Positions 1-64,000 of a stretch of 64,000 bases of DNA are shown piece by piece. Below the pieces are notes generated by a model. That model had not been told where the DNA came from. It saw only the letters and a program-made list of their open reading frames with translations, and did not search any database. The position numbers and the translations under genes are program-made. The stretch's first letter is position 1. Every line of letters begins with the position of its first letter. The DNA is taken from the NCBI RefSeq assembly GCF_003865345.1, contig NZ_RMVE01000001.1, positions 248,001 through 312,000 of the forward strand. The letters are read 5' to 3'. The stretch is from Nonlabens xiamenensis. Its GTDB lineage: Bacteria > Bacteroidota > Bacteroidia > Flavobacteriales > Flavobacteriaceae.

Positions 1-66
1 AACCGATACAGACTCCACCTCACCGCTGAAAATGGTCATTTCTGGAGTAACGATTTCTAAAATCAT
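1..66 (-). CDS. atpC: F1F0 ATP synthase epsilon subunit, N-terminus only
   Basis: The first 22 codons of a minus-strand gene are visible before the window edge. They read as the start of the epsilon subunit (M-I-L-E-I-V-T-P-E onward, then T-I-F-S-G-E-V-E-S-V), the beta-sandwich domain that sits on the central stalk of the rotor and moderates ATP hydrolysis. It lies 72 bp downstream of atpD, so the two form the short atpDC pair that Bacteroidota commonly keep apart from the other atp genes. The start is the ATG complement at 64-66. The identification rests on the N-terminus plus the context. Confidence 0.85.
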   Translation of the reverse strand, partial: MILEIVTPEMTIFSGEVESVSV

Positions 67-138
67 AAATATGTTTTTAATGAATCTGCTTTAATCAAGA
101 GCGCTTGGCCCCTTCATTCAGTTGGTATTGATGACGGA

Positions 139-1662
<1,524 letters not shown>

Positions 1663-1708
1663 TTAAAGCTTAAAAAGATACAGCTTTTGAGGGCTGTTTT
1701 TCGTGGCG

Positions 1709-1716
1709 CAAAGATA
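1709..1716 (-). promoter_or_regulatory. Bacteroidota -7 promoter box for atpD
   Basis: On the minus strand this reads TATCTTTG, a full match to the flavobacterial -7 consensus TAnnTTTG, 58 bp upstream of the atpD ATG. No clear TTG is seen at the -33 spacing. The leader would be about 50 nt. Confidence 0.6.
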
Positions 1717-1832
1717 CTGCATTCCTGTTTATAAAAACAGCGTGTTTTTTAATTTTTTTGGGAGATATAAATCCACCTGGATGAGTAAGACTTATAAAGT
1801 TTCATACCGTACTTTATCATAAAGGATAATCT

Positions 1833-1848
1833 CGCTTTCGCGAAAGCG
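1833..1848. repeat. 16-bp palindrome CGCTTTCGCGAAAGCG, copy 1
   Basis: Perfect 16-bp inverted repeat in the 240-bp gap between atpD and the hypothetical gene at 1891-2289 (42 bp beyond that gene's stop codon). It is the first of 11 copies in the window. No T-tract follows on either strand, so it does not look like a terminator. Confidence 0.95.
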
Positions 1849-1890
1849 GACACCCCCTGCAGCTGGTCTTAAGAAAATGAAAATTTACAG

Positions 1891-2289
1891 CTAATCAATC
1901 AGCACACCTTCCTGCTCCATGACGGGTAGCGTGGTGGTCTTGTTCTCGGAAATAGAGTAAGCGCTGGCTATATAAACTTTATCAAATAGCTGTTGCCCCA
2001 CAAAATAGGTGAGTATGAATTCGTTTTCAAAGGCAAAGACTTCTTCCATGATCAATTCGACTTTGATGGCCGATTTTGCCGCTACTACCTTAAACGCATG
2101 TCTGAAGGTGGATGTTTTACGTCCATCTTTATGTTTGCCCCTACTCATGATCATGACTGATTCCAACGGCTCAGTGGTATTATTGATTAAATATACCACC
2201 CAATCGTGCGAGCTAAAATCATCGTTCCATTCCCTGACCACAGCGATATGGACATTTTTTACCTCTGGAATGTGAATATCCTTTTTCAT
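1891..2289 (-). CDS. Conserved hypothetical protein, 132 aa
   Basis: I do not recognise a named domain. The protein is soluble by inspection, with no signal peptide or membrane segment, and has alternating hydrophobic strands (VHIAVVREW, WVVYLINNTT, IKVELIMEEV, EFILTYFVGQQ) that suggest a beta-sandwich. It sits 69 bp downstream of pheS on the same strand and may be cotranscribed with it. Similar small proteins beside pheS in flavobacteria are, as far as I recall, sometimes labelled pheS-related through naming carry-over; nothing in this sequence resembles a synthetase. The ATG at 2287-2289 is the only good start. Confidence 0.8.
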   Translation of the reverse strand: MKKDIHIPEVKNVHIAVVREWNDDFSSHDWVVYLINNTTEPLESVMIMSRGKHKDGRKTSTFRHAFKVVAAKSAIKVELIMEEVFAFENEFILTYFVGQQLFDKVYIASAYSISENKTTTLPVMEQEGVLID

Positions 2290-2358
2290 GAATTTAATTA
2301 CACAGCAATTTGTATTAACACAATACAGCCAATCATTTAAAGCTACTGGAAAGCCCTG

Positions 2359-3378
2359 TTAAATGGCACTAGAGAACTGTTTGAGGAATCGAACGTCATT
2401 CTCAAAGAACATGCGTATATCTCCGATTTGATACAGCAACATAGCAATGCGTTCCACTCCCATTCCAAAGGCAAATCCACTATACTCTTCTGGGTCAATT
2501 CCACAATTGGTAAGAACAGCCGGATCTACCATACCACAACCTCCAATTTCTAACCATCCGGTACCTTTGGTGATGCGATAATCGGTTTCAGTTTCCAGAC
2601 CCCAAAAGATATCAATTTCGGCACTGGGCTCGGTAAATGGAAAATACGAAGGCCTTAACCTGATCTTTGACTTTCCAAACATTTCTTGGGTAAAGTAAAG
2701 TAAGGTTTGTTTCATATCAGCAAAACTAACTTCCTTGTCAATATAAAGTCCTTCTACCTGATGGAAGATACAATGCGCTCTGGCACTGATCGCTTCGTTC
2801 CTGAAAACTCTACCTGGTGAAATGGTCCTGATGGGAGGTTGGTGATCTTCCATATACCTTACCTGTACACTAGAAGTGTGGGTGCGCAACAAAACGTCAG
2901 GGTTGGTTTGGATAAAAAAAGTATCCTGCATATCTCTAGCCGGATGGTGTTCAGGAAGATTGAGCGCGGTAAAATTGTGCCAGTCGTCCTCGATTTCTGG
3001 ACCCTCGCTTACATTAAAACCTATTCTTGAAAATACATCAATGATCTGGTTTTTTACAACCGATATAGGGTGCCTGCCTCCGATATTCATTGGTGTACCT
3101 GTACGGGTAAGATCACCGTGGATACCTGCCTCTTCTTGTTGAGACTCTAATCGGGACTTAAGATCTTCAACCTTTTCGGTGGCTTTTTGTTTGAGTTCAT
3201 TGATCGCCTGACCAAACGCCTTCTTCTGGTCATTGGGCACTTCCTTAAATTGAGCAAAGAGTTGTTTAAGCAATCCCTTACTCCCTAAATATTCAATTCT
3301 GAAAGCCTCTATTTGTTCCTGTGAGTCTGCCTGAAAAGCAACCACCTTATCAATATGTTCTTTAACCTTATCCAGCAT
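2359..3378 (-). CDS. pheS: Phenylalanyl-tRNA synthetase alpha subunit
   Basis: The 339-residue protein is the catalytic alpha chain of the alpha2-beta2 enzyme that charges tRNA-Phe. Residues 1-85 form the charged N-terminal coiled coil that grips the tRNA. The class II core follows, with motif 2 (GRVFRNE at 189-195, then F-H-Q-V-E-G at 205-210), and motif 3 (GFAFGMGVERIAML, 301-314) near the C-terminus, which binds ATP. Length and motif order are typical. The beta-subunit gene pheT is not adjacent, which is usual in this phylum. A TAAATTTG box lies 20-27 bp upstream of the ATG. Confidence 0.97.
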   Translation of the reverse strand: MLDKVKEHIDKVVAFQADSQEQIEAFRIEYLGSKGLLKQLFAQFKEVPNDQKKAFGQAINELKQKATEKVEDLKSRLESQQEEAGIHGDLTRTGTPMNIGGRHPISVVKNQIIDVFSRIGFNVSEGPEIEDDWHNFTALNLPEHHPARDMQDTFFIQTNPDVLLRTHTSSVQVRYMEDHQPPIRTISPGRVFRNEAISARAHCIFHQVEGLYIDKEVSFADMKQTLLYFTQEMFGKSKIRLRPSYFPFTEPSAEIDIFWGLETETDYRITKGTGWLEIGGCGMVDPAVLTNCGIDPEEYSGFAFGMGVERIAMLLYQIGDIRMFFENDVRFLKQFSSAI

Positions 3379-3397
3379 GATCCTGATTCTAAGTCGG

Positions 3398-3405
3398 CAA
3401 ATTTA
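3398..3405 (-). promoter_or_regulatory. -7 promoter box for pheS
   Basis: The minus strand reads TAAATTTG (TAnnTTTG consensus), 19 bp before the pheS ATG. The intergenic gap to the upstream same-strand gene is 50 bp, so pheS may also receive read-through. No -33 TTG at standard spacing is seen. Confidence 0.5.
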
Positions 3406-3428
3406 GTCAATTCCACCTGCTTTTGCAG

Positions 3429-4112
3429 TTAAAGGGCTTTCTTCTTTTCAATATCCAAATAGATGTATTGCATAAGAAAAAATACAGCCACCGCACCGAA
3501 GCAATGCCACAACCAATGGGTTCCCATATTTAGGAATGCCAGGTCGTACTTTTTATCCAGGGTCCTAAAGCCTACCGCCGTAAGGAAAGAAGCCACCGCA
3601 AAAGCAATGAACCGCATATTTTTCCAATTGTTTTTATAGGCATAAAATACAATCGGAAAGAGTACAGCTACTGCAGTTCCTATATAGCCAATAGATATGC
3701 GATATCCTTCTGGAAGTGAAACTACCCTCGGGATTACATTGAGGGCAAAGATACTAGCAATCACTAATAACTTACCCCAGAGACTTACAGGTAGCCTTAA
3801 AGCAAAATAAACCGCACAAGCTGCAAGTAAGAGAACAATGGGCACCCAATCTAACAACAGCCAAAACTCATGGCTACGGGTGGCATGATAAACAGTGCCT
3901 CCAATAAATCCGAAAAAGAATATGGGCATACAAGCTCTTAAAAACCAGTGCTTATGATTTGAACGATAAATCAGCCAACTGAAATAAAAGATGCACCCGA
4001 GAAAAACAAAATTGCTGGCTGTATTAAATGGCTCCACCGGAAAACGCCCCATTATCGTTTCCTTATAGATCGGCCCTGAATCACCAACTTCCTGAATGAA
4101 TTTTAACAGCAT
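3429..4112 (-). CDS. CREST-family (alkaline ceramidase-like) membrane hydrolase
   Basis: A 227-residue protein with about seven hydrophobic segments. The metal-site pattern of the CREST superfamily (alkaline ceramidases, PAQR receptors, Per1) can be picked out: the EPFNTASN motif near residue 27, H76 in the T-V-Y-H-A-T-R-S loop, D88 in L-L-D-W-V-P, and H199 and H203 in G-T-H-W-L-W-H in the last helix. These three histidines and the aspartate would bind zinc in the membrane. The serine found three residues before the first histidine in eukaryotic ceramidases is G72 here. Substrate is unknown; Bacteroidota do make sphingolipids, so amide hydrolysis of such lipids is a reasonable but unproven idea. 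Confidence 0.7.
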   Translation of the reverse strand: MLLKFIQEVGDSGPIYKETIMGRFPVEPFNTASNFVFLGCIFYFSWLIYRSNHKHWFLRACMPIFFFGFIGGTVYHATRSHEFWLLLDWVPIVLLLAACAVYFALRLPVSLWGKLLVIASIFALNVIPRVVSLPEGYRISIGYIGTAVAVLFPIVFYAYKNNWKNMRFIAFAVASFLTAVGFRTLDKKYDLAFLNMGTHWLWHCFGAVAVFFLMQYIYLDIEKKKAL

Positions 4113-4276
4113 TACTGCGTAGGATTAATCTGCTAAAATAAAGAATGCCTCACACATCAACCTACGAATCTTTAAAACAGTATTTTTTTTAACCAAAGGC
4201 ATTCATTTACAGTTATTGAAATTCAGGCCCTTGGGCTTCCAGATTCATTTTCTTAATAACTACTTATAGGAAGGAC

Positions 4277-4306
4277 TTGATCGTTTTGAATAAATTTATA
4301 TGTTTG
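4277..4306 (+). promoter_or_regulatory. Promoter (TTG-N19-TATGTTTG) for the SPOR-protein gene
   Basis: TTG at 4277-4279 is separated by 19 bp from TATGTTTG at 4299-4306, matching the flavobacterial -33/-7 pattern. The -7 box overlaps an in-frame ATG at 4300. The start site should therefore fall near 4311-4314, right at the second ATG (4312), which implies a leaderless mRNA and decides the start codon. Confidence 0.6.
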
Positions 4307-4311
4307 TCATC

Positions 4312-5283
4312 ATGCAAGTTGGATCCTACATCTCCGAACTTTTATACCGACACGAATGTGTGGTTATTCCTGGTTATGGTGCGCTATTGTCCCGCAGGGT
4401 TCCTGCCCAGCATTTTGCCAGTAGCCATACCATTTACCCCCCAAAAAAAGGTTTAGGTTTTAACGCACAAATTACCCAAAACGATGGACTATTGGCCAAT
4501 CATATAGCCTCCGTTAAGAATATTGGGTTTGATCAAGCGGTACAAGAGATTCGAGATTACGTAAGATTTTTGGATCAGGAAATTGAAGAGCATGGTTCAG
4601 TCACTATTCACAAAGTGGGTCGCTTCACGCGAAATAATGAGCAGGCACTTCAATTTACACCCATGTATCTGGTCAACTATCTTCCTGAAGCCTTTGGACT
4701 AAGCCTTCACGAGACTTATGCTATTGACAGATTGCCTTCCTCCCAAACACAAACTGCAACAGCCATAGAAAATGACGTCCTTGAGCAGCAAGCGGACAGC
4801 CCGGTAGTTACGTTAGAAACTCCTGCCACCCGATCTTCCGCCTGGATTAGAGTAGCCGCTGTTGGTGCTGTATTATTAGGAATAGGTTATTTAGGCGTGA
4901 ACAGCTATCAAAAACAGCAACTAGACCAACAAGTTGCCGTAGAAAAAATGGCCCAAGAGCAATTACAATCAAGGATTCAAGAGTCGAGTTTCTTGATCAA
5001 TACACCTCTCCCCAGTGTTGAAATTGAGGTATCACCATTGATTAAAAATTACCACATTGTGGCTGGTGCTTTCCGTGATCCCGCCAATGCTGATAAAAGG
5101 GTTCGTCAATTGCAGCGACAAGGCTATGACGCCAGGCGTATAGGTGTGAACCGATACGGATTGCACAACGTTGCTTTTTCTAGTTTTGTAGAACGCCATG
5201 ATGCCATCAACGAATTGAATAAACTGCGCCAGCTTGGTTTTTCCCAGGCATGGTTGTTTACCGGTCAATTACCGCAAAAATAG
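4312..5283 (+). CDS. HU-CCDC81 and SPOR domain envelope protein
   Basis: The 323-residue protein has an N-terminal HU-fold region (about residues 1-130, two HU-CCDC81-type domains, beginning Q-V-G-S-Y-I-S-E-L-L-Y) that is cytoplasmic, a single membrane helix near residues 178-196 (VAAVGAVLLGIGYLGV), a short coiled segment, and a C-terminal SPOR domain (about 245-320, starting N-Y-H-I-V-A-G-A-F) that binds denuded peptidoglycan. This links a DNA-binding-like cytoplasmic domain to the septal cell wall, so a role at division sites is inferred. I place the start at 4312, not 4300, because the upstream ATG lies inside the -7 box. The GNAT gene follows 10 bp later. Confidence 0.85.
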   Translation: MQVGSYISELLYRHECVVIPGYGALLSRRVPAQHFASSHTIYPPKKGLGFNAQITQNDGLLANHIASVKNIGFDQAVQEIRDYVRFLDQEIEEHGSVTIHKVGRFTRNNEQALQFTPMYLVNYLPEAFGLSLHETYAIDRLPSSQTQTATAIENDVLEQQADSPVVTLETPATRSSAWIRVAAVGAVLLGIGYLGVNSYQKQQLDQQVAVEKMAQEQLQSRIQESSFLINTPLPSVEIEVSPLIKNYHIVAGAFRDPANADKRVRQLQRQGYDARRIGVNRYGLHNVAFSSFVERHDAINELNKLRQLGFSQAWLFTGQLPQK

Positions 5284-5293
5284 ATCCCATTCG

Positions 5294-5875
5294 ATGCCTG
5301 CATCCCAGTCCCAGCTCCTTTTTGGAGCCCAAACCACGCGTACAAAATTTAGGCGACTTGAACCAGAAGATTTTGAGGTTTGGAAAGCGCTATTTGAGCT
5401 TCCAGATACCAGGAAATTCCTGGGCATGTCTTCTGGACTGACCAGCCAGCAGCAATGCGAAAAATGGTTTGAGATTTCATTTAATCGGTATAAGGAAGGC
5501 TTAAGCGGAATGAACGTCATGATAGACAAGGCCACTGGGAAATTTGTAGGGCAGTGCGGACTATTGATACAAACTGTTAATGGACAACCAAGACTGGAAG
5601 TCGGCTATTCTATTCATCCGGATTTTCATAGAAAAGGTTACGCCAAAGAGGCTGCTGTTTTCTTACGTGATTTGGCTTTTGAAAAATCCTATGACAAAGC
5701 ATTTGGCAACAGTTTGGTCTCAGTGATTCATCACCAGAATCAAGGCTCCATCAATGTTGCCTTGCACAACGGAATGACAAGAGAAGCTGCTTATGAAGAC
5801 GATAAGAACCCGGAATGTTTTGTGGTTTACTCCATCAGCAGGATAACCTGGGAGGAATTGAAAGCCAAAAGATAA
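5294..5875 (+). CDS. GNAT-family N-acetyltransferase (RimJ/RimL type)
   Basis: The 193-residue protein starts with T-R-T-K-F-R-R-L-E-P-E-D, the usual first strand of RimJ/RimL-like acetyltransferases, and carries the acetyl-CoA loop around Y-S-I-H-P-D-F-H-R-K-G-Y-A-K-E-A (about residues 112-127). A following N-x-G-S segment (NQGSINVALHNGM) is the second part of the family signature. The substrate could be a ribosomal protein N-terminus or a small amine and cannot be read from sequence. The start is the ATG 10 bp after the preceding stop; an in-frame ATG at 5234 would overlap the SPOR gene by 50 bp and add an unrelated basic peptide. Confidence 0.85.
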   Translation: MPASQSQLLFGAQTTRTKFRRLEPEDFEVWKALFELPDTRKFLGMSSGLTSQQQCEKWFEISFNRYKEGLSGMNVMIDKATGKFVGQCGLLIQTVNGQPRLEVGYSIHPDFHRKGYAKEAAVFLRDLAFEKSYDKAFGNSLVSVIHHQNQGSINVALHNGMTREAAYEDDKNPECFVVYSISRITWEELKAKR

Positions 5876-5944
5876 GGTCTTAGGACCAAATTAATAACAA
5901 CAGCTACAGAATTGCCTATTTTTACAATTCAAAATCAATCTATC

Positions 5945-7024
5945 ATGGGGCTACTCATATTTTATGCACTTATTTCCATCATATTTTCTTTCTTATGCTC
6001 CATTCTTGAGGCGGTTTTACTAAGTATCAACCCCACTTTTATCAAGGTCAAAGAGCAGGAAGGTAAATCCTATATTCCCGCCTTGAAATCCTTAAAAGGA
6101 GATGTAGATAAACCTTTGATTGCCATACTGACGCTAAATACACTTGCGCATACTGTAGGAGCTATTTTAGTGGGTGTGCAGGCAGAAGCCTTGGTGGATG
6201 AGGGATACCAAGCCTATGTGTGGGGCATACCATTGGTCGGAGTTGTATCGGCTATTATGACGGTATTGATCCTCATTGTTTCTGAAATCATCCCTAAAAC
6301 TATTGGTGCTACTTATTGGCAGAATTTGGCTGGATTCTCAACAAGGGCATTGAAAGCAATGATATGGCCACTGAAATGGACTGGAATACTTTGGTTCCTA
6401 CAATTAACCACCAAGACCATCGGAAAGAGCGCACACATCAGCACCATGACCCGTGAGGAATTTGTTGCCATTACAGAAACCGCCGAAAAAGAAGGCGTTT
6501 TTGAACCTACTGAAGGTCAGTTTATCAAAAGCCTAATGAATTTTAATAAAATTAAGGTGAAAGATATCATGACGCCACGATCGGTTATGTTTATGGCTCC
6601 TCAATCAATGACCATTAAAGATTTCTTTAAAGAAAATCAAGACTTGAGATTTTCTAGGATTCCAGTGTTTGGTGCCAATCGCGACGACATCAAAGGTTAT
6701 GTACTAAAAGACCATATTCTAGCTGATATAATTCACGACAAGCCTGCTGAAACACTGGAAGATTTAAGACGTGAAATCACTATGGTGCCAACCAATCTTC
6801 CGATCCCACTACTCTTTGAACGTATGATCAGTAGCAAGGAACACATGGCACTAGTAGTAGACGATTATGGAAGCGTTCAAGGAGTGGCAACTATGGAAGA
6901 TGTAATTGAAACCATGTTAGGACTTGAAATCATGGATGAAAGCGATAACGTGGAGGACATGCAGTTATTGGCCAGGAAGAATTGGGAAAAACGCAGTACT
7001 TGGGCCAAAGAACAGGAGGGTTGA
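5945..7024 (+). CDS. CNNM transmembrane plus CBS-pair protein (hemolysin/CorC-like), short form
   Basis: The 359-residue protein begins with a CNNM (DUF21) membrane domain of three to four helices (about residues 1-180, including the S-E-I-I-P-K-T-I-G signature near 117-125) followed by a CBS pair (about 195-330, with I-M-T-P-R-S and D-D-Y-G-S-V-Q-G-V-A-T-M-E-D). Family members move Mg2+ or Co2+ or act in resistance to them. The chain ends soon after the CBS pair, so the C-terminal CorC_HlyC domain of the longer gldE/CorC-type relatives is missing. ATG 5945 is chosen over a TTG at 5912 because it puts the first helix at the N-terminus. Confidence 0.85.
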   Translation: MGLLIFYALISIIFSFLCSILEAVLLSINPTFIKVKEQEGKSYIPALKSLKGDVDKPLIAILTLNTLAHTVGAILVGVQAEALVDEGYQAYVWGIPLVGVVSAIMTVLILIVSEIIPKTIGATYWQNLAGFSTRALKAMIWPLKWTGILWFLQLTTKTIGKSAHISTMTREEFVAITETAEKEGVFEPTEGQFIKSLMNFNKIKVKDIMTPRSVMFMAPQSMTIKDFFKENQDLRFSRIPVFGANRDDIKGYVLKDHILADIIHDKPAETLEDLRREITMVPTNLPIPLLFERMISSKEHMALVVDDYGSVQGVATMEDVIETMLGLEIMDESDNVEDMQLLARKNWEKRSTWAKEQEG

Positions 7025-7029
7025 TCAAC

Positions 7030-7692
7030 TTAACTTCGGTAAAAATTGATGACCTCCTTCTGGTTTGAAACAGGTAAGATAACGCCATTGCGCAGCATAT
7101 AACTTTGATCCGCCGCATTTAGGATTTCTTCATAATAATGGTCACTGATCATGATTCCTTTATGTTGCTTTTGCTGTTGTAAAATGGCATGAACTCTTTC
7201 TATCTGCAAGGGAGAAAGCATAGAAAATGGCTCATCCAACAACAAAAAGGGTTTATCGAGATAGATCACCAGCAAAAATTCCAGAAACCTGCGTTCGCCT
7301 ACCGAAAGTTGACCTACCCTTGTAGAGTGAATCTTATGGATCAGGGGTTCGTACAGAACCTTATCTTGTTTTTCTACCGCTGGAAACCACATTTGCACCA
7401 CATCTGTAACTTTGGGAGAACGCATCAAAAAAGGATCTTGAGGGAGGTAGCCGACCAATTGGTGACGATTCCGATTCCGTAAGTGAATACGCTCACCGTC
7501 GTGATAGGCCTCTGCTTTCGCTTTAAGCGAACCAAATATCAACTTCATTAAAGTGGACTTGCCCGCACCATTTCTGCCTAACAAACCATGGATTTTACCT
7601 TGATGTAAAGTCAGCTTGAACTCGCCCAATATTTTGGTGGATTGAAACAAGCCTAGATGACAGGAATGTAAATGAATATCAAGCCTGGACAT
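7030..7692 (-). CDS. ABC transporter ATP-binding protein, compact
   Basis: The 220-residue ATPase has Walker A GRNGAGKST at 39-47, Q-loop Q85, a signature LSVGE at 129-133 (V in place of the common G, E in place of Q/G), Walker B F-L-L-L-D-E at 149-154 and H-loop H185. The D-loop region S-M-L-S-P follows. It is the last gene of a three-gene minus-strand operon; its ATG overlaps the end of the 100-residue membrane protein gene by 14 bp. It ends 5 bp before the convergent CNNM gene. With only a tiny membrane partner it may drive a minimal exporter or act on an envelope process; the substrate is unknown. An earlier in-frame TTG/ATG region would extend it deep into the neighbour and is rejected. 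Confidence 0.88.
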   Translation of the reverse strand: MSRLDIHLHSCHLGLFQSTKILGEFKLTLHQGKIHGLLGRNGAGKSTLMKLIFGSLKAKAEAYHDGERIHLRNRNRHQLVGYLPQDPFLMRSPKVTDVVQMWFPAVEKQDKVLYEPLIHKIHSTRVGQLSVGERRFLEFLLVIYLDKPFLLLDEPFSMLSPLQIERVHAILQQQKQHKGIMISDHYYEEILNAADQSYMLRNGVILPVSNQKEVINFYRS

Positions 7693-7981
7693 ATACGGAA
7701 TAGAGATTGTACAACACTGCAGCAACCAACGCCCAGGTAAGATGTAACAAAAATGCGCTTCCAACACGGGATCCGAGTCCTACAGAGAGATTTTGGAACA
7801 CGTATTCTTCCGGGCGGTGTAGCCATTTCTGGGCAAGTAGCCCCAGCAAAAAGCCACCCGTTAAAAAAACAATGATGGTATAATAAAAGGGTCGACCCAA
7901 GGCCAGCGTGCTCAAGCTCACACATAAATTATAAAACAAAACCCTCCAGGCATACCACATATGCAATTGGATATACTTCAT
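7679..7981 (-). CDS. Small membrane protein paired with ABC ATPase, 100 aa
   Basis: Hydrophobic segments lie near residues 13-30, 33-51 and 76-97, giving two or three membrane helices. There is no recognisable ABC permease domain, which normally needs five or six helices per chain. Its start overlaps the stop of the upstream secreted-protein gene by 4 bp (ATGA) and its 3' end overlaps the ATPase start by 14 bp, so the three are almost certainly translated as a coupled unit. I infer that it anchors the ATPase in the inner membrane. No family name is recognised. Confidence 0.8.
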   Translation of the reverse strand: MKYIQLHMWYAWRVLFYNLCVSLSTLALGRPFYYTIIVFLTGGFLLGLLAQKWLHRPEEYVFQNLSVGLGSRVGSAFLLHLTWALVAAVLYNLYSVYVQA

Positions 7982-8514
7982 TCCTGAATAGTCTCGAGAA
8001 TTTCCTTATAAGTCTTATCATTATTGGGATGGGTCTCGAGGTATTCAAAAACTTCAGAAATAACACGCCTTGAGGCCCCAAGCTCTTCAAAAATTTGTAC
8101 GTCCGCGCTCCAGTTGGCCAAATTACCTGTACGTTGAGCTAGCTCCTCAGACAATTGGTCTATTTTTTTAAGCTCCTGATAGCCTTGGGTATTTTTGAGT
8201 TTATTGATCTCTCCATAAAGATCTCCAAAAGTGAGTTTTTCCAACGTATTGTCCTTGGTCAGTTTCCGGAGCATGGAGGTAAGGCTTTCCAGCCTTCCAA
8301 AAAACTTAATATCAAAATCATCAATACCACAAGGCTTGAGTTTTTTTATCTCTCGTCTCAAGGCTTGTTCATCTTGTAAGCTCCCATCGAGCAAAAAATC
8401 AAGCTTTTGTTGTAGAACTGCCTCACAATCAGGATGGATGTTTTGTTGACCGCTCACCAACGATGTAGAAAACACACTGATGAATAAAAGCAAGAAAATT
8501 TTAAATGGTTTCAT
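7978..8514 (-). CDS. Secreted hypothetical protein, first gene of ABC operon
   Basis: The 178-residue protein has a clear signal peptide (K-P-F-K then a hydrophobic core to V-S-G-Q around residue 23), so it is exported. The mature part is helical and charged, with two cysteines (C29 and C57 region: P-D-C-E-A and K-P-C-G-I-D). I recognise no domain. It is the first gene of the operon with the small membrane protein and ABC ATPase, so a periplasmic role in the same process is inferred. The 167-bp stretch upstream holds no other gene. Confidence 0.8.
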   Translation of the reverse strand: MKPFKIFLLLFISVFSTSLVSGQQNIHPDCEAVLQQKLDFLLDGSLQDEQALRREIKKLKPCGIDDFDIKFFGRLESLTSMLRKLTKDNTLEKLTFGDLYGEINKLKNTQGYQELKKIDQLSEELAQRTGNLANWSADVQIFEELGASRRVISEVFEYLETHPNNDKTYKEILETIQE

Positions 8515-8681
8515 AAAGACAATAACGATTCAGTTACAAAGTTCGCATATTTCATGGCAAAGAAAATGCCAAAAGAATACAAGTCATGAAACAAATCAAA
8601 AGTCGATCAAATACACCGTAGTGATTAACGCCCGCCTTGAACAAAAAAGTACCTTCTCCTGCTATTGATCAGGACACCGAT

Positions 8682-9953
8682 CTATTGGTGAGTCACTTCT
8701 CGAATTTTTACGGTATCTAACGCCTGAGACAGATCATAAATTAAATCTTCGTGGTTTTCTACTCCAATGGATAGACGCACCAGGGCGTCGGTGACTCCCA
8801 TTTGTTCTTGATGTTCTTCAGCCACACCTGCATGGGTCATACTTTTGGGATGTTCAGCCAGGCTTTCAGTACCTCCCAAACTCACCGCCAGTTTGATCAA
8901 TTGGAGCGAATTGAGGAACTGAAAAGCTTCTGACTCACCTCCACGAATATGGAAACTTACCATAGCGCCCGGACCAGAACATTGTCTTTCGAAAATCTCC
9001 CGGTCGCGGCTGCCTTGTTCCAACAAGCCCAAATAATTGATCTTCTCTACCTTGGGATGCTGCTTGAGGAAATCTGCAACGAGCACAGCGTTGGCCTGCA
9101 TGGCTTCCATCCGAATTTTTAAGGTTTCCAGGCTGCGCAGCAACATCCATCCGGTATGTGGCGAGGCCATGTTACCTAAAAAGGTTCGCAAAGTTTTGAC
9201 GCGTAGCATTAACTCGGCATTTCCCAGAACAGCTCCTGCAATCAAGTCACTATGTCCGCCTATATATTTTGTGGCGCTATAAAGGACTAAATCAGCTCCA
9301 TGATCAAGGGGATGCTGCCACAATGGTCCCATATAGGTATTGTCCACGGCGATGCTCACCTTTTCTTCTGTAGGTATACGATCCACTACGCGTCTTACCA
9401 TGGCAATATCGATCAATGCATTGGTAGGATTAGCAGGGGTTTCCAAATGAACATGAGCCAATTGCTGTGCCTTACCACTGGAAAGAATGGCTTGTTCAAG
9501 ATCAGCCTCATCCATTTCAGAAGTGAAACCCAAGGTCTGGACACCAATTTTAGGAAGGAAATGATGGATAAAATGATCTGTTCCTCCATAGGTAGGCGAA
9601 CTATACAGTAGCAGGTCTCCCGGCTTTAGAAACTCGAGTAGTACGGTAGAAATAGCACTCATACCGCTTTCAAAAACCGCACAGTCCTCAGCGCGATCCC
9701 ATAATCTCAATCGGTTTTCAAGGATCTCCAGGTCAGGATTGTTGATGCGACTATAAATCAACCCCATTTCCTCCCCAGGCAACTTTTCACGTTTACCATA
9801 GGCCAACTCAAAATAAGATTTCCCTTCTTCTGCACTTTTAAATACAAAAGTGGATGTCAAAAAAATAGGGCATTTAATGGCCCCTTCAGAGAGTTCCGGC
9901 TTATAGCCATAAGACATCATTAAACTTTCAGGTTTCATGGAGCGATCCTTCAT
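8682..9953 (-). CDS. Cystathionine gamma-synthase / methionine gamma-lyase family PLP enzyme
   Basis: The 423-residue protein is a Cys/Met-metabolism fold-type I enzyme. K229 in L-Y-S-A-T-K-Y-I-G-G-H-S-D is the PLP Schiff-base lysine; the phosphate-binding loop E-S-G-M-S-A at 95-100, the Y-S-R-I-N-N-P motif at 67-73 and D204 in A-V-D-N-T are in place. Residues 42-65 hold a small insert (YFELAYGKREKLPGE) not seen in the classic MetB. It could act in trans-sulphuration or as a methionine gamma-lyase; sequence alone does not choose. A second in-frame ATG at residue 6 (9938) is also possible. It stands alone, with 223 bp of gene-free DNA upstream shared with a divergent gene. Confidence 0.9.
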   Translation of the reverse strand: MKDRSMKPESLMMSYGYKPELSEGAIKCPIFLTSTFVFKSAEEGKSYFELAYGKREKLPGEEMGLIYSRINNPDLEILENRLRLWDRAEDCAVFESGMSAISTVLLEFLKPGDLLLYSSPTYGGTDHFIHHFLPKIGVQTLGFTSEMDEADLEQAILSSGKAQQLAHVHLETPANPTNALIDIAMVRRVVDRIPTEEKVSIAVDNTYMGPLWQHPLDHGADLVLYSATKYIGGHSDLIAGAVLGNAELMLRVKTLRTFLGNMASPHTGWMLLRSLETLKIRMEAMQANAVLVADFLKQHPKVEKINYLGLLEQGSRDREIFERQCSGPGAMVSFHIRGGESEAFQFLNSLQLIKLAVSLGGTESLAEHPKSMTHAGVAEEHQEQMGVTDALVRLSIGVENHEDLIYDLSQALDTVKIREVTHQ

Positions 9954-10176
9954 AATGGGCTGTTTTTCTAGATCAAAGAAGTGATTTTAGCATGCCTCCT
10001 TGACCAATGTTTTCAGGCGCGCAATTTACCATTTTTTAAAATTTCAAACGTTTTCGTAGTGTATATTTATTCGTTTTCATCGCATTTTTTCAACACTTCA
10101 ATGGATAAATGCTATACCAAATGGGAATTGGTTAACTTTTTCTTAACTTAGTGTTCTAACCTCTAAAAAAACATTC

Positions 10177-10605
10177 ATGGCCTATTCTACCCAACCCAAA
10201 GCTTGGTTTTGGATCCTGGCGATCATTTTTCTTTTGTGGAATCTTATAGGGCTTGGTGCCCTTACTAGAGAGCTATTTGCGCCTGAACAATTAACTGAAA
10301 TGATGAACGAAGAGGAACTAGAACTGTATAATGCGCGACCCAGCTGGTATATTATCAATTATGCAATAGCTGTGCTTTCAGGTCTATTCGCTTGCCTGGC
10401 GTTGTTGTTTAAACGTAAGCTAGCTGTTATTCTTTCATTGATTTCTCTGTTTACCGTGTTGATCTCGACTGGGTACAACCTGTCTACTGGTACATGGGAA
10501 ATCGTAAGTTTGTCAGAGAAAGTTTTCTTCGTATTGATTCCCGTGATGGCCATTTTACTTTGGTTATTTTGCCGTAGCGTGAACCAAAAGGGTTGGTTGA
10601 AATAA
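10177..10605 (+). CDS. Four-helix membrane protein, hypothetical
   Basis: The 142-residue protein has four predicted membrane helices (about residues 10-30, 58-78, 82-101 and 115-134). The loop after helix 1 is acidic (LFAPEQLTEMMNEEELELYNARPSWY). I recognise no family with certainty; similar four-helix flavobacterial proteins are uncharacterised. Upstream is a 223-bp AT-rich region shared with the divergent PLP-enzyme gene, with no standard -7 box at close spacing. Downstream lies the convergent HDAC-like gene, 30 bp away. Confidence 0.75.
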   Translation: MAYSTQPKAWFWILAIIFLLWNLIGLGALTRELFAPEQLTEMMNEEELELYNARPSWYIINYAIAVLSGLFACLALLFKRKLAVILSLISLFTVLISTGYNLSTGTWEIVSLSEKVFFVLIPVMAILLWLFCRSVNQKGWLK

Positions 10606-10635
10606 AGCCAGCCTTAAGTCTACGATTAAAAATTA

Positions 10636-11559
10636 TTATAACCCGTATTCCCTGGCGACCCGAAAAGTATTGGCATGTGCTTCAATGATGGTTTTGATTT
10701 CTGGGGAGTAACCACCTCCCATACTGCATTGAACGGGAACCTTTTGCTGGTTTTTGGAGGTCGCTTTCGCGAAAGCGGAAAAAGCTAACTCATCCCTTTT
10801 TTTACAACCCTCCACACTCAATTCCAGCCGGCCGAGTTTGTCTGAAGCTAAAACATCAACACCACAGAGATAAAAAATAAAATCAGGCTGAACTTGGGCG
10901 ATCAGGTCAGGTAAAGTGTGGCGCAGCTCTTTGAGGTAATATTCATCTCCAGAACCATCTGGAACAGCGATATCTAAATCTGAATTTTCTTTTTTAAAAG
11001 GGTAATTGCCTGCTCCGTGCATAGAAAAGGTGTACACGCTATCATCACCCTGAAAAATCTCTGCCGTGCCGTTGCCTTGATGGACATCCAGATCGACAAT
11101 AAGAACTTGACTGACGTCGTGTTGGTGCTGCAACCAACGTGCCGCGATAGCTTGGTCATTCAGCAGACAAAATGCCTCACCGTGATCAGTATAAGCATGG
11201 TGGGTACCTCCTGCAATATTCATCGCCACGGAATGTATGAATGCCAACTCACAAGCCTCGATCGTTCCTTGGGCAATTAACAACTCCCGCTCTACCAATT
11301 CGGAGGTAAGTGGAAAACCCAATTTCCTGGCAGCACGACGATCCAAGGATAGATTTTTTAAATCGGCCAAATAACCAGGTTCATGAACCCTTAGGACATC
11401 CACCTCGGCACAGGGACGGCTGGGCTCAAAAAAATCTGCAGATTGTGCCGTGCCTTCATGTAACAATTGCTGGGGCAACAATTCATATTTGATCATGGGG
11501 AAACGATGGCCTTCTGGTAAAGGATGTTTGTAAATTGGATGATAGGCAATAGGAAACAA
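10636..11559 (-). CDS. Histone deacetylase-family zinc hydrolase (TTG start)
   Basis: The 307-residue protein shows the arginase/deacetylase-fold signature: N-I-A-G-G-T-H-H-A at 114-122 (active-site histidines), D-L-D-V-H-Q-G-N-G-T at 156-165 (zinc ligands D158 and H160) and G-V-D-V-L-A-S-D-K-L-G near 223-233 (third ligand and Y/L loop), then M-G-G-G-Y-S. Bacterial members deacetylate lysine, acetoin-related or polyamine substrates; which applies is unknown. The start is a TTG at 11557-11559: the reading F-P-I-A-Y-H-P-I-Y matches the family N-terminus and no ATG or GTG is available upstream. A loop of about ten residues before the last motif carries palindrome copy 2, read as A-F-A-K-A. Confidence 0.88.
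   Translation of the reverse strand: MFPIAYHPIYKHPLPEGHRFPMIKYELLPQQLLHEGTAQSADFFEPSRPCAEVDVLRVHEPGYLADLKNLSLDRRAARKLGFPLTSELVERELLIAQGTIEACELAFIHSVAMNIAGGTHHAYTDHGEAFCLLNDQAIAARWLQHQHDVSQVLIVDLDVHQGNGTAEIFQGDDSVYTFSMHGAGNYPFKKENSDLDIAVPDGSGDEYYLKELRHTLPDLIAQVQPDFIFYLCGVDVLASDKLGRLELSVEGCKKRDELAFSAFAKATSKNQQKVPVQCSMGGGYSPEIKTIIEAHANTFRVAREYGL
10762..10777. repeat. 16-bp palindrome CGCTTTCGCGAAAGCG, copy 2
   Basis: Perfect copy inside the HDAC-like gene, read on the minus strand as A-F-A-K-A in a loop (K-R-D-E-L-A-F-S-A-F-A-K-A-T-S-K) that looks longer than in relatives. Confidence 0.95.
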
Positions 11560-11659
11560 GAAGTATAATTTATGGCCTAAAGGTAAGTAGGAGTCGTCAA
11601 CATCTTTACCAGGAATGGAACAATTTGGCCTGCTTATTTAATCACCCAATGCCAGTGCT

Positions 11660-11667
11660 TATCTTTA
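11660..11667 (+). promoter_or_regulatory. -7 promoter box for lipoprotein gene 11679
   Basis: TATCTTTA, a one-base variant of TAnnTTTG, ends 11 bp before the ATG at 11679. The same octamer precedes the VPS10-type gene at 61890. The predicted leader would be under 10 nt. Confidence 0.4.
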
Positions 11668-11678
11668 CAAAAAAAAAG

Positions 11679-12125
11679 ATGAAATTAAATCTCCTATTCG
11701 GTCTAACACTCTTTCTAGCTTTATTTGCCTGTAAACAATCAGAACCAGACACAGATCCCCAACTACAGGAACAGATCCAGCAATTTGAATCCATTAGAAA
11801 TAAAGCCAATGAGGTCCACGACCAATTAATGTCGAAGATGTCAGAAATCTCAGCATTACGCAAGGCTTTAAATGATAATATTACAGACCAAAATAAGGAG
11901 GTGTATACTGGGGCTATCACTGAATTGAAAGAAGCACATGACGGAATGATGGAGTGGATGCAGGATTACAATAAAAAGTTTCCTTATGAATATAAAAATC
12001 CGACGACCAAAGCAGCCCTGGATAAAGATACACCTATACTTGCCCAAGAAGTTGACGAGATCGTTGATTTGAAAGAGCAAACGCTGGACGCTATAGAAAA
12101 TGCCAAGCAATTACTTAAGGAGTAG
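11679..12125 (+). CDS. Small helical lipoprotein, 148 aa
   Basis: A type II signal peptide with lipobox L-A-L-F-A-C ends at C18, so the mature protein is lipid-anchored. The remainder is charged and helical with heptad-like spacing (QLQEQIQQFESIRNKANEV, then LRKALNDNITDQNKE), suggesting a coiled coil in the periplasm or outer-membrane face. No enzymatic motif is visible and I do not assign a family. ATG 11679 is preferred over a TTG at 11625 because it places the basic K-L-N start directly before the hydrophobic core. The next gene, cvpA, is 99 bp downstream. Confidence 0.8.
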   Translation: MKLNLLFGLTLFLALFACKQSEPDTDPQLQEQIQQFESIRNKANEVHDQLMSKMSEISALRKALNDNITDQNKEVYTGAITELKEAHDGMMEWMQDYNKKFPYEYKNPTTKAALDKDTPILAQEVDEIVDLKEQTLDAIENAKQLLKE

Positions 12126-12224
12126 TCCGATTTGTCCTCAATTTGATATGAAATATGTCATTGCAGCGATATATCGAAAACACCTTTCCTACATCTTCTC
12201 ATGTATAATTTCTAAATTAGCCTA

Positions 12225-12818
12225 ATGAATTGGTTGGACATTATTATTTGTATCATTCTGCTTATCGGTCTCTATAAAGGCTACCTCAATGGTTTCTTTA
12301 TTGAGCTTACTTCGCTACTTGCATTGATCGCTGCAATTTACGGGTCCATCTATTTTTCCAATTATGCGGGCGATTGGTTGCGCAACCAAGTGGATTGGGA
12401 TGAATCCTATATCACTCTGGCAGGTTTCGTGATCACCTTTATCGTCATCATCCTTGTGATCACTTATGTGGGCAAACTACTGACCAAGATTATCAAAACG
12501 GTCAATTTAAGCTTTATCAACAAGCTTGCGGGAGCCGCCTTCGGACTGGTAAAAATGGCTTTTCTGGCCAGCGTGGTGCTGATGTTTATCAATAGTGCCA
12601 GTGGGGAATTTCACATCATTGGTGAGAAAGTCAAAGAAGATAGTATTGTATACGAACACCTGGAACCCATTGCTCCGTTGCTCATGCCCAAGATCCTAGA
12701 AGAGGCCGATCGGGTCGATCGCAGTCTCAGGGGAGATGCAATTGATGATTCAGAAGAAGGGGGGATCAACACCTCAACACCTCAAGACACCATACCTACT
12801 CTCCCAGCTGAGCGCTGA
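12225..12818 (+). CDS. CvpA-family membrane protein
   Basis: The 197-residue protein has the CvpA arrangement: a first helix with D-I-I-I-C-I-I-L-L-I-G-L-Y-K-G-Y-L-N-G-F (residues 4-24), then helices near 28-48, 64-86 and 103-125, with the glycine-rich K-L-A-G-A-A-F-G-L-V-K signature before the last. CvpA proteins sit in the inner membrane and are linked to envelope integrity and colicin V export in enterobacteria; the molecular function is not settled. The C-terminal 50 residues are acidic and poorly conserved. It has no close same-strand partner except the lipoprotein genes on each side. Confidence 0.88.
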   Translation: MNWLDIIICIILLIGLYKGYLNGFFIELTSLLALIAAIYGSIYFSNYAGDWLRNQVDWDESYITLAGFVITFIVIILVITYVGKLLTKIIKTVNLSFINKLAGAAFGLVKMAFLASVVLMFINSASGEFHIIGEKVKEDSIVYEHLEPIAPLLMPKILEEADRVDRSLRGDAIDDSEEGGINTSTPQDTIPTLPAER

Positions 12819-12877
12819 TAGGTAAATCAAATTACACACAACAATTTTAAAAAGCTGTTCTTTAGGTTTTTAAAAAA

Positions 12878-12895
12878 TTGGCACGATTTTCGAAA
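12878..12895 (+). promoter_or_regulatory. Candidate sigma-54 promoter
   Basis: TTGGCACG-ATTTT-CGAA resembles the sigma-54 pattern TTGGCACG-N4-TTGCA, with GG at -24 and the second block 10 bp further on, but the -12 dinucleotide is GA instead of GC. It lies 30 bp before the lipoprotein ATG at 12925, a suitable distance for a start near 12906. No standard -7 box with a good fit is seen here. No sigma-54 activator gene lies in the window. Confidence 0.4.
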
Positions 12896-12924
12896 ACGTT
12901 GTAGTAACGATAAATATGTGGATT

Positions 12925-13815
12925 ATGAAAAAATTTACTACACTATTAGGAGGTCTTGTATTGGCAACTTCATTGATCAGTTGTGAGGCGGATATTATAA
13001 TTGGAGAGCCGATTCCAGCGGCAAGTTTAAATGAGGTATTGCTTTCCAAAGAAATTTGGTATGTGGATTTGAATGCTACACAGGGAACACCAAATACACC
13101 ATTCATGACCAAAGCATTTACTTTGAGTTTTGATTTCGGCACTTTATACGCCAATAACAATCTAGTGGGGGTAGGAAGTGCAGGTGCCGGATTTGGGCTA
13201 GACGTGGGAACTTATGAAACTGTGGGTGACCAACTCGCTATTTATCATGATCTGGACGGTTTGCACGATTTTAGGGTAATTGTAAGAAATTATGATAGAC
13301 TTGAGTTGCGTGACATTCACACTGGTACAAGATATTTTCTCGACGGCTATGATCGGGATAGTTTTGACTACGATCAGTTATTCTATGATAACATCCAATA
13401 TTTTCTACAAGAATACCTTGCGTGGGAAAAGATATCAACCAGTCAGACTGGTGCATTGAACGAATTTGACAATGAAAATTACCTGCGTTTTATTCCAGGG
13501 AATATTGAGGATACCTTTGAAAGCTCCAAAGATCGTAATGGACTTTCTCCAGGAAATATCTATTGGGATTTCAGCGGTACTTATCTAGTTGAAGATCAGA
13601 CCCCTGGAAGTATTAACAAGCAATTAACGTTGGGTTATGATTTTTTAGGCAATGATTTTTTCGATCTTTACATCCTCGATGATCGAACGATAGAATTATA
13701 TCACTCGGCCAGCGGTACCACCTACCTTTTTAAAGGGCGTGGATACATAGCATTAAAAAATTCGGTTGAAAACGGCAAAGACCGTATGCTGGATTTCAAA
13801 AGAAGTAAAAAATAA
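12925..13815 (+). CDS. Lipoprotein, 296 aa, hypothetical
   Basis: A lipoprotein signal ends at C20 (A-T-S-L-I-S-C), after which acidic residues follow, and the body is rich in tyrosine, aspartate and beta-strand-like stretches (FTLSFDFGTLYANN, TLGYDFLGNDFFDLYILDD, TIELYHSASGTTYLFKG). I recognise no enzyme domain. Homologues near nadD in flavobacteria are, as I recall, often labelled as nicotinate adenylyltransferases through mis-propagation; the protein itself shows no nucleotidyltransferase motif. ATG 12925 is preferred to 12916 since it begins the K-K start of the signal peptide. A possible sigma-54 promoter lies upstream and a strong terminator follows 41 bp after the stop. Confidence 0.85.
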   Translation: MKKFTTLLGGLVLATSLISCEADIIIGEPIPAASLNEVLLSKEIWYVDLNATQGTPNTPFMTKAFTLSFDFGTLYANNNLVGVGSAGAGFGLDVGTYETVGDQLAIYHDLDGLHDFRVIVRNYDRLELRDIHTGTRYFLDGYDRDSFDYDQLFYDNIQYFLQEYLAWEKISTSQTGALNEFDNENYLRFIPGNIEDTFESSKDRNGLSPGNIYWDFSGTYLVEDQTPGSINKQLTLGYDFLGNDFFDLYILDDRTIELYHSASGTTYLFKGRGYIALKNSVENGKDRMLDFKRSKK

Positions 13816-13856
13816 AAGGTCGCTTCAATGTGATCGAAGATTTGGTTGGTTGGAAG

Positions 13857-13896
13857 CCGCCTGTTGAGCGTTCTTTGCTCGCAGGCGGTTTTTTTA
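13857..13896 (+). terminator. Rho-independent terminator after lipoprotein gene
   Basis: CCGCCTG at 13857-13863 pairs with CAGGCGG at 13882-13888, with an inner GAGC/GCTC stem and a GTTCTTT loop, followed by T7. It ends the lipoprotein transcript. Confidence 0.9.
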
Positions 13897-14015
13897 TTCT
13901 TGCAACCTACAATTGAAGACTTTCCCGCTTAGTGGTGGGTGGTATCACTATAATTTCTTCTTTTTCTAGGGCTGGACACTAGATACCGCTTTAAAAATAA
14001 GCTGTGGCATAGGTA

Positions 14016-14606
14016 TTATTTGTAAAAATGCATTTCCTCTACATACTCTTGCACCTGATGATGCATAAAGTACCTTAAGTCTTTACCTTCAGCAATAGCA
14101 TTCCTTATCATCGTCGAAGAGATTTCCATAATTGGGGCTTCAACCTTTGTGATATGAGCATGATTAATAAATTCTTCTGGCACCCGTCCAGATGAAATCC
14201 TCGGATACACATATATCTGATACTCCTCTAGTATGAACTGGTAGTTTTTCCATTTATGCAGACTCTTAAGATTGTCCTCTCCCATGATCAGGGCAAAGGA
14301 TTTATCAGGGTATTTCTCACTGAGATGCGCTAACGTATGAACAGTATAATTGGGTTGTGGCAATCCAAACTCAATATTACTGGCCTTGATTTTCATGTAA
14401 TCATCTGTAGCCAAATGGACCATGTGTAAACGCTGGTAATCGTCGAGCAGGGTCTTTTTCTTCTTGTGGGGATTGTGTGGGGTTACCACCATCCAAATTT
14501 CATCCAGATCACTGTTTTCTACCAAAAAGTTAGCGATAGCCAAATGGCCGATATGGATGGGATTAAAAGTCCCAAAGTACAATCCTATCCTATTCTTCTT
14601 CGTCAC
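14016..14606 (-). CDS. nadD: Nicotinate-nucleotide adenylyltransferase (GTG start)
   Basis: The 196-residue enzyme joins nicotinate mononucleotide and ATP to make deamido-NAD. The nucleotidyltransferase motif G-T-F-N-P-I-H-I-G-H is at 12-21 and the second motif I-S-S-T-M-I-R at 162-168; a P-H-N-P-H-K loop at 43-48 fits NadD substrate binding. Translation starts at GTG (14604-14606), inside the 3' end of gmk, 17 bp before the gmk stop; the next methionine lies well past the active-site motif, so GTG is required. Together with gmk and yicC it makes a tightly overlapping operon. Confidence 0.95.
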   Translation of the reverse strand: MTKKNRIGLYFGTFNPIHIGHLAIANFLVENSDLDEIWMVVTPHNPHKKKKTLLDDYQRLHMVHLATDDYMKIKASNIEFGLPQPNYTVHTLAHLSEKYPDKSFALIMGEDNLKSLHKWKNYQFILEEYQIYVYPRISSGRVPEEFINHAHITKVEAPIMEISSTMIRNAIAEGKDLRYFMHHQVQEYVEEMHFYK

Positions 14607-15189
14607 GCTCCACTTTTTTATTGATAAAGTCCTTTACGGTTTGATAAGCCTGAGCCTTGGCGATATCAAGATCATCATTCTTTATGATCACGTCAAATTG
14701 GGGAGCTGTCGCCATCTCTGTGCTGGCTTTGGCCACTCGCATAGCAATTTTTTCAGGAGATTCAGTTTTACGCTGTTTTAAGCGAATCTGTAATTCATTG
14801 ATGCTGGGCGGTTTCACAAATATAGCAATGGTGCGGTGAGGAAATTTTTTCTTGAGCCTCAGCCCACCTACAACATCAATATCAAAAATCACATTTTTAC
14901 CTTCTGCCCAGAGGCGTTCTACTTCTTGCTTGAGCGTTCCATAAAATTGATCGCGGTAAACCTCTTCAAATTCTAGAAAATCATTGGCTTTTATTCTGTT
15001 CTTAAATTCCTTGATCCCAAGAAAATAATAGTCCTTACCTTCAATTTCACCTGCTCTGGGTTCCCTGGAGGCTGCACTAATAGAAAAGGCGAGGTTCAAT
15101 TCGGGTTGTTTCAGTAAATGCCGCACCAATGTAGTTTTACCGGCACCAGAAGGCGCGCTAAAAACGATAAGTTTGGGAATAGCTTCCAT
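14590..15189 (-). CDS. gmk: Guanylate kinase
   Basis: The 199-residue protein phosphorylates GMP to GDP. Walker A APSGAGKT is at residues 12-19; the GMP-binding S-R-x-P-R-x-G-E segment (A-S-R-E-P-R-A-G-E-I-E-G-K-D-Y) begins near residue 40 and the lid and D-I-D-V-x-G-G Walker B region (V-I-F-D-I-D-V-V-G-G) follows near 100. Length is typical. The first base of its ATG region abuts the yicC stop (one-base overlap at 15189) and its end overlaps nadD, so it is translationally coupled on both sides. Confidence 0.97.
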   Translation of the reverse strand: MEAIPKLIVFSAPSGAGKTTLVRHLLKQPELNLAFSISAASREPRAGEIEGKDYYFLGIKEFKNRIKANDFLEFEEVYRDQFYGTLKQEVERLWAEGKNVIFDIDVVGGLRLKKKFPHRTIAIFVKPPSINELQIRLKQRKTESPEKIAMRVAKASTEMATAPQFDVIIKNDDLDIAKAQAYQTVKDFINKKVERDEEE

Positions 15190-16058
15190 TAGAGTACGTT
15201 CAATAATTGTTCCTTAACTTTTTCCAACTCGTCTTTCATCTGCACGACCATTTGTTGCATGCCTGCGTGGTTGGCCTTGCTTCCTATCGTATTAATTTCC
15301 CTTCCAATTTCTTGAGATATAAAAGCCAATTTCTTTCCGTGAGCCTCCTCGGCATCCATAGTGGAGATAAAGTAATCCAGATGGTTTTCCAGACGCACCT
15401 TCTCCTCTGTTATATCATATTTTTCTAGGTAATAGATCAATTCCTGTTCAAACCTGTTTTCATCCACTCGTTCTTTGATCTCGGAAACTGCTTTTTCTAA
15501 CCTTGTGCGTATCTCAGCAAGGCGTTCTCGATCCTCTTCAATCACTTCTTGGAGCAAGACTTTGATATTGGTGATGCGTTTATTAAACTCCATCTGAAGG
15601 ACACTTCCCTCCTCTTTCCGATATTTGACAACCGCAAGCAGTGCCTCAGCGGCAACTTTTTTGATGATGTCCATATCTTCCTCTGTAGGTTCGGTAGCTG
15701 GGGTAGCAATGACATCAGGGAAGCTGCTAGCTATTTTTAGTAAAGCCAAACGATCGTCTTCCAGGGAAACACCCTTTATATCAGCCAGCTGTTGAATATA
15801 GGTTTCTAAAGCATCTATATTGAGTTGGGTGATTCCATTTCCTCCGTTATTTTCAATATGTACGGCCAGATCCACCTTACCACGATGAAGGTTTTGTGCA
15901 GCGATTTTTCGCAATGGAAGCTCAAGCGATTTGAATGAATTCGAAATTCGGATATTTAGATCCAGATTTTTACTGTTGAGTGTGCGGATCTCGCAGGTAA
16001 TTTTTTTATCTGCTAACTGTTGGACGGCTTTCCCAAAGCCCGTCATTGAAATGATCAT
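15189..16058 (-). CDS. YicC-family endoribonuclease
   Basis: The 289-residue protein opens with S-M-T-G-F-G-K-A, the signature start of YicC proteins, and ends with E-I-G-R-E-I-N-T-I-G-S-K-A-N (about 253-266), the strongly conserved C-terminal motif of the DUF1732 part. E. coli YicC is reported as an endoribonuclease acting on small RNAs and is associated with stationary-phase survival. The middle is a long coiled coil (residues 160-230). It leads the yicC-gmk-nadD operon; linkage of yicC with gmk is widespread in bacteria. A start at the second methionine (16046) is equally possible. Confidence 0.93.
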   Translation of the reverse strand: MIISMTGFGKAVQQLADKKITCEIRTLNSKNLDLNIRISNSFKSLELPLRKIAAQNLHRGKVDLAVHIENNGGNGITQLNIDALETYIQQLADIKGVSLEDDRLALLKIASSFPDVIATPATEPTEEDMDIIKKVAAEALLAVVKYRKEEGSVLQMEFNKRITNIKVLLQEVIEEDRERLAEIRTRLEKAVSEIKERVDENRFEQELIYYLEKYDITEEKVRLENHLDYFISTMDAEEAHGKKLAFISQEIGREINTIGSKANHAGMQQMVVQMKDELEKVKEQLLNVL

Positions 16059-16111
16059 TCCCTATACTTTAGGCGACAAAGATAAGGAACTCACATAACT
16101 AGGTTTTACAC

Positions 16112-16708
16112 CTAGGACAACTGTTCGTTTTCAAGAAGTTTACCTCTCAACCTGCTCAAAGACTGTTGCCTGATACCCAAAAATGAAGCGATTTCTTTTA
16201 AGGGTAAACGATCTACGATAGGTTGGTAGCGTTCAATAAATTTAACATATCTGGTTGTGGCATCATGACTGATCATTCGTGATTTCTCATCCAACATCGC
16301 ATGGTAACGCTTGAGCATAATAGTATGAAATGCGGGGGAAAGCCCAGAATAAAGTTTGCTCATATATTCAAAATCCTGGTATTTGAAACACAGAACTTCA
16401 CCAGCCTCAACGCATTCAATTTGAAGATCAGAAGGCTTTTGATCCACAAAACTGTACATGGATGTCATGACATTGCCATCAGCTACAAATCTTACGGTAT
16501 GCATCTTACCAAACTCGTCCATGATACTACCTTTCAGTATACCTTTTTTTACGATATAAATACTGTCAGCAATTTCACCCAGGTGCAAGAGAATTTGCTT
16601 TTTTCTTACCTTCATGACTTCCAGCATACCAAATATTTCATTGGCATATTCCAAGGAGGGTTTGTCTCCATCTCCTGTCAAATCATGTAAAAACGATGGT
16701 AGTTCCAT
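16112..16708 (-). CDS. Crp/Fnr-family transcription regulator
   Basis: The 198-residue protein has a cyclic-nucleotide-binding-like beta-barrel (about residues 20-110, with I-A-D-S-I-Y-I-V-K-K-G-I-L-K-G) and a C-terminal helix-turn-helix (L-P-L-K-E-I-A-S-F-L-G-I-R-Q-Q-S-L-S-R-L-R, about 170-190). No cysteine cluster for an FNR-type iron-sulphur centre is visible. It faces away from the haem operon across a 297-bp gap, so it may control hemDE or itself; this is only positional. ATG 16708 is used rather than the TTG at 16714. Confidence 0.9.
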   Translation of the reverse strand: MELPSFLHDLTGDGDKPSLEYANEIFGMLEVMKVRKKQILLHLGEIADSIYIVKKGILKGSIMDEFGKMHTVRFVADGNVMTSMYSFVDQKPSDLQIECVEAGEVLCFKYQDFEYMSKLYSGLSPAFHTIMLKRYHAMLDEKSRMISHDATTRYVKFIERYQPIVDRLPLKEIASFLGIRQQSLSRLRGKLLENEQLS

Positions 16709-17005
16709 AAACAATTGTTAAAGGTGTTTTGTTTTAACGGTGGGTAAATATCGCGTAAATGATAGTTTTAAACAAAGATTTGACTAAATACAATGTGAAG
16801 TGTTTCATTTTATCGCTCAAAAACACTTTGGTAATTCCGCAAAAAGCTGATTTTAAAAGACCAACAACACCAAAGATCAATAGTTTTGAAAAAATTTTTA
16901 TGCAAAGTTTAGATTTAGCCTCCTTTACTTGAAAATACACTCGATAACACCGATAAGATTCTATAATCAGCCATAAAATCCAGCAGAAGCTGTTATTTTG
17001 CAGAT
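16709..17005. other. Gene-free divergent region between crp-like gene and hemD
   Basis: About 297 bp between divergently transcribed genes. A 68-codon minus-strand reading frame starting from GTG is present but is low-complexity K/L/F-rich and I do not regard it as a gene. The hemD side has TATTTTG five bases before the hemD ATG, one base short of the -7 consensus. No hairpin with a T-tract is seen. Confidence 0.6.
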
Positions 17006-17659
17006 ATGCAGCACAGTTTGTTATCTACCAAACATCTAACAGCTAGTCAGCGGGAACTTGTCCTTAACAGTGGCTTGGGATTGGTAGATTATGACATTCT
17101 GAAAATCCACCAACTGGACAACTACCAGCCACCCTCCCATCAACATTTGATCATTACTAGTTCCAACGCCATCCCTGGTTTAAAGGCGGTATTTGGGATT
17201 CATCATAAGGTTTATTGTGTCGGCCAACAAACGGCATCCAAATTACAAGAGATGGGCGTTGCGCCGGTGTACACTGCCAACAATGCCAAGGACCTGGCTG
17301 AATACCTCATCCACCAACAAAAAGATCAATCTTTTAGTTATTTGTGCAGCCCACAGCGCAGGAAAGAGTTACCTGATTTGTTGCAAGCTGCAGGAATTAC
17401 GTTGGAGGAGCTTTTTGTTTATGAATCTGTTGCCGTCATGAAAAGCTTTGATCGTATTTTTGCAGCGGTTACTTTCTATAGTCCTCGTGGAGTGGACGCT
17501 TTCGCGAAAGCGAACCCCCACGACAGCAAAGCTATCGCCATTTGCATAGGCCATACCACTGCAGCCAAGGCTAGAGAATATTATGATCAAGTCGTGGTCG
17601 CCCGCCTCCAGAGCGTGGAGAACACCTTGGTAACCGCCATAAAAGCATTGCGCACATGA
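17006..17659 (+). CDS. hemD: Uroporphyrinogen-III synthase
   Basis: The 217-residue protein closes and inverts ring D of hydroxymethylbilane to give uroporphyrinogen III. HemD proteins are poorly conserved, but the two-domain layout is visible, with T-S-S-N-A at about 50-54, Y-C-V-G-Q-Q-T-A at 74-81, the [10 protein letters not shown] segment near 155-164 and the C-terminal C-I-G-H-T-T-A motif at about 178-184. Its stop overlaps the hemE start by 4 bp. Palindrome copy 3 sits in the S-P-R-G-V-D loop, read D-A-F-A-K-A-N, close to what relatives have there. hemA and hemC, normally next to it, are absent. Confidence 0.9.
17497..17512. repeat. 16-bp palindrome CGCTTTCGCGAAAGCG, copy 3
   Basis: Perfect copy inside hemD, read on the plus strand as A-F-A-K-A. 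Confidence 0.95.
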
Positions 17660-18681
17660 TTAAAAATGACCTTTTTTTAAGAGCCTTAAGGGGGGAAACG
17701 GTGGAAAGGCCACCGGTATGGATGATGAGACAAGCGGGAAGATACCTTCCCGACTTTATGAAACTCAAGGAAAAATACGACTTCTTTACCCGATGCCGCA
17801 CACCTGAACTGGCGACTGAAATAACCGTTATGCCGATCGATCAGATTGGTCCAGATGCTGCCATCCTCTTTTCAGATATACTGGTCATTCCGCAGGCCAT
17901 GAATATAGATGTGGAAATGAGACCTGGGGTAGGTCCGTGGTTGCCTGAACCCATACGCAACACCAAAGACCTGAACAAGGTAGTTGTTCCCGATGTTAAA
18001 GACGCATTAAGCTATGTGTTTGAAGCGATCGACATGACCAAAAAGGTATTGGACGGTCGTGTACCATTGATTGGCTTTGCAGGATCGCCTTGGACGATTT
18101 TGTGTTATTGTGTCCAAGGTCAGGGCAGCAAAAATTTTGACAAAGCCAAGGAATTTTGCTTTACGCAACCCGAAGCTGCGCACGAACTACTGCAGCGCAT
18201 CACCGATACCACCATTGCTTATTTAAAGGAGAAAGTGGCTCATGGCGTGGATGCAGTTCAGGTATTTGACTCCTGGGGAGGGATGCTTTCCCCTACGGAC
18301 TATCAAGAGTTTTCCTGGAAATATATACAGCAAATCGTGGATGCCCTCAAAGCCCATACAGAGGTAATTGTATTTGGGAAAGGTTGTTGGTTTGCCCTGA
18401 ATGATATGTCCAAAAGTGGGGCGAGCGCCCTGGGTGTGGATTGGACTTGTAGCGCACGAAATGCCCGTTACCTCACCGGAGGTGAAATTACCCTACAAGG
18501 GAACTTTGATCCTTCACGACTATTTTCGCCACCGAGCGAAATCAAAAAAATGGTGACGACAATGATTAATGAATTTGGGAAAGATAGATTTATCGCCAAT
18601 CTAGGCCATGGTATTTTGCCCAATATACCCGTAGAAAACGCACAGGCATTTGTGGATGCCGTTAAAGAGTACAACGCATAA
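17656..18681 (+). CDS. hemE: Uroporphyrinogen decarboxylase
   Basis: The 341-residue enzyme removes the four acetate carboxyls of uroporphyrinogen III. The N-terminal signature [14 protein letters not shown] (19-32) supplies the substrate-binding arginines R25 and R29, D74 lies in L-F-S-D-I-L, and the second signature [10 protein letters not shown] follows near 138-147. Length is normal. It overlaps hemD by 4 bp and is followed 12 bp later by the EI24 gene, so it is part of the hemD-hemE-EI24-hemF operon. Confidence 0.97.
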
Positions 18682-18693
18682 AGAACATCATTT

Positions 18694-19491
18694 ATGTTTA
18701 AAAATATCCTCAAAGGACTTTCTGCCTACCGACAAAGCCTGGCTTTGATCAACGAGTTGCGCTTATGGAAGTACTTTTTGGTCCCCATGGCGATCAGCCT
18801 GCTCTTTGGTGGTGTAATTTTTCTTTGTGTATACGGTCTCAGCGACAATATTGGCAGGGGAATCGCCCACATATGGTTCTGGGAATGGGGAAAGGAGGCT
18901 TTTCTGGAAGTCTCGACCTGGTTGGGGGCGTTGATCATTTTAATTCTGGGATTTATTCTTTACAAACACGTGGTGATGGCCTTGAGTGCACCCTTTATGT
19001 CACCGGTATCTGAACGTATAGAAAAACATCTTTTTCCTGAATTGCACGAGGATATTAAACATCGCAATACTAGTAATACCCAACAATTGATACGAGGTCT
19101 GCGGATCAACGTCCGCAACCTGATCTATGAGATTTGTATCACGCTACCTCTACTGGTGCTCTCTTTTGTACCTGGAGTCAATTTTGCGGCAACGCCACTC
19201 AGTTTCCTGGTTCAATCTTATTATGCAGGTTTTGGGAATATGGATTACACGTTGGAAAGACATTTCAGCTATCGGGAGAGTGTCAATTTTGTGAAACAAT
19301 CCAGAGGATATGCGATCGGAAATGGTATTGTCTTCATGGCCATGTTATTTATCCCAGTGATTGGCATCATCTTGGTATTGCCCATTTCTGTAACCGCTGC
19401 CAGTAAAAGCACTCTTGAATTGTTACGGGAACGCAAACTCTTGCTGGAATCGCAAAACGATATTACCACAACCCAAAAGATCGACTCTTGA
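18694..19491 (+). CDS. EI24-domain (CysZ-like) membrane protein
   Basis: The 265-residue protein has four long hydrophobic regions (about 26-50, 70-95, 150-180 and 205-232) in the EI24/CysZ layout, with S-A-P-F-M-S-P-V-S-E-R near 98-108 and the F-S-Y-R-E-S-V-N-F repeat-like segment near 190. In proteobacteria CysZ carries sulphate; for Bacteroidota members the substrate is unknown. It lies between hemE and hemF, and overlaps the hemF start by 4 bp (TTGA), so it is cotranslated with haem genes. A role in moving an intermediate is tempting but unsupported by sequence. Confidence 0.85.
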   Translation: MFKNILKGLSAYRQSLALINELRLWKYFLVPMAISLLFGGVIFLCVYGLSDNIGRGIAHIWFWEWGKEAFLEVSTWLGALIILILGFILYKHVVMALSAPFMSPVSERIEKHLFPELHEDIKHRNTSNTQQLIRGLRINVRNLIYEICITLPLLVLSFVPGVNFAATPLSFLVQSYYAGFGNMDYTLERHFSYRESVNFVKQSRGYAIGNGIVFMAMLFIPVIGIILVLPISVTAASKSTLELLRERKLLLESQNDITTTQKIDS

Positions 19492-20390
19492 AAGACGTTT
19501 TTCACGCTTATATCATCGACCTCCAGAACCGGATTACCTCAGCTCTTGAAGACCTGGACGGCCAGGCTAGATTTCACGAGGACCAGTGGCACAGGGAGGA
19601 AGGTGGTGGCGGATTCTCTAGGGTGATCCAAAACGGCAACCTATTTGAAAAAGGCGGAGTCAATATCAGTGCCGTTCACGGGCCTCTACCTCAGGCCATG
19701 CAATCTTATTTCAATGTAGGAAAGGTGGATTTCTATGCGACCGGACTTAGCCTAGTCATTCATCCCAAGAATCCGATGGTGCCAACTGTTCATGCTAATT
19801 TCAGGTATTTTGAAATGTATGATGAAAACGGAACAACAGTAGATTCCTGGTTTGGCGGCGGGCTGGATTTAACACCTTATTATTTGTTTGAGGAAGATGC
19901 ACGTCATTTCCATAGCACCTGTAAAATGGTTTGTGATCGTCATCCAATAGCAGATTATCAGACCTTCAAGGATAAATGTGACGCTTATTTTCACAACAGC
20001 CATCGTGATGAAGCCCGGGGAATTGGCGGTCTCTTTTATGATTATTGCCGCGCAGATGAGCGATTTACCATGAACGACTGGCTGGCGTTCCAACAGGATA
20101 TGGCGGATCATTTTTTGGAGGCCTATATACCGATTGTCAAGAAACGTATGGACCTGAATTATACAGAGGCACAACGGGAATGGCAGGAAATACGCAGGGG
20201 CAGGTACGTAGAGTTTAACCTTGTCCACGATAAGGGAACTTTATTTGGTTTAAAAACCAACGGCCGTATTGAAAGTATTTTGATGAGTTTACCTCCCAAG
20301 GTACAATGGGTCTACGACCATCATCCCGAAGCCGGCAGTGAGGAAGAAAAATTATTGCAGGTTTTGAAACATCCCAAAAACTGGGTGTAA
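19488..20390 (+). CDS. hemF: Oxygen-dependent coproporphyrinogen III oxidase (TTG start)
   Basis: The 300-residue enzyme converts coproporphyrinogen III to protoporphyrinogen IX with O2. Conserved blocks include R-E-E-G-G-G-G-F-S-R-V (34-44), K-G-G-V-N-I-S-A-V-H-G (54-64), V-H-A-N-F-R-Y-F-E (98-106), W-F-G-G-G-L-D-L-T-P-Y-Y (117-128) and G-R-Y-V-E-F-N-L-V-H-D (234-244). The start is TTG at 19488, overlapping the EI24 stop as TTGA; the K-D-V-F-H-A-Y-I start matches relatives and no ATG is near. The 49-bp gap after it carries no clear terminator. Confidence 0.96.
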   Translation: MKDVFHAYIIDLQNRITSALEDLDGQARFHEDQWHREEGGGGFSRVIQNGNLFEKGGVNISAVHGPLPQAMQSYFNVGKVDFYATGLSLVIHPKNPMVPTVHANFRYFEMYDENGTTVDSWFGGGLDLTPYYLFEEDARHFHSTCKMVCDRHPIADYQTFKDKCDAYFHNSHRDEARGIGGLFYDYCRADERFTMNDWLAFQQDMADHFLEAYIPIVKKRMDLNYTEAQREWQEIRRGRYVEFNLVHDKGTLFGLKTNGRIESILMSLPPKVQWVYDHHPEAGSEEEKLLQVLKHPKNWV

Positions 20391-20439
20391 ACCTAGTGCA
20401 AAACTTTTAGCACTTAATGCTCACCATTTACTAGGTGAG

Positions 20440-21567
20440 TCAATAAGTTGAATTGTAAAAATACACCAGTATCCCGAGAACAATCAACACGCCTAGAATC
20501 GCTAAAAATATCTTCCAAAAAGAATAGGGTCGCGAGCCATGTATCGTACCGGTCTGACCATTGACATAAAAATTGTAGCGCTTCCCATTGAACTTATACG
20601 AACTAATATACACTGGTAAAAGAATGTGTTTGAAGGTTTCTTCACTCAAGCGCATGTCGATATGATGCACCCTTTGTGTATCACCGCCAATATCCCGTCT
20701 GGCCCAACTGGCCGCAATTTGCCTGGCTTGATCCACCGCCATTAAATGACCATCCTTTAAAGGAATGGTATATTTTTCTGTGACATAACCCGCTAGAAAT
20801 CTGGTGTCAAAGGTTTTGAGTTCCTTGAGGTTCCAGTGGGCAATTTTAACTGGAATTTTTCCTCCGTTTTGTTGTGAAGCGCCGACCAATGTATCGTCAA
20901 CAAAGCCATCGACTTTCCCATGCGCTGGATACCATCTGGTACGTCGCTCTCTTACGGTTCGTCGATTTTTACCCGATCCGACTGTTTTGGTGACATAATA
21001 ATGCTCTCCGCGCTCCCCTCGGTAATCTGCATCCAGCTGCGCATCAAAAGTCCAATACGGGATATACAGCCCCTTGGTATTCTCTGCACTTAGGCTAGCG
21101 CGTTGTAAGTTGTTAGGAGCCCACCACAGACCTGCGACCCATTTTTTAAATATCTGATGGGCCTTGGCCTGGTCAAAGGAAAACGGTACCACCGCTCCAG
21201 GAAGGATCCATTCATCCTTATAAGCATCTTCTACAATCAACGGCATGGTACAATACACACAATGCAAGGATTTGTAGTTCTCCTCTATATGCTGATTGGC
21301 CCCACAGTTGTCACAGTGCAACATGGTTATTTCCATGGCATGAGACTGAGCGCCCATCTGCTGTAAATACTGATTGAGTTCCAACTCCTGGAATGGCTGA
21401 CCAGCTGATTCAATAACCTCTTTATGGCCACAATAATCGCAGGTGATCAAATCTGTACCTGGAGCATAGGTCAGTTCTGCCCCACAGTTGATGCAGGACT
21501 TTTTACGTTCAGATTTGAGTTGGGGCTCGGTATTCAAGGCAATTAAAATAAAATGATGATTCTGCAA
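20440..21567 (-). CDS. Double zinc-ribbon membrane protein (YdjG-like)
   Basis: The 375-residue protein has two four-cysteine zinc ribbons (C25/C28/C43/C46 and C85/C88/C103/C106), a central domain of about 230 residues and a C-terminal membrane helix (about 350-368). This matches proteins labelled TFIIB-type zinc ribbon or primosomal-protein-N'-like, and the layout of Bacillus YdjG. Its neighbour upstream is an SPFH/GYF_2 protein; in Bacillus ydjG and the SPFH gene ydjI act together in recruiting PspA to stressed membrane. The only start before the first cysteine pair is a TTG, at 21565-21567 or a second at 21535. Confidence 0.75.
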   Translation of the reverse strand: MQNHHFILIALNTEPQLKSERKKSCINCGAELTYAPGTDLITCDYCGHKEVIESAGQPFQELELNQYLQQMGAQSHAMEITMLHCDNCGANQHIEENYKSLHCVYCTMPLIVEDAYKDEWILPGAVVPFSFDQAKAHQIFKKWVAGLWWAPNNLQRASLSAENTKGLYIPYWTFDAQLDADYRGERGEHYYVTKTVGSGKNRRTVRERRTRWYPAHGKVDGFVDDTLVGASQQNGGKIPVKIAHWNLKELKTFDTRFLAGYVTEKYTIPLKDGHLMAVDQARQIAASWARRDIGGDTQRVHHIDMRLSEETFKHILLPVYISSYKFNGKRYNFYVNGQTGTIHGSRPYSFWKIFLAILGVLIVLGILVYFYNSTY

Positions 21568-21648
21568 GCATTAATAAGCTAATGCAGCATCGAATCGCTA
21601 TCCACCTATTGAGGTCAATCAGTTTCCGCTTAAAGATTCCATATAAAA

Positions 21649-22779
21649 TTATGGCAATGGAGGTGGTGTATTTCCTCCTAAAAAGGATTTCAACTCTTCT
21701 ACCTCCTGCAAAGCTTTCCAACCGTCCATTCCAGATTTCCATACCAGGGTTTCCTTATTGATGGTTCGTGCGGCAAACAATGATCGCAATTGTTCATAAG
21801 GAACAGGACCTGCTTGGGCCCCATTCAATGCATAGTAATATTGTACAGCTTGGGGCATAGGTGGTGGTACTGCTGGGGCTGGTGCTTGCTGACTCTGCTG
21901 CTGCCCTCCCATTTGTGGGGACATCATACCTCCCATTTGTTGTGCGAGCACAAATCCCATTCCCATTCCCATTCCGGCGCCGGCTGTCCCGCCTTCATTA
22001 GCAGCAGCCGCTTCAATGGCCTTGGCGGTCTTGAATTTGGTCAATTTGTCCAAGTCCAATTTATCGATACGACTATACTCAAAAATCTCTTTTTTGAGAT
22101 CTTCGGGCATAGAGACGTTTTCGATATAGAATTTTTCCAACGAAATCCCTACACTGCTGAATTCTGGTTGCATGACCTCCTTACAGGTTTCGGATAGTTC
22201 AGAGGTATTGGCAGCGTATAATTCAATGGGCAAATTAGCCTCCCCTACCGTGTCGGTAAATCGGGTAGCGATCAAACTTTTGAGGTGTTCGTTGATTTCA
22301 AAGTTGGTGAAGTTGTTGTCTGTACCCACGATATCAACGATAAACTTTCCTGGGTCAGCAATTTTAAAAGCATAGGTTCCAAAAGCTCGAATCTCGACCA
22401 GACCAAATCGCTCATCACTTAGTGTGATAGGGTTCTTTGTTCCCCACTTTTCATCAGTAAACAAATGTGTGTTTACAAAATAAACCTCAGCTTTAAATGG
22501 TGAATTAAAACCGTATTTCCAACCTTTCAATGTCGCCAAAATAGGTAGATTCTTAGTGGTTAATTCATAGGTGCCTGGGGTAAAGACATCAGCCAGCTGC
22601 CCTTCATTGACAAAAACTGCTGCCTGACCTTCCCTGACGATGAGTTGTGCCCCGTTTTTTATTTCGTTTTGGTATCGCTCAAATCTGTGCGCAATCGTAT
22701 CTTCTGTATAGTCTAGCCACTCTACAATATCAATAAATTCGTGACTTAGCTTTTCCTTGATCTTATCAAATATTCCCAT
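21649..22779 (-). CDS. SPFH-domain protein with C-terminal GYF_2 domain (YdjI-like)
   Basis: The 376-residue protein has an SPFH/band-7 core (about residues 20-240: Q-L-I-V-R-E-G-Q-A-A-V-F-V-N-E-G near 46-61) without a membrane helix, a Gly/Met/Gln-rich linker (about 265-305, AGAGMGMGMGF then QQMGGMM), and a C-terminal GYF_2 domain (about 317-365, Y-Y-A-L-N-G-A-Q-A-G-P-V-P and W-K-S-G-M-D-G-W). Such proteins scaffold membrane microdomains, and GYF_2 domains bind proline-rich partners. It is the first gene of a two-gene operon with the zinc-ribbon protein, 81 bp apart. It ends in a G-N-T-P-P-P-L-P tail. Confidence 0.88.
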   Translation of the reverse strand: MGIFDKIKEKLSHEFIDIVEWLDYTEDTIAHRFERYQNEIKNGAQLIVREGQAAVFVNEGQLADVFTPGTYELTTKNLPILATLKGWKYGFNSPFKAEVYFVNTHLFTDEKWGTKNPITLSDERFGLVEIRAFGTYAFKIADPGKFIVDIVGTDNNFTNFEINEHLKSLIATRFTDTVGEANLPIELYAANTSELSETCKEVMQPEFSSVGISLEKFYIENVSMPEDLKKEIFEYSRIDKLDLDKLTKFKTAKAIEAAAANEGGTAGAGMGMGMGFVLAQQMGGMMSPQMGGQQQSQQAPAPAVPPPMPQAVQYYYALNGAQAGPVPYEQLRSLFAARTINKETLVWKSGMDGWKALQEVEELKSFLGGNTPPPLP

Positions 22780-22935
22780 GGGATCAATGTTTTTGGTTCG
22801 TGGCAGGAATTTACGATAATAATCCTATTTTGAAATACCCTTTTTGGGTATAAAATTTTTTTGGGTGCGTGAAGGGGTTTCAATGATACCTTTCAGTAAT
22901 AAATGCTTAAATTTAAACTCATTCACCTAAAGCAT

Positions 22936-23379
22936 ATGAAAAAACTACTTGTCCTAATGATTTTAGTTGGGGGTCTAGGATGGGCCCAGCAGCATGAAAA
23001 CAAAGATGATATCGCCTCCATCAGAAAACAGATCGATCTTTTCTCCAACTTAGTTCTAGAGGGGGATGAAGAAGGTATCAGGGATTGTTATACTGAAGAT
23101 GCTAAGATTTTTCCTAATAATCAGCAGATTCTTGAAGGAGAAGATATCACCTTATACTGGACCACCACCAAAGATGCCAAAATTGTCGAACATACAATCC
23201 GGCCAATAGAAATTAAGATAAATGAGGACTGGGCCTATGATTATGGTACCTATGAAGGTGTCACAGCATTTGCCGACGGCACCAAGTCCAGCTGGAAGGG
23301 AAAATATGTGGTGGTTTGGAAGAAAATTGAAGAGCAATGGAAAATGCACCTTGATATTTGGAACCGAATCCAAGATTAG
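22936..23379 (+). CDS. Exported NTF2-like (SnoaL/DUF4440) protein
   Basis: The 147-residue protein starts with a signal peptide (K-K-L-L-V-L-M-I-L-V-G-G-L-G-W-A, cleavage probably after A17). The mature chain is one NTF2-fold domain: I-A-S-I-R-K-Q-I-D-L-F-S-N-L-V-L-E-G-D helix, D-C-Y-T-E-D-A-K-I-F-P and the C-terminal strands K-W-K-G-K-Y-V-V-V-W-K-K and W-K-M-H-L-D-I-W. Fold members bind small molecules or act as isomerases; nothing points to a specific substrate. ATG 22936 is chosen over 22903 because it begins the signal peptide. Confidence 0.85.
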   Translation: MKKLLVLMILVGGLGWAQQHENKDDIASIRKQIDLFSNLVLEGDEEGIRDCYTEDAKIFPNNQQILEGEDITLYWTTTKDAKIVEHTIRPIEIKINEDWAYDYGTYEGVTAFADGTKSSWKGKYVVVWKKIEEQWKMHLDIWNRIQD

Positions 23380-23387
23380 GTTTTTTA

Positions 23388-24131
23388 TCAATTCCTACCT
23401 TGTTCACCCGGATATAATTGATGTACCGGGTCGCTCTGCCATATTTCTTTGGTCTGTACACAAAGGGCAGTGAGCGGCCCCTTATACGCAGCTGCGGTGT
23501 CAACATTCCAAACATTGGCTGCCTGAACAGGTTGGTGTGTCCCCAGACGGTTGGTAGGGGTGTGACCAATAAAAATTTCTTTGTACAACTTCAAGCGGTT
23601 GGGAAACCTAACATCTGCTTGTTCCAGTGACGGATCCAGTGCCAACGCCATTTCCCATAGACTTCGGTCCCAATAAGTCATTTTGGGATAATATTCATAA
23701 GCTGGCCCTTTAAGGTTGTGAAAACCAGCATGAAAATAACCATTCCCATCACTTTCGTAATAGTCCAGCAACTCATGGGTAAGGAAATTTAAATGCTCAT
23801 TGACCTGCAATGAACTGCGATTGGTATAACTACGCAAGGTACTTTTCCCTCCGTGATGTAACCACATTGGATTTGGGCTTTTCTTTTGCAAGTTGTCTAC
23901 CATCAGTTCATCGTGGTTCCCTCTTAGAAAAACGGGTGGCTCTTGAGAGTCTTGTTGTCGCTTTCGCGAAAGCGAGATCAAAAAATTAACAGTTTCAAAG
24001 CTTTCTGACCAACCATCTACATAATCTCCCAGAAAAATGAGTTTGTCCGTAGCTTGAAGGCCAATCCTGTCCAGTAATTGCAGCAATGCTTTGTATCCGC
24101 CGTGTATATCTCCAATGACAATAGTTCTCAT
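23388..24131 (-). CDS. Calcineurin-like Ser/Thr-type phosphoesterase
   Basis: The 247-residue protein has the PPP-family metal motifs G-D-I-H-G (7-11), G-D-Y-V-D-G (35-40) and G-N-H-D-E (71-75), plus downstream metal histidine candidates H148-G-F-H and I-G-H-T-P. It belongs with bacterial bis(5'-nucleosyl)-tetraphosphatase/PrpE-like enzymes; substrate (protein phosphate or Ap4A) is undetermined. Residues 53-65 form a longer loop than usual and hold palindrome copy 4, read here in the frame L-S-R-K-R. Its ATG overlaps the AlbA_2 gene stop by 4 bp, so the two are coupled. Confidence 0.88.
   Translation of the reverse strand: MRTIVIGDIHGGYKALLQLLDRIGLQATDKLIFLGDYVDGWSESFETVNFLISLSRKRQQDSQEPPVFLRGNHDELMVDNLQKKSPNPMWLHHGGKSTLRSYTNRSSLQVNEHLNFLTHELLDYYESDGNGYFHAGFHNLKGPAYEYYPKMTYWDRSLWEMALALDPSLEQADVRFPNRLKLYKEIFIGHTPTNRLGTHQPVQAANVWNVDTAAAYKGPLTALCVQTKEIWQSDPVHQLYPGEQGRN
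23959..23974. repeat. 16-bp palindrome CGCTTTCGCGAAAGCG, copy 4
   Basis: Perfect copy inside the phosphoesterase gene, the only coding copy not read as A-F-A-K-A: the frame here gives S-L-S-R-K-R. Confidence 0.95.
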
Positions 24132-25264
24132 GAATTGTATTTTACTTTCCGCAATACCCTCAAAGCTTCTTTGTAGGCTTTATAGGTATCCGGAAATTTC
24201 TTCAAATCTTCTTTAAAGGCCTTCATTTTTTCAATAGGCTCACCCACATTATTAAATTGACATATCAACATGGTTTCTGGGAGTTGTCTCAAATCCAACA
24301 GTTCTCTTTCTCCGAGCACCACACCTTTATTGACTTTGGCAAGCAGAGATAAATTGGTGTTGTAGATGTGGTGAAGGGTCCTGCGGTCAAAATAGGGCGG
24401 ATTAAACAGGATCTTATTGACAATTTTATAAGTACCATTTGGAAAAAACTGCAAGGTCTGCCTTTCCAATGGATGATAGCGTTGCTGATCGCCTATGCCC
24501 AATTCCACAAATTCTAAAATACTGAAACTATCCTCATCATAACTGATCTGGACTTCATCCAGCGCACTATAAAAAAGTCGTACTTGCTCATTGACCATCT
24601 CGATGTCAACGCGATAGTAATACTCCTCGTCATTCTTGCGCTTGGTTTTTCCTGACCAACAAATCACAAATTGCTCTTTAAAGACCTTGTACTGGGTTTT
24701 AAGCCCATGTTGTCGTTTTTCTAAAAAAGCTACTACACTATCCAAGGTGTGCTCAATGTTGTTACTGGCCTGGCGCTCGAGTTCGCCGACAATACGCGAA
24801 TTAATATCTTTGATCTCCACATCAAAAACCTTGGGCATGGAGATACTTCCATCCCTAAAAAATACTGAGCCTCCATAATATTTCCAAATATTCTTGCGCA
24901 GTGCGGTTAGTCCTTCTTGTGCACGTATGGTAACCAGTCCCACTACTTTATCATCCGGCAAATGCGGAAAAGCAATGTTTTCATAAAGTATGATCGGTGC
25001 ATTCACCAGATAGGCGTTGATGAGATTTTGGAGTTTTGAATCATCAAAAAAATCTACACCAATAATTTCGTTACTGGCGTCGTCTACACCGATAACAATA
25101 TAGCTGTTATTCTTAGGGTTGGTATTGGAAAGGGCACAGATATGCTTCAGAAATTTGGCCTTACCTTCCTTATTACTCAGATCAATGCGCAGCTTTTTGT
25201 CATAAAAGCTGTTCTCGTCATTATGGGCCAAAAGATTTTTGACCAATAGGCGCTTGTTGATCAT
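24128..25264 (-). CDS. AlbA_2 (Schlafen-like) domain protein
   Basis: The 378-residue protein has an N-terminal AlbA_2 domain (about residues 5-140) with H-N-D-E-N-S-F-Y-D-K-K, the L-K-H-I-C-A-L-S-N-T core and Y-I-V-I-G-V-D-D segment. The rest has no helix-turn-helix or ATPase motif that I can see and is rich in beta strands. AlbA_2 proteins are commonly called ATP-binding or transcriptional regulators, and the fold is shared with Schlafen RNases. It is followed directly by a phosphoesterase gene with a 4-bp overlap, a pairing that hints at a joint nucleotide or phosphoprotein role. Start 25264 is used; an ORF extension to 25291 is less likely. Confidence 0.8.
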   Translation of the reverse strand: MINKRLLVKNLLAHNDENSFYDKKLRIDLSNKEGKAKFLKHICALSNTNPKNNSYIVIGVDDASNEIIGVDFFDDSKLQNLINAYLVNAPIILYENIAFPHLPDDKVVGLVTIRAQEGLTALRKNIWKYYGGSVFFRDGSISMPKVFDVEIKDINSRIVGELERQASNNIEHTLDSVVAFLEKRQHGLKTQYKVFKEQFVICWSGKTKRKNDEEYYYRVDIEMVNEQVRLFYSALDEVQISYDEDSFSILEFVELGIGDQQRYHPLERQTLQFFPNGTYKIVNKILFNPPYFDRRTLHHIYNTNLSLLAKVNKGVVLGERELLDLRQLPETMLICQFNNVGEPIEKMKAFKEDLKKFPDTYKAYKEALRVLRKVKYNS

Positions 25265-25365
25265 CAGTCTAATATAGGGCAGAACATTCATTTGACGTGG
25301 TTGAGCAGGCGCTTGTTTTCAACGATTTATTGCCAAACTCAGAAATCCCATTACTTCTTGGGTGT

Positions 25366-25373
25366 TATATTTG
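25366..25373 (+). promoter_or_regulatory. -7 promoter box for lpxH
   Basis: TATATTTG, a full consensus match, ends 5 bp before the lpxH ATG at 25379. The mRNA would begin within a few bases of the start codon. No TTG at the standard -33 distance. Confidence 0.55.
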
Positions 25374-25378
25374 TGGCT

Positions 25379-26137
25379 ATGCAAATTCCGCCAGGCAAGA
25401 AAATCTATTTTTCCAGTGATAACCATTTGGGTGCACCTACCCAAGAGGAAAGCAAACCACGCGAGCGCCGCTTCCTCCAATGGTTAGATATGGTCAAGGA
25501 AGATGCAGCGGCGATTTTCCTGTTAGGTGATCTGTTTGATTTTTGGTTTGAATATCGGTATGTAGTTCCCAAATACCAGGTTAGAGTATTGGGAAAGTTG
25601 GCCGAAATGGCTGATTCGGGTATCCCAATCTATTTTTTTGTAGGCAACCACGACTTATGGATGTTTGGATATTTTGAGGAGGAACTAGGAATTCCAGTAT
25701 ATCACCGACCGCAGAGTTTTGAGTTCAATGGCAAGCGTTTTTTTATCGGCCATGGGGATGGGCTAGGGCCAGGTGACAAGGGTTACAAACGAATGAAGAA
25801 AGTCTTTACCAATAAGTTCTTTCAATGGTGCTTTAAATGGATCCATCCAGATCTGGGTGTAGGACTCGCTAGGTATTTTTCGGTAAAAAACAAATTGATT
25901 TCTGGAGAAGAAGATGCTAAATTCCTGGGAGCCGAAAATGAATGGCTCGCACAATATGCCAAGCGTAAGCTGGAGACCGAGCATTTTGACTATTTTGTTT
26001 TCGGACATCGTCATCTTCCTATGCAATTACCAGTGGGTGAAGACTCCGTCTATTTTAATCTGGGTGATTGGATTACCCAATATCAATACGGTGTTTTCGA
26101 TGGCTCAACCATGGAATTGAAAAAATTTACTCCATAA
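25379..26137 (+). CDS. lpxH: UDP-2,3-diacylglucosamine diphosphatase family phosphoesterase
   Basis: The 252-residue enzyme has the metallophosphatase set D-N-H (14-16), G-D-L-F-D-F-W (50-56), G-N-H-D-L-W (89-94) and F-G-H-R-H (about 216-220), in the LpxH arrangement, with the H-G-D-G segment near 123. LpxH removes UMP from UDP-diacylglucosamine to form lipid X, a lipid A precursor, on the inner face of the inner membrane. The ORF could be extended to 25292, but the longer N-terminus overlaps the promoter box and looks unlike the family. The gene stands alone between the divergent AlbA_2 gene and the PAS gene. Confidence 0.82.
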   Translation: MQIPPGKKIYFSSDNHLGAPTQEESKPRERRFLQWLDMVKEDAAAIFLLGDLFDFWFEYRYVVPKYQVRVLGKLAEMADSGIPIYFFVGNHDLWMFGYFEEELGIPVYHRPQSFEFNGKRFFIGHGDGLGPGDKGYKRMKKVFTNKFFQWCFKWIHPDLGVGLARYFSVKNKLISGEEDAKFLGAENEWLAQYAKRKLETEHFDYFVFGHRHLPMQLPVGEDSVYFNLGDWITQYQYGVFDGSTMELKKFTP

Positions 26138-26165
26138 ACGGTAATCGGTACATAATCAAAAGCTT
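26135..26165 (+). repeat. Imperfect direct repeat left of the PAS gene
   Basis: Begins with TAAACGGTA and ends with CAAAAGCTT, 31 bp in all. A 34-bp relative with the same two 9-bp ends lies right after the PAS gene at 27036-27069. Both start at the TAA stop codon of the preceding gene. The match is borderline for a 64-kb window. Confidence 0.35.
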
Positions 26166-26270
26166 ATAAACAACTGATTTTTTTGCATTTCATCTATTTT
26201 GTGTTTATGTAATACTATTTTATCAGGCAAAAGGCTCTACTTTAATCATATATACTGTGAAGATTTTAAC

Positions 26271-27038
26271 ATGATACCAGCCTTTTCAAAACGCATCGCA
26301 GATCAAATGGACATCATCGTCCAGGCGCCAGTAGCGATTGCATTCTTGGACAACAACATGAGGTATGTTGCCCATTCTGCCAAATGGTGTTCAGATTATC
26401 AACTGACCTACAAGGACCTAAAAGGCATGCATCACTATAAGGTTTTTCCTGAAATTGTGGATGAATGGAAGATGGTTCATGAGCGTGTATTAAAAGGGAT
26501 GGAAGACTCCTGCGATCAAGAGTTATTTATAAGAAAGGACGGGCGTAAACAATGGATTAAATGGAGTACAAAACCGTGGCATGATTATGACGGTAATATT
26601 GCAGGATTGGTCATTGTCTCCGAGGATATCACCGATTTTATCGAGCAGAAAGAGCGGGACCAGCGCAACTACGATTTATTATTCAAGGCTTGCAACGAAG
26701 TCAATATAGGAACCTGGGAATACAGTAACATCACTGGTGATCTTTATTGGTCAGAGGCTACTAAGAACATTCATGAAGTGGACCCGGATTATGAACCCAA
26801 AGCAGATACTGCGCTCGAGTTTTACAAGGAAGGTAAATACCGTAGCATGATTACCGAGGCTTTTATCCAGGGGCTGACCAAAGGTGTTCCTTATGACCTG
26901 GAATTAAAATTAATTACCGCAAAAAACAATTTGGTATGGGTAAGGGCGAGAGGTATCAGTGAGCATTCTAATGGCACCTGTATCAGAATGTTCGGTACCT
27001 TTGAAGATATTACCAATAAAAAACTACTAGACTTGTAA
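26271..27038 (+). CDS. Tandem PAS-domain protein with no output domain
   Basis: The 255-residue protein has two PAS/PAC units: about residues 12-128 (A-P-V-A-I-A-F-L-D-N-N-M-R-Y, ending D-G-N-I-A-G-L-V-I-V-S-E-D-I-T-D) and 135-255 (ending M-F-G-T-F-E-D-I-T-N-K-K). The second stops exactly where a PAC motif normally leads into a histidine kinase, GGDEF or other output domain, and none follows. PAS domains sense redox, light or small ligands. It may work by binding a partner, or be the remaining front of a broken kinase; the 337 bp after it hold no recognisable kinase motif. ATG 26271 is the best start. Confidence 0.85.
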   Translation: MIPAFSKRIADQMDIIVQAPVAIAFLDNNMRYVAHSAKWCSDYQLTYKDLKGMHHYKVFPEIVDEWKMVHERVLKGMEDSCDQELFIRKDGRKQWIKWSTKPWHDYDGNIAGLVIVSEDITDFIEQKERDQRNYDLLFKACNEVNIGTWEYSNITGDLYWSEATKNIHEVDPDYEPKADTALEFYKEGKYRSMITEAFIQGLTKGVPYDLELKLITAKNNLVWVRARGISEHSNGTCIRMFGTFEDITNKKLLDL

Positions 27039-27069
27039 ACGGTAGTGGTATTCGTAACACCAAAAGCTT
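27036..27069 (+). repeat. Imperfect direct repeat right of the PAS gene
   Basis: TAAACGGTA at 27036-27044 and CAAAAGCTT at 27061-27069, matching the ends of the copy at 26135-26165 with a different middle. The first three bases are the PAS gene stop codon. Confidence 0.35.
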
Positions 27070-27375
27070 GATATACAAGAAAATAGGCTTTGGGAAATAG
27101 ATGGAAAACATTAGTTTACTGGAATTATTCCAGCACCAAAGTATGTCATCATGCAAGGCATCCCTAAATTGCTTATCCAACCACACAAAATCTTTGAGAC
27201 CAATGAAAAGCATTGGAGATAAGCTCAAAGACTCAAGGCTGGCGATGTATAAGAATTATACGCCTGACAATTGGAATTGGTAACGGTATTCAAATGCCTG
27301 TGCCGTTAACAACGGAGTGATCTGTACAGAGCTGCCAGCCAACTAAGCTTCGCAGATATGGTGGTGGTTTCAGCG
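27039..27375. other. 337-bp gene-poor stretch between PAS gene and recJ
   Basis: This is the 3' side of both flanking genes. A 60-codon plus-strand frame (27101-27283) shows no family resemblance. A weak inverted repeat TAACGG/CCGTTA lies near 27281-27307 but lacks a T-tract. There may be decayed coding sequence here: the frames contain short plausible peptides broken by stops, but I cannot assign any of them. Confidence 0.4.
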
Positions 27376-29079
27376 TTACGAATGAGGAAGGAGGTCCCTT
27401 AACTTCAATTGTAGACTAGTTACTCCCTGCCATTCATTGGTATCAATAGAATAAGCGATGTCAAAAGCTTGTTTGCCTGTAGTCAAATCGCACTTGCCAC
27501 CAAGATTAAACCCGATGGCGTCAAAGGCTATCTTTGAGTTGATCTTACTCGTTACCCTTAATTTGAGATGCGCATCCTGATCTCCCACACAACGGCCACT
27601 CCCAGTATCAACCAAATTTTCAGTCATAAATACCGGAGTCATATTTCCAGGTCCGAATGGGGCCATTTGCTGCAAAATGCGAAAGAATTTCGGGCTGATA
27701 TTTTCCAATGGTAATCGACTGTCAATATTTAGTTCCTGAATGCGGTGACGCTGTTCCATCGTAGCGCAAACCACTTCTTCAAACCTTTGTTTAAAAGCCT
27801 CATAATGTTCAGGCAGCAGCGTGAGTCCAGCTGCATATTTATGCCCGCCAAATTGCTCTATGAATTCGCTACACTGTTCCAAGGCCTGATAAACATCAAA
27901 CCCCTTTACACTCCTGGCGCTAGCCGCCAGATAATCACCACTTTTGGTAAACACCAAGGTAGGCCGGTAATAGGTTTCAATTAGTCTAGAGGCAACAATC
28001 CCAATTACTCCTTTGTGCCAGTCTTTGTGGTAAACAACACTGGTATGCCGTTTTTGCTCCTCATTCTCCTCGATCTGTTGTAGCGCTTGCAGCGTGATGT
28101 TCCGGTCCAGGTCCTTTCTGTCTATATTATAATTTTCAATTTCGGCAGCAAATTTACGGGCAGTTTCCGGGTCATTTTGGGTAAGTAATTCTACCGCATG
28201 AAGCCCGTGTTTCATACGGCCTGCCGCATTTATCCTAGGGGCGATGACAAAAACCACATCAGTAATTGTCAAAGAAGTTTTGTTCAAATTGGAAATCAAT
28301 GCCTCAATTCCCGGTCGCGGGCAGGTATTGATCACATTCAACCCGTGATAGGCTAATATTCTGTTCTCACCGGTAATCGGTACAATATCGGCGGCAATTG
28401 CTGTAGCCACCAGATCCAAATATGGGATAAGCATCTCAAATTCCCAATCGTTGGTCAAGGCAATCGCTTGACAAAGCTTAAAGCCCACGCCACATCCACA
28501 AAGTTCCTTAAACGGATAGGAGCAGTCAGCGCGTTTTGGGTCGAGCACAGCCACTGCTTTGGGTAAAACCTTGCCTGGACGGTGATGATCACAGATGATA
28601 AAATCGATTCCTTTTTCTGCGGCATACGCCACTTTATCCACCGCCTTAATACCACAATCGAGTGCGATAATCAGGCTACATTGGTTATCTGCAGCATAAT
28701 CAATTCCCTGTATACTGACCCCATAACCTTCCGTATACCGATCTGGAATATAGGTGGCTACTCTATCGTAAAAGCTATGTAAAAACGTAGCCATAAGCGC
28801 AACACTGGTAGTGCCGTCTACATCGTAATCACCATAAATCAGAATGTTTTCATTATTGCCGATGGCTTGCTGGACACGTTGAACAGCAGCCTCCATATCT
28901 TGCATTAGAAACGGGTCATGCAATTCATCCAAATTGGGTCTAAAGAAGGATCTCGCTTTCGCGAAAGTGTCAATTCCACGCTGCACGAGCAGACCTGCTA
29001 AAAACCCATCAATCCCTAGCTCTTGGGCCAATTGATCGCGTTGTTGAGAATCTGGTGGTGGTTGTAGGGTCCAGCGCAT
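27376..29079 (-). CDS. recJ: Single-stranded-DNA-specific exonuclease RecJ
   Basis: The 567-residue protein is the 5'-3' exonuclease of RecF-pathway recombination and mismatch repair. DHH-family motifs are G-D-Y-D-V-D-G-T (83-90), A-L-D-C-G-I (139-144), C-D-H-H-R-P (163-168), followed by the DHHA1 region with S-A-R-S-V-K-G-F-D and G-G-H-K-Y-A-A-G (near 395 and 420). Length is typical for the phylum. Palindrome copy 5 codes for F-A-K-A in the R-G-I-D-T-F-A-K-A segment, with one changed base at the edge. It is followed by a gene-poor 337 bp. Confidence 0.96.
   Translation of the reverse strand: MRWTLQPPPDSQQRDQLAQELGIDGFLAGLLVQRGIDTFAKARSFFRPNLDELHDPFLMQDMEAAVQRVQQAIGNNENILIYGDYDVDGTTSVALMATFLHSFYDRVATYIPDRYTEGYGVSIQGIDYAADNQCSLIIALDCGIKAVDKVAYAAEKGIDFIICDHHRPGKVLPKAVAVLDPKRADCSYPFKELCGCGVGFKLCQAIALTNDWEFEMLIPYLDLVATAIAADIVPITGENRILAYHGLNVINTCPRPGIEALISNLNKTSLTITDVVFVIAPRINAAGRMKHGLHAVELLTQNDPETARKFAAEIENYNIDRKDLDRNITLQALQQIEENEEQKRHTSVVYHKDWHKGVIGIVASRLIETYYRPTLVFTKSGDYLAASARSVKGFDVYQALEQCSEFIEQFGGHKYAAGLTLLPEHYEAFKQRFEEVVCATMEQRHRIQELNIDSRLPLENISPKFFRILQQMAPFGPGNMTPVFMTENLVDTGSGRCVGDQDAHLKLRVTSKINSKIAFDAIGFNLGGKCDLTTGKQAFDIAYSIDTNEWQGVTSLQLKLRDLLPHS
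28954..28969. repeat. 16-bp palindrome, copy 5 (one edge mismatch)
   Basis: CGCTTTCGCGAAAGTG: the 12-bp core is intact and one outer base differs. Read on the minus strand within recJ as T-F-A-K-A; the mismatch gives threonine in place of the first alanine. Confidence 0.9.
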
Positions 29080-29195
29080 GGGGTAAAGATAAGAGATGGC
29101 TGCTGTATTAAAAACCTAAAAATGAAAGTCCAGGACCCGCCAATAATTGTGATATTAAATCAGTAGATTTAGGCGAATAATCAAATGATTTCGAT

Positions 29196-29786
29196 ATGCC
29201 TTTAGTAACTCCTTTGGACCCTAGCCACGACCCAGAAACAGCTGAACTAGCCAAGTTCTTCAATGAGACCTTGGGTTTTTGCCCCAATTCAGTGCTGACC
29301 ATGCAGCGTCGTCCTGCCATCTCAAAGGCCTTTATCAACCTGAACAAAGCCGTTATGGCCAATGAAGGAAGAGTGACCAGTGCATTGAAACGCATGATAG
29401 CCTGGGTATCGAGTAATGCGACCGGTTGTAGGTATTGTCAGGCACATGCTATTCGGGCGGCAGAACGCTATGGCGCAGAACAGGAACAGTTAGATAATAT
29501 TTGGGAATATCGTACCCATCCAGCATTTAATAATGCCGAACGGGCAGCGCTTGATTTTTCTCTAGCCGCTAGCCAGGTTCCCAATGCCGTCGATGCTGAT
29601 ATTCAAGAACGTTTACACGAGCATTGGAATGAAGGGGAAATCGTAGAGATGTTGGGAGTGATCTCGCTTTTTGGCTACCTCAACCGTTGGAACGACTCTA
29701 TGGGCACCATCTTGGAACAAGACGCCATAGATAGCGGAAATCAATATTTGGGAAAACACGGTTTTGAAGTTGGCAAGCACCAATGA
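29196..29786 (+). CDS. AhpD-like carboxymuconolactone decarboxylase-family protein
   Basis: The 196-residue all-helical protein carries the peroxidase-type active site G-C-R-Y-C-Q-A-H at 77-84 (C78, C81 and H84), with E-upstream helix F-F-N-E-T-L-G-F-C-P-N-S. The second half repeats the helical pattern (A-A-L-D-F-S-L-A-A-S). Members act as alkylhydroperoxidase partners or small thiol reductases. It is monocistronic, with only 3 bp between its stop and the end of the convergent secreted-protein gene. ATG 29196 fits the start of the fold. Confidence 0.88.
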   Translation: MPLVTPLDPSHDPETAELAKFFNETLGFCPNSVLTMQRRPAISKAFINLNKAVMANEGRVTSALKRMIAWVSSNATGCRYCQAHAIRAAERYGAEQEQLDNIWEYRTHPAFNNAERAALDFSLAASQVPNAVDADIQERLHEHWNEGEIVEMLGVISLFGYLNRWNDSMGTILEQDAIDSGNQYLGKHGFEVGKHQ

Positions 29787-29789
29787 TGG

Positions 29790-30611
29790 TCAAGGCTTAA
29801 CAAATTTGAGTAGCATGTCCTTGCCCCCTTTCTCGTATTCGATAAACATGACCATATTAGATTCATAGGCAATACCTACAAATGAACTTGTAACGGCCAA
29901 ATAGCAGCCCGCGTTACTTTTTTTCAGCATCCCAATTAATTGATCCCCTTGAAATACGGTGTACCCTTTCATCGAAGCAATTAATGAATAAGTTCCATCG
30001 GTTGACACCAAGTCTTTGGCGATCAGTGACGCTTGTTCTTGCATCGACTTCTCCAAGGCCAATTTTTCAGCAGACTCTTGCTCGGTAGTCATTTCCATTT
30101 CTTGAACCGATTCAGATAGATTCTCCATTGGCTCCATTTGATCTGGAGAAACATCTACCGCAGAAATTGACTCTTCATTTATCTGGTATTCATAATCAAT
30201 ATCATCCAAAGAAGTCATGGCTTCACGCAAAGCAGCAAAGTAGGCTTTTTGATAATCCTTTATTTTACTATAACCTTCTTTAGAAGTAAATACAAGGTTT
30301 CCATTACAATCGCTTAAAGTAAAAATTAGCTTGATACCGATAAACCCTGATTTTTGTAAATCCATTTTGAGCAGTTGACACCCATTGGTGGCTTGGAGGT
30401 TTGAAAGCGGAGTATCAGACGCTAAAAATGCCTCGAAACCTCGTTTTTCCAATTCAAATACAGCAAGGTCATTCAATTGAAATTGATTGGAATGCTTTTG
30501 AAATTCATATTGATCATCAACCAGAACATATTTATAATTATTTAAAGAATCATCTTGCCCATTCACATAAAGTTGGAACAAACAACAAACTACTAGCATT
30601 AGCTTTTTCAT
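29790..30611 (-). CDS. Secreted hypothetical protein, 273 aa
   Basis: A signal peptide (K-K-L-M-L-V-V-C-C-L-F-Q-L-Y-V-N-G-Q, cut near G18) leads into a mature protein with about 120 residues of alpha/beta character, an acidic Glu/Met/Ser-rich linker (about 150-195) and a C-terminal beta stretch (YSLIASMKGYTVFQGDQL). Two cysteines (about 77 and 100) could pair. I recognise no named domain. It lies alone, with 244 bp of AT-rich DNA between its start and recQ. Confidence 0.78.
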   Translation of the reverse strand: MKKLMLVVCCLFQLYVNGQDDSLNNYKYVLVDDQYEFQKHSNQFQLNDLAVFELEKRGFEAFLASDTPLSNLQATNGCQLLKMDLQKSGFIGIKLIFTLSDCNGNLVFTSKEGYSKIKDYQKAYFAALREAMTSLDDIDYEYQINEESISAVDVSPDQMEPMENLSESVQEMEMTTEQESAEKLALEKSMQEQASLIAKDLVSTDGTYSLIASMKGYTVFQGDQLIGMLKKSNAGCYLAVTSSFVGIAYESNMVMFIEYEKGGKDMLLKFVKP

Positions 30612-30806
30612 TATCTCAGTTTTAAAAGGTCGTATTCAGCATCTAAGATACAATGGATAAGATCTAAAATGTATACCCGGGTATTTTTATGAATTACTCC
30701 GCAAATTGAATGCTTACCAAAGCAAGTACTTCCCAAAATTTGTGAATCTCTAGTATTACAGTCGTTAGACTTGCAGGATGTTGGCGAATTTATTTGTTGA
30801 AAGTCA

Positions 30807-30814
30807 TACCTTTG
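30807..30814 (+). promoter_or_regulatory. -7 promoter box for recQ
   Basis: TACCTTTG, 41 bp before the recQ ATG at 30856. A TTG at 30781-30783 lies 23 bp upstream, slightly long for a -33 element. Confidence 0.5.
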
Positions 30815-30855
30815 GATTGCCCGCAGGGTATTTATAAGCCATTCAAACCAATTAT

Positions 30856-33024
30856 ATGAAAAAATCAGCGCTCCTTAAGCAGTACTTTGGGTACGACAGC
30901 TTCAGACCCTTACAGGAAAATATTATAGATAAACTTATCGCAGGCGATGATCTGATGGTGGTCATGCCTACAGGTGGAGGGAAATCCATGTGCTACCAAC
31001 TTCCCTCTATTATGCTAGAAGGAATAACTTTAGTAATTTCTCCATTAATCGCCCTGATGAAGGATCAAGTTGATGCATTGAGGGCCAATGGTATAGGGGC
31101 AGCCTATTTCAACAGCTCACAAGAAACCCATGAGCAACAAGAATTATTCGAGCAATTGGCGTCAGACGATTTGGATTTGCTGTATGTGGCTCCAGAAAGT
31201 ATTGGATTGCTGGATCATCAACTGAAATCGGCCAAAATTTCTTTAATAGCTATCGATGAGGCCCACTGTATTTCTACTTGGGGCCATGATTTTAGACCCG
31301 CTTACACACAACTATCCTATCTTAAAAAAACGTATCCTGATACTCCTTTGGTCGCCCTTACCGCCACAGCTGATAGAGCAACGCGGATGGACATTAAAAA
31401 GCAGTTGGGTATCATAAATGCTCCAGAATACGTAGCCTCTTTTGACCGACCTAATCTCAGGTTAGAGGTACGTCCTGGAACCAACAGAATCCAGCAAATC
31501 ACAACATTCTTGAGGTCATTCTCTAATGATGCTGGAATCATATATTGCCTCAGTCGAAAAACTTGTGAAGGACTGGCCAGCAAACTTACTGCCAGCGGCT
31601 ATAATACTGCCGCCTATCATGCTGGGCTTTCATTTGAAGAACGTTCTCAGGTTCAAGAAGATTTTATCAAAGATGAGGTGAAGATTGTATGCGCAACTAT
31701 TGCCTTTGGTATGGGGATAGACAAGTCCAACGTGCGTTTTGTGATTCACTATAACATGCCTAAAAACATTGAGGGTTATTACCAAGAAATTGGTCGTGCT
31801 GGAAGGGACGGGATAGATGCTCATGCATTGTTATTTCACAGCTATGCAGACGTGATTCAACTGAGGCGGTTTGCAGAGGGCAGTGGGAACACTAAGGTAC
31901 AACTGGCCAAACTTGAGCGCATGAAACAATTTGCGGAAGCCTTGACCTGCCGCAGGCGTATGTTGTTGTCTTACTTTAATGAGTACCAAGACAAAGATTG
32001 CGGTAACTGTGATGTATGTTTGAATCCTCCTGACTTTTTCAACGCGACAATCCCAGCACAAAAAGCGTTGAGCGTGGTGGTCCGTGCCCAGGAGCAGGCC
32101 TCCATGAACCTGGTAATTGATTTATTGCGAGGTGCACAGAACAGTACGGTGTTGGAAAGTGGTTTGCAATCAATTAAAACCTTTGGAGCTGGAAAAGATA
32201 TTTCTTGGAACAATTGGCAGCAATATCTCGTTCAAATGATAAATATAGGCTTGTTGGAAATTGCCTTTCATGAGCAAAATCATCTTAAAATTACGCCCCA
32301 AGGCAAAGCAGTATTATTTAATGGACGGCAGGTAGAACTGGCCGTTGTTCCTAAGAAGGACGATCAGTTGGTTAAAAAACAACGGACTTCACAAGATCTG
32401 CCTGTAGAAGTCAACCGTCAACTCTTCCAAGACCTTAAGGATATACGTACGCAATTGGCTAAAGCAAAGCAATTGGCCCCCTACATGATTTTTAGTGATG
32501 CAAGTCTAAAGGATATGGCTGCCAGAATTCCTCTGGATGACAATGAATTTGCAGATATCAATGGGGTCGGAACCCATAAACACGATACTTACGGTCAAGA
32601 ATTTTTGGCTCTATTAAAGCAGCATAAAGAATTACGAAGTACAGCATTTGTGTACAGGGACCAACGACCCAAAAAAAAATCAGCGGCATCCTCTGGTAAA
32701 AAGAAAAGTAAAAGTGACACGGTAGCCACTACTGCCGCTCTCTTTTGGAAGGACATGGATGTAAATGAAATTGCGGTGCACCGCAAGTTGGCAACAACTA
32801 CCATCATCTCTCATTTGGTCAAACGGTATGAAAGTCATGCAGATGTTGATTTATCTCGTTTAGTGGACGCCGATATTCTCAATCGAATCCTCAAAGCATA
32901 CCCTCATATCAGAGACAAAGAAAGTTTGAAGTCTGTATTTGAATATTTTGAAGGAAAAATCGATTATGACAGTCTGCGCATCGGACTTACTTGGGCCAAG
33001 AATCAATCAGTGGTATCCAATTGA
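30856..33024 (+). CDS. recQ: ATP-dependent DNA helicase RecQ, long form
   Basis: The 722-residue helicase has motif 0 (F-R-P-L-Q, 16-20), Walker A P-T-G-G-G-K-S (38-44), D-E-A-H (134-137) and motif VI (Q-E-I-G-R-A-G-R-D-G, near 312-321). A zinc-binding region follows (C-R-R-R ... C-G-N-C-D-V-C), then the RQC winged helix, an HRDC domain (about 512-590) and a lysine-rich linker leading to an extra C-terminal helix-turn-helix (about 635-715), the layout of Bacteroidota RecQ. It unwinds duplex and recombination structures in the 3'-5' direction. Overlapping lines at its 3' end are not genes. Confidence 0.96.
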   Translation: MKKSALLKQYFGYDSFRPLQENIIDKLIAGDDLMVVMPTGGGKSMCYQLPSIMLEGITLVISPLIALMKDQVDALRANGIGAAYFNSSQETHEQQELFEQLASDDLDLLYVAPESIGLLDHQLKSAKISLIAIDEAHCISTWGHDFRPAYTQLSYLKKTYPDTPLVALTATADRATRMDIKKQLGIINAPEYVASFDRPNLRLEVRPGTNRIQQITTFLRSFSNDAGIIYCLSRKTCEGLASKLTASGYNTAAYHAGLSFEERSQVQEDFIKDEVKIVCATIAFGMGIDKSNVRFVIHYNMPKNIEGYYQEIGRAGRDGIDAHALLFHSYADVIQLRRFAEGSGNTKVQLAKLERMKQFAEALTCRRRMLLSYFNEYQDKDCGNCDVCLNPPDFFNATIPAQKALSVVVRAQEQASMNLVIDLLRGAQNSTVLESGLQSIKTFGAGKDISWNNWQQYLVQMINIGLLEIAFHEQNHLKITPQGKAVLFNGRQVELAVVPKKDDQLVKKQRTSQDLPVEVNRQLFQDLKDIRTQLAKAKQLAPYMIFSDASLKDMAARIPLDDNEFADINGVGTHKHDTYGQEFLALLKQHKELRSTAFVYRDQRPKKKSAASSGKKKSKSDTVATTAALFWKDMDVNEIAVHRKLATTTIISHLVKRYESHADVDLSRLVDADILNRILKAYPHIRDKESLKSVFEYFEGKIDYDSLRIGLTWAKNQSVVSN

Positions 33025-33132
33025 TTTGGACAAACTCGCCTTCTACATATTGCAAGAACTAGATTTAAAGAGCCAGAGACATTCTGCATGGAATGAAAAA
33101 CATCCATACAGGAACCCAGCTATCAAAAACCG

Positions 33133-34137
33133 CTATCGACCCAGTACTGGTTGTTCGACCCAATTGAACTTTTTCACTTCTTGTGGAATCTTGACCCGTT
33201 GTGCTACACGTTCCATACGCGCAGGCAACTTCATCAAATAATCCCTTGCTTTTTCTGCTTCTTCATTCAGCTGGGTGAGGGACGAAATATCCCATTGGTC
33301 AATCAGCTTTTGTAAAATATCAATATAATCCTGGGCAGTATAAACTCCTAGTCGTTGGGCACTATTGGAGAAATCCTCAAATGCCTGGCCAATACTTTGG
33401 CCACTTTCCCTAACAAACATGGCGGGCATGACAATTTTGTGAACCATCATTTCTTTAAAAGCGACCATCATATTGTTGGGGTCTATCTTAAAGATTTCTT
33501 CAACGAAAGTACTGTAAGCTTTATGGTGACGCATTTCATCACCAGAAATAATCCTACACATCTTTGAGAGCGCGGTATTACCGTACTGTCTAGCAAGTTT
33601 TGCAACACGATTGTGCGAAATATAGGTTGCTAACTCCTGAAAAGTAGTATAAACAAAGTTCTTGTAAGGATCGCGATCTGTACCAATATCAAACCCATCA
33701 TTTATGAGATGGTGGGTAGTGATCTCAACCTCGCGCATATTCACACGACCAGAAAGGTAAAGATATTTGTTAAGTACATCGCCGTGACGGTTTTCCTCAC
33801 CAGTCCATTGACGCACCCATTTTGACCATGCATTTCCTTTTCCTTCCATTTGGTTAATCCCCTCTACATCCATCAGCCATGACTCATAGGTAGGCAGTGC
33901 TTCTTCTGTAATGGTATCACCCACCAGAGTCACCCAAAAATCATAAGGGAGATCCTTGGCGAGTTCACGCAATTCTTTGACTTCTTCAAAGAAGCTGTCT
34001 TCCTGCGAATTGGGAAGAAAATCAGTGGGTTGCCAGATGTCATCAGCAGGAATCAGGAATTGGTCCATGAAGGACTCTACCTTGGATTCCAGGGTCTGCA
34101 TGACCTCAATTCGTTTATTTTTCAGGGGTTGAATCAT
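33133..34137 (-). CDS. Acyl-ACP (stearoyl-ACP type) desaturase
   Basis: The 334-residue protein has the soluble desaturase di-iron ligand pattern: E85 in T-Y-E-S-W (helix 1), E-E-N-R-H at 114-118, E168 in T-T-F-Q-E-L-A-T and D-E-M-R-H at 200-204. These enzymes place a cis double bond in ACP-bound acyl chains and adjust membrane fluidity. Length (about 330) fits bacterial members. A TACCTTTA promoter box lies 19 bp before the ATG and palindrome copy 6 lies about 18 bp farther upstream. It is separated from recQ, which runs toward it, by 108 bp with no clear terminator. Confidence 0.93.
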   Translation of the reverse strand: MIQPLKNKRIEVMQTLESKVESFMDQFLIPADDIWQPTDFLPNSQEDSFFEEVKELRELAKDLPYDFWVTLVGDTITEEALPTYESWLMDVEGINQMEGKGNAWSKWVRQWTGEENRHGDVLNKYLYLSGRVNMREVEITTHHLINDGFDIGTDRDPYKNFVYTTFQELATYISHNRVAKLARQYGNTALSKMCRIISGDEMRHHKAYSTFVEEIFKIDPNNMMVAFKEMMVHKIVMPAMFVRESGQSIGQAFEDFSNSAQRLGVYTAQDYIDILQKLIDQWDISSLTQLNEEAEKARDYLMKLPARMERVAQRVKIPQEVKKFNWVEQPVLGR

Positions 34138-34155
34138 CAGTAAATTCTTATACTG

Positions 34156-34163
34156 TAAAGGTA
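34156..34163 (-). promoter_or_regulatory. -7 promoter box for the acyl-ACP desaturase gene
   Basis: The minus strand reads TACCTTTA, 18 bp before the ATG. Palindrome copy 6 covers 19-34 bp upstream of the box, where a -33 element would sit. Confidence 0.45.
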
Positions 34164-34181
34164 GTCGTTTATTTTGGGTTG

Positions 34182-34197
34182 CGCTTTCGCGAAAGCG
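34182..34197. repeat. 16-bp palindrome CGCTTTCGCGAAAGCG, copy 6
   Basis: Perfect copy in the 113-bp gap between the plsC-like gene (downstream end, minus) and the desaturase promoter; it overlaps the expected -33 region of the desaturase promoter. Confidence 0.95.
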
Positions 34198-34250
34198 AAA
34201 GTTTTACATACCGAAAAATGAACTGAAATGACGTCTACAACTGTATCCAG

Positions 34251-34994
34251 TTATAGCACAGTGTTTTTAACACTCGAATGTACGATGGTTTGAGCTTGTT
34301 GTATCACCTCCATCGGGTCCCTGTCTATAATGGGTATGGGCTCATGAATGGTCAGGTGAATATTATTACCTATGCCATAGGGAAACTTACCATAACGATC
34401 AATCTTCCAACTGTTATTTATGGTGATTGGAACTACAACTGCTTCTGGTATATATTTGAATAACGTCAATAATCCCCTGGCTTTGAATTCCTTAGGAACT
34501 CCAGTTCTACTTCGGCTGCCTTCAGCAAAAATCACTGCACTACGCTTTTTGGCCTGAACATTTTTTGCAAAAGCCATCAGGGCGCTCACCGCTTGTCTGG
34601 AATCCCGGCGGTCAATAGCGCAATTTTCTCCAATTCTTAAATTCAGGGAGATACTGGGCAAGCCTTTGGCTAGTTCCTTTTTAGCGATGAATTTGGCGTG
34701 GTATTTCCTCAAATGCCAAATCAGTGGCGGTATGTCAAACATGCTTTGATGGTTACTCACAAAAATGTAGGAAGGTCCTACTGGCAATTCTTGCTTAAAG
34801 GTCACGCTGAACCAGTTAAACAATGGCAATTGCGACTGCATCAAACACCAATTAAGAATATTCACACTACGCCTATGGGGTTCATAACCACCCAATCTGT
34901 GACAGAGTAGCTGAATTGGATGAAAAACCAACAACAGCCCAAAAAAGACAACAAAATGAATAACCGTAAGTGGATAGGCTAAGATCTTTTGCAT
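34251..34994 (-). CDS. plsC: 1-acyl-sn-glycerol-3-phosphate acyltransferase
   Basis: The 247-residue protein has N-terminal hydrophobic helices (about 8-32) and the PlsC motifs N-H-Q-S-M-F-D at 81-87 (catalytic His and Asp) and F-A-E-G-S-R-S-R-T-G at 156-165, plus the basic G-V-P-K-E-F-K loop. It adds the second acyl chain to make phosphatidic acid at the inner membrane. It lies upstream of the desaturase on the same strand, though 113 bp apart with a promoter in between, so a shared lipid theme is positional. The gap to the bacilliredoxin gene upstream is 22 bp. Confidence 0.93.
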   Translation of the reverse strand: MQKILAYPLTVIHFVVFFGLLLVFHPIQLLCHRLGGYEPHRRSVNILNWCLMQSQLPLFNWFSVTFKQELPVGPSYIFVSNHQSMFDIPPLIWHLRKYHAKFIAKKELAKGLPSISLNLRIGENCAIDRRDSRQAVSALMAFAKNVQAKKRSAVIFAEGSRSRTGVPKEFKARGLLTLFKYIPEAVVVPITINNSWKIDRYGKFPYGIGNNIHLTIHEPIPIIDRDPMEVIQQAQTIVHSSVKNTVL

Positions 34995-35016
34995 GCTTCA
35001 AAGATATCCCTATGAA

Positions 35017-35427
35017 TTAACAATGCTCGTTATAAGCCTCTTTGAGGTTTTCTGCAATCATTTCAGCGGGACGACCTTCAATGTGATGGCGTTCTAACAT
35101 GTGTACCAACTCACCATTCTTAAACAATGCCATACTGGGCGAACTAGGTGGGAAAGGTATCATTGCGGAACGTGCAGCATCTACGGCCTCGCGATCTACA
35201 CCGGCGAAAACAGTAACGATGTGATCTGGTTTTTGGGCATTCTCCAAAGACATCTTGGCACCTGGTCTGGCGTTAGCCGCTGCACAACCACAAACCGAGT
35301 TGACCACAATAAGCGTTGTTCCATCTTTTTCCAGGGCATCCTGAACTTCTTTGGCGGTATATAGGTGTTCAAAGCCTGCGGAGCCTAAATCATCACGCAT
35401 AGGCTGAACCAATTCTGCTGGGTACAT
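35017..35427 (-). CDS. BrxA/BrxB-type bacilliredoxin
   Basis: The 136-residue protein starts M-Y-P-A-E-L-V-Q-P-M and carries the C-G-C active site at 46-48, followed by A-A-A-N-A-R-P-G, both signatures of the YphP/YqiW (BrxA/BrxB) family. In Bacillus these thiol-disulphide proteins strip bacillithiol from proteins after oxidation. Bacillithiol use is known in some Bacteroidota, so the host may make this thiol; bsh biosynthesis genes are not in the window. It ends 22 bp before plsC on the same strand and may be cotranscribed. A TACCTTTG promoter box precedes it. Confidence 0.93.
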   Translation of the reverse strand: MYPAELVQPMRDDLGSAGFEHLYTAKEVQDALEKDGTTLIVVNSVCGCAAANARPGAKMSLENAQKPDHIVTVFAGVDREAVDAARSAMIPFPPSSPSMALFKNGELVHMLERHHIEGRPAEMIAENLKEAYNEHC

Positions 35428-35442
35428 AATTTAAATTTTTGA

Positions 35443-35450
35443 CAAAGGTA
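35443..35450 (-). promoter_or_regulatory. -7 promoter box for the bacilliredoxin gene
   Basis: Minus strand TACCTTTG, full consensus, 15 bp before the ATG. -33 region has TTTCTG rather than a clean TTTG. Confidence 0.55.
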
Positions 35451-35560
35451 CAGCCTTTCGCTTTCTTCATCAGAAATACCCGGATCATTTTAACCTATCA
35501 CGACCTAGTTTTTTACAATACATAAGGATCTAACAGCGTTTACCGTTTACAAATGTTTAT

Positions 35561-35568
35561 TACCTTTA
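35561..35568 (+). promoter_or_regulatory. -7 promoter box for the Zn-ribbon gene 35575
   Basis: TACCTTTA ends 6 bp before the ATG at 35575, another case where the transcript would start at or next to the start codon. Confidence 0.4.
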
Positions 35569-35574
35569 AACCAA

Positions 35575-35937
35575 ATGAGTAAAAATATGTCAACCAGGAC
35601 CTGCCCAGAATGTGGAGAAGAGGTACGCGGCAGGGCCGATAAGAGATATTGCAGTGATTATTGTCGTAATGTAGCCAACAACAAGCTGAACCGGGACAGC
35701 AGTGCGCTCATGCGTAACATCAATAATAGATTGAGAAAAAACTGGCGAATCCTCAAGGAAATCAATCCTACAGATAAGACCAAAACCACCAGAAATAAAT
35801 TGTTGGCCGCTGGATTTGATTTCAATTTTTTCACGAGTATTTATACCACCAAAAAAGGAACAGTTTACTACTTTGTCTATGATCAAGGCTACCTCCCCAT
35901 GGATGATGACAATTATCTGCTCGTCAAAAGAGATTAA
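35575..35937 (+). CDS. Small zinc-ribbon protein (DUF2116-like), 120 aa
   Basis: A treble-clef or ribbon motif lies at residues 10-30: C-P-E-C-G-E-E-V-R-G-R-A-D-K-R-Y-C then D-Y-C-R, four cysteines suitable for zinc. The rest is a helical basic segment (about 32-70) and a C-terminal beta part ending K-R-D. It could bind nucleic acid or act as a co-factor for a larger machine; no function is known to me. It is 33 bp upstream of the histidine kinase gene on the same strand, so cotranscription is likely. A second ATG at 35587 is a possible start. Confidence 0.82.
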   Translation: MSKNMSTRTCPECGEEVRGRADKRYCSDYCRNVANNKLNRDSSALMRNINNRLRKNWRILKEINPTDKTKTTRNKLLAAGFDFNFFTSIYTTKKGTVYYFVYDQGYLPMDDDNYLLVKRD

Positions 35938-35970
35938 ACATATCGATCCAAACACAATGACTCCTACCTC

Positions 35971-37125
35971 ATGAATTTTAACTCTAATAAAAGTGTCCTG
36001 CGTTGGATAATGATAGGCTTTGCGGTGGTGATCACATCGCTGATCTTATGGAATACCTATGACTTTTTCCAGAAACTCAAAGAAACGGAGCGCAAGAACA
36101 TCAGGGAATTTGGTCTGGCAGTGACAGAACTGGCCAATCAATCACTGGATGATCCAGATATAGGAATGCTTGGACTGACCGTGGCCGAAAATACCACCAC
36201 CGTTCCCATGATCGTAGAAAATTATAAAGGTGAGCTGAAGTCCCGTAATCTTCCCGAAGAAATTGCTCACAACGACGAGGAGTTACAAAGACTGATAAGT
36301 ATTTACAGTCAGGAAAATGAACCTATAGTTACACAGTTTGAGGGAAAACCGTTTACCACTATTTATTACGGCAACAGCGAAGTGGTAAACAAAATAAAAT
36401 ATTACCCAATGGCTCTGGTGGTCATCATGCTGCTTTTCTTTTCATTGATCTGGTTTTTCTATCGGTCTACAAAAGCTAGCGAACAAAACAAATTATGGGC
36501 TGGTATGGCTAAGGAAAGTGCCCACCAGATTGGTACGCCTTTATCCTCTCTGGTGGGCTGGACGCATATTTTGAGGGAAGAAGAGATAGACCCTACCTAC
36601 ATCGAGGAAATGGAAAAGGACATCAATCGGCTAAAAGTTATCACCGACCGATTCTCCAAAATTGGATCCATCCCTACGCTGAAGGAACAGGATATCGTCG
36701 CCAAAACAAAGGAAGCAGTTGACTACATTTCCACCCGTAGTTCAAAATTGGTCCAATTTCAGGTGGATCTTCCGGATCAACCTATTATGGTAAGGCTCAA
36801 TGAACCCCTTTATGCCTGGGTGATTGAGAACCTCATCAAAAATGGAATTGACGCAATGAAAGGTAAAGGACGCATTGAAGTGTTCTTGCGGGCCGAAGTC
36901 TTTCAAGTCTTCATCAGCATTACGGATACCGGAAAAGGTATTCCCAAGAACCAGTGGAAACAGGTGTTTACTCCAGGTTTTACGACAAAAAAACGCGGCT
37001 GGGGACTGGGACTTTCCTTGGCGAGGCGTATCATTAAAGACTACCATAAAGGTAAAATTAGGGTTGCCGACAGCAAGAAAGATAGAGGCACTACTTTTGA
37101 AATCCAATTGAATCGGGTTGATTAA
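35971..37125 (+). CDS. Sensor histidine kinase, orphan
   Basis: The 384-residue protein has membrane helices at 11-29 and 147-165 enclosing a periplasmic sensor region of about 117 residues, then a cytoplasmic HisKA-like segment with H185 in K-E-S-A-H-Q-I-G-T-P-L-S-S and an ATPase domain with N-L-I-K-N-G-I-D-A-M, D-T-G-K-G-I-P and W-G-L-G-L-S-L-A boxes. There is no HAMP domain. No response regulator gene is next to it; a second orphan kinase gene points toward it from the other strand with 91 bp between the stops. The A-H-Q-I-G-T-P-L-S-S box is typical of a Bacteroidota kinase subgroup. Confidence 0.92.
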   Translation: MNFNSNKSVLRWIMIGFAVVITSLILWNTYDFFQKLKETERKNIREFGLAVTELANQSLDDPDIGMLGLTVAENTTTVPMIVENYKGELKSRNLPEEIAHNDEELQRLISIYSQENEPIVTQFEGKPFTTIYYGNSEVVNKIKYYPMALVVIMLLFFSLIWFFYRSTKASEQNKLWAGMAKESAHQIGTPLSSLVGWTHILREEEIDPTYIEEMEKDINRLKVITDRFSKIGSIPTLKEQDIVAKTKEAVDYISTRSSKLVQFQVDLPDQPIMVRLNEPLYAWVIENLIKNGIDAMKGKGRIEVFLRAEVFQVFISITDTGKGIPKNQWKQVFTPGFTTKKRGWGLGLSLARRIIKDYHKGKIRVADSKKDRGTTFEIQLNRVD

Positions 37126-37216
37126 TAGACATTTCCCAGAAACATTGAGAAGAAGAGAATCTACTCACCCATCATAAAGGTCTGAATTAATTTGTAGAAT
37201 AGCAGAAAATCTCCCA

Positions 37217-38671
37217 TCAAACTCTGGGTAATACTACCTTAAATGTGGTGCCCTGACCATAAATAGTTTGCATGCTGATATGGCCATTGAAATTTTCAAC
37301 GATTTGCTTTACCATGGCTAGACCTAGTCCCATTCCACTTGTTTTGGTGGTAAATTTTGGTTCAAATATTTTATCTTGATGATCGGGATGTATGCCTGTG
37401 CCAGTATCTGAAACAGTAATTTGCACCTCATCGTCAGTATGTGTCACCGCCACTTCGATCAGGTTTTTGCGATCGGCGTCAGTAGCCTGAATAGCATTTT
37501 TAACCAAATTGGTCACTACCCGAATAAGTTGGGTACGATCAAAAACAACCATCAGCGAGGGGGCATCTTCAGAATATTTGATATTGGATTCATTAAAAAT
37601 ATCCAGCGCCAGTTGAGTTACCATGGGCACATCAGTCTGCTCATTTTTCTGTGCCGGCATGGTCGCATAGGTAGAGAATGCGCTGGCTATATTACTCATG
37701 ACATCAATTTGTTCAATCAGGCTGTTGGCAAATTCGTTTAATTTATCCTTGGCGTCACTCTGCTCGGGATCAAACCTGCGTTGGAAACTCTGTACGGTAA
37801 GACGCATTGGTGTCAGCGGATTCTTAACCTCATGGGCAACCTGCTTGGCCATTTCACGCCAGGCCTGTTCGCGCTCACTCGTGGCCAATTTGACCGCACT
37901 TTCCTCCAGCTGTTCCACCATGTTATTATAAGAAGCGACCAGGGTATTTATTTCTTCTGTCCCCTTATGATCTACCTCGATTTTTGTATTCCGTTTAGAA
38001 ATGTCCAAATACTTCAGATTGTCTGAAATATTGCGAATAGATCTGGTGATATATTTGGAAAGGATATACCCCAAAAACAATGAAAACAAAAACATCAACA
38101 AATAAACCCCTGCGAGGCGCTTGAGAAATTCTTCCAGCTCATAATTCATAAAATCGTCATTCTCGATATACGGCAGATTGAGAATGGCAATATTCTTAAA
38201 TTGGTTGTCAATCAGGTAGGAATAACTGGATCTGTAGCTTTGGTCATCCACCTCAAATTTGACAACATATCGGCCATCTTGAGCATTGGCGAGATGCTGA
38301 ATGATATCACTGGGAATTTGGCGATGTATACTATCATTTACAAACTGGGCTTTGGAACTTTTGCGCAAGCGGCCCTGAAGATCGTACATATAAATAGGCA
38401 TACCATGGATGGCACTAATGTCATAAATCTCGTCTTTGAAAATGAATGGAAGGTTGTCTGTAGAAACCTCATAATCTGTTTTCCTTAGTGTATAGGCGAT
38501 ACTTTCCTTGATGGCCTGCTCTTTTCTCAAGAGTCTTTTCTCGTGATAATCCTTGGCTTGTTCCCTGAATTGGTAGATCGACATACCGGCGATCAAAACA
38601 CTAGCAATGGCGGTAAGCAGCATCATAGAAAAAAAGATGCGGTTCCTCAGACTGTTCCTGTAGAATTTCAT
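37217..38671 (-). CDS. NtrY-like sensor histidine kinase with HAMP domain, orphan
   Basis: The 484-residue protein has membrane helices near 12-33 and 186-205 with a periplasmic region of about 150 residues, a HAMP domain (about 205-260), H280 in K-Q-V-A-H-E-V-K-N-P-L-T-P-M-R (HisKA) and ATPase boxes N-L-V-K-N-A-I-Q-A, S-D-T-G-T-G-I and T-K-T-S-G-M-G-L-G-L-A. The H-box and F-E-P-K-F-T-T-K-T segment resemble NtrY kinases of nitrogen or envelope control. No partner regulator is nearby. ATG 38671 replaces the longer ORF start because it puts the first helix close to the N-terminus. Palindrome copy 7 lies 76 bp upstream. Confidence 0.92.
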   Translation of the reverse strand: MKFYRNSLRNRIFFSMMLLTAIASVLIAGMSIYQFREQAKDYHEKRLLRKEQAIKESIAYTLRKTDYEVSTDNLPFIFKDEIYDISAIHGMPIYMYDLQGRLRKSSKAQFVNDSIHRQIPSDIIQHLANAQDGRYVVKFEVDDQSYRSSYSYLIDNQFKNIAILNLPYIENDDFMNYELEEFLKRLAGVYLLMFLFSLFLGYILSKYITRSIRNISDNLKYLDISKRNTKIEVDHKGTEEINTLVASYNNMVEQLEESAVKLATSEREQAWREMAKQVAHEVKNPLTPMRLTVQSFQRRFDPEQSDAKDKLNEFANSLIEQIDVMSNIASAFSTYATMPAQKNEQTDVPMVTQLALDIFNESNIKYSEDAPSLMVVFDRTQLIRVVTNLVKNAIQATDADRKNLIEVAVTHTDDEVQITVSDTGTGIHPDHQDKIFEPKFTTKTSGMGLGLAMVKQIVENFNGHISMQTIYGQGTTFKVVLPRV

Positions 38672-38746
38672 GAAGCCAAAAATAGCAATAATCAAGCCAG
38701 CCTATCTTTACCTAAATGCTGATAAATTTTAAGCTGCTTTTAATAT

Positions 38747-38762
38747 CGCTTTCGCGAAAGCG
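38747..38762. repeat. 16-bp palindrome CGCTTTCGCGAAAGCG, copy 7
   Basis: Perfect copy in the 117-bp gap between the divergent NtrY-like kinase and aldo/keto reductase genes, 26 bp before the reductase ATG. Confidence 0.95.
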
Positions 38763-38788
38763 TTTTTAACTTACTAAAAAAACTTTCT

Positions 38789-39883
38789 ATGCCAATCAAT
38801 AATTACTATAACCTAGGAAAAACGGGACTCAAAGTAAGTCGACTGGCCCTGGGCACCATGACATTTGGAAAGGAATGGGGCTGGGGCAATAGCCGGGAAG
38901 AATCACAGCAAATCTTTAATCAGTATCTGGATCTGGGTGGGAATTTTATTGATACTGCTGATATGTACACCGGAGGAACCAGTGAGCGCTACATCGGTGA
39001 GTTTATGAAGGAGCGTAAGAATCGGGAGGAGATCGTCCTTTCGACCAAATTCACCTTCAACACTGCGGAAGGACATAAAATCAATGCTGGCGGAAATGGA
39101 CGCAAGAACATCAAACGCAGCGTTGAAGATTCGCTAAGACGATTAAAAACCGACTATATTGATTTATATATAATGCATTGCTGGGATAAGGTCACACCAG
39201 TAGAGGAAGTCATGCGTAGTCTGGATGATCTGGTGAGGGAAGGAAAAATTCTTCATGCAGGTCTTTCCAATGTACCGGCTTGGTATGCTTCTAGGGCACA
39301 ATCTCTAGCCCAGCACAGAGGTTATGAGCCAATTTGTACTTTTCAACTGGAATACTCCTTGATCCAACGGGCCATCGAAAATGAATACATTGACTTGGGA
39401 CAAATTACAGGAGCTGGTATTATGGCCTGGTCACCCTTGGGTGGCGGACTTCTATCTGGAAAATACAAACCTGGCATTGAGGGCCAAAAGGATGTAGAGG
39501 GTAGACTCAAAAAAATTACTGATGATGGCGGTGAGGTCAGTTCCAAAGACAACGAACGCAACTGGGGGATCGTTAAAGCCCTCCATGAAGTCAGCCACCA
39601 GATTGATCAACCCATGGCCAGTACAGCGATCAATTGGGTCGCTAATCAGTCCAATGTGGGCAGTGTTATCATTGGAGCGACAAAAATGTCACAATTAGAG
39701 AGTAATATGAAAGCATTGGATTTTGAAATTCCGCTACCATTGATGGAAGTACTGAACAAGGCCAGTGATTTTGATAAGGTCTATCCTTACACCTTTTTTC
39801 AATCCAATATCCAGCAACGCATTATCAAAGAGGCAGAACTGGCAGACAAACCCGCCCATTACCACAAGCAGCAGCGGGTTTAA
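38789..39883 (+). CDS. Aldo/keto reductase
   Basis: The 364-residue (alpha/beta)8 barrel has the AKR catalytic set: D55 and Y60 in F-I-D-T-A-D-M-Y, K87 in V-L-S-T-K-F, and H in Y-I-M-H-C-W-D near 130-136. The NADPH-binding C-terminal segment (V-I-I-G-A-T-K-M-S-Q-L) is present near 292-302. Substrate cannot be predicted; the closest general group is the voltage-gated-channel beta/YajO-like reductases. It is monocistronic; the following SpoU gene has its own promoter box. Confidence 0.93.
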   Translation: MPINNYYNLGKTGLKVSRLALGTMTFGKEWGWGNSREESQQIFNQYLDLGGNFIDTADMYTGGTSERYIGEFMKERKNREEIVLSTKFTFNTAEGHKINAGGNGRKNIKRSVEDSLRRLKTDYIDLYIMHCWDKVTPVEEVMRSLDDLVREGKILHAGLSNVPAWYASRAQSLAQHRGYEPICTFQLEYSLIQRAIENEYIDLGQITGAGIMAWSPLGGGLLSGKYKPGIEGQKDVEGRLKKITDDGGEVSSKDNERNWGIVKALHEVSHQIDQPMASTAINWVANQSNVGSVIIGATKMSQLESNMKALDFEIPLPLMEVLNKASDFDKVYPYTFFQSNIQQRIIKEAELADKPAHYHKQQRV

Positions 39884-39943
39884 GAAAATTTCATATGGAG
39901 TATGGTGATTGGTTTCTTGTCATATCCAATCATCAAATAGCTC

Positions 39944-39951
39944 TACCTTTG
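39944..39951 (+). promoter_or_regulatory. -7 promoter box for the SpoU methyltransferase gene
   Basis: TACCTTTG, full consensus, ends 4 bp before the ATG at 39956, so the transcript should be leaderless or nearly so. A TTG at 39917-39919 lies 24 bp upstream, at the long end of -33 spacing. Confidence 0.55.
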
Positions 39952-39955
39952 TGCC

Positions 39956-40444
39956 ATGGAATTGGACAATTTGGAACCTGGATATTTTGGAATCGGCATC
40001 TTAAATGGTAAAACACCTGAAAATCTTGGGGTGCTTTGGCGCACCGCTCAAAATTTAGGTGCTCACTTTATTTTTACCATAGGCCACCGATATGCTAAAC
40101 AGGCTTGCGATACCCACGATGCCGTCAAAGCAATACCGTATTTTCACTACCGTACCTTTACCGAATTCTACCAGCACATACCCAAAGGCGCGATGCTTGT
40201 GGGTGTGGAGTTAGTGGAAGAGGCCCAATTCCTGCATGACTTTGCTCACCCCAGGAACTGTATTTACTTATTGGGTGCCGAGGACCATGGATTAAGCAAA
40301 GAAGCCATTGAAAAATCCCATTTGCTAATTAAATTCGACACCCCTAAAAGCCTAAATGTTGCTGTGGCTGGCAGTATTGTCATGTATGATCGCAGTGTTA
40401 AAGGCGCTAGTGTATATATCGATGGCGCGCCAAGGTCCAAATGA
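39956..40444 (+). CDS. TrmH/SpoU-family RNA 2'-O-methyltransferase
   Basis: The 162-residue single-domain protein has the SPOUT knot motifs: N-L-G-V-L-W-R-T-A-Q-N-L-G (23-35, motif 1), Y-L-L-G-A-E-D-H-G-L-S-K-E (about 103-115, motif 2) and S-L-N-V-A-V-A-G-S-I-V-M-Y-D (about 131-144, motif 3). It transfers a methyl group from S-adenosylmethionine to a ribose in tRNA or rRNA. Lack of an N-terminal substrate-binding extension fits the small tRNA Gm or TrmL-like class. The transcript seems to start at the ATG. Confidence 0.92.
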   Translation: MELDNLEPGYFGIGILNGKTPENLGVLWRTAQNLGAHFIFTIGHRYAKQACDTHDAVKAIPYFHYRTFTEFYQHIPKGAMLVGVELVEEAQFLHDFAHPRNCIYLLGAEDHGLSKEAIEKSHLLIKFDTPKSLNVAVAGSIVMYDRSVKGASVYIDGAPRSK

Positions 40445-40557
40445 ATCCAAAAAGTTGTGAATGGAGGCCTATCTAAATGTGATTACAATTGCATCCTAAG
40501 TTGTTATGCGCCATAAAATAAATTGAGGTCTTAACAATTTGGATACAGGAAAGATCC

Positions 40558-40565
40558 TACCTTTA
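40558..40565 (+). promoter_or_regulatory. -7 promoter box for the cold-shock protein gene
   Basis: TACCTTTA, 29 bp before the ATG at 40595. A TTTG at 40538-40541 lies 16 bp upstream, shorter than the usual 19 bp spacing. Confidence 0.4.
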
Positions 40566-40594
40566 TCCTATCAACTTAAAAGCTTAGCATTACC

Positions 40595-40789
40595 ATGAAA
40601 CAAGGAACAGTAAAATTTTTCAACGAGTCCAAGGGCTTTGGGTTTATTGTTGAAGAAGGTACAGAACAAGATTGCTTTGTACACGTCACAGGTCTTATTG
40701 ACGAGATCAGAGAAGGAGATCGAGTGGAATACGAAGAGAAAGAAGGAAAAAAGGGAATGAACGCCGTCAACGTCAGAGTTCTTGAGTAA
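40595..40789 (+). CDS. Cold-shock (CspA-family) RNA-binding protein
   Basis: The 64-residue five-strand OB-fold protein has RNP1 K-G-F-G-F-I (13-18) and RNP2 C-F-V-H-V (27-31) in the standard positions. The second motif has Cys where D-V/I-F-V-H is usual, and the tail is acidic. Such proteins melt RNA secondary structure and act in translation control at low temperature or in growth. Two hairpin terminators follow, the first its own and the second facing both ways, so the gene is a monocistron. Confidence 0.93.
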   Translation: MKQGTVKFFNESKGFGFIVEEGTEQDCFVHVTGLIDEIREGDRVEYEEKEGKKGMNAVNVRVLE

Positions 40790-40810
40790 ACCCTCTTCAT
40801 TGAACCTAGT

Positions 40811-40841
40811 GATCCCAGTCCTAAAAGACTGGGATTTTTTA
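40811..40841 (+). terminator. Rho-independent terminator of the cold-shock gene
   Basis: ATCCCAGTC (40812-40820) pairs with GACTGGGAT (40827-40835) around a CTAAAA loop, followed by T6. Confidence 0.92.
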
Positions 40842-40855
40842 TGCGGTATAGTCAC

Positions 40856-40886
40856 AAAAAAGCCGATCCTTAAGGATCGGCTTTTT
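40856..40886. terminator. Bidirectional terminator between csp and ompH
   Basis: AGCCGATCCTT/AAGGATCGGCT is a perfect 22-bp palindrome (40861-40882) with six A on the left and five T on the right. It can end both the plus-strand csp transcript and the minus-strand bamA/ompH transcript, 19 bp beyond the ompH stop. Confidence 0.92.
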
Positions 40887-40905
40887 ATTTATTTTCGTCT
40901 CGGGA

Positions 40906-41427
40906 TTAATTGATACCCAACTCTGCTTTTACATCAGGAGTAAGATCATATCCATCAGCCATGATGATACCAGTTCCTGTAGTTGAATCTAGTACATAAT
41001 CAAATCCTTTGGCACGAGCAACCTTAAAGATGGCCTCTCTTACTTCTTTATAAAGTGGCTTTAAAAGATCCTGCCTTTTTTGGGCCATCGCCTTCTGCGA
41101 TTGCTGATAGTACTCTTCTAGCTTCTTTTGTCCTTCTCCCAATTCAGCCAAAACGCGTTCGTTTTCTTCTTGTGTCTTGTTAGGAGCTGCCTCTTGAGCG
41201 TTGGTATACTTGGTCTTTAATTCCTTGTCCATGGCCATTAACTTAGTTTCATAAGTCTTGGCCAGGTTTTTCAATTGCTTGTCAGCCGCAATCGCTTTAG
41301 GTAGAGACTCTACCAATTCTTGCGAGGCAACGTGACATATCTTAGTAGGTGTTGCTTGCGCATTAGCCAGGTTAATACCAGCAAATACAAATGCAACTAT
41401 CGCTAAGAGGGTTTTTACTTGTTTCAT
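40906..41427 (-). CDS. OmpH/Skp-family periplasmic chaperone (short paralogue)
   Basis: The 173-residue protein has a signal peptide cut after A-N-A (Q-A-T-P start, residue 23) and a coiled-coil middle (about 50-125, rich in K, E, Q, A), with the C-terminal Y-V-L-D-S-T-T segment (about 146) usual for flavobacterial Skp. Skp holds unfolded outer-membrane proteins in the periplasm until BamA inserts them. It follows a second, longer OmpH gene; its own TATATTTG box suggests a secondary promoter. Terminator 40856-40886 ends the message. Confidence 0.93.
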   Translation of the reverse strand: MKQVKTLLAIVAFVFAGINLANAQATPTKICHVASQELVESLPKAIAADKQLKNLAKTYETKLMAMDKELKTKYTNAQEAAPNKTQEENERVLAELGEGQKKLEEYYQQSQKAMAQKRQDLLKPLYKEVREAIFKVARAKGFDYVLDSTTGTGIIMADGYDLTPDVKAELGIN

Positions 41428-41486
41428 TTCTTTTTTTATTATTTTCTTCTTAATTAATTTCTTAAACAGCTGATTTAAAGCGGCTG

Positions 41487-41494
41487 CAAATATA
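41487..41494 (-). promoter_or_regulatory. -7 promoter box for the short ompH gene
   Basis: Minus strand TATATTTG, full consensus, 59 bp before the ATG at 41427. It lies in the 80-bp gap between the two ompH genes and would allow separate control of the short paralogue. Confidence 0.5.
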
Positions 41495-41507
41495 CATAGA
41501 ACAATGA

Positions 41508-42416
41508 TTAATTACCACCAGAACTACTTCCGTTATTTTGTTCCCGCTCTTCTCGTTTTTTACGAAGTTCTTCTTCTCTTTCTTCTTTGGCAGCTTTTCG
41601 TGCCGCGGCTATACTATCTCTCTTACGTTGACGCTCTGCCATCAATTTTTCTCTTCGTTCTTTGTAGGCAGCAGCCTTGGCAGCTCGAATAGAATCTCTG
41701 ACTCTGATGCGTTCGGCTTTTTCAGCTTCACGCTCGTCAACAATTTCTTGACGTTTTTCCTGACGCTCTTGTAACTCTTCCTCCTTTTCCTCGATCTTTT
41801 CCCGGTCTGCAACAGAAATAAAAGCCCCTTCACGCTCTTTTTCTATTTGCTCCGTCCTGCTCAATTCCTTCTTTTGAGCTTCCTTTTTCTTGCCAGTGCG
41901 ACCTATAGCTTTAAGAATCACATCACTAATGTCGTGTCTGTCTTCACTATATAACATGGCCAGATCTGAGCTATCGACTATGTAGTCATATTTTTTTTGC
42001 TGCCCGATCTTTTGCACTTCATTAAAGACCTGGTCTTGGACCGGTTGAATCAATTGTTGTTTTTGCAACACAAAATCACCTTGTGCTCCAAACCTCTTTT
42101 GCTGATAATCTGCTAATTCCTGTTGCTTGATGGCGATGTCTTCTTCTTTTTCCTCGATCAATTCTTTGGTCAACAACACGCGCTCATTTTTCAAGGCTGT
42201 CTCCATTTGCTCAATCTCGGTATTCATGGCATCTATTTCCTGTTTCCATTTGGACATCTTCTGTTCCAATTGGCGGGATGCCTCTTGATATTCCGGCACG
42301 CTTTCAAGGATATATTCCATGTTCACGTAGCCTATACGCGCTCCTCGTTGTTGCGCTTTCGCGAAAGCGAAACCAAGAAGAACAGTTAGTACGAAAATTG
42401 AAAACCTATTTTTCAT
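41508..42416 (-). CDS. OmpH/Skp-family chaperone with charged C-terminal tail
   Basis: The 302-residue protein has a signal peptide ending A-F-A-K-A with Q as the first mature residue, a Skp-like coiled coil (about 25-165) with the Y-I-V-D-S-S-D motif (about 145), and an extra tail of roughly 120 residues (about 180-302) dominated by E, K, R and A (for example E-E-R-E-E-E-L-R-K-K-R-E-E-R-E-Q). The tail is a long single helix by composition and is absent from the short paralogue. ATG 42416 is chosen; the ORF could extend to 42449 but that start would abut bamA. Palindrome copy 8 encodes the signal peptidase site. Confidence 0.92.
   Translation of the reverse strand: MKNRFSIFVLTVLLGFAFAKAQQRGARIGYVNMEYILESVPEYQEASRQLEQKMSKWKQEIDAMNTEIEQMETALKNERVLLTKELIEEKEEDIAIKQQELADYQQKRFGAQGDFVLQKQQLIQPVQDQVFNEVQKIGQQKKYDYIVDSSDLAMLYSEDRHDISDVILKAIGRTGKKKEAQKKELSRTEQIEKEREGAFISVADREKIEEKEEELQERQEKRQEIVDEREAEKAERIRVRDSIRAAKAAAYKERREKLMAERQRKRDSIAAARKAAKEEREEELRKKREEREQNNGSSSGGN
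42354..42369. repeat. 16-bp palindrome CGCTTTCGCGAAAGCG, copy 8
   Basis: Perfect copy in the signal peptide of the long OmpH protein, read on the minus strand as A-F-A-K-A directly before the predicted cleavage site. Confidence 0.95.
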
Positions 42417-42450
42417 AACCAAAGTGTTTAATTGAAATAACCGTGCCAAA

Positions 42451-45027
42451 TTAAAATTGCTGGCCGATTATAAAGTGAACGTTCCAACCACTAGGATCAT
42501 TGCTCACTGCACTAGGAACAGGGTCAAATCCATATCCGAAATCAACCCCCAGCAAACCAAAGGCAGGCATAAATATACGTAATCCTGCGCCAGCAGAGCG
42601 CTCAACATCAAACGGATTATAGCTCCTGAACCTGTCATAAGACCCTGCAGCCTCTGCAAAAGTCAAGACATAAATGGAAGCTGCTTGCTCCAATGAGATA
42701 GGATAACGCAATTCCATTGAGAATTTATTGTACACGGTATCACCATCATTACTGGTCGTAAGTGAGCTATTGTCATAACCACGCATTCTGATGATATCCC
42801 TACCATCCAGTGAAAACGCACCCAATCCATCTCCTCCTACAAAGAACCTTTCAAAAGGAACCAGGCCGCGGTCATTGTTATAAGCGCCTAAGAAACCAAA
42901 TTCTGTTTTGGTTTGAAGAATAAGTTTTTCGTACAGTTGGGTGTACCAGGTCCCTTCAAACTTGATCTTGTAATATTCTAGGAACTTAAATTTTTCCTGA
43001 TCGATTTTTCCTTGATCTGCAATTCCATTGGTTTGGAATTCAGGATCATCCTCTAGATTGGCATAATCAACACCATTCCATAAGGAATAAGGCAACGTCA
43101 TTTTGGCCGTCAAAGAGAAGGAAGAACCATAGGTAGGGAAAATGGGGTTCACCCCTACATTGTTTCTACTCAAACCGATGGTATAGGCCAGGTTATTAGA
43201 AAACCCGTTGGGGAAGTTGAACAAGCTGGTCTGATAGTTCTTTAAGTTATAGTGTTGGAAAGAGATTGCTTGGGAAAACTGGAAAAAGTTATCCGGCCAC
43301 TCTAGGCGTTTGGCGATTCCTACAGTACCTCCAGTAATTAAAAATCTCTGGCTCCGGTCTACTTCCCTGAAGTTTTGCTGATTCACCCTAAACTGTTCAC
43401 TGTGCGAAAACGACACATTAAAAGAGACGGGTTTTCGACCTCCTAACCAAGGCTCTGTAAAATTGAGGGAATAAGTCCTAAAAATAGTACTCGCTTGCGC
43501 CCTGATCGCCAAGGTTTGGCCGTCTCCCATAGGGACAGGTTGGTAGGCTTTTCCATTGAAAAGATTGCGCAAAGAGAAATTATTGAATCGCAGTCCTAAA
43601 GTTCCTACAAAACCACCCCCACCGTAGCCTCCTTGAAGTTCGATCTGACTGGCGCCAGCTTCTACCAACTCATATTCCACATCTACAGTACCTTCTTCCT
43701 GGCTGACATTCTTCAACTGCGGATTGATTTTTTGGGCATCAAAAAAGCCCAAGGCCCCCAATTCCCTGATTGAATTGATAATCTTCTGGCGGGAATACTT
43801 CTCACCTGGAGACGTACGAATCGCGCGATAGATAACATGATCGTTGGTTCGAGTATTTCCGCTGACGCTGATATCGTTGAAATAGGCTTCTTTACCCTCA
43901 ACGATGCGAATCTCAAAATCAATAGTGTCGTTTTGCACCTTGGTCTCTACCGCATTGACAGACGAAAATAAGTATCCGGTATTTTGGTAGAGATTGGTCA
44001 AGTCATCAGAATCAGGATCCTGGGGATTGCTGATGCGCTCGTCAAAGGCAACTCCATTGTATACATCACCTTTTTCTACCTTGATGATACGTCTGAGCTG
44101 ATCATCTGAATAAACCTGGTTTCCTACAAAGCTGATGTCACCAAAGTAATATTTGTTTCCTTCTTCCACCTTTATATTAAGGGCAATTGTTTTATCATCC
44201 ACTTTGGTCAAAGTATCAGACACTATTCTGGCATCCCGATACCCTCTTTCCTTATAGGCATCCACAACAGACTCCAGGTCTTCCTGGTAATCCTCTTCAA
44301 TATATTTAGAACGCTTCAACAAACGGTAGAATCTCTTTTCCTTGGTGTTGGACATCGCTCCTCTCAGTTTCTTATCACTGATCTTTTCATTTCCTTCAAA
44401 ATTGATCTCGGCAATCTTGACCTTTGGACCGCGATCTACCTCGATCTTCATGTCGACAATATTTTTACCCGTAGTGTCTTCTACTACACGGGTACGTACC
44501 AATGCATCAGCATAAAGGAAACCTTTTTTACGGTATTTGTCCTCGATATAAGTACGGGTATTGGTCACGAGGTTTTCGGTCGTCTTACGCCCTTTGGAAA
44601 GTTTGAGTTCTTCCTGAAGATCCTTGGTTTGTCCTTTTCTCAATCCTTCAATGGTCACCTCGTTAAGATTGGGCACCTCAATGATATTGATCTCAAGGTT
44701 GATGGTATCCACTAAGGCATCATCTGGATTACCTTCGATGCTCGTGGCAAAGATTCGGATATCGCTAAATAGCTTGAGGTCCCACATTTCTTTAACCACA
44801 CCACTTAGTCTTTCTCCAGGAACGTATATTTCCTCACCCTTACGCAATCCTGTAAAAGCGATCACGGTATTCTCATTATAGGTCTGGCTTCCGGTTACTT
44901 TGATGTCCCCAATTTTATATTTGGTAGCATCACCTATGGGTAAGTCCTCTTTTTTCTGGGCAAAAGACATAGCTCCAGACAAGATGCATATGACTATCAA
45001 TAACTGCTGTAAAAGCGTTTTTGTCAT
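42451..45027 (-). CDS. bamA: Outer-membrane protein assembly factor BamA
   Basis: The 858-residue protein has a signal peptide (to S-F-A-Q, residue 24), five POTRA repeats (about 35-430; for example K-I-G-D-I-K-V-T-G-S-Q and E-I-N-F-E-G-N-E-K-I-S) and a C-terminal 16-strand beta barrel ending F-I-I-G-Q-Q-F, whose final aromatic residue is the outer-membrane sorting signal. It inserts beta-barrel proteins into the outer membrane. ATG 45027 gives a 4-bp gap to uppS; a start at 45057 would overlap uppS. Both ompH genes follow, so chaperones and insertase are made together. Confidence 0.97.
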   Translation of the reverse strand: MTKTLLQQLLIVICILSGAMSFAQKKEDLPIGDATKYKIGDIKVTGSQTYNENTVIAFTGLRKGEEIYVPGERLSGVVKEMWDLKLFSDIRIFATSIEGNPDDALVDTINLEINIIEVPNLNEVTIEGLRKGQTKDLQEELKLSKGRKTTENLVTNTRTYIEDKYRKKGFLYADALVRTRVVEDTTGKNIVDMKIEVDRGPKVKIAEINFEGNEKISDKKLRGAMSNTKEKRFYRLLKRSKYIEEDYQEDLESVVDAYKERGYRDARIVSDTLTKVDDKTIALNIKVEEGNKYYFGDISFVGNQVYSDDQLRRIIKVEKGDVYNGVAFDERISNPQDPDSDDLTNLYQNTGYLFSSVNAVETKVQNDTIDFEIRIVEGKEAYFNDISVSGNTRTNDHVIYRAIRTSPGEKYSRQKIINSIRELGALGFFDAQKINPQLKNVSQEEGTVDVEYELVEAGASQIELQGGYGGGGFVGTLGLRFNNFSLRNLFNGKAYQPVPMGDGQTLAIRAQASTIFRTYSLNFTEPWLGGRKPVSFNVSFSHSEQFRVNQQNFREVDRSQRFLITGGTVGIAKRLEWPDNFFQFSQAISFQHYNLKNYQTSLFNFPNGFSNNLAYTIGLSRNNVGVNPIFPTYGSSFSLTAKMTLPYSLWNGVDYANLEDDPEFQTNGIADQGKIDQEKFKFLEYYKIKFEGTWYTQLYEKLILQTKTEFGFLGAYNNDRGLVPFERFFVGGDGLGAFSLDGRDIIRMRGYDNSSLTTSNDGDTVYNKFSMELRYPISLEQAASIYVLTFAEAAGSYDRFRSYNPFDVERSAGAGLRIFMPAFGLLGVDFGYGFDPVPSAVSNDPSGWNVHFIIGQQF

Positions 45028-45031
45028 GTTG

Positions 45032-45766
45032 TTATAATTGTTCACTCGTTTTACCAAACCTTCTCTCTCTATCTTGATAATTATAAATGGCCTCTATAAG
45101 GTGTTCCTTCCTGAAGTCTGGCCAAAGAACTTCAGTAAAATATAATTCTGCATAGGCGATTTGCCATAGCAGGAAATTACTGATGCGCTGCTCTCCACTG
45201 GTACGGATAAGCAAGTCTACGTCAGGCATAAAACTCGTATAAAGATGCTGATGGATCACTTCATTATCGATATCTTCAATCTCCAGGTTGCCATCCTTTA
45301 CCTGACTAGCGATATTTTTGATCACGGAAATTAGCTCTTCTCTCGACCCGTAACTCAGCGCGAGCGTCAAACTCATGTGGCTATTGTCCTTGGTGGCTTG
45401 TATGACCTCTTGAAGTTCTTTTTGGGCAGTTGCGGGCAGCAATTCCAGCGCGCCCACAGCCTTGAGGGAAATGTTGTTATTTTGTAATGTAGGTAATTCC
45501 TTCTTCAGGCTGGAAACCAACAATTTCATTAAGGTGTCTACCTCTAGCTTGGGACGTTTCCAGTTTTCGGTACTAAAAGCGTATAAAGTAAGATATTTAA
45601 CGCCTAGCTCTGCACAGGTTTCTACAGTTTGCCTAACCGCTTTGGCTCCCTTTTCATGACCACGCACGCGCATCAAACCCTGTTTTTTAGCCCATCGACC
45701 ATTACCGTCCATAATGACGGCAACATGCGTTGGGATATTCTTAAGCTTAGGTAGATCTTTTGTCAT
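45032..45766 (-). CDS. uppS: Undecaprenyl diphosphate synthase
   Basis: The 244-residue cis-prenyltransferase has D20-G-N-G-R-W (20-25) in the first motif, H at about 38-42 (R-G-H-E-K-G-A), and the C-terminal R-T-S-G-E-Q-R-I-S-N-F-L-L-W-Q motif near 192-206 ending in E-L-Y-F-T. It makes the C55 lipid carrier for peptidoglycan and O-antigen units. It lies 2 bp after the DUF6089 gene and 4 bp before bamA, linking cell-wall lipid supply to outer-membrane assembly in one operon. Confidence 0.97.
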   Translation of the reverse strand: MTKDLPKLKNIPTHVAVIMDGNGRWAKKQGLMRVRGHEKGAKAVRQTVETCAELGVKYLTLYAFSTENWKRPKLEVDTLMKLLVSSLKKELPTLQNNNISLKAVGALELLPATAQKELQEVIQATKDNSHMSLTLALSYGSREELISVIKNIASQVKDGNLEIEDIDNEVIHQHLYTSFMPDVDLLIRTSGEQRISNFLLWQIAYAELYFTEVLWPDFRKEHLIEAIYNYQDRERRFGKTSEQL

Positions 45767-45768
45767 TA

Positions 45769-46455
45769 CTAAAAGTTACAATAGCATGGCTTACGACCAA
45801 AGGTGTAGGTCAAGGTGATCCCTGTGAAGATGTACCAGTCATTGTTGTTGACATTTCCAAACTCCAGGACATCAAAATCCTTGCTCCTTACCGGGTTGCT
45901 ACCATCCAAGTTGTCTGTAAAGGTGTAACGCGCGCCCACCTCTGCTCCGAGGACCCAGTGATCAGCGATATTGGTCTTTACCCCAAATATAATTGGGACC
46001 GCAATATCTATCGTTTCACCATACTCCTCCAACTCATTTGTGTTATTTAATGCAAACAGGCTGTAATGAAAACCTGTGAGACCAGTATACAAATAGGGAG
46101 TGATGTGTTGTTTTCCAGAATATAACTCCCATTCCCAGAAGGTATACTCGATACCTACACTGGCTTCCAGTAAGGAATAGTTGTATTTATAACCCCTTAA
46201 GTCCCTGGAGATATCATCGCTGTCATTATCGTCACCAACCATATTGGCTGCAATAAAAGTTGCCCTAAAACTATGTCGTGGACTGCGGTTCCATTTGAAT
46301 ATTCCTCCAAAAGCGAGATCCTTCAATTGGACATACTGTGTACTCCCCACATCACCCACGACGTTGGAAGTCCCTCCGTAAACTCCTATCTCGTAGGTCT
46401 GTGCTTTCGCGAAAGCGCAAACCAAAAAAATTAGTGCCAATACTCCTAACCGCAT
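45769..46455 (-). CDS. DUF6089-family outer-membrane protein
   Basis: The 228-residue protein begins with a signal peptide whose last residues are C-A-F-A-K-A, with Q-T-Y-E-I as the mature start, then an eight-strand beta-barrel-like pattern (Y-E-I-G-V-Y-G-G-T-S-N, G-I-E-Y-T-F-W, Y-T-F-T-D) ending in G-R-K-P-C-Y-C-N-F. DUF6089 proteins recur before uppS-bamA in Bacteroidota, so it is likely an outer-membrane helper of unknown job. Palindrome copy 9 encodes its signal peptidase site. It has a TATATTTG promoter box and starts the uppS-bamA-ompH-ompH operon. Confidence 0.9.
   Translation of the reverse strand: MRLGVLALIFLVCAFAKAQTYEIGVYGGTSNVVGDVGSTQYVQLKDLAFGGIFKWNRSPRHSFRATFIAANMVGDDNDSDDISRDLRGYKYNYSLLEASVGIEYTFWEWELYSGKQHITPYLYTGLTGFHYSLFALNNTNELEEYGETIDIAVPIIFGVKTNIADHWVLGAEVGARYTFTDNLDGSNPVRSKDFDVLEFGNVNNNDWYIFTGITLTYTFGRKPCYCNF
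46402..46417. repeat. 16-bp palindrome, copy 9 (one edge mismatch)
   Basis: TGCTTTCGCGAAAGCG, with a changed first base. Read on the minus strand as the A-F-A-K-A end of the DUF6089 signal peptide. Confidence 0.93.
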
Positions 46456-46472
46456 GAAATTTCTAAAACGTG

Positions 46473-46480
46473 CAAATATA
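46473..46480 (-). promoter_or_regulatory. -7 promoter box for DUF6089-uppS-bamA-ompH
   Basis: Minus strand TATATTTG, 17 bp before the ATG of the DUF6089 gene. This should be the main promoter of the outer-membrane assembly operon. Confidence 0.55.
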
Positions 46481-46555
46481 ACAATTCTCTTTACCCAGCA
46501 TGAGGATTCATGCCCTATTGTAGTACAGAAAACAAGGATTGGATGATTTTATTGT

Positions 46556-47431
46556 CTAGTTGCGTTTATCTTCACCCCACAACAATTTTTCCCGGATGGT
46601 TTTGATAAAGCTTTGGTCCGTCAATTCAATAAGATCGATGGTGAAATCGGCTTTCTTTAAGGTCAAGATGGTCTCATTGGGGTAGCTGGCAATACGGTTG
46701 TCTAGAGAAGCCAAAAATTCTTCTTCGCGACCGCTGATACGCAACTCAATCTTAGTATGGTCTGGTATAACCAAAGGACGCGCGTTGAGGTTATGTGGCG
46801 CTATAGGCGTGAGTACAAAAGCATCGGTATCTGGAGAAATCAGCGGCCCCCCACAACTCAGACTGTAACCAGTCGAACCTGTTGGAGTAGAAACAATCAA
46901 TCCATCGGCCCAATAGCTTGTCAGCAGCTCACCATTTAGCATGGTTTCAATTTGGATCATACTGGTGGTGTTCATGCGACTTACGGTCACCTCGTTGAGA
47001 GCAAAATTATGGGGTGGCGTATGTTGATCAGCATGGGATGAACTAAGTGTGATCAAGCTGCGCTTACTCAATTGATACCTGCCTTCAAAAAGCGCAACAA
47101 CCGCTTCTTTGAGTTGGTCTTTATGCAGTGTAGCCAGGAATCCCAGCCTACCCGTATTGACACCTATCACCGGAATATCTGTCTTCCCCACAAAAGAAAC
47201 AGCCCTCAACACGGTTCCGTCACCACCGATGCTGATCAATACATCATAGGAAGCATCCAAGGTCTCAAAACCTGGTATTCCTGCTCCCACACCTTGTTCG
47301 AGCAACATGGTATGAAACTCATTTTCGATAGCCACTTCGCAACCTTTCTCCAGCAAGAGGTACAACAACTCCCTGCATGTGGGCAAGGTATCATCGTGTA
47401 GGTAGCGACCGTAAATGGCTATTTTCTGCAT
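46556..47431 (-). CDS. nadK: NAD kinase
   Basis: The 291-residue enzyme phosphorylates NAD to NADP. The G-G-D-G-T motif is at 69-73, followed by N-T-G-R-L-G-F-L-A near 95-103, N-E-V-T-V-S-R near 145-151 and the D-G-L-I-V-S-T-P-T-G-S-T-G-Y-S-L-S segment near 174-190 that ends the ATP-NAD kinase core. Length is typical. It lies 3 bp after the CBS gene on the same strand, so the two form an operon, separate from the outer-membrane cluster by its own promoter at 46473. Confidence 0.97.
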   Translation of the reverse strand: MQKIAIYGRYLHDDTLPTCRELLYLLLEKGCEVAIENEFHTMLLEQGVGAGIPGFETLDASYDVLISIGGDGTVLRAVSFVGKTDIPVIGVNTGRLGFLATLHKDQLKEAVVALFEGRYQLSKRSLITLSSSHADQHTPPHNFALNEVTVSRMNTTSMIQIETMLNGELLTSYWADGLIVSTPTGSTGYSLSCGGPLISPDTDAFVLTPIAPHNLNARPLVIPDHTKIELRISGREEEFLASLDNRIASYPNETILTLKKADFTIDLIELTDQSFIKTIREKLLWGEDKRN

Positions 47432-47434
47432 GAC

Positions 47435-48091
47435 TTATATATTAAGGTATTTGTCCAGATAGTCTGATCGCTGCTTGAGGGTGTCCAGATAAGAATCTTC
47501 CTCGGCCGCGCTGATAATTTCATAGCTATATCGCCTAAAGGTCTGAAGCACCGCGTTCAGGTTTTCAGGACTGATTTTAAGGGTGATTTCAGATAGGTGG
47601 TCCCGGTAGCCACTGATAAAACATCCAAACACCCTGGAATCATTGGACTCCACGATCTGGATAATCTCACTGAAGGAATAATCAGTAGAGCCTTTTTCAA
47701 TCACGATCACTGCTCCTGATTCATACATAAAGGGAGCATCATTAAAGATTTCCATGATATCTTTAAGCTCATAGTAGCCCTGATATTCTAGCTGGGCATT
47801 AAGTACAGGCATGATATTGGACTGGCTTTGGGCAAAAGCTTCCAATACGTCCAACCAGTGGGTGTCCTCCCGAACTTGAAAAGAGTCCAGAGAATATTTG
47901 ATTTCGTTTAATTTTTGGTTGGATTCAAAGCAATGTGCATCATTTTCACTCAGACAACCTATATAACTCCCCTTATCCATCACTGGAAGGTGGGAATAAG
48001 TGAGCTGGGAAAAAATGGCCTGAGCTTTTGAAATAGGGGCATCCATTCCTAGTGGCTCCACATCATTGATGATATAGTCTGTGATGTTCAT
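47435..48091 (-). CDS. CBS-domain protein with C-terminal ACT-like region
   Basis: The 218-residue protein has two CBS repeats (about 1-60, with P-I-S-K-A-Q-A-I-F and H-L-P-V-M-D, and about 65-125, with I-M-P-V-L and Y-Y-E-L-K-D-I-M) and a C-terminal stretch of about 80 residues (S-F-S-E-I-I-Q-I-V-E-S-N-D-S-R-V-F-G) that looks like an ACT fold. CBS pairs usually sense adenosine ligands. The next gene, nadK, acts on NAD(H) and ATP, so a link with the adenylate state is plausible, but no functional claim can be made. It starts a two-gene operon. Confidence 0.85.
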   Translation of the reverse strand: MNITDYIINDVEPLGMDAPISKAQAIFSQLTYSHLPVMDKGSYIGCLSENDAHCFESNQKLNEIKYSLDSFQVREDTHWLDVLEAFAQSQSNIMPVLNAQLEYQGYYELKDIMEIFNDAPFMYESGAVIVIEKGSTDYSFSEIIQIVESNDSRVFGCFISGYRDHLSEITLKISPENLNAVLQTFRRYSYEIISAAEEDSYLDTLKQRSDYLDKYLNI

Positions 48092-48152
48092 GAATTCCGG
48101 TTTTCATGCAAATTAATCAATTCTGCACTTATGCCAACATGAGGTTCCTTTG

Positions 48153-48160
48153 TATTTTTG
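48153..48160 (+). promoter_or_regulatory. -7 promoter box for pdxJ
   Basis: TATTTTTG, full consensus, ends 15 bp before the ATG at 48176. An in-frame TTG at 48158-48160 lies inside the box and so cannot be the start codon. Confidence 0.5.
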
Positions 48161-48175
48161 GTAAAAAATACAGCG

Positions 48176-48889
48176 ATGGCCATACTGAGCGTAAATGTGA
48201 ACAAGATTGCAACCCTGCGCAATTCCAGGGGAGGAAATGTGCCAGATTTGATCAAGACCTCTATGGATATTGAGCGATTTGGTGCTCAGGGGATCACAAT
48301 CCACCCGAGACCTGACGAGCGTCATATCAGGTATCAAGATGCCAGAGACTTGAAAAAAGTGGTTCAAACCGAATTGAATATAGAAGGCAACCCTATTGAG
48401 AGCTTTGTACAACTGGTGGATGAGGTCAAACCCGCGCAAGTTACATTAGTGCCTGATGCACCAGATGCCATTACCTCCAATGCAGGATGGGACACCTTAA
48501 AACATAAAGATCTGCTGAGTGAAATGGTAAAACATTTTAAAAAACAAGGTATACGAACAAGTATTTTTATTGATCCAGTGGTGTCAATGGTAGAAGGTGC
48601 AGCTGCCATTGGTGTAGATCGTATCGAATTATATACGGAGGATTATGCCAAAAATTACCCCAACGACCCACGCAAAGCCATTGCTCCATATATTGAAGCA
48701 GCTACCGCAGCCAGCAAAGTGGGTCTAGGTATTAATGCGGGTCATGATTTATCCTTGGACAATCTTAAATATTTTGCCCAGGAGATTCCAGATTTGCTAG
48801 AAGTATCTATAGGACACGCCTTGATTTCTGAGAGTCTATACTTAGGCCTGGAGAATGTCATCAATATGTATAAAGCCCGTTTAGCCTGA
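48176..48889 (+). CDS. pdxJ: Pyridoxine 5'-phosphate synthase
   Basis: The 237-residue TIM barrel condenses 1-deoxyxylulose 5-phosphate with 3-amino-2-oxopropyl phosphate to make pyridoxine phosphate. Family motifs are [16 protein letters not shown] (5-20), [10 protein letters not shown] near 45-54 and the C-terminal E-V-S-I-G-H-A-L-I (about 205-213). The start is ATG 48176, which gives the classic S-V-N-V-N-K start; the TTG further upstream sits inside the -7 box. The stop overlaps the next start as TGATG. Confidence 0.96.
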
Positions 48890-49650
48890 TGTTACACAGT
48901 ATTATTTTAGGAAAAGGCCAACCGTTTTTAATCCTACACGGATTCCTTGGTATGGCAGACAATTGGAAAACCTTGGGTAGACAATGGAGCGAATCAGGTT
49001 TTCAAGTTCATTTGATCGATCAACGCAATCACGGACGTAGCCCACATAGCTCTGAATTTAGTTATGAAATGATGGCCCAAGATATCAAAGACTATTGTTC
49101 AGCTCACGGACTGGAACAGATTATTCTTTTAGGACACAGCATGGGCGGAAAAGTAGCCATGAAAGCCGTCAGCCTGTTTCCAACACTCATCGATAAATTG
49201 ATTATCGCAGACATCGCGCCAAAGCCTTATCCTCCCCACCACAGCGACATCATCAATGCGTTAAAGTCGGTTGATCTTTCACAGGTCAATAGTCGTCAGG
49301 AGGCTGATGAAGTGCTGGAAGCTAAAATTAAAGACTTTGGCACCAGGCAATTTTTACTCAAAAGTTTATATCGCAAAAAAGAAGGAATCTATAATTGGCG
49401 GTTTAACCTGGATGTTCTGGGAGAGGCACAGGAAAAGGTTGGTGTACATGAGGACATCCATCCAGTCATTGAGGTTGATACGCTTTTTATCAGAGGTGGG
49501 GAATCTGGCTATATTACGGATCAGGACAAGATGTTGATTGATCACGCTTTCGCGAAAGCAGAATTGAAGACAATCAAAGGTGCTGGACACTGGCTTCATG
49601 CGCAGAAACCACAAGAGTTTTTCACATATGTTATGGAATTCCTAAAATAA
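48889..49650 (+). CDS. Alpha/beta-fold hydrolase (YbfF/ABHD11-like)
   Basis: The 253-residue protein has the oxyanion-hole H-G-F-L-G-M-A-D-N-W (17-26), the nucleophile elbow G-H-S-M-G-G at 83-88 (S85 as base serine), the second acid near D-W-R-F-N-L-D and the catalytic histidine in G-A-G-H-W-L-H-A-Q-K-P (about 229-239). Family members are short-chain esterases or thioesterases. It overlaps pdxJ by a TGATG junction, so it is cotranslated. Palindrome copy 10 lies shortly before the catalytic histidine, read H-A-F-A-K-A. Confidence 0.9.
   Translation: MLHSIILGKGQPFLILHGFLGMADNWKTLGRQWSESGFQVHLIDQRNHGRSPHSSEFSYEMMAQDIKDYCSAHGLEQIILLGHSMGGKVAMKAVSLFPTLIDKLIIADIAPKPYPPHHSDIINALKSVDLSQVNSRQEADEVLEAKIKDFGTRQFLLKSLYRKKEGIYNWRFNLDVLGEAQEKVGVHEDIHPVIEVDTLFIRGGESGYITDQDKMLIDHAFAKAELKTIKGAGHWLHAQKPQEFFTYVMEFLK
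49545..49560. repeat. 16-bp palindrome, copy 10 (one edge mismatch)
   Basis: CGCTTTCGCGAAAGCA: the last base is changed. Read on the plus strand as A-F-A-K-A in the hydrolase gene. Confidence 0.93.
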
Positions 49651-49712
49651 AACATATTATGCAAGCATAATATTAACGAAATCGCTTGCGTAACATTAAT
49701 TTAATATTAAAT

Positions 49713-49741
49713 TTGACCACAACTTAATTAATTTATTTTTA
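49713..49741 (+). promoter_or_regulatory. Candidate promoter for the FadL porin gene
   Basis: TTG at 49713-49715, an 18-bp AT-rich spacer and TATTTTTA at 49734-49741. The ATG used, 49755, is 13 bp downstream. Confidence 0.45.
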
Positions 49742-49754
49742 CAAACCCTTGATT

Positions 49755-51008
49755 ATGAACAAACTGAAAGTTTTTGTTGTGCTTTGTTTGATCTCTACGT
49801 TTGCTTATGCTGGTGGATATCGTGTGAGTACGCAGAGTAACAAGCAGTTGGCTATGGGACACACTGGTGTTGCCGTTGTCAATAGTGCCGACATCTTATT
49901 CTTCAACCCGGCTGGACTGGTGCATTTGGAGAATAAATTGAGTGTAAGTGCAGGTGGATTTGGTGTTTTTTCTGACGTAAAGTACCAAAATGAAGATTTC
50001 GGAACCTTCGCAGAAACTGATAGCCCAGCAGGTACCCCAGTTTATCTGTATGCGACTTATAAAATTACAGAGGATTTTGCCGCTGGTATTGGTGTTTATA
50101 CACCTTATGGGAGTAACGTAACCTGGCCAACTGACTGGGCTGGATCCCACCTGGTAAATGAAATCGAATTGAGCGCTATTTTTATCCAACCTACACTTTC
50201 TTACCAACTTTTTGACAGTGTAAGTATTGGTGGTGGACCGATCCTTGCGATTGGAGGAGTAGAGTTTAACCGTAATGCCAGTCGTACACTCACTGATGAG
50301 CAAGGTAATCGTTCTAACATCGCTATTGAAGACTCTGGTGTAACCGCTTGGGGATGGAGCGCAGGTTTGATGTTTACCCCTAGCGATAAGTTCACTTTAG
50401 GATTTAACTACAGATCCTTGATCGACATTGAGAGTGAAGAAGGCACGGCCACTTTCTCTAACTTTCCTAATAGTTCGCTGACTCCAGACAATGGAACTAC
50501 TGGATTCACAGCAACACTTCCCCTACCAGCGGAAGCGACTTTAGGTATCTCTTACAAACTAAGTGATAAATTATTGCTTGCTTTTGACTACAATCGTGCT
50601 TTCTGGAGTGAATACAACAGTTTGGACATTGAGTTTGACAATGGTATAGTCTCTGAGAACCCCAGAAACTACAAAGATTCTTCTACTTACAGGTTTGGAG
50701 CGCAATATCAGGCGTTGGATAATCTTGTCGTCAGGGCAGGTTACTATTTTGATGAATCTCCCGTACGGTCTGGTTACTTTGCCCCTGAAACACCTAGAAA
50801 TGATTCCAATGGTTACACGTTTGGACTTTCTTATCAGATCAGCCCAAAGTTTGCCATCGATGCTTCTGTGCTTTATTTGAGGTTCAAGGAGATCACTGAG
50901 TCCTATGACTTTTACTTTGATACGGGTTCACCGGTAGCTGCTCCATTTGAGGGAACTTATAAATCCTCGGCCTTGATCGCTGGATTAGGTCTGACTTACA
51001 ACATGTAA
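49755..51008 (+). CDS. OmpP1/FadL/TodX-family outer-membrane transporter
   Basis: The 417-residue protein has a signal peptide ending A-Y-A (G-G-Y-R mature start) and the FadL N-terminal plug motif with N-S-A-D-I-L-F-F-N-P-A-G-L (about 41-53), a recognition mark of the family. It folds as a 14-strand barrel that imports hydrophobic compounds such as long-chain fatty acids. ATG 49755 is used; a TTG at 49749 is not needed. The SGNH lipoprotein gene follows 11 bp later and the two are one operon, a pair seen in many Bacteroidota. Confidence 0.93.
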   Translation: MNKLKVFVVLCLISTFAYAGGYRVSTQSNKQLAMGHTGVAVVNSADILFFNPAGLVHLENKLSVSAGGFGVFSDVKYQNEDFGTFAETDSPAGTPVYLYATYKITEDFAAGIGVYTPYGSNVTWPTDWAGSHLVNEIELSAIFIQPTLSYQLFDSVSIGGGPILAIGGVEFNRNASRTLTDEQGNRSNIAIEDSGVTAWGWSAGLMFTPSDKFTLGFNYRSLIDIESEEGTATFSNFPNSSLTPDNGTTGFTATLPLPAEATLGISYKLSDKLLLAFDYNRAFWSEYNSLDIEFDNGIVSENPRNYKDSSTYRFGAQYQALDNLVVRAGYYFDESPVRSGYFAPETPRNDSNGYTFGLSYQISPKFAIDASVLYLRFKEITESYDFYFDTGSPVAAPFEGTYKSSALIAGLGLTYNM

Positions 51009-51019
51009 TAAAAAATAAG

Positions 51020-52612
51020 ATGATGAAAAATAATTTAAGATATATAGCTTTATTGCTGGCGGGAGTTGCCATAGTGGGTTGTGAGCCAGAATTTGACAAT
51101 CCGATTGAAGATGCAGATACATACACGTCTGGTGAGGCAGACTTCTCCAAATTTGTAACGGTAGGAAACTCTTTGACTGCTGGTTTTGCAGATGGTGCCT
51201 TATATCGCAGCGCACAACAAAACTCTTTTCCTGCCATCATTGCAGGTCAGATGGAATTAGCCGGTGGAGGCGAATTCAATCAGCCTTTGATGGATGATAA
51301 TCTGGGTGGCCTACTTTTAAACGGTGTGCAGATCTTGCCTAACCGTTTCGTACTGGCCTCTGATGGTGCAGGAACACCCGTTGGTCCCGCCGTTTTGAAC
51401 GGTACACCAACTACTGAAACAACAGAAAAAGTCACCATATCATTGAACAATTTTGGTGTTCCTGGAGCAAGAGTTTATCACTTGCCCGCGCCCAATTACG
51501 GTGATCCTGCAGGAGTACCCGCTGGAACGGCCAATCCTTACTTTGCTCGTTTTTCTAGCTCCAATAGTGCTACCGTTATTGCAGATGCAGCTGCGGCCAA
51601 TGGTACTTTTTTTACGCTTTGGATCGGTAACAATGACATCCTGGGTTATGCAACCAGTGGCGGTGTAGGTGTTGATAACAACGAAACAATGAATGTCAAC
51701 CCTGCAACCCAAGGTAGCAACAGCATCACTAATAACAATGTGTTTGCAGGAGTCTACCAACAGTTGGTAGCAGCCATGACAGCAAATGGTGCCAAAGGTG
51801 CGCTAGTGAACATACCAGATGTTACAAGCATACCATTTTTTACCACTGTACCATTTGCTCCATTGGATCCTACTGACGCAACATTTGCGGCCCAAATTCC
51901 AGCACTTAACGCATTTTATCAGGACCTTAACCAAGCTTTTGTTGCTTTTGGTTTTCCTGAGAGACAAGTAAGTTTCTCAATGACCGCGGCGAGCCCGCTT
52001 GTTGTTCGTGATGAAACCTTGGTTGATATTACTCCCCAATTGACTGCTGCCCTAACGCCGTCCTTTGGACCAGCCGCAGGAGCCATCGCTGAGCAATTCG
52101 GACAAATCAGGCCCGCCAATAGTTCTGATCTGATCACTTTTACAAGTGCACCAATTATCGGACAGCTTAATCAAGACAATCTCACTCGCTTGGTGAATGC
52201 AGGAATTCCACAACAGCAAGCCGCATTATTGTCTGCAAATGGTTTAACTTTTGCGATGCAGGACCAAAACGTATTGACTCAGGATGAGCAAGACCGAGTA
52301 ACGGCGGCTCAACAAGCCTATAACAATGTTATTCAACAATTGGCTGCGGATAATGGTTTGGCTTATGTAGATGCTAGAGCAGCACTGGCTGATGTTGCTG
52401 CTGGTGGAGTTGGCTATAACGGCGGTGTGTTGACATCTACTTATGCAAATGGAGGAGCATTCTCTTTGGACGGCGTACACCCGACAGGAAGAGGTTATGC
52501 CTTTACGGCCAATGTGATCATCGATGCCATCAATGCGCAATATGGTTCAACGTTACCTAGAGTAGATATTGGTAATTATCCATCTGTACAGCCTAGTGAC
52601 GACGTACAATAA
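51020..52612 (+). CDS. SGNH/GDSL-type lipoprotein hydrolase
   Basis: The 530-residue protein is a lipoprotein with C21 in G-V-A-I-V-G-C-E. The SGNH block I is V-T-V-G-N-S-L-T-A-G-F (47-57; serine 51), block III N-D in I-G-N-N-D-I-L (about 204), and block V with D-x-x-H in D-G-V-H-P-T-G-R-G-Y-A near 496-506. The body is long and alanine/threonine-rich. The FadL porin gene precedes it, so the esterase could release hydrophobic products that the porin then takes in. A second ATG at 51023 is equally good. A palindromic terminator follows. Confidence 0.9.
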   Translation: MMKNNLRYIALLLAGVAIVGCEPEFDNPIEDADTYTSGEADFSKFVTVGNSLTAGFADGALYRSAQQNSFPAIIAGQMELAGGGEFNQPLMDDNLGGLLLNGVQILPNRFVLASDGAGTPVGPAVLNGTPTTETTEKVTISLNNFGVPGARVYHLPAPNYGDPAGVPAGTANPYFARFSSSNSATVIADAAAANGTFFTLWIGNNDILGYATSGGVGVDNNETMNVNPATQGSNSITNNNVFAGVYQQLVAAMTANGAKGALVNIPDVTSIPFFTTVPFAPLDPTDATFAAQIPALNAFYQDLNQAFVAFGFPERQVSFSMTAASPLVVRDETLVDITPQLTAALTPSFGPAAGAIAEQFGQIRPANSSDLITFTSAPIIGQLNQDNLTRLVNAGIPQQQAALLSANGLTFAMQDQNVLTQDEQDRVTAAQQAYNNVIQQLAADNGLAYVDARAALADVAAGGVGYNGGVLTSTYANGGAFSLDGVHPTGRGYAFTANVIIDAINAQYGSTLPRVDIGNYPSVQPSDDVQ

Positions 52613-52633
52613 ACAAAATTTATTTCCTTATAT

Positions 52634-52667
52634 AATCCGCTCAAGAATTCTTGAGCGGATTTTTTAT
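52634..52667 (+). terminator. Rho-independent terminator of the FadL/SGNH operon
   Basis: AATCCGCTCAAGAA/TTCTTGAGCGGATT is a perfect 28-bp palindrome (52634-52661) followed by six T. Confidence 0.93.
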
Positions 52668-52687
52668 TTTTACCCTAAACCGTATTC

Positions 52688-53035
52688 ATGAAATTTATCA
52701 TCAAATTATTGGTCACCGCTGCTATCGTGGTAGGACTCGCAAAACTGTTACCAAGTATACAAGTATCTGGATACTTCACTGCCATTTTGGTGGCATTGGT
52801 CATCTCGATTCTTAATTTTATCGTACGACCTATTCTGGTTGTGCTTACCCTGCCCATAACCATCATCACGTTAGGCTTATTTTTATTGGTCATTAACGTG
52901 ATTATCGTGCACCTGGCAGATTGGTTAGTGCCAGGATTTGAGGTGGACGGATTCTTTTGGACTTTGATCTTTTCCCTATTACTTGCTCTGGCTCGTTCGG
53001 TCCTTGATAGCATGATAGATAAGGAAAAAGCATAG
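52688..53035 (+). CDS. Phage-holin superfamily IV (YvlD-like) membrane protein
   Basis: The 115-residue protein has four predicted membrane helices (about 3-22, 30-52, 57-80 and 95-108) and the family start K-F-I-I-K-L-L-V-T-A-A with a glycine-poor hydrophobic core. Members of this DUF (4TM holin superfamily) are widespread in Bacteroidota and not prophage-bound, so the holin name does not imply lysis. Nothing else phage-like is in the window. It starts 21 bp after the terminator of the previous operon. Confidence 0.85.
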   Translation: MKFIIKLLVTAAIVVGLAKLLPSIQVSGYFTAILVALVISILNFIVRPILVVLTLPITIITLGLFLLVINVIIVHLADWLVPGFEVDGFFWTLIFSLLLALARSVLDSMIDKEKA

Positions 53036-53138
53036 GTTAGTTGAAAGATGGCTTGTCTGATAATTCTTTGACCCTACGTCAGTAGTTCTAGTAAGCAGAC
53101 ATAGGACCGAAAGATTTTATGAGCGTTAAATAAAGGCT

Positions 53139-53168
53139 TTGTTTACAAGCAAATAAAGACTAATTTTG
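53139..53168 (+). promoter_or_regulatory. Promoter (TTG-N19-TAATTTTG) for trigger factor
   Basis: TTG at 53139-53141, exact 19-bp spacer, then TAATTTTG at 53161-53168, full consensus on both elements. The tig ATG is 35 bp beyond the box, leaving a short leader. This is the best-matched promoter in the window. Confidence 0.7.
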
Positions 53169-53202
53169 CAGCCCAATTTTAACAGCACTTAAAAGTCTTT
53201 AA

Positions 53203-54531
53203 ATGAATATCAAACGTACTGACGTAGACGCGCTTAATGCGACGCTTACCCTAGACATCGCTCAAGCAGATTATCAGGACAAGGTAGACAAGATCCTTGC
53301 TGACTACCGCAAGACAGCCAATATACCAGGTTTTAGAAAAGGACATGTACCTGCAAGCCTGATTAGAAAAAAATACCGTACACCAATACTTGTGGACGAG
53401 ATCAATAAGTTGATCCAGCACGAGCTGAATGAATACATTACCAAAGAGGATCTTAACCTATTAGGCAACCCATTGCCTAAAGAACAGGAAAGTATCGATT
53501 GGGAAGGAGAAGATTTTAGCTTTGAGTTTGAGATAGGCTTGGCACCTGATTTTGAAGTGGATGTGAAAGGTAAAAAAGCCATCACCCACTACGAGATCAA
53601 AACTGACGATAAAACCATCAACGACCAGATTGATAGAGTACGCGAGCAATACGGAAGATTGGTAGCAAAGAAAGAAGTAGCCGAAGGCGATGAAGTCACT
53701 GGAGTATTTCGAAACGACGATGAAAATATCAATACAGACGCAACCTTCAGCACTTCCAAAATCAAAGGAAAAACCAATCTTAAGAAATTGGTAGGGGCAA
53801 AAGTAGGTGATCAAATCGAATTCAAAACCAAGAATCTTTTTAATGAGGAAACGGATCTTGCTCATTACCTAAAGTTGGAGAATGATCAAGCCAGCGATTT
53901 GAATGTAGCCGTTACTTTTGAAATCACAGAGGTAAATACGCGGGAGAAAGCAGAATTGAATCAAGAGTTTTTTGATAAACTTTTTGGGCCTGATGTCATC
54001 AAAAGTGAAGAAGAATTAAGGGAACGCTTACGCGAAGATGCCAAAAAGCAATTTGAACAACAGACTGATCAAAAATTGCTGACTGACGTTACCGAATCAT
54101 TGATAGAAAATACCAAGTTTGACCTACCGGCCGACTTTCTTAAGCGTTGGATCGCCAATAATGGCGAAAACGAATTGACAGAGGAAGAAGCGGCACAGGA
54201 ATATGAACGCTCTGAAAAAGGTTTGAGATACCAATTGATCGAGTCCAATATTGTAAAAAACAACGAGGACCTACAATTGAAGTTTGAGGACCTTCAAGCT
54301 TATGCCAGAGATATGATCCGTCAGCAAATGGCTCAATATGGACACACTGACGCTACTGACGAGGAAGTCGACCAAGTGGTTGCACGTATCATGAGTAATC
54401 AGGACGAGGTCAAGCGAATGAGCGAGCAGCTGCAAAATGAAAAAATGCTGAAGTTCTTTAAAGAAAATGCGAAATTAAAAAAGAAAGAATTGACTTACGA
54501 AGAGTTCATCAAGGAAGCATACGACGCATAG
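53203..54531 (+). CDS. tig: Trigger factor (ribosome-associated chaperone)
   Basis: The 442-residue protein has the N-terminal ribosome-binding region with G-F-R-K-G-H-V-P-A-S-L (about 43-53; the F-R-K signature), a PPIase-like middle and a long helical C-terminus (about 270-442) rich in E and K. It binds nascent chains at the ribosomal exit. The PPIase segment is weakly conserved, as in other Bacteroidota. A good promoter precedes the gene and a hairpin follows. Trigger factor, clpP and clpX lie in the usual order. Confidence 0.94.
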   Translation: MNIKRTDVDALNATLTLDIAQADYQDKVDKILADYRKTANIPGFRKGHVPASLIRKKYRTPILVDEINKLIQHELNEYITKEDLNLLGNPLPKEQESIDWEGEDFSFEFEIGLAPDFEVDVKGKKAITHYEIKTDDKTINDQIDRVREQYGRLVAKKEVAEGDEVTGVFRNDDENINTDATFSTSKIKGKTNLKKLVGAKVGDQIEFKTKNLFNEETDLAHYLKLENDQASDLNVAVTFEITEVNTREKAELNQEFFDKLFGPDVIKSEEELRERLREDAKKQFEQQTDQKLLTDVTESLIENTKFDLPADFLKRWIANNGENELTEEEAAQEYERSEKGLRYQLIESNIVKNNEDLQLKFEDLQAYARDMIRQQMAQYGHTDATDEEVDQVVARIMSNQDEVKRMSEQLQNEKMLKFFKENAKLKKKELTYEEFIKEAYDA

Positions 54532-54553
54532 TCACTTCTTAATTCGTACCTTT

Positions 54554-54593
54554 AGGCGTTGACTATTTTATTATGAAGTTAACGCCTTTTTTA
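54554..54593 (+). terminator. Terminator after trigger factor
   Basis: AGGCGTTGAC (54554-54563) pairs with GTTAACGCCT (54578-54587), one G-U wobble, followed by TTTTTTATT. A TACCTTTA box at 54547-54554 touches its left arm and could act as a clpP promoter. Confidence 0.75.
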
Positions 54594-54619
54594 TTCATTA
54601 CACCCTATTATTACATTCT

Positions 54620-55294
54620 ATGGATATCAAAAAAGAATTTGAAAAATTTGCGGTAAAAGATCAGGGCGTGAACCCGATGTATTACGATAAAATCATGGGG
54701 AGCATGTACCCCACTAATCTGACTCCCAATATCATAGAAGAAAGACAGATGAATGTTCTTGCAATGGACGTTTTCTCCAGATTGATGATGGACCGCATTA
54801 TCTTTATGGGAACAGGAGTGAACGACCAAGTGGCCAATATCGTTCAAGCCCAATTGCTGTTTTTGGAAAGTGCAGATGCCTCCAAGGACATCCAGATCTA
54901 TATTAATTCGCCAGGAGGAAGTGTTTATGCGGGATTAGGAATCTATGATACTATGCAATTCATCAAACCGGATGTCGCTACCATTTGTACTGGTATGGCT
55001 GCAAGCATGGGAGCTGTATTATTGTGCGCAGGAGCTGATGGAAAACGTAGCGCCTTACCACACAGTCGCGTGATGATCCACCAAGTTTCCAGCGGCGCTC
55101 AAGGTCAAGCCAGTGATATTGCGATCACAGCCGCAGAGGTTGTGAAACTTAGAGAGGAATTATATAATATCATCGCAAAACACTCTGATCAGACCTATGA
55201 CAAGGTTTATGAAGATGCAGATAGGGATTATTGGATGAAAGCCGACGAAGCCAAAGAGTACGGCATGATTGATGAAGTATTGAGAAGGGATTAA
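54620..55294 (+). CDS. clpP: ATP-dependent Clp protease proteolytic subunit
   Basis: The 224-residue serine protease has S129 in A-A-S-M-G-A, H154 in R-V-M-I-H-Q and D203 in D-R-D-Y-W-M as the triad, with the G-G-S handle turn (N-S-P-G-G-S) at 96-101. It forms the 14-mer proteolytic barrel loaded by ClpX. The N-terminus is a few residues longer than E. coli ClpP, as usual in the phylum. It lies between tig and clpX; 171 bp separate it from clpX with no obvious terminator. Confidence 0.97.
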   Translation: MDIKKEFEKFAVKDQGVNPMYYDKIMGSMYPTNLTPNIIEERQMNVLAMDVFSRLMMDRIIFMGTGVNDQVANIVQAQLLFLESADASKDIQIYINSPGGSVYAGLGIYDTMQFIKPDVATICTGMAASMGAVLLCAGADGKRSALPHSRVMIHQVSSGAQGQASDIAITAAEVVKLREELYNIIAKHSDQTYDKVYEDADRDYWMKADEAKEYGMIDEVLRRD

Positions 55295-55465
55295 TTTTCG
55301 TATATCAACAGCTAAGCAGATTCTATTGAATTGAAGGGTGAGACAATCGCCAAAGTTGACCACAGTTTTCCATCCAATAGATCTATGATTAACACAGCAT
55401 AGAATAATTGCTCTAAGCATCCGCTCTGGACGCTCAATGTGGCTTATGGCCCAAACAAATAAATC

Positions 55466-56701
55466 ATGAGTAAAGAACAACTAGAATGCAGTTTTTGCGG
55501 TCGAAATAAGGCCGAAACCAATTTGCTGATCGCAGGACTGGATGCACATATCTGTGACCGCTGTATCGAGCAAGCCCATGGTATCGTAATGGAGGATACC
55601 AGTGTAGAAAAACCTGGTGTATCCAAATCAGAGCTGGAACTCAAAAAACCCAAAGCCATCAAGGAATTCTTGGACGAATACATTATCGGGCAAGAATTCA
55701 CCAAAAAAGTAATGTCCGTCGCCGTTTACAATCACTATAAAAGGTTGTTACAGCCAGCGACGGAAGATGACGTGGAAATCCAAAAATCCAACATCATGAT
55801 GGTAGGCCAGACAGGAACTGGAAAAACCCTGATTGCTAAGACCATTGCTAGGATGTTGAACGTACCTCTGGCTATCGTTGATGCGACCGTGCTAACCGAG
55901 GCTGGTTACGTAGGTGAAGATGTAGAGAGTATACTGACCCGATTACTTCAGGCGGCCGATTATAATTTAGAAAAGGCCCAGACGGGAATTGTTTTTATCG
56001 ATGAGATTGATAAAATTGCCCGTAAAAGTGATAATCCATCTATCACCAGAGATGTCTCTGGCGAAGGGGTTCAGCAGGGACTATTAAAACTGTTGGAAGG
56101 AACCGTCGTCAATGTCCCACCCAAAGGTGGTCGTAAACATCCAGATCAAAAGTTCATTGAAGTTAATACAGAAAATATTCTCTTTATCGCTGGTGGAGCC
56201 TTTGACGGTATAGAAAAGGTGATCCGCAAACGATTAAATATGCAGGCCGTAGGTTTTAGTGCCAGCATGTCCAATGATATCGTAGCAGAAAAAGATAATC
56301 TGCTGCAGTATATTATCCCTAAAGACGTTAAAGATTTTGGTATGATTCCAGAAATCATAGGAAGATTACCGGTATTAACCCATATGAATCCGCTGGACGC
56401 TGGAACATTAAGGGCTATTTTAACCGAACCAAAAAATGCGATCATCAAACAGTACAAGAAACTCTTTGCAATGGACGACATCGAGTTTGAAATTACTGAA
56501 GATGCACTGGAGTATATTGTGAGTAAAGCCATCGAATACAAGTTGGGTGCTCGCGGACTACGCTCTTTGTGTGAGGCCATTCTCACCGATGCCATGTTTG
56601 ACCTTCCAGGAACAGAAGAGCAAACACTGCGAGTAACAGAAGATTATGCAGCGGCAAAGCTCAGTAAAAGTGGTATCCAGAAATTAAAGGCGGTGGGCTA
56701 G
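55466..56701 (+). CDS. clpX: ATP-dependent Clp protease ATPase subunit ClpX
   Basis: The 411-residue AAA+ unfoldase has the zinc finger C8/C11/C30/C33, Walker A GQTGTGKT at 114-121 and Walker B V-F-I-D-E-I-D at 176-182, then the G-A-R-G-L-R-S sensor-2 motif near 362-368. It selects and unfolds substrates for ClpP. The tig-clpP-clpX order is kept. No promoter box of standard form is obvious in the gap before it; it may be read through from tig or clpP. Confidence 0.97.
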
Positions 56702-56819
56702 TCACTACCAATAATAATTACAGTTAAAGTACCTTTTAAATTGAAGTGAATCGCAGGGACTGAATTCTATTTTCCTGATTCTACACAATCCGCTTAACTT
56801 GCCATCGTTTCTAGTACAG

Positions 56820-58421
56820 ATGAAAAAAGCATTGCATTATTTATTATTGATCACGCTTATCGCCGTGGCCTTGGTACAATGTGCCAAAAAAGGAACCCCA
56901 ACCGGCGGACCCATTGATGAAACACCACCAGCCATTGTTCGTGCTTCTCCGCCTAACTTCACCACAAATTTCAGCGGTCAGGAAATTGAGATTCAATTCA
57001 ATGAATATGTCAAACTTAAGGAGCTGCAGAAACAGCTGGTAATTTCCCCACCTCTTAAGACTCGCCCACTGATTACTCCGCAAGGTAGTGCCTCTAAAAA
57101 AATTAATATAACCATCACCGATACGTTGAAGGAGAACACGACTTATGTGTTTGATTTTGGTCAGAGTATTGTAGATAACAATGAAGAGAACCCATATCCT
57201 TTTTTCAAATATGTATTCAGTACTGGACCAGTCATAGATTCTTTGACGCTCAAAGGCGAAATTATCGACGCTATCAAGTTTGAGCCTGAAGAATTTGTCA
57301 ATGTGCTGCTCTATGAGGTCAATGAAAGCTATACCGACAGCATTATTTATAACGGTCAGCCTAATTATGTGCTGAACACCTTGGACAGCCTTACCACCTT
57401 TACCATGGAAAACTTAAAGGAAGGTACCTACAAGATGGTGGCGCTGAAGGAAGACAATCGCAACCTCAGCTTTAATCCAGGTCGGGATAAGATTGGTTTT
57501 GTCTCCGGATTTGTGAAGGTGCCCAGTGATACCGTATATACCATCAAGATGTATGACCAGGAATTGGACTCCTCCATCAAAAAAATCACCCAGGAAGCCC
57601 AATCCAAACTTTTTATTGGGTACACGGGAGACCTAAGCACAGTTGAGATCCAACCCAATCCGGAAAACCTGTTTGAGGCTACAAGACTTACCAGCTTTGA
57701 AGACAAGGATACACTGCAGTACTGGTTCAGACCAGCCTTGGAACAGGATAGCTTGCTATTAAATACCAGAGTTGCCGATTTCGAAAAAGAATTTAAGGTT
57801 CGTATCAAAGAATTGAAGAGAGATAGCTTGAGCCTAAGTAAAAAAGGCGAACTTTCGTTGCGCAATCCAGCGGCCATCAGTGCTACCACACCTATCAACA
57901 CCGTCAATACGGACAAAATCAGTCTAATCGACAAGGATAGTTTGAATATGGAATTCACTGTTGTGCTGGACTCACTCAAAAACCTTGCTACTTTCAAGTT
58001 TCCCAGGGATGAGGATCAACGCTATACCTTACAATTATTACCTGGAGCGATTACAGACTTCTATGGCAGTCAGAATCTCGACACCCTCGCATTAAAATAC
58101 AGCACCAGGAGTGCTTATGACTACGGAAATATCTTTGTGACCCTGGTGGGTTCCTCCACTACCCCACTACTTCTACAAGTAGTTAAAAAAGACCTGAGCC
58201 TGGTAGCTGAACAAAGCGTGACTGAAGCCGATGAGTACGAATTCAATTTTTTGGATCCAGGGGATTATTATCTAAGACTGGTGTACGATCGAAACGATAA
58301 CGGGAGGTACGATGGAGGTAATTTTCTTCAAGACATCCAGCCTGAACGCGTAGTTTACTATCCCGATTTAATCAATTTACTCAAGAATTTTGATCGGTAC
58401 TATACACTTCGTGTAGACTAA
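56820..58421 (+). CDS. Ig-like (Big_5) domain lipoprotein
   Basis: The 533-residue protein has lipobox A-L-V-Q-C at C21, followed by A-K-K-G-T-P-T-G-G-P, then a Big_5 immunoglobulin-like domain (about 35-125, with P-P-A-I-V-R-A-S-P-P-N and I-Q-F-N-E-Y-V) and a long beta-rich remainder. Such lipoproteins are common and uncharacterised in flavobacteria. ATG 56820 is chosen over a TTG at 56799 because it begins the signal peptide. Its last 41 bp overlap the end of the convergent amidase gene. Confidence 0.87.
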   Translation: MKKALHYLLLITLIAVALVQCAKKGTPTGGPIDETPPAIVRASPPNFTTNFSGQEIEIQFNEYVKLKELQKQLVISPPLKTRPLITPQGSASKKINITITDTLKENTTYVFDFGQSIVDNNEENPYPFFKYVFSTGPVIDSLTLKGEIIDAIKFEPEEFVNVLLYEVNESYTDSIIYNGQPNYVLNTLDSLTTFTMENLKEGTYKMVALKEDNRNLSFNPGRDKIGFVSGFVKVPSDTVYTIKMYDQELDSSIKKITQEAQSKLFIGYTGDLSTVEIQPNPENLFEATRLTSFEDKDTLQYWFRPALEQDSLLLNTRVADFEKEFKVRIKELKRDSLSLSKKGELSLRNPAAISATTPINTVNTDKISLIDKDSLNMEFTVVLDSLKNLATFKFPRDEDQRYTLQLLPGAITDFYGSQNLDTLALKYSTRSAYDYGNIFVTLVGSSTTPLLLQVVKKDLSLVAEQSVTEADEYEFNFLDPGDYYLRLVYDRNDNGRYDGGNFLQDIQPERVVYYPDLINLLKNFDRYYTLRVD

Positions 58422-59184
58422 AAGCATCTCTATCTTCCAGGAACCTCAGCTTGCCTCTATAGTTGTTTAATCCCTTTTTGGACAGCTTAACCTCCTGAAT
58501 CCCTGCGGTGATCCACGGATGTTCAAGCATAGCATTGCCTAGCACGTCATACACCTGTGAATGGCCGCTATAATCCATGCCAGTTCCATCCTTGCCGATC
58601 CGGTTCACTCCGACGACATAGCTCATGTTTTCAATCGCTCTGGCCTTTAATAAGGCATCCCAGGCATTTACTCTCGGCACAGGCCAGTTGGCCACATAAA
58701 GTGCTACATCATAGTCCTGGGTATTTCTGGAATAGACTGGAAACCTGAGGTCATAACAGATTTGCAGCAAAAATTTCCAACCTTTATAAGAAGTAGTCAC
58801 AGGTTGTCCCCCTTGATGGTATACTTCATGCTCACCAGCCAGCGTAAAAGTATGTCGCTTATCGTAGAGCTCAAAGGTGGCGTCAGGTCGCATAAAAATC
58901 CCCCTATTCACATAAAACTCTCCAGTATAAAACATCACGCTGCCATAAATGGCGTAATTTCCTCGGGCAGCATGATCTTTTAAATAGTCCAGTATTTCAT
59001 CTCCGCTGGCCAATCCTTGGGGATTCATAGAAAACCCGGTGGTGAACATTTCTGGCAATACGACCAGGTCAGTAGCACCATATAATTTGACCAATTTGGT
59101 AGAAATATCGTTTAAATTGGCTGTTGGATTTTCCCAATGCAGCATATCCTGAATCAGGCTTACCTTTAAGTCATTGCTATCCAT
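58381..59184 (-). CDS. Nitrilase-superfamily omega-amidase (YafV-like)
   Basis: The 267-residue C-N hydrolase has the triad E45 in L-P-E-M-F, K109 in Y-D-K-R-H-T-F and C143 in Q-I-C-Y-D-L-R-F. These match omega-amidase (Nit2/YafV), which cleaves alpha-keto acid monoamides such as alpha-ketoglutaramate. The 3' end overlaps the last 41 bp of the Big_5 lipoprotein gene on the opposite strand, so both C-terminal segments share DNA. ATG 59184 is used rather than TTG 59190. It is 14 bp downstream of the aminopeptidase gene on the same strand. Confidence 0.9.
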   Translation of the reverse strand: MDSNDLKVSLIQDMLHWENPTANLNDISTKLVKLYGATDLVVLPEMFTTGFSMNPQGLASGDEILDYLKDHAARGNYAIYGSVMFYTGEFYVNRGIFMRPDATFELYDKRHTFTLAGEHEVYHQGGQPVTTSYKGWKFLLQICYDLRFPVYSRNTQDYDVALYVANWPVPRVNAWDALLKARAIENMSYVVGVNRIGKDGTGMDYSGHSQVYDVLGNAMLEHPWITAGIQEVKLSKKGLNNYRGKLRFLEDRDAFSLHEVYSTDQNS

Positions 59185-59197
59185 GCCCAACTGTTAG

Positions 59198-60490
59198 TTA
59201 TTGGTTCATCAATTCTTCGATCTCCTCGATTTCGATCGGAATATCACGCATAAGATTAAAGGGCACTCCATTTTCCTGGATCACCACATCATCTTCCAGC
59301 CTGATCCCAAAGCCTTCTTCAGGAATGTATATACCTGGCTCAACCGTAAACACATTATTAGCTTGCATGGGTTCCCATAGAATCCCATAATCATGCGTAT
59401 CCAATCCAATATGGTGGGAGGTCCCGTGCATAAAATATTTTTTATAAGCTGGCCAATCCGGATCTTCATTTTGGACATCGGCTTTATCAAGTAGCCCTAG
59501 TTCCAGCAGTTGGGCTGTCATTAACTTACCTACTTCTACATGGTATTCCTTCCACATCGTCCCTGGAACCAACATTTTAGTAGCTTCATTTTTGACCCTT
59601 AATACCGCATTGTATACTTGTTTTTGGCGGTCAGTGAATCTGCCGTTGACTGGGATGGTACGCGTCATGTCGCTAGCATAATTAGCGTAACTAGCACCTG
59701 CATCAATCAGCATAAGATCACCGTCTTTACATTCTTTATTGTTCTCTATATAGTGTAGAACATTAGCATTGTTACCGCTAGCGATAATAGGTGTGTAGGC
59801 AAATCCGTCACTGCGTTTTCTAATGAATTCGTGTAGAAATTCTGCTTCTACCTCGTATTCCATTTTGCCAGGTTCCAAAAAGCCCAGCACCCTGCGGAAA
59901 CCAGCATTAGTGATATCACAGGCCGTCTGCATGAGATCGATTTCGAGTTGATGCTTGACCGATCTCAGTCGCTGTAAAATGGGGGCACTCTTGGCATAAT
60001 TATGGGCTGGAAATTGCTCCTTGGTTTTTTTGATAAAACGGTCTTCCCTGGTTTCAAGAACCACTGACTGCCTATAGTGCTCGTTGGTATCAAAATAAAT
60101 CGTCTCGGATTGGGTCATCAACTCAAAGAACTTTTTATCAAAATCTTTGAGCCATTGAATTTGCTGTATACCTGTTATTTCCGTGGCTTTTTCTTTGGTA
60201 AATTTAGCACCTTCCCATACGGCGATATGATCGTTAGTTTCAGTAACAAAAAGTATCTCGCGATCTTTCGGATCTGGAGCATCTGGAAAAAGTACCAAAA
60301 TGGTATTTTCTTGGTCGGCGCCACTTAAGTAGAAAATATTTCTGGCTTGGGTAAAGGGCAGCGTACTATCAGCTCCAGTGGTAAAAATATCGTTGGAATT
60401 AAAAACCGCAATACTCTTTGGCTTCATTTGTGCCATAAAGTTTTTACGGTTATGAATAAACAACTTTGGATCAATAGGATCGTATTTCAT
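59198..60490 (-). CDS. Aminopeptidase P (Xaa-Pro aminopeptidase)
   Basis: The 430-residue pita-bread metalloenzyme has an N-terminal AMP_N domain (about 1-170) and the metal site D-A-G-A-S-Y-A-N-Y-A-S-D-M-T-R-T (two aspartates, about 257-272), H in G-T-S-H-H-I-G-L-D-T-H-D near 352-363, E in E-P-G-I-Y near 386 and E in R-L-E-D-D near 402. It removes N-terminal residues from X-Pro peptides. ATG 60490 is chosen over TTG 60499. The amidase gene follows 13 bp later on the same strand, forming an operon. Confidence 0.93.
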   Translation of the reverse strand: MKYDPIDPKLFIHNRKNFMAQMKPKSIAVFNSNDIFTTGADSTLPFTQARNIFYLSGADQENTILVLFPDAPDPKDREILFVTETNDHIAVWEGAKFTKEKATEITGIQQIQWLKDFDKKFFELMTQSETIYFDTNEHYRQSVVLETREDRFIKKTKEQFPAHNYAKSAPILQRLRSVKHQLEIDLMQTACDITNAGFRRVLGFLEPGKMEYEVEAEFLHEFIRKRSDGFAYTPIIASGNNANVLHYIENNKECKDGDLMLIDAGASYANYASDMTRTIPVNGRFTDRQKQVYNAVLRVKNEATKMLVPGTMWKEYHVEVGKLMTAQLLELGLLDKADVQNEDPDWPAYKKYFMHGTSHHIGLDTHDYGILWEPMQANNVFTVEPGIYIPEEGFGIRLEDDVVIQENGVPFNLMRDIPIEIEEIEELMNQ

Positions 60491-60555
60491 AAAAATCAAG
60501 CATTATAAATTCTGGATGACGCCCAGATGATCCCCTACGAGGATTCTTTTGGATT

Positions 60556-60571
60556 CGCTTTCGCGAAAGCG
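60556..60571. repeat. 16-bp palindrome CGCTTTCGCGAAAGCG, copy 11
   Basis: Perfect copy between the start of the aminopeptidase gene and the small membrane-protein gene. A short reading frame crossing it would also read A-F-A-K-A, but I regard it as non-coding. Confidence 0.95.
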
Positions 60572-60656
60572 CCACCAACATGATCAGGCAAGTTAATAAG
60601 CTGAGTCGGCACAGCAAAGAAAAGCCGCCCTAAATCCCAGATTGCTGTTGAAAGAT

Positions 60657-60758
60657 TTATCTGCTCTTTTTGCGTTTGCGGTTTTTGATAAAAGAGAAGA
60701 CCAGCAGCAGCACGATGAGCAAAGCGACGCCCATGATAAAGTATTTGACATTTTCCAT
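60657..60758 (-). CDS. 33-residue single-helix membrane protein
   Basis: A short minus-strand ORF with ATG at 60756-60758 encodes 33 residues: a short N-terminus (M-E-N-V-K-Y-F-I-M-G), a hydrophobic helix (V-A-L-L-I-V-L-L-L-V-F-S-F-I, residues 11-24) and a strongly basic tail (K-N-R-K-R-K-K-S-R). The layout is that of a small inner-membrane protein with the basic end in the cytoplasm. The composition and helix are too coherent to be chance shadow coding, but no ribosome site is evident and no family is known to me. It lies between the aminopeptidase gene and the DUF6503 lipoprotein gene. Confidence 0.65.
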   Translation of the reverse strand: MENVKYFIMGVALLIVLLLVFSFIKNRKRKKSR

Positions 60759-60838
60759 AAACCCAGTATTGATTAATAGGTGTGGCATATCGGCTTAAGT
60801 AAGGATACTTATAACCTGTTGCCTCAGTATAAATGTAG

Positions 60839-60874
60839 CAAAAATTAAAAACCACCTGTATTCAATACAAGTGG
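60839..60874 (-). terminator. Terminator after DUF6503 lipoprotein gene
   Basis: On the minus strand CCACTTGTATT pairs with AATACAGGTGG (60852-60874, one G-U), then a T-rich run. It ends the minus-strand lipoprotein transcript 23 bp after its stop. Confidence 0.75.
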
Positions 60875-60897
60875 CCTATCAACTATTTCATTTAAAA

Positions 60898-61698
60898 TTA
60901 ATCGACTTTTACACCGTTTTCTGGCATTTCGAAAGTGGATGGATCCAATGGGGCAGCATCTATATCCACTTTGGTAAATACGCGAGGTTCTCCCTTAGGA
61001 TCAGTGGGTTGGCCATTTTCAACAGTATACCAAGTTAACTCTTCAGGCAATAGCAATCCGTTGATTTCCTGCCATTTGTTGTAATGGATAAAGCTATATT
61101 GGTCTGATGTTTCATTTTTGCCGTACGTGACAGTATAGGCCAACCAATTCATTTGTTTAGTTTCTGGATGATAGTATAAGATATAGTTGTCTTCTGGTGA
61201 GTCTCCCACGTTGTCTTCATAGGCAATCTTAATGCCTGGATATTGGATGCCGTCCTTATCCAGCGGTGAAGCTTCACTGTAAACAATACCATCATCTGCC
61301 AGAAGAAATGGCATAGCATAGAAATAAAACATAAGATTATGATAGAACCTTGCTTGTTCTTTTGGAAAATAGGTACTGTCTTGAGCGATCCAAACAGATC
61401 CATCCCGCGATCCAATGCTATGCGTAGGCGTTTCAATCTGTATGTCTCTGCTGTCCACATCAGTAATTGTGACCTGGTCACCCATCGTGTAGGTTAGGCT
61501 CTTCATATCGTCCCATCGCTGTAAACCCCCATGTGCCTTAAATACTTCTTGAATTGCTTCAGGGTATCTGGTCATATCCAAGGAATCCTTAGGTGCGGTC
61601 GTAGGCATCTCATCCGTTTGATGGTGAGATGTGGTATTGTCGTTTTTACAAGCCGACAACCCTAGAGCAACCGTTATAATCATTAACAACTTGTTCAT
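60898..61698 (-). CDS. DUF6503-family lipoprotein
   Basis: The 266-residue lipoprotein has C17 in A-L-G-L-S-A-C-K followed by an acidic N-D-N-T-T-S segment. The mature body shows L-T-Y-T-M-G-D-Q-V-T-I-T-D-V and Y-P-G-I-K-I-A-Y-E-D-N and ends with E-M-P-E-N-G-V. DUF6503 proteins are a Bacteroidota family of unknown function, probably with a beta-structured LolA-like fold. It has a TAACTTTG promoter box and its own terminator, so it is a monocistron. Confidence 0.8.
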   Translation of the reverse strand: MNKLLMIITVALGLSACKNDNTTSHHQTDEMPTTAPKDSLDMTRYPEAIQEVFKAHGGLQRWDDMKSLTYTMGDQVTITDVDSRDIQIETPTHSIGSRDGSVWIAQDSTYFPKEQARFYHNLMFYFYAMPFLLADDGIVYSEASPLDKDGIQYPGIKIAYEDNVGDSPEDNYILYYHPETKQMNWLAYTVTYGKNETSDQYSFIHYNKWQEINGLLLPEELTWYTVENGQPTDPKGEPRVFTKVDIDAAPLDPSTFEMPENGVKVD

Positions 61699-61717
61699 CT
61701 GAATGTTTTTAGAGTCG

Positions 61718-61725
61718 CAAAGTTA
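61718..61725 (-). promoter_or_regulatory. -7 promoter box for the DUF6503 lipoprotein gene
   Basis: Minus strand TAACTTTG, full consensus, 19 bp before the ATG at 61698. Confidence 0.55.
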
Positions 61726-61859
61726 CGCAATCAACATGGCTATAATTGTTTGACAATTCCCCTGGGCTGGTCAATTATTCCCTTGTGGCAACAGGAGAGA
61801 AGTATAGGGCATCCATGTGATTTATTTTGGGTCAAAACAAAGTTCCATCCCAAACACCT

Positions 61860-61867
61860 TATCTTTA
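61860..61867 (+). promoter_or_regulatory. -7 promoter box for the VPS10/BNR protein gene
   Basis: TATCTTTA ends 22 bp before the ATG at 61890. The same octamer precedes the lipoprotein gene at 11679. Confidence 0.4.
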
Positions 61868-61889
61868 AGCACCAAATTTCAGAACCAAG

Positions 61890-64000
61890 ATGAAAAAAAT
61901 ATCCCTTCTATTTCTATTGGCTTATTCTACGATGACTCTGGCTCAGATTCCTTCGGCCACACCGATGGACCAGGTGTTGGACGGTCTCGAAAAAAAGCAA
62001 AATTTATCCCAGAAATCTCCATTTAAGAATTTAGAGTTTCAAAACATAGGGCCTACCGTAATGTCAGGAAGGGTGGTGGACGTTGCGGTGAATCCACAGG
62101 ATCCTACAGAAATGCTCGTAGCCTATGCCAGCGGCGGACTCTGGCATACCTCCAATAACGCTACCAGCTTGACGCCCATCATGGATCAGGCCGAAACCAT
62201 CAATCTAGGAGATATTGCTGTTGATTGGAAGTCCCGTACCATCTGGGTTGGTACAGGAGAAAACAATTCCAGCCGCAGCAGTTATGCAGGAATCGGAATT
62301 TTGAAATCAACAGATTGGGGGAAAACCTGGAGCAAGCCCATGCTTACGGAAAGTCAACATATAGGTCGCATCTTGATCAACCCCTCCAATCCAGATCACG
62401 TGGTGGTAGCCGTTACGGGCCCATTGTATTCAAAAAGCAACGCACGCGGCATCTACGTTACAAAAGACGGTGGACAAAGTTGGAAAAAGACACTTTTTGC
62501 ATCTGATGAAGCTGGCTTTATAGATTTGGCTTCCACTCCTGGAGATTTTAAAACTTTATATACCTCTAGCTGGGAAAAGGACAGAAAAGCTTGGAACTTT
62601 GACGGTAACGGTCCAGCCAGCGCAATTTATAAAAGTACGGACGGCGGAGATAGCTGGACAAAAATAAGCACTCCCAACAGTGGGTTCCCCACTGGAGAAG
62701 GTGTAGGACGTATCGGACTGGCTGTTTATGATGCCAATACGGTATATGCAATCCATGATTCCCAATTCAGAAGGGAAAAATCAGGGGACCAAGATGACAA
62801 AGATAATCAGGACTTAACCAAAGATGACTTTAAGACCATGTCCAAAGAGGCTTTTCTAAAGTTGGACAATAACAAACTAAATAAGTTCCTTAAACGCAAT
62901 GGGTTTCAGGAAAAATACCGGGCTGAAAATATTAAAAATATGGTGAGAGCTGGTGAAGCCACTCCCATGGATGTTGCCAAATACTTAGAAGACGCCAATA
63001 CCCAACTTTTTGACACGCCTGTCAAGGGAGCAGAATTGTATGTTTCCAAGGACGGTGGAAGTACCTGGACCAAAACCCATGAAGGTCAAATCGATGATGT
63101 GTTTTACAGCTACGGATATTACTTTGCTCAAGTAAGGGTAGACCCAAATGATGTCAATAAAGTATATGTCATGGGGGTACCTATCATCAAGTCGGCTGAT
63201 GCTGGTAAAACCTGGGAAAGCATCTCTCGAGAAAACGTACACGCAGACCACCACGCCCTTTGGGTCAATCCGCAAAGGTCTGGCCACCTGATCAATGGTA
63301 ATGACGGTGGTCTTAATATCTCCTATGACGATGGCGCTACCTGGATAAAGAATAATTCACCCAGTGTGGGCCAGTTTTACGCCATCAATTATGACCTAGA
63401 AAAGCCTTATCGTGTTTACGGAGGTTTACAAGACAATGGGGTTTGGGTCGGCGCACATAATGCACGGGAGGATCGTGCCTGGCATCAATCTGGTCAATAC
63501 CCATGGCAAAGCATCATGGGTGGAGACGGCATGCAAATCCAAATCGACAACCGGAATAGTAATATAGTCTATACAGGATATCAATTTGGGAACTACTATC
63601 GGATCAATCGTGAAACCGGAGATCGCAAGTATATCCAACCCAAACATGAGTTGGGAGAATCCCCATACAGATTCAACTGGCAAACTCCGATTTTGTTGAG
63701 TTCGCACAATCAAGACATACTTTACCTTGGTGGTAATAAGTTACACCGATCCATGAATCAGGGAGAAGATTGGAGTACAATTTCACCCGATCTTACCCAA
63801 GGCGGAAAGAAAGGAAATGTGGCCTATGGCACGCTGACCAGCGTCAGTGAGTCAACCTTTGAATTTGGTTTGATCTATACAGGATCAGACGACGGCTTGG
63901 TTCACATCACAAGGGATTCAGGTGCGAGCTGGCAACCCTTAAACGGTGGATGGCCAGCCAATCTCTGGGTAAGTCGTATCCTCGCTTCATCTCACAAGAA
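61890..64000 (+). CDS. VPS10/BNR-repeat (sortilin-like) glycosyl-hydrolase-related protein, 3' end outside window
   Basis: The open frame runs from ATG 61890 to the window end without a stop (703 codons so far). A signal peptide ends at L-A-Q (residue 18). The mature protein is a beta-propeller with Asp-box repeats S-x-D-x-G-x-T-W: S-T-D-W-G-K-T-W, T-K-D-G-G-Q-S-W, S-T-D-G-G-D-S-W, S-K-D-G-G-S-T-W, S-A-D-A-G-K-T-W and S-Y-D-D-G-A-T-W among others, like the VPS10-type proteins labelled glycosyl hydrolase in Bacteroidota. A charged insert (about residues 290-370) interrupts the propeller. It is exported; substrate unknown. Confidence 0.9.
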   Translation, partial: MKKISLLFLLAYSTMTLAQIPSATPMDQVLDGLEKKQNLSQKSPFKNLEFQNIGPTVMSGRVVDVAVNPQDPTEMLVAYASGGLWHTSNNATSLTPIMDQAETINLGDIAVDWKSRTIWVGTGENNSSRSSYAGIGILKSTDWGKTWSKPMLTESQHIGRILINPSNPDHVVVAVTGPLYSKSNARGIYVTKDGGQSWKKTLFASDEAGFIDLASTPGDFKTLYTSSWEKDRKAWNFDGNGPASAIYKSTDGGDSWTKISTPNSGFPTGEGVGRIGLAVYDANTVYAIHDSQFRREKSGDQDDKDNQDLTKDDFKTMSKEAFLKLDNNKLNKFLKRNGFQEKYRAENIKNMVRAGEATPMDVAKYLEDANTQLFDTPVKGAELYVSKDGGSTWTKTHEGQIDDVFYSYGYYFAQVRVDPNDVNKVYVMGVPIIKSADAGKTWESISRENVHADHHALWVNPQRSGHLINGNDGGLNISYDDGATWIKNNSPSVGQFYAINYDLEKPYRVYGGLQDNGVWVGAHNAREDRAWHQSGQYPWQSIMGGDGMQIQIDNRNSNIVYTGYQFGNYYRINRETGDRKYIQPKHELGESPYRFNWQTPILLSSHNQDILYLGGNKLHRSMNQGEDWSTISPDLTQGGKKGNVAYGTLTSVSESTFEFGLIYTGSDDGLVHITRDSGASWQPLNGGWPANLWVSRILASSHK

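What the first reader, a model, noticed from the sequence alone, without database searches (positions are those of the whole stretch)
1833..60571. 11 copies of a 16-bp palindrome, CGCTTTCGCGAAAGCG, across the window
Copies at 1833, 10762, 17497, 23959, 28954, 34182, 38747, 42354, 46402, 49545 and 60556. Eight are perfect; three have one outer mismatch; the 12-bp core CTTTCGCGAAAG is intact in all. A given 12-mer is expected about 64000/4^12 = 0.004 times. Copies are in four intergenic sites and seven genes, without shared flanks or target duplications, so they are not insertion elements or terminators. This is the strongest sign of an undescribed genome-wide signal: a binding site for a chromosome-organising or regulatory protein, a methylation or uptake target, or an analogue of the cyanobacterial HIP1 octamer.
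Basis: seen in the sequence. Interest (0 to 1): 0.9.

Follow-up and report, generated by a model that had tools for sequence, protein, structure and literature searches.

The report
Evenly spaced genome-wide DNA palindrome
Marine bacteria of the Nonlabens-Dokdonia lineage carry hundreds of copies of one exact 12-16 letter DNA palindrome, spread over the chromosome so that two copies rarely lie within 1.5 kb, which looks like a previously undescribed signal that some part of the cell reads, perhaps a tag for taking up or recombining their own DNA.

Summary
The window lies in a genome assigned here to Nonlabens (Flavobacteriaceae), with 581 copies of CTTTCGCGAAAG and 422 of the 16-mer; its reversed-pattern controls give 0. 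All 22 congeners searched have 297-879. Two genomes of other genera and one Dokdonia-labelled MAG are also high and fall in one clade with Nonlabens (support 91). Most other Bacteroidota searched have none; outside the clade, small counts often cluster in horizontally moved islands. Sites arose mainly by substitution and are kept at orthologous places far above control 12-mers. New findings: (1) sites repel each other: 8 pairs closer than 1.5 kb against 75.7 expected, no ori/ter bias; (2) C-poor arms suggest a footprint near 36-40 bp; (3) seven phage contigs chosen for hits carry 2-5 sites each, two Nonlabens phage isolates none; (4) REP-like hairpins split some sites near the dyad. No held paper contains the core. 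Best reading: a palindromic signal that works like a DNA uptake/recombination sequence (0.45). The reader protein is unknown; a chromosome-maintenance or Chi/repair-like signal remains open.

The parts
1833..1848 (.). perfect 16-mer palindrome, intergenic
10762..10777 (.). perfect 16-mer, inside ORF 10636-11559(-)
17497..17512 (.). perfect 16-mer, inside ORF 17006-17659(+)
23959..23974 (.). perfect 16-mer, inside ORF 23388-24131(-); core exact in 6 of 8 congener loci that aligned over it
28954..28969 (.). site in recJ (27376-29079, -), core intact, one outer mismatch; core at the same place in 17 of 19 fetched congener loci
34182..34197 (.). perfect 16-mer, intergenic
38747..38762 (.). perfect 16-mer, intergenic
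42354..42369 (.). perfect 16-mer, inside ORF 41508-42449(-)
46402..46417 (.). site with core intact, one outer mismatch, inside ORF 45769-46455(-)
49545..49560 (.). site with core intact, one outer mismatch, inside ORF 48889-49650(+)
60556..60571 (.). perfect 16-mer, intergenic

Best explanation
The palindrome is a clade-specific, self-propagating DNA recognition signal that works like the DNA uptake sequences (DUS/USS) of Neisseriaceae and Pasteurellaceae. SHOWN: hundreds of copies, a strict core, C-poor flanking arms, spread over coding and non-coding DNA, a near-exclusion zone of about 1.5-2 kb around each copy, retention at orthologous places, restriction to one clade in the genomes searched, and presence in horizontally moved islands. 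INFERRED: a dimeric DNA-binding receptor, probably tied to the pilus-independent transformation route reported in Riemerella, recognises the palindrome on free DNA. Fragments with a site are taken up or recombined preferentially, so alleles carrying a site spread (molecular drive plus selection). A second site on the same fragment adds nothing, which gives the exclusion distance. The reader protein has not been identified.
For: Counts and clade restriction. Exclusion below about 1.5 kb (8 pairs against 75.7 expected) and no ori/ter pattern, as expected if one site per exchanged fragment is enough; in Neisseria DUS spacing matches conversion-fragment length (PMC2397512, abstract and passages). 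Genic sites are the majority (64 of 81) with about twofold intergenic enrichment (17 of 81, p 0.002). Retention in 470 of 690 ordered pairs (216 of 343 at 70-75% flank identity, control 12-mers 188 of 6821), and in 55 of 56 and 55 of 57 aligned sites (the two directions) between two species at 95.8% flank identity. The DNA site overrides protein sequence in recJ. Natural transformation without detected pilus homologues is reported in Riemerella (PMC8459023, passages), and R. columbina prefers its own DNA (PMC7965970, passages). ComEC is present in 11 of 11 site-clade genomes examined. Divergence between two sister species is slightly lower within 20-500 bp of sites than for shifted positions (4.2% against 4.6%, one-sided p 0.06; weak).
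Against: No reader or receptor was found, and nothing I read shows a member of this clade to be competent. The known uptake sequences are not palindromic. DUS are absent from recently acquired genes in Neisseria (PMC2397512, abstract), whereas phage contigs chosen for hits and a mobile island here carry sites at about 1 per 7 kb and 1 per 4 kb. ComEC and NamZ are equally present in the 6 genomes examined outside the clade, so they do not explain the restriction. Single-mismatch variants are rare (43 against 418 canonical sites in 2.04 Mb), tighter than I would expect from drive alone.
Confidence: 0.45

Rival explanations
1. Intracellular organiser: a dimeric, clade-specific DNA-binding protein uses the sites as a regular lattice of anchors to fold, condense or segregate all DNA resident in the cell, including prophages and islands.
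For: Palindrome with symmetric arms suggests a homodimer and a 36-40 bp footprint. Sites are uniform round the chromosome of G010: 143 in 40 sampled stretches, variance 1.28 against mean 3.58. Selected phage contigs, two with a Mu-type transposase, carry them; two Nonlabens phage isolates do not.
Against: No clade-specific ParB paralogue: 19 of 19 genomes have ParB_N, 16 of them one copy, inside and outside the clade alike. No ori/ter bias (75 against 68 sites per half). About 580 nearly invariant sites is many more than the known site-specific organisers have (tens of sites; recalled).
Confidence: 0.25
2. Recombination or repair signal that works like Chi or like a strand-repair mark: a processive enzyme (nuclease, translocase or mismatch-repair complex) responds on meeting a site, and being palindromic the site works from either direction.
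For: Spacing of a few kb with redundancy at short range fits a processive reader. A model of sites for effective mismatch repair with saturation was proposed for HIP1 (PMC4390886, abstract and first part of section 3.4). Sites sit on chromosome, islands and some phage contigs. Hairpin insertions close to the dyad hint that the site can be cut or opened.
Against: Chi sites are 5-8 nt, asymmetric and read as single strands (recalled); a 12-16 bp palindrome with C-poor arms looks like duplex recognition by a dimer. No enzyme identified.
Confidence: 0.17
3. HIP1-type methylation signal created and maintained through a DNA methyltransferase.
For: Highly iterated palindrome, GC-rich centre, clade-wide.
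Against: Inner sequences are not enriched outside the core: TCGCGA 41 against 40.1 expected, CGCG 489 against 645. The full recognition unit of 12-16 bp plus arms exceeds any methyltransferase site I know (recalled). Methyltransferase genes of the clade were not surveyed.
Confidence: 0.05
4. Transcription-level element (operator, terminator, RNA hairpin) or REP-like mobile hairpin.
For: Palindrome folds as a 6-bp stem (-4.3 kcal/mol); REP-like hairpins are found inserted in some sites.
Against: 64 of 81 sites are inside genes, and the 17 intergenic ones show no clear preference for convergent or divergent gaps; no T-run follows, the 3' arm is A/C-rich; folding no better than shuffles (z -0.94). 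Sites arise mainly by substitution, not insertion.
Confidence: 0.04

Closest known systems
DNA uptake sequences (DUS, Neisseriaceae) and uptake signal sequences (USS, Pasteurellaceae)
   Same: Strict core with weaker flanks, hundreds of copies or more, genic and intergenic, conserved, even spacing, clade-specific (PMC2397512 and PMC1939737, passages).
   Different: Here the core is a perfect palindrome, density is lower (about one per 4-8 kb over the 22 congeners, computed, against about 1.1-1.5 kb for DUS), sites also occur in selected phage contigs and mobile islands, the phylum is different, and neither uptake nor receptor has been shown.
HIP1 (cyanobacteria)
   Same: Highly iterated palindrome over the whole genome.
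   Different: HIP1 is 8 bp, about one per kb, tied to methyltransferases for its inner sequences (PMC4390886); here 12-16 bp plus arms, and the inner hexamer is not enriched.
Chi sites
   Same: A few kb apart over the whole chromosome (recalled).
   Different: Chi is short, asymmetric and oriented (recalled); this is long, symmetric and shows mutual exclusion.
parS / Noc-binding sites / SlmA sites / matS
   Same: Palindromic or near-palindromic sites for dimeric chromosome-organising proteins (recalled).
   Different: Those number about 10-70 per genome with regional bias (recalled); here about 580, uniform, and no clade-specific ParB paralogue.

Membership tests
DNA uptake sequence (DUS/USS) | strong genome-wide over-representation of a strict core | tested here: met
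   581 cores in the genome; 81 in 464 kb against at most 0.03 expected
DNA uptake sequence (DUS/USS) | spacing more even than random, on the scale of exchanged fragments | tested here: met
   even spacing met: 8 pairs under 1.5 kb against 75.7 expected; the match to conversion-fragment length was not measured
DNA uptake sequence (DUS/USS) | conserved at orthologous positions | tested here: met
   470 of 690 ordered pairs; control 12-mers 3-5% at 70-80% flank identity
DNA uptake sequence (DUS/USS) | scarce in recently acquired DNA | tested here: inconclusive
   0 in 35.7 kb and 0 in 35.0 kb of two related Nonlabens phages, but 27 in 188 kb of 7 phage contigs chosen for having several hits out of 12 searched and 19 in 78 kb of an island
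DNA uptake sequence (DUS/USS) | asymmetric, non-palindromic core | tested here: not met
   perfect palindrome; so I say it works like a DUS, not that it is a member
DNA uptake sequence (DUS/USS) | promotes uptake by a specific receptor in a competent host | not testable with these tools
   ComEC present in 17 of 17 genomes inside and outside the clade, not diagnostic
HIP1 | inner sequence recognised by a resident methyltransferase | tested here: inconclusive
   TCGCGA and CGCG not enriched outside the core; methyltransferase genes not surveyed
REP/RAYT element | spreads by insertion of a hairpin unit, mostly extragenic (recalled) | tested here: not met
   64 of 81 genic; recJ site arose without indel; 10 of 220 non-conserved pairs show an indel in the core
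intrinsic terminator | hairpin followed by a T-run at gene 3' ends | tested here: not met
ParB/Noc site | a cognate ParB-family protein specific to the clade | tested here: not met
   19 of 19 genomes have ParB_N, no clade-specific extra copy; whether the ordinary ParB reads the site was not tested
Chi | short oriented sequence changing the activity of RecBCD/AddAB (recalled) | not testable with these tools
   palindrome has no orientation; no enzyme assay

The most novel reading that the evidence does not exclude
A new kind of genome-wide system: an unknown protein reads a palindromic lattice that resident DNA (chromosome, islands, temperate phages) must carry at least every few kb, marking that DNA as self for maintenance, repair or defence, and DNA that stays long enough is converted to carry it.
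Probability: 0.3. Interest if true: 0.95.

Novelty: new variant of a known kind. Interest (0 to 1): 0.86.

Why it matters
A strict genome-wide signal with a near-exclusion zone, conserved across a bacterial lineage and able to override protein sequence, has to be read by some machinery that I found no description of. If it is an uptake sequence it would be, as far as I know, the first from Bacteroidota and the first palindromic one, and it would make the receptor of the pilus-independent transformation route findable with a 16-bp bait. If it is a maintenance or repair signal, it opens a chromosome-biology system with a ready readout. Either way it appears to mark clade-derived DNA in other hosts.

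Tried and rejected
HIP1/methyltransferase reading: inner hexamer not enriched. ParB/Noc paralogue: none specific to the clade. Terminator or RNA hairpin: no T-run, no excess folding. Insertion element: the recJ alignment shows substitution without indel; of the 220 non-conserved ordered Nonlabens pairs 10 show an indel in the core. Other genera with their own palindrome of this kind: none obvious in the 80 RecJ-centred loci (3-22 kb each), a weak test. Ori/ter bias: none. Islands in other genera were first taken for conjugative elements; Pfam shows metal-efflux genes and, in one island, R-M, Fic and helicase genes, and transfer genes were not looked for systematically, so I call them mobile islands only. 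Biggest gaps: 3 of the 5 longest in the 464 kb are lower in G+C, but Pfam on 10 ORFs from the gaps (not all their ORFs) gave no clear mobile-element hallmark. Local divergence near sites: trend only, p 0.06. Plasmid search with recJ DNA: nothing useful. Print: 0 of 5.39 million held papers contain the core letters; of 47 papers holding the core or a 10-base piece overlapping it, 20 were listed and none is on this subject by title; Nonlabens + palindrom (7 papers), Dokdonia + palindromic (5), and competence and over-representation searches (only the top rows seen) gave nothing on this signal by title and start of abstract. The library holds open-licence papers only.

Limits: gene calls in scripts are simple ORF picks, not a trained gene finder. 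Ordered pairs in the retention count are not independent, and G004 and G008 are near neighbours that both enter the variant count. Random positions give the only control for the variant spacing. The seven phage contigs were chosen because they had several hits, 5 further contigs of the 12 searched had one hit each, and the hosts are not known from any call. The two phage isolates look like close relatives from their annotation. The reversed-pattern control is 0 in the own genome but 1 in 4 of 22 congeners. Genus names come from record titles, from matching counts and, for one genome, from identical listed site coordinates.

Mended on checking: the spacing of hairpin-split sites was recounted with a wider pattern (8 of 10 beyond 1.5 kb, where one search had caught 8, all beyond); the literature statement now rests; the density range and the island identity range were corrected; HIP1 membership is now inconclusive.
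Full report
OBSERVATION. None of 100 dinucleotide shuffles had a copy. In 464 kb of the same genome 81 cores are found where Markov models of order 1 to 5 expect 0.004 to 0.03. The whole genome (3.68 Mb, 13 contigs) holds 581 cores, 553 14-mers and 422 16-mers; the reversed controls give 0 there.

WHO HAS IT. RecJ places the window next to Nonlabens, Flavobacteriaceae: closest named loci N. dokdonensis (77%), N. ulvanivorans (73%) and N. antarcticus (70%). Record counts tie these to the window's genus g1: L042's genome has the same count and the same listed site coordinates as G018, and L010's and L009's genomes the same counts as G012 and G011. Of 99 genomes searched (own, 22 congeners, 37 of other genera of the family, 39 of the order), all 22 congeners have 297-879 copies; 7 of the 37 have any, at most 7; 2 of the 39 have one each. 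The reversed control is 1 in 4 of the 22 congeners and 0 in the others. In 397 family genomes (104 with a match, 4 of them Nonlabens) only the Nonlabens genomes, G255 (445) and G271 (917) are high; all others have 21 or fewer. A MAG labelled Dokdonia, G102, has 634 (its kinship is not told). In 395 Bacteroidota genomes searched with the 14-mer 22 have a match; apart from the window's own genome none exceeds 6. On a RecJ tree of 111 rows Nonlabens, G102, G271 and G255 form one clade with SH-aLRT 91 (not in the strongest class), together with one further Dokdonia MAG (L051) whose genome was not counted. A single origin is the simplest reading.

SMALL COUNTS ELSEWHERE. In the genomes outside the clade that I looked at, copies are often clustered. 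All 19 of G141 lie in 78 kb of one contig; those of G107 are spread over several contigs. Several genomes share two copies exactly 933 bp apart. The segments fetched share stretches about 67-99% alike between hosts. Of 9 proteins scanned from two of them, the matches are CusA/CusB-type and outer-membrane efflux, multicopper oxidase, P-type ATPase and a permease; of 10 scanned from the G141 island some are R-M, Fic and helicase proteins. These look like horizontally moved islands derived from the clade or exchanged with it.

ORIGIN AND CONSERVATION OF SITES. In recJ the core lies at the same place in 17 of 19 fetched congener loci, in the window and in the 4 Nonlabens-labelled loci (two of these are the same genomes as fetched loci), and in none of the 76 other loci. 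It arose without indel, turning a usually acidic codon (F/Y-E/D-x-A) into FAKA; one species lost the site by two synonymous changes and kept FAKA. Over ordered pairs of aligned loci, 470 of 690 Nonlabens pairs and 111 of 190 island pairs keep the exact core; at 70-75% flank identity 216 of 343 Nonlabens pairs keep it against 188 of 6821 control 12-mers. Between G004 and G008 (220 kb each, 61 and 60 sites, 95.8% flank identity) 55 of 56 and 55 of 57 aligned sites are kept, with one point loss and two losses by hairpin insertion. In one direction the core shows 3 differences in 672 positions against 26.3 expected at the flank rate, the 3 coming from one hairpin-split site. Some lost or gained sites differ by several clustered substitutions or by small register shifts, which resembles the report that many recent DUS are too different from their homologues to come from point mutation (PMC2397512, abstract).

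ANATOMY. In the own genome and congeners the outer bases at -1 and -2 are about 98% and 90% conserved; at -2 they are weaker in G255 (0.58, 13 sites) and G271 (0.76, 17 sites). Beyond them the 5' flank of each strand, -12 to -4, is rich in T and G, with C 0.07-0.16 per position in the own genome against 0.14-0.25 at -40 to -20. It is seen in the 17 intergenic sites and in all three codon frames, though less cleanly on the 3' side of the commonest frame, so it looks like a DNA-level constraint. That gives a symmetric footprint of roughly 36-40 bp. Codon frames are used 33/20/11 (AFAKA, RFRES, LSRK). The commonest single-mismatch form is GCTTCCGCGAAAGC, 20 of 43.

SPACING. Pooled over own, G004 and G010 sequence, pairs closer than 1.5 kb number 8 against 75.7 expected, 1.5-2 kb 13 against 24.7, and beyond 2 kb about as expected. 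Gap CV is 0.60 in 464 kb of the own genome (random 0.98, 0 of 5000 as low) and 0.48 in G004 and G008. In 40 evenly placed 20-kb samples of the one-contig genome G010, 143 sites have variance 1.28 against mean 3.58 (p 0.0003), with 75 and 68 in the origin and terminus halves placed by GC skew (p 0.62). Single-mismatch variants tend to obey the same rule: 5 of 33 with room lie within 1.5 kb of a canonical site, random 54% (p 5e-6). Hairpin-split sites too: 8 of 10 instances, at 6 distinct places, lie beyond 1.5 kb and the other two, one place in both species, at 1.42 kb. These look like weak or decayed members of the same lattice. The two sister species contribute non-independent cases.

MOBILE DNA. 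Of 12 contigs then searched whole, 7 have 2-5 cores (27 in 188 kb) and 5 have one. Of 20 proteins scanned from the 7, PHROG matches include terminases (G461, G462, G466), tape-measure proteins (G460, G466), portal proteins (G461, G463), a tail sheath (G464) and, in G463 and G464, a Mu-type transposase; G465 is supported only by primase and weak tail matches. The phage isolates P12024S and P12024L, host given as Persicivirga sp. and named Nonlabens phages, have none in 35.7 kb and 35.0 kb, where the lowest and highest genus densities tried predict about 4 and 9 in 35.7 kb. Their host strain's genome was not searched, and the hosts of the seven contigs are unknown.

HAIRPIN INSERTIONS. In G004 and G008 several sites are split after CGCTTTCGC(G), close to the dyad, by small palindromes of the CCTGCCTGCCGGCAGGCAGG type; other hairpins sit in island sites at the same point. 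The site therefore seems to be a preferred entry point for REP-like hairpins, perhaps because it is opened or cut there. This is an inference.

MECHANISM. Strict core, weaker arms, genic and intergenic spread, conservation, exclusion distance and clade restriction together match DNA uptake sequences better than any other known kind. Natural transformation without detected pilus homologues is reported in Riemerella (ComEC, DprA, ComF, RecA and proteins of unknown function; PMC8459023, passages), and R. columbina prefers its own DNA (PMC7965970, passages). I therefore commit to an uptake/recombination-type signal at 0.45. Shown: counts, conservation, spacing and flanks. Inferred: reader, uptake, drive. 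Against it: the palindrome, the selected phage contigs and islands that carry sites, and no discriminating competence gene. An organiser protein (0.25) or a Chi/repair-like signal (0.17) is next. Methylation and transcription readings are disfavoured.

PAPERS. PMC4390886: abstract and first part of section 3.4. PMC2397512: abstract and passages. PMC1939737, PMC7965970, PMC8459023: passages. Others: search listings only. No held paper contains the core letters, and the topic searches showed nothing on it in the rows listed. Statements on Chi, parS, Noc, SlmA, matS and REP are recalled.

Noticed in passing
L356, L358, L361, L362 (G004); L365, L366, L367, L371, L372 (G008); L112, L116, L118 (islands): Small REP-like hairpins inserted near the dyad of the palindrome, several at the same places in two species.
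   Followed up: partly
L109, L110, L112-L117, L119, L120, L310-L313: Related mobile islands bearing clade-type sites in several Flavobacteriaceae genera; metal-resistance (Cus/Cop-type) genes in the two scanned for them, R-M, Fic and helicase genes in one.
   Followed up: partly
G019:C1:1269093, G166:C1:2364602, G280:C1:1204417: A ParB_N match in a 616-aa open frame in three genomes, besides the usual ParB of about 300 aa; in G166 and G280 on the same contig as site clusters.
   Followed up: no
G010:C1:424945 and 435272; G002:C1:2205793 and 2194846; G005:C1:463910 and 474408: ComEC and NamZ (DUF1343) matches lie about 10-11 kb apart in these three Nonlabens genomes and 34-38 kb apart in four others (G009, G019, G020, G022), but on different contigs in the window's genome and over 300 kb apart in G255 and the six non-clade genomes. 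Both families are linked to transformation in Riemerella.
   Followed up: no
L107:3245-4318 (C5:435245-436318): ORF in a site-poor, low-GC gap with a match below the curated cut-off to a metallopeptidase-like domain (PF07737); probably not meaningful.
   Followed up: no
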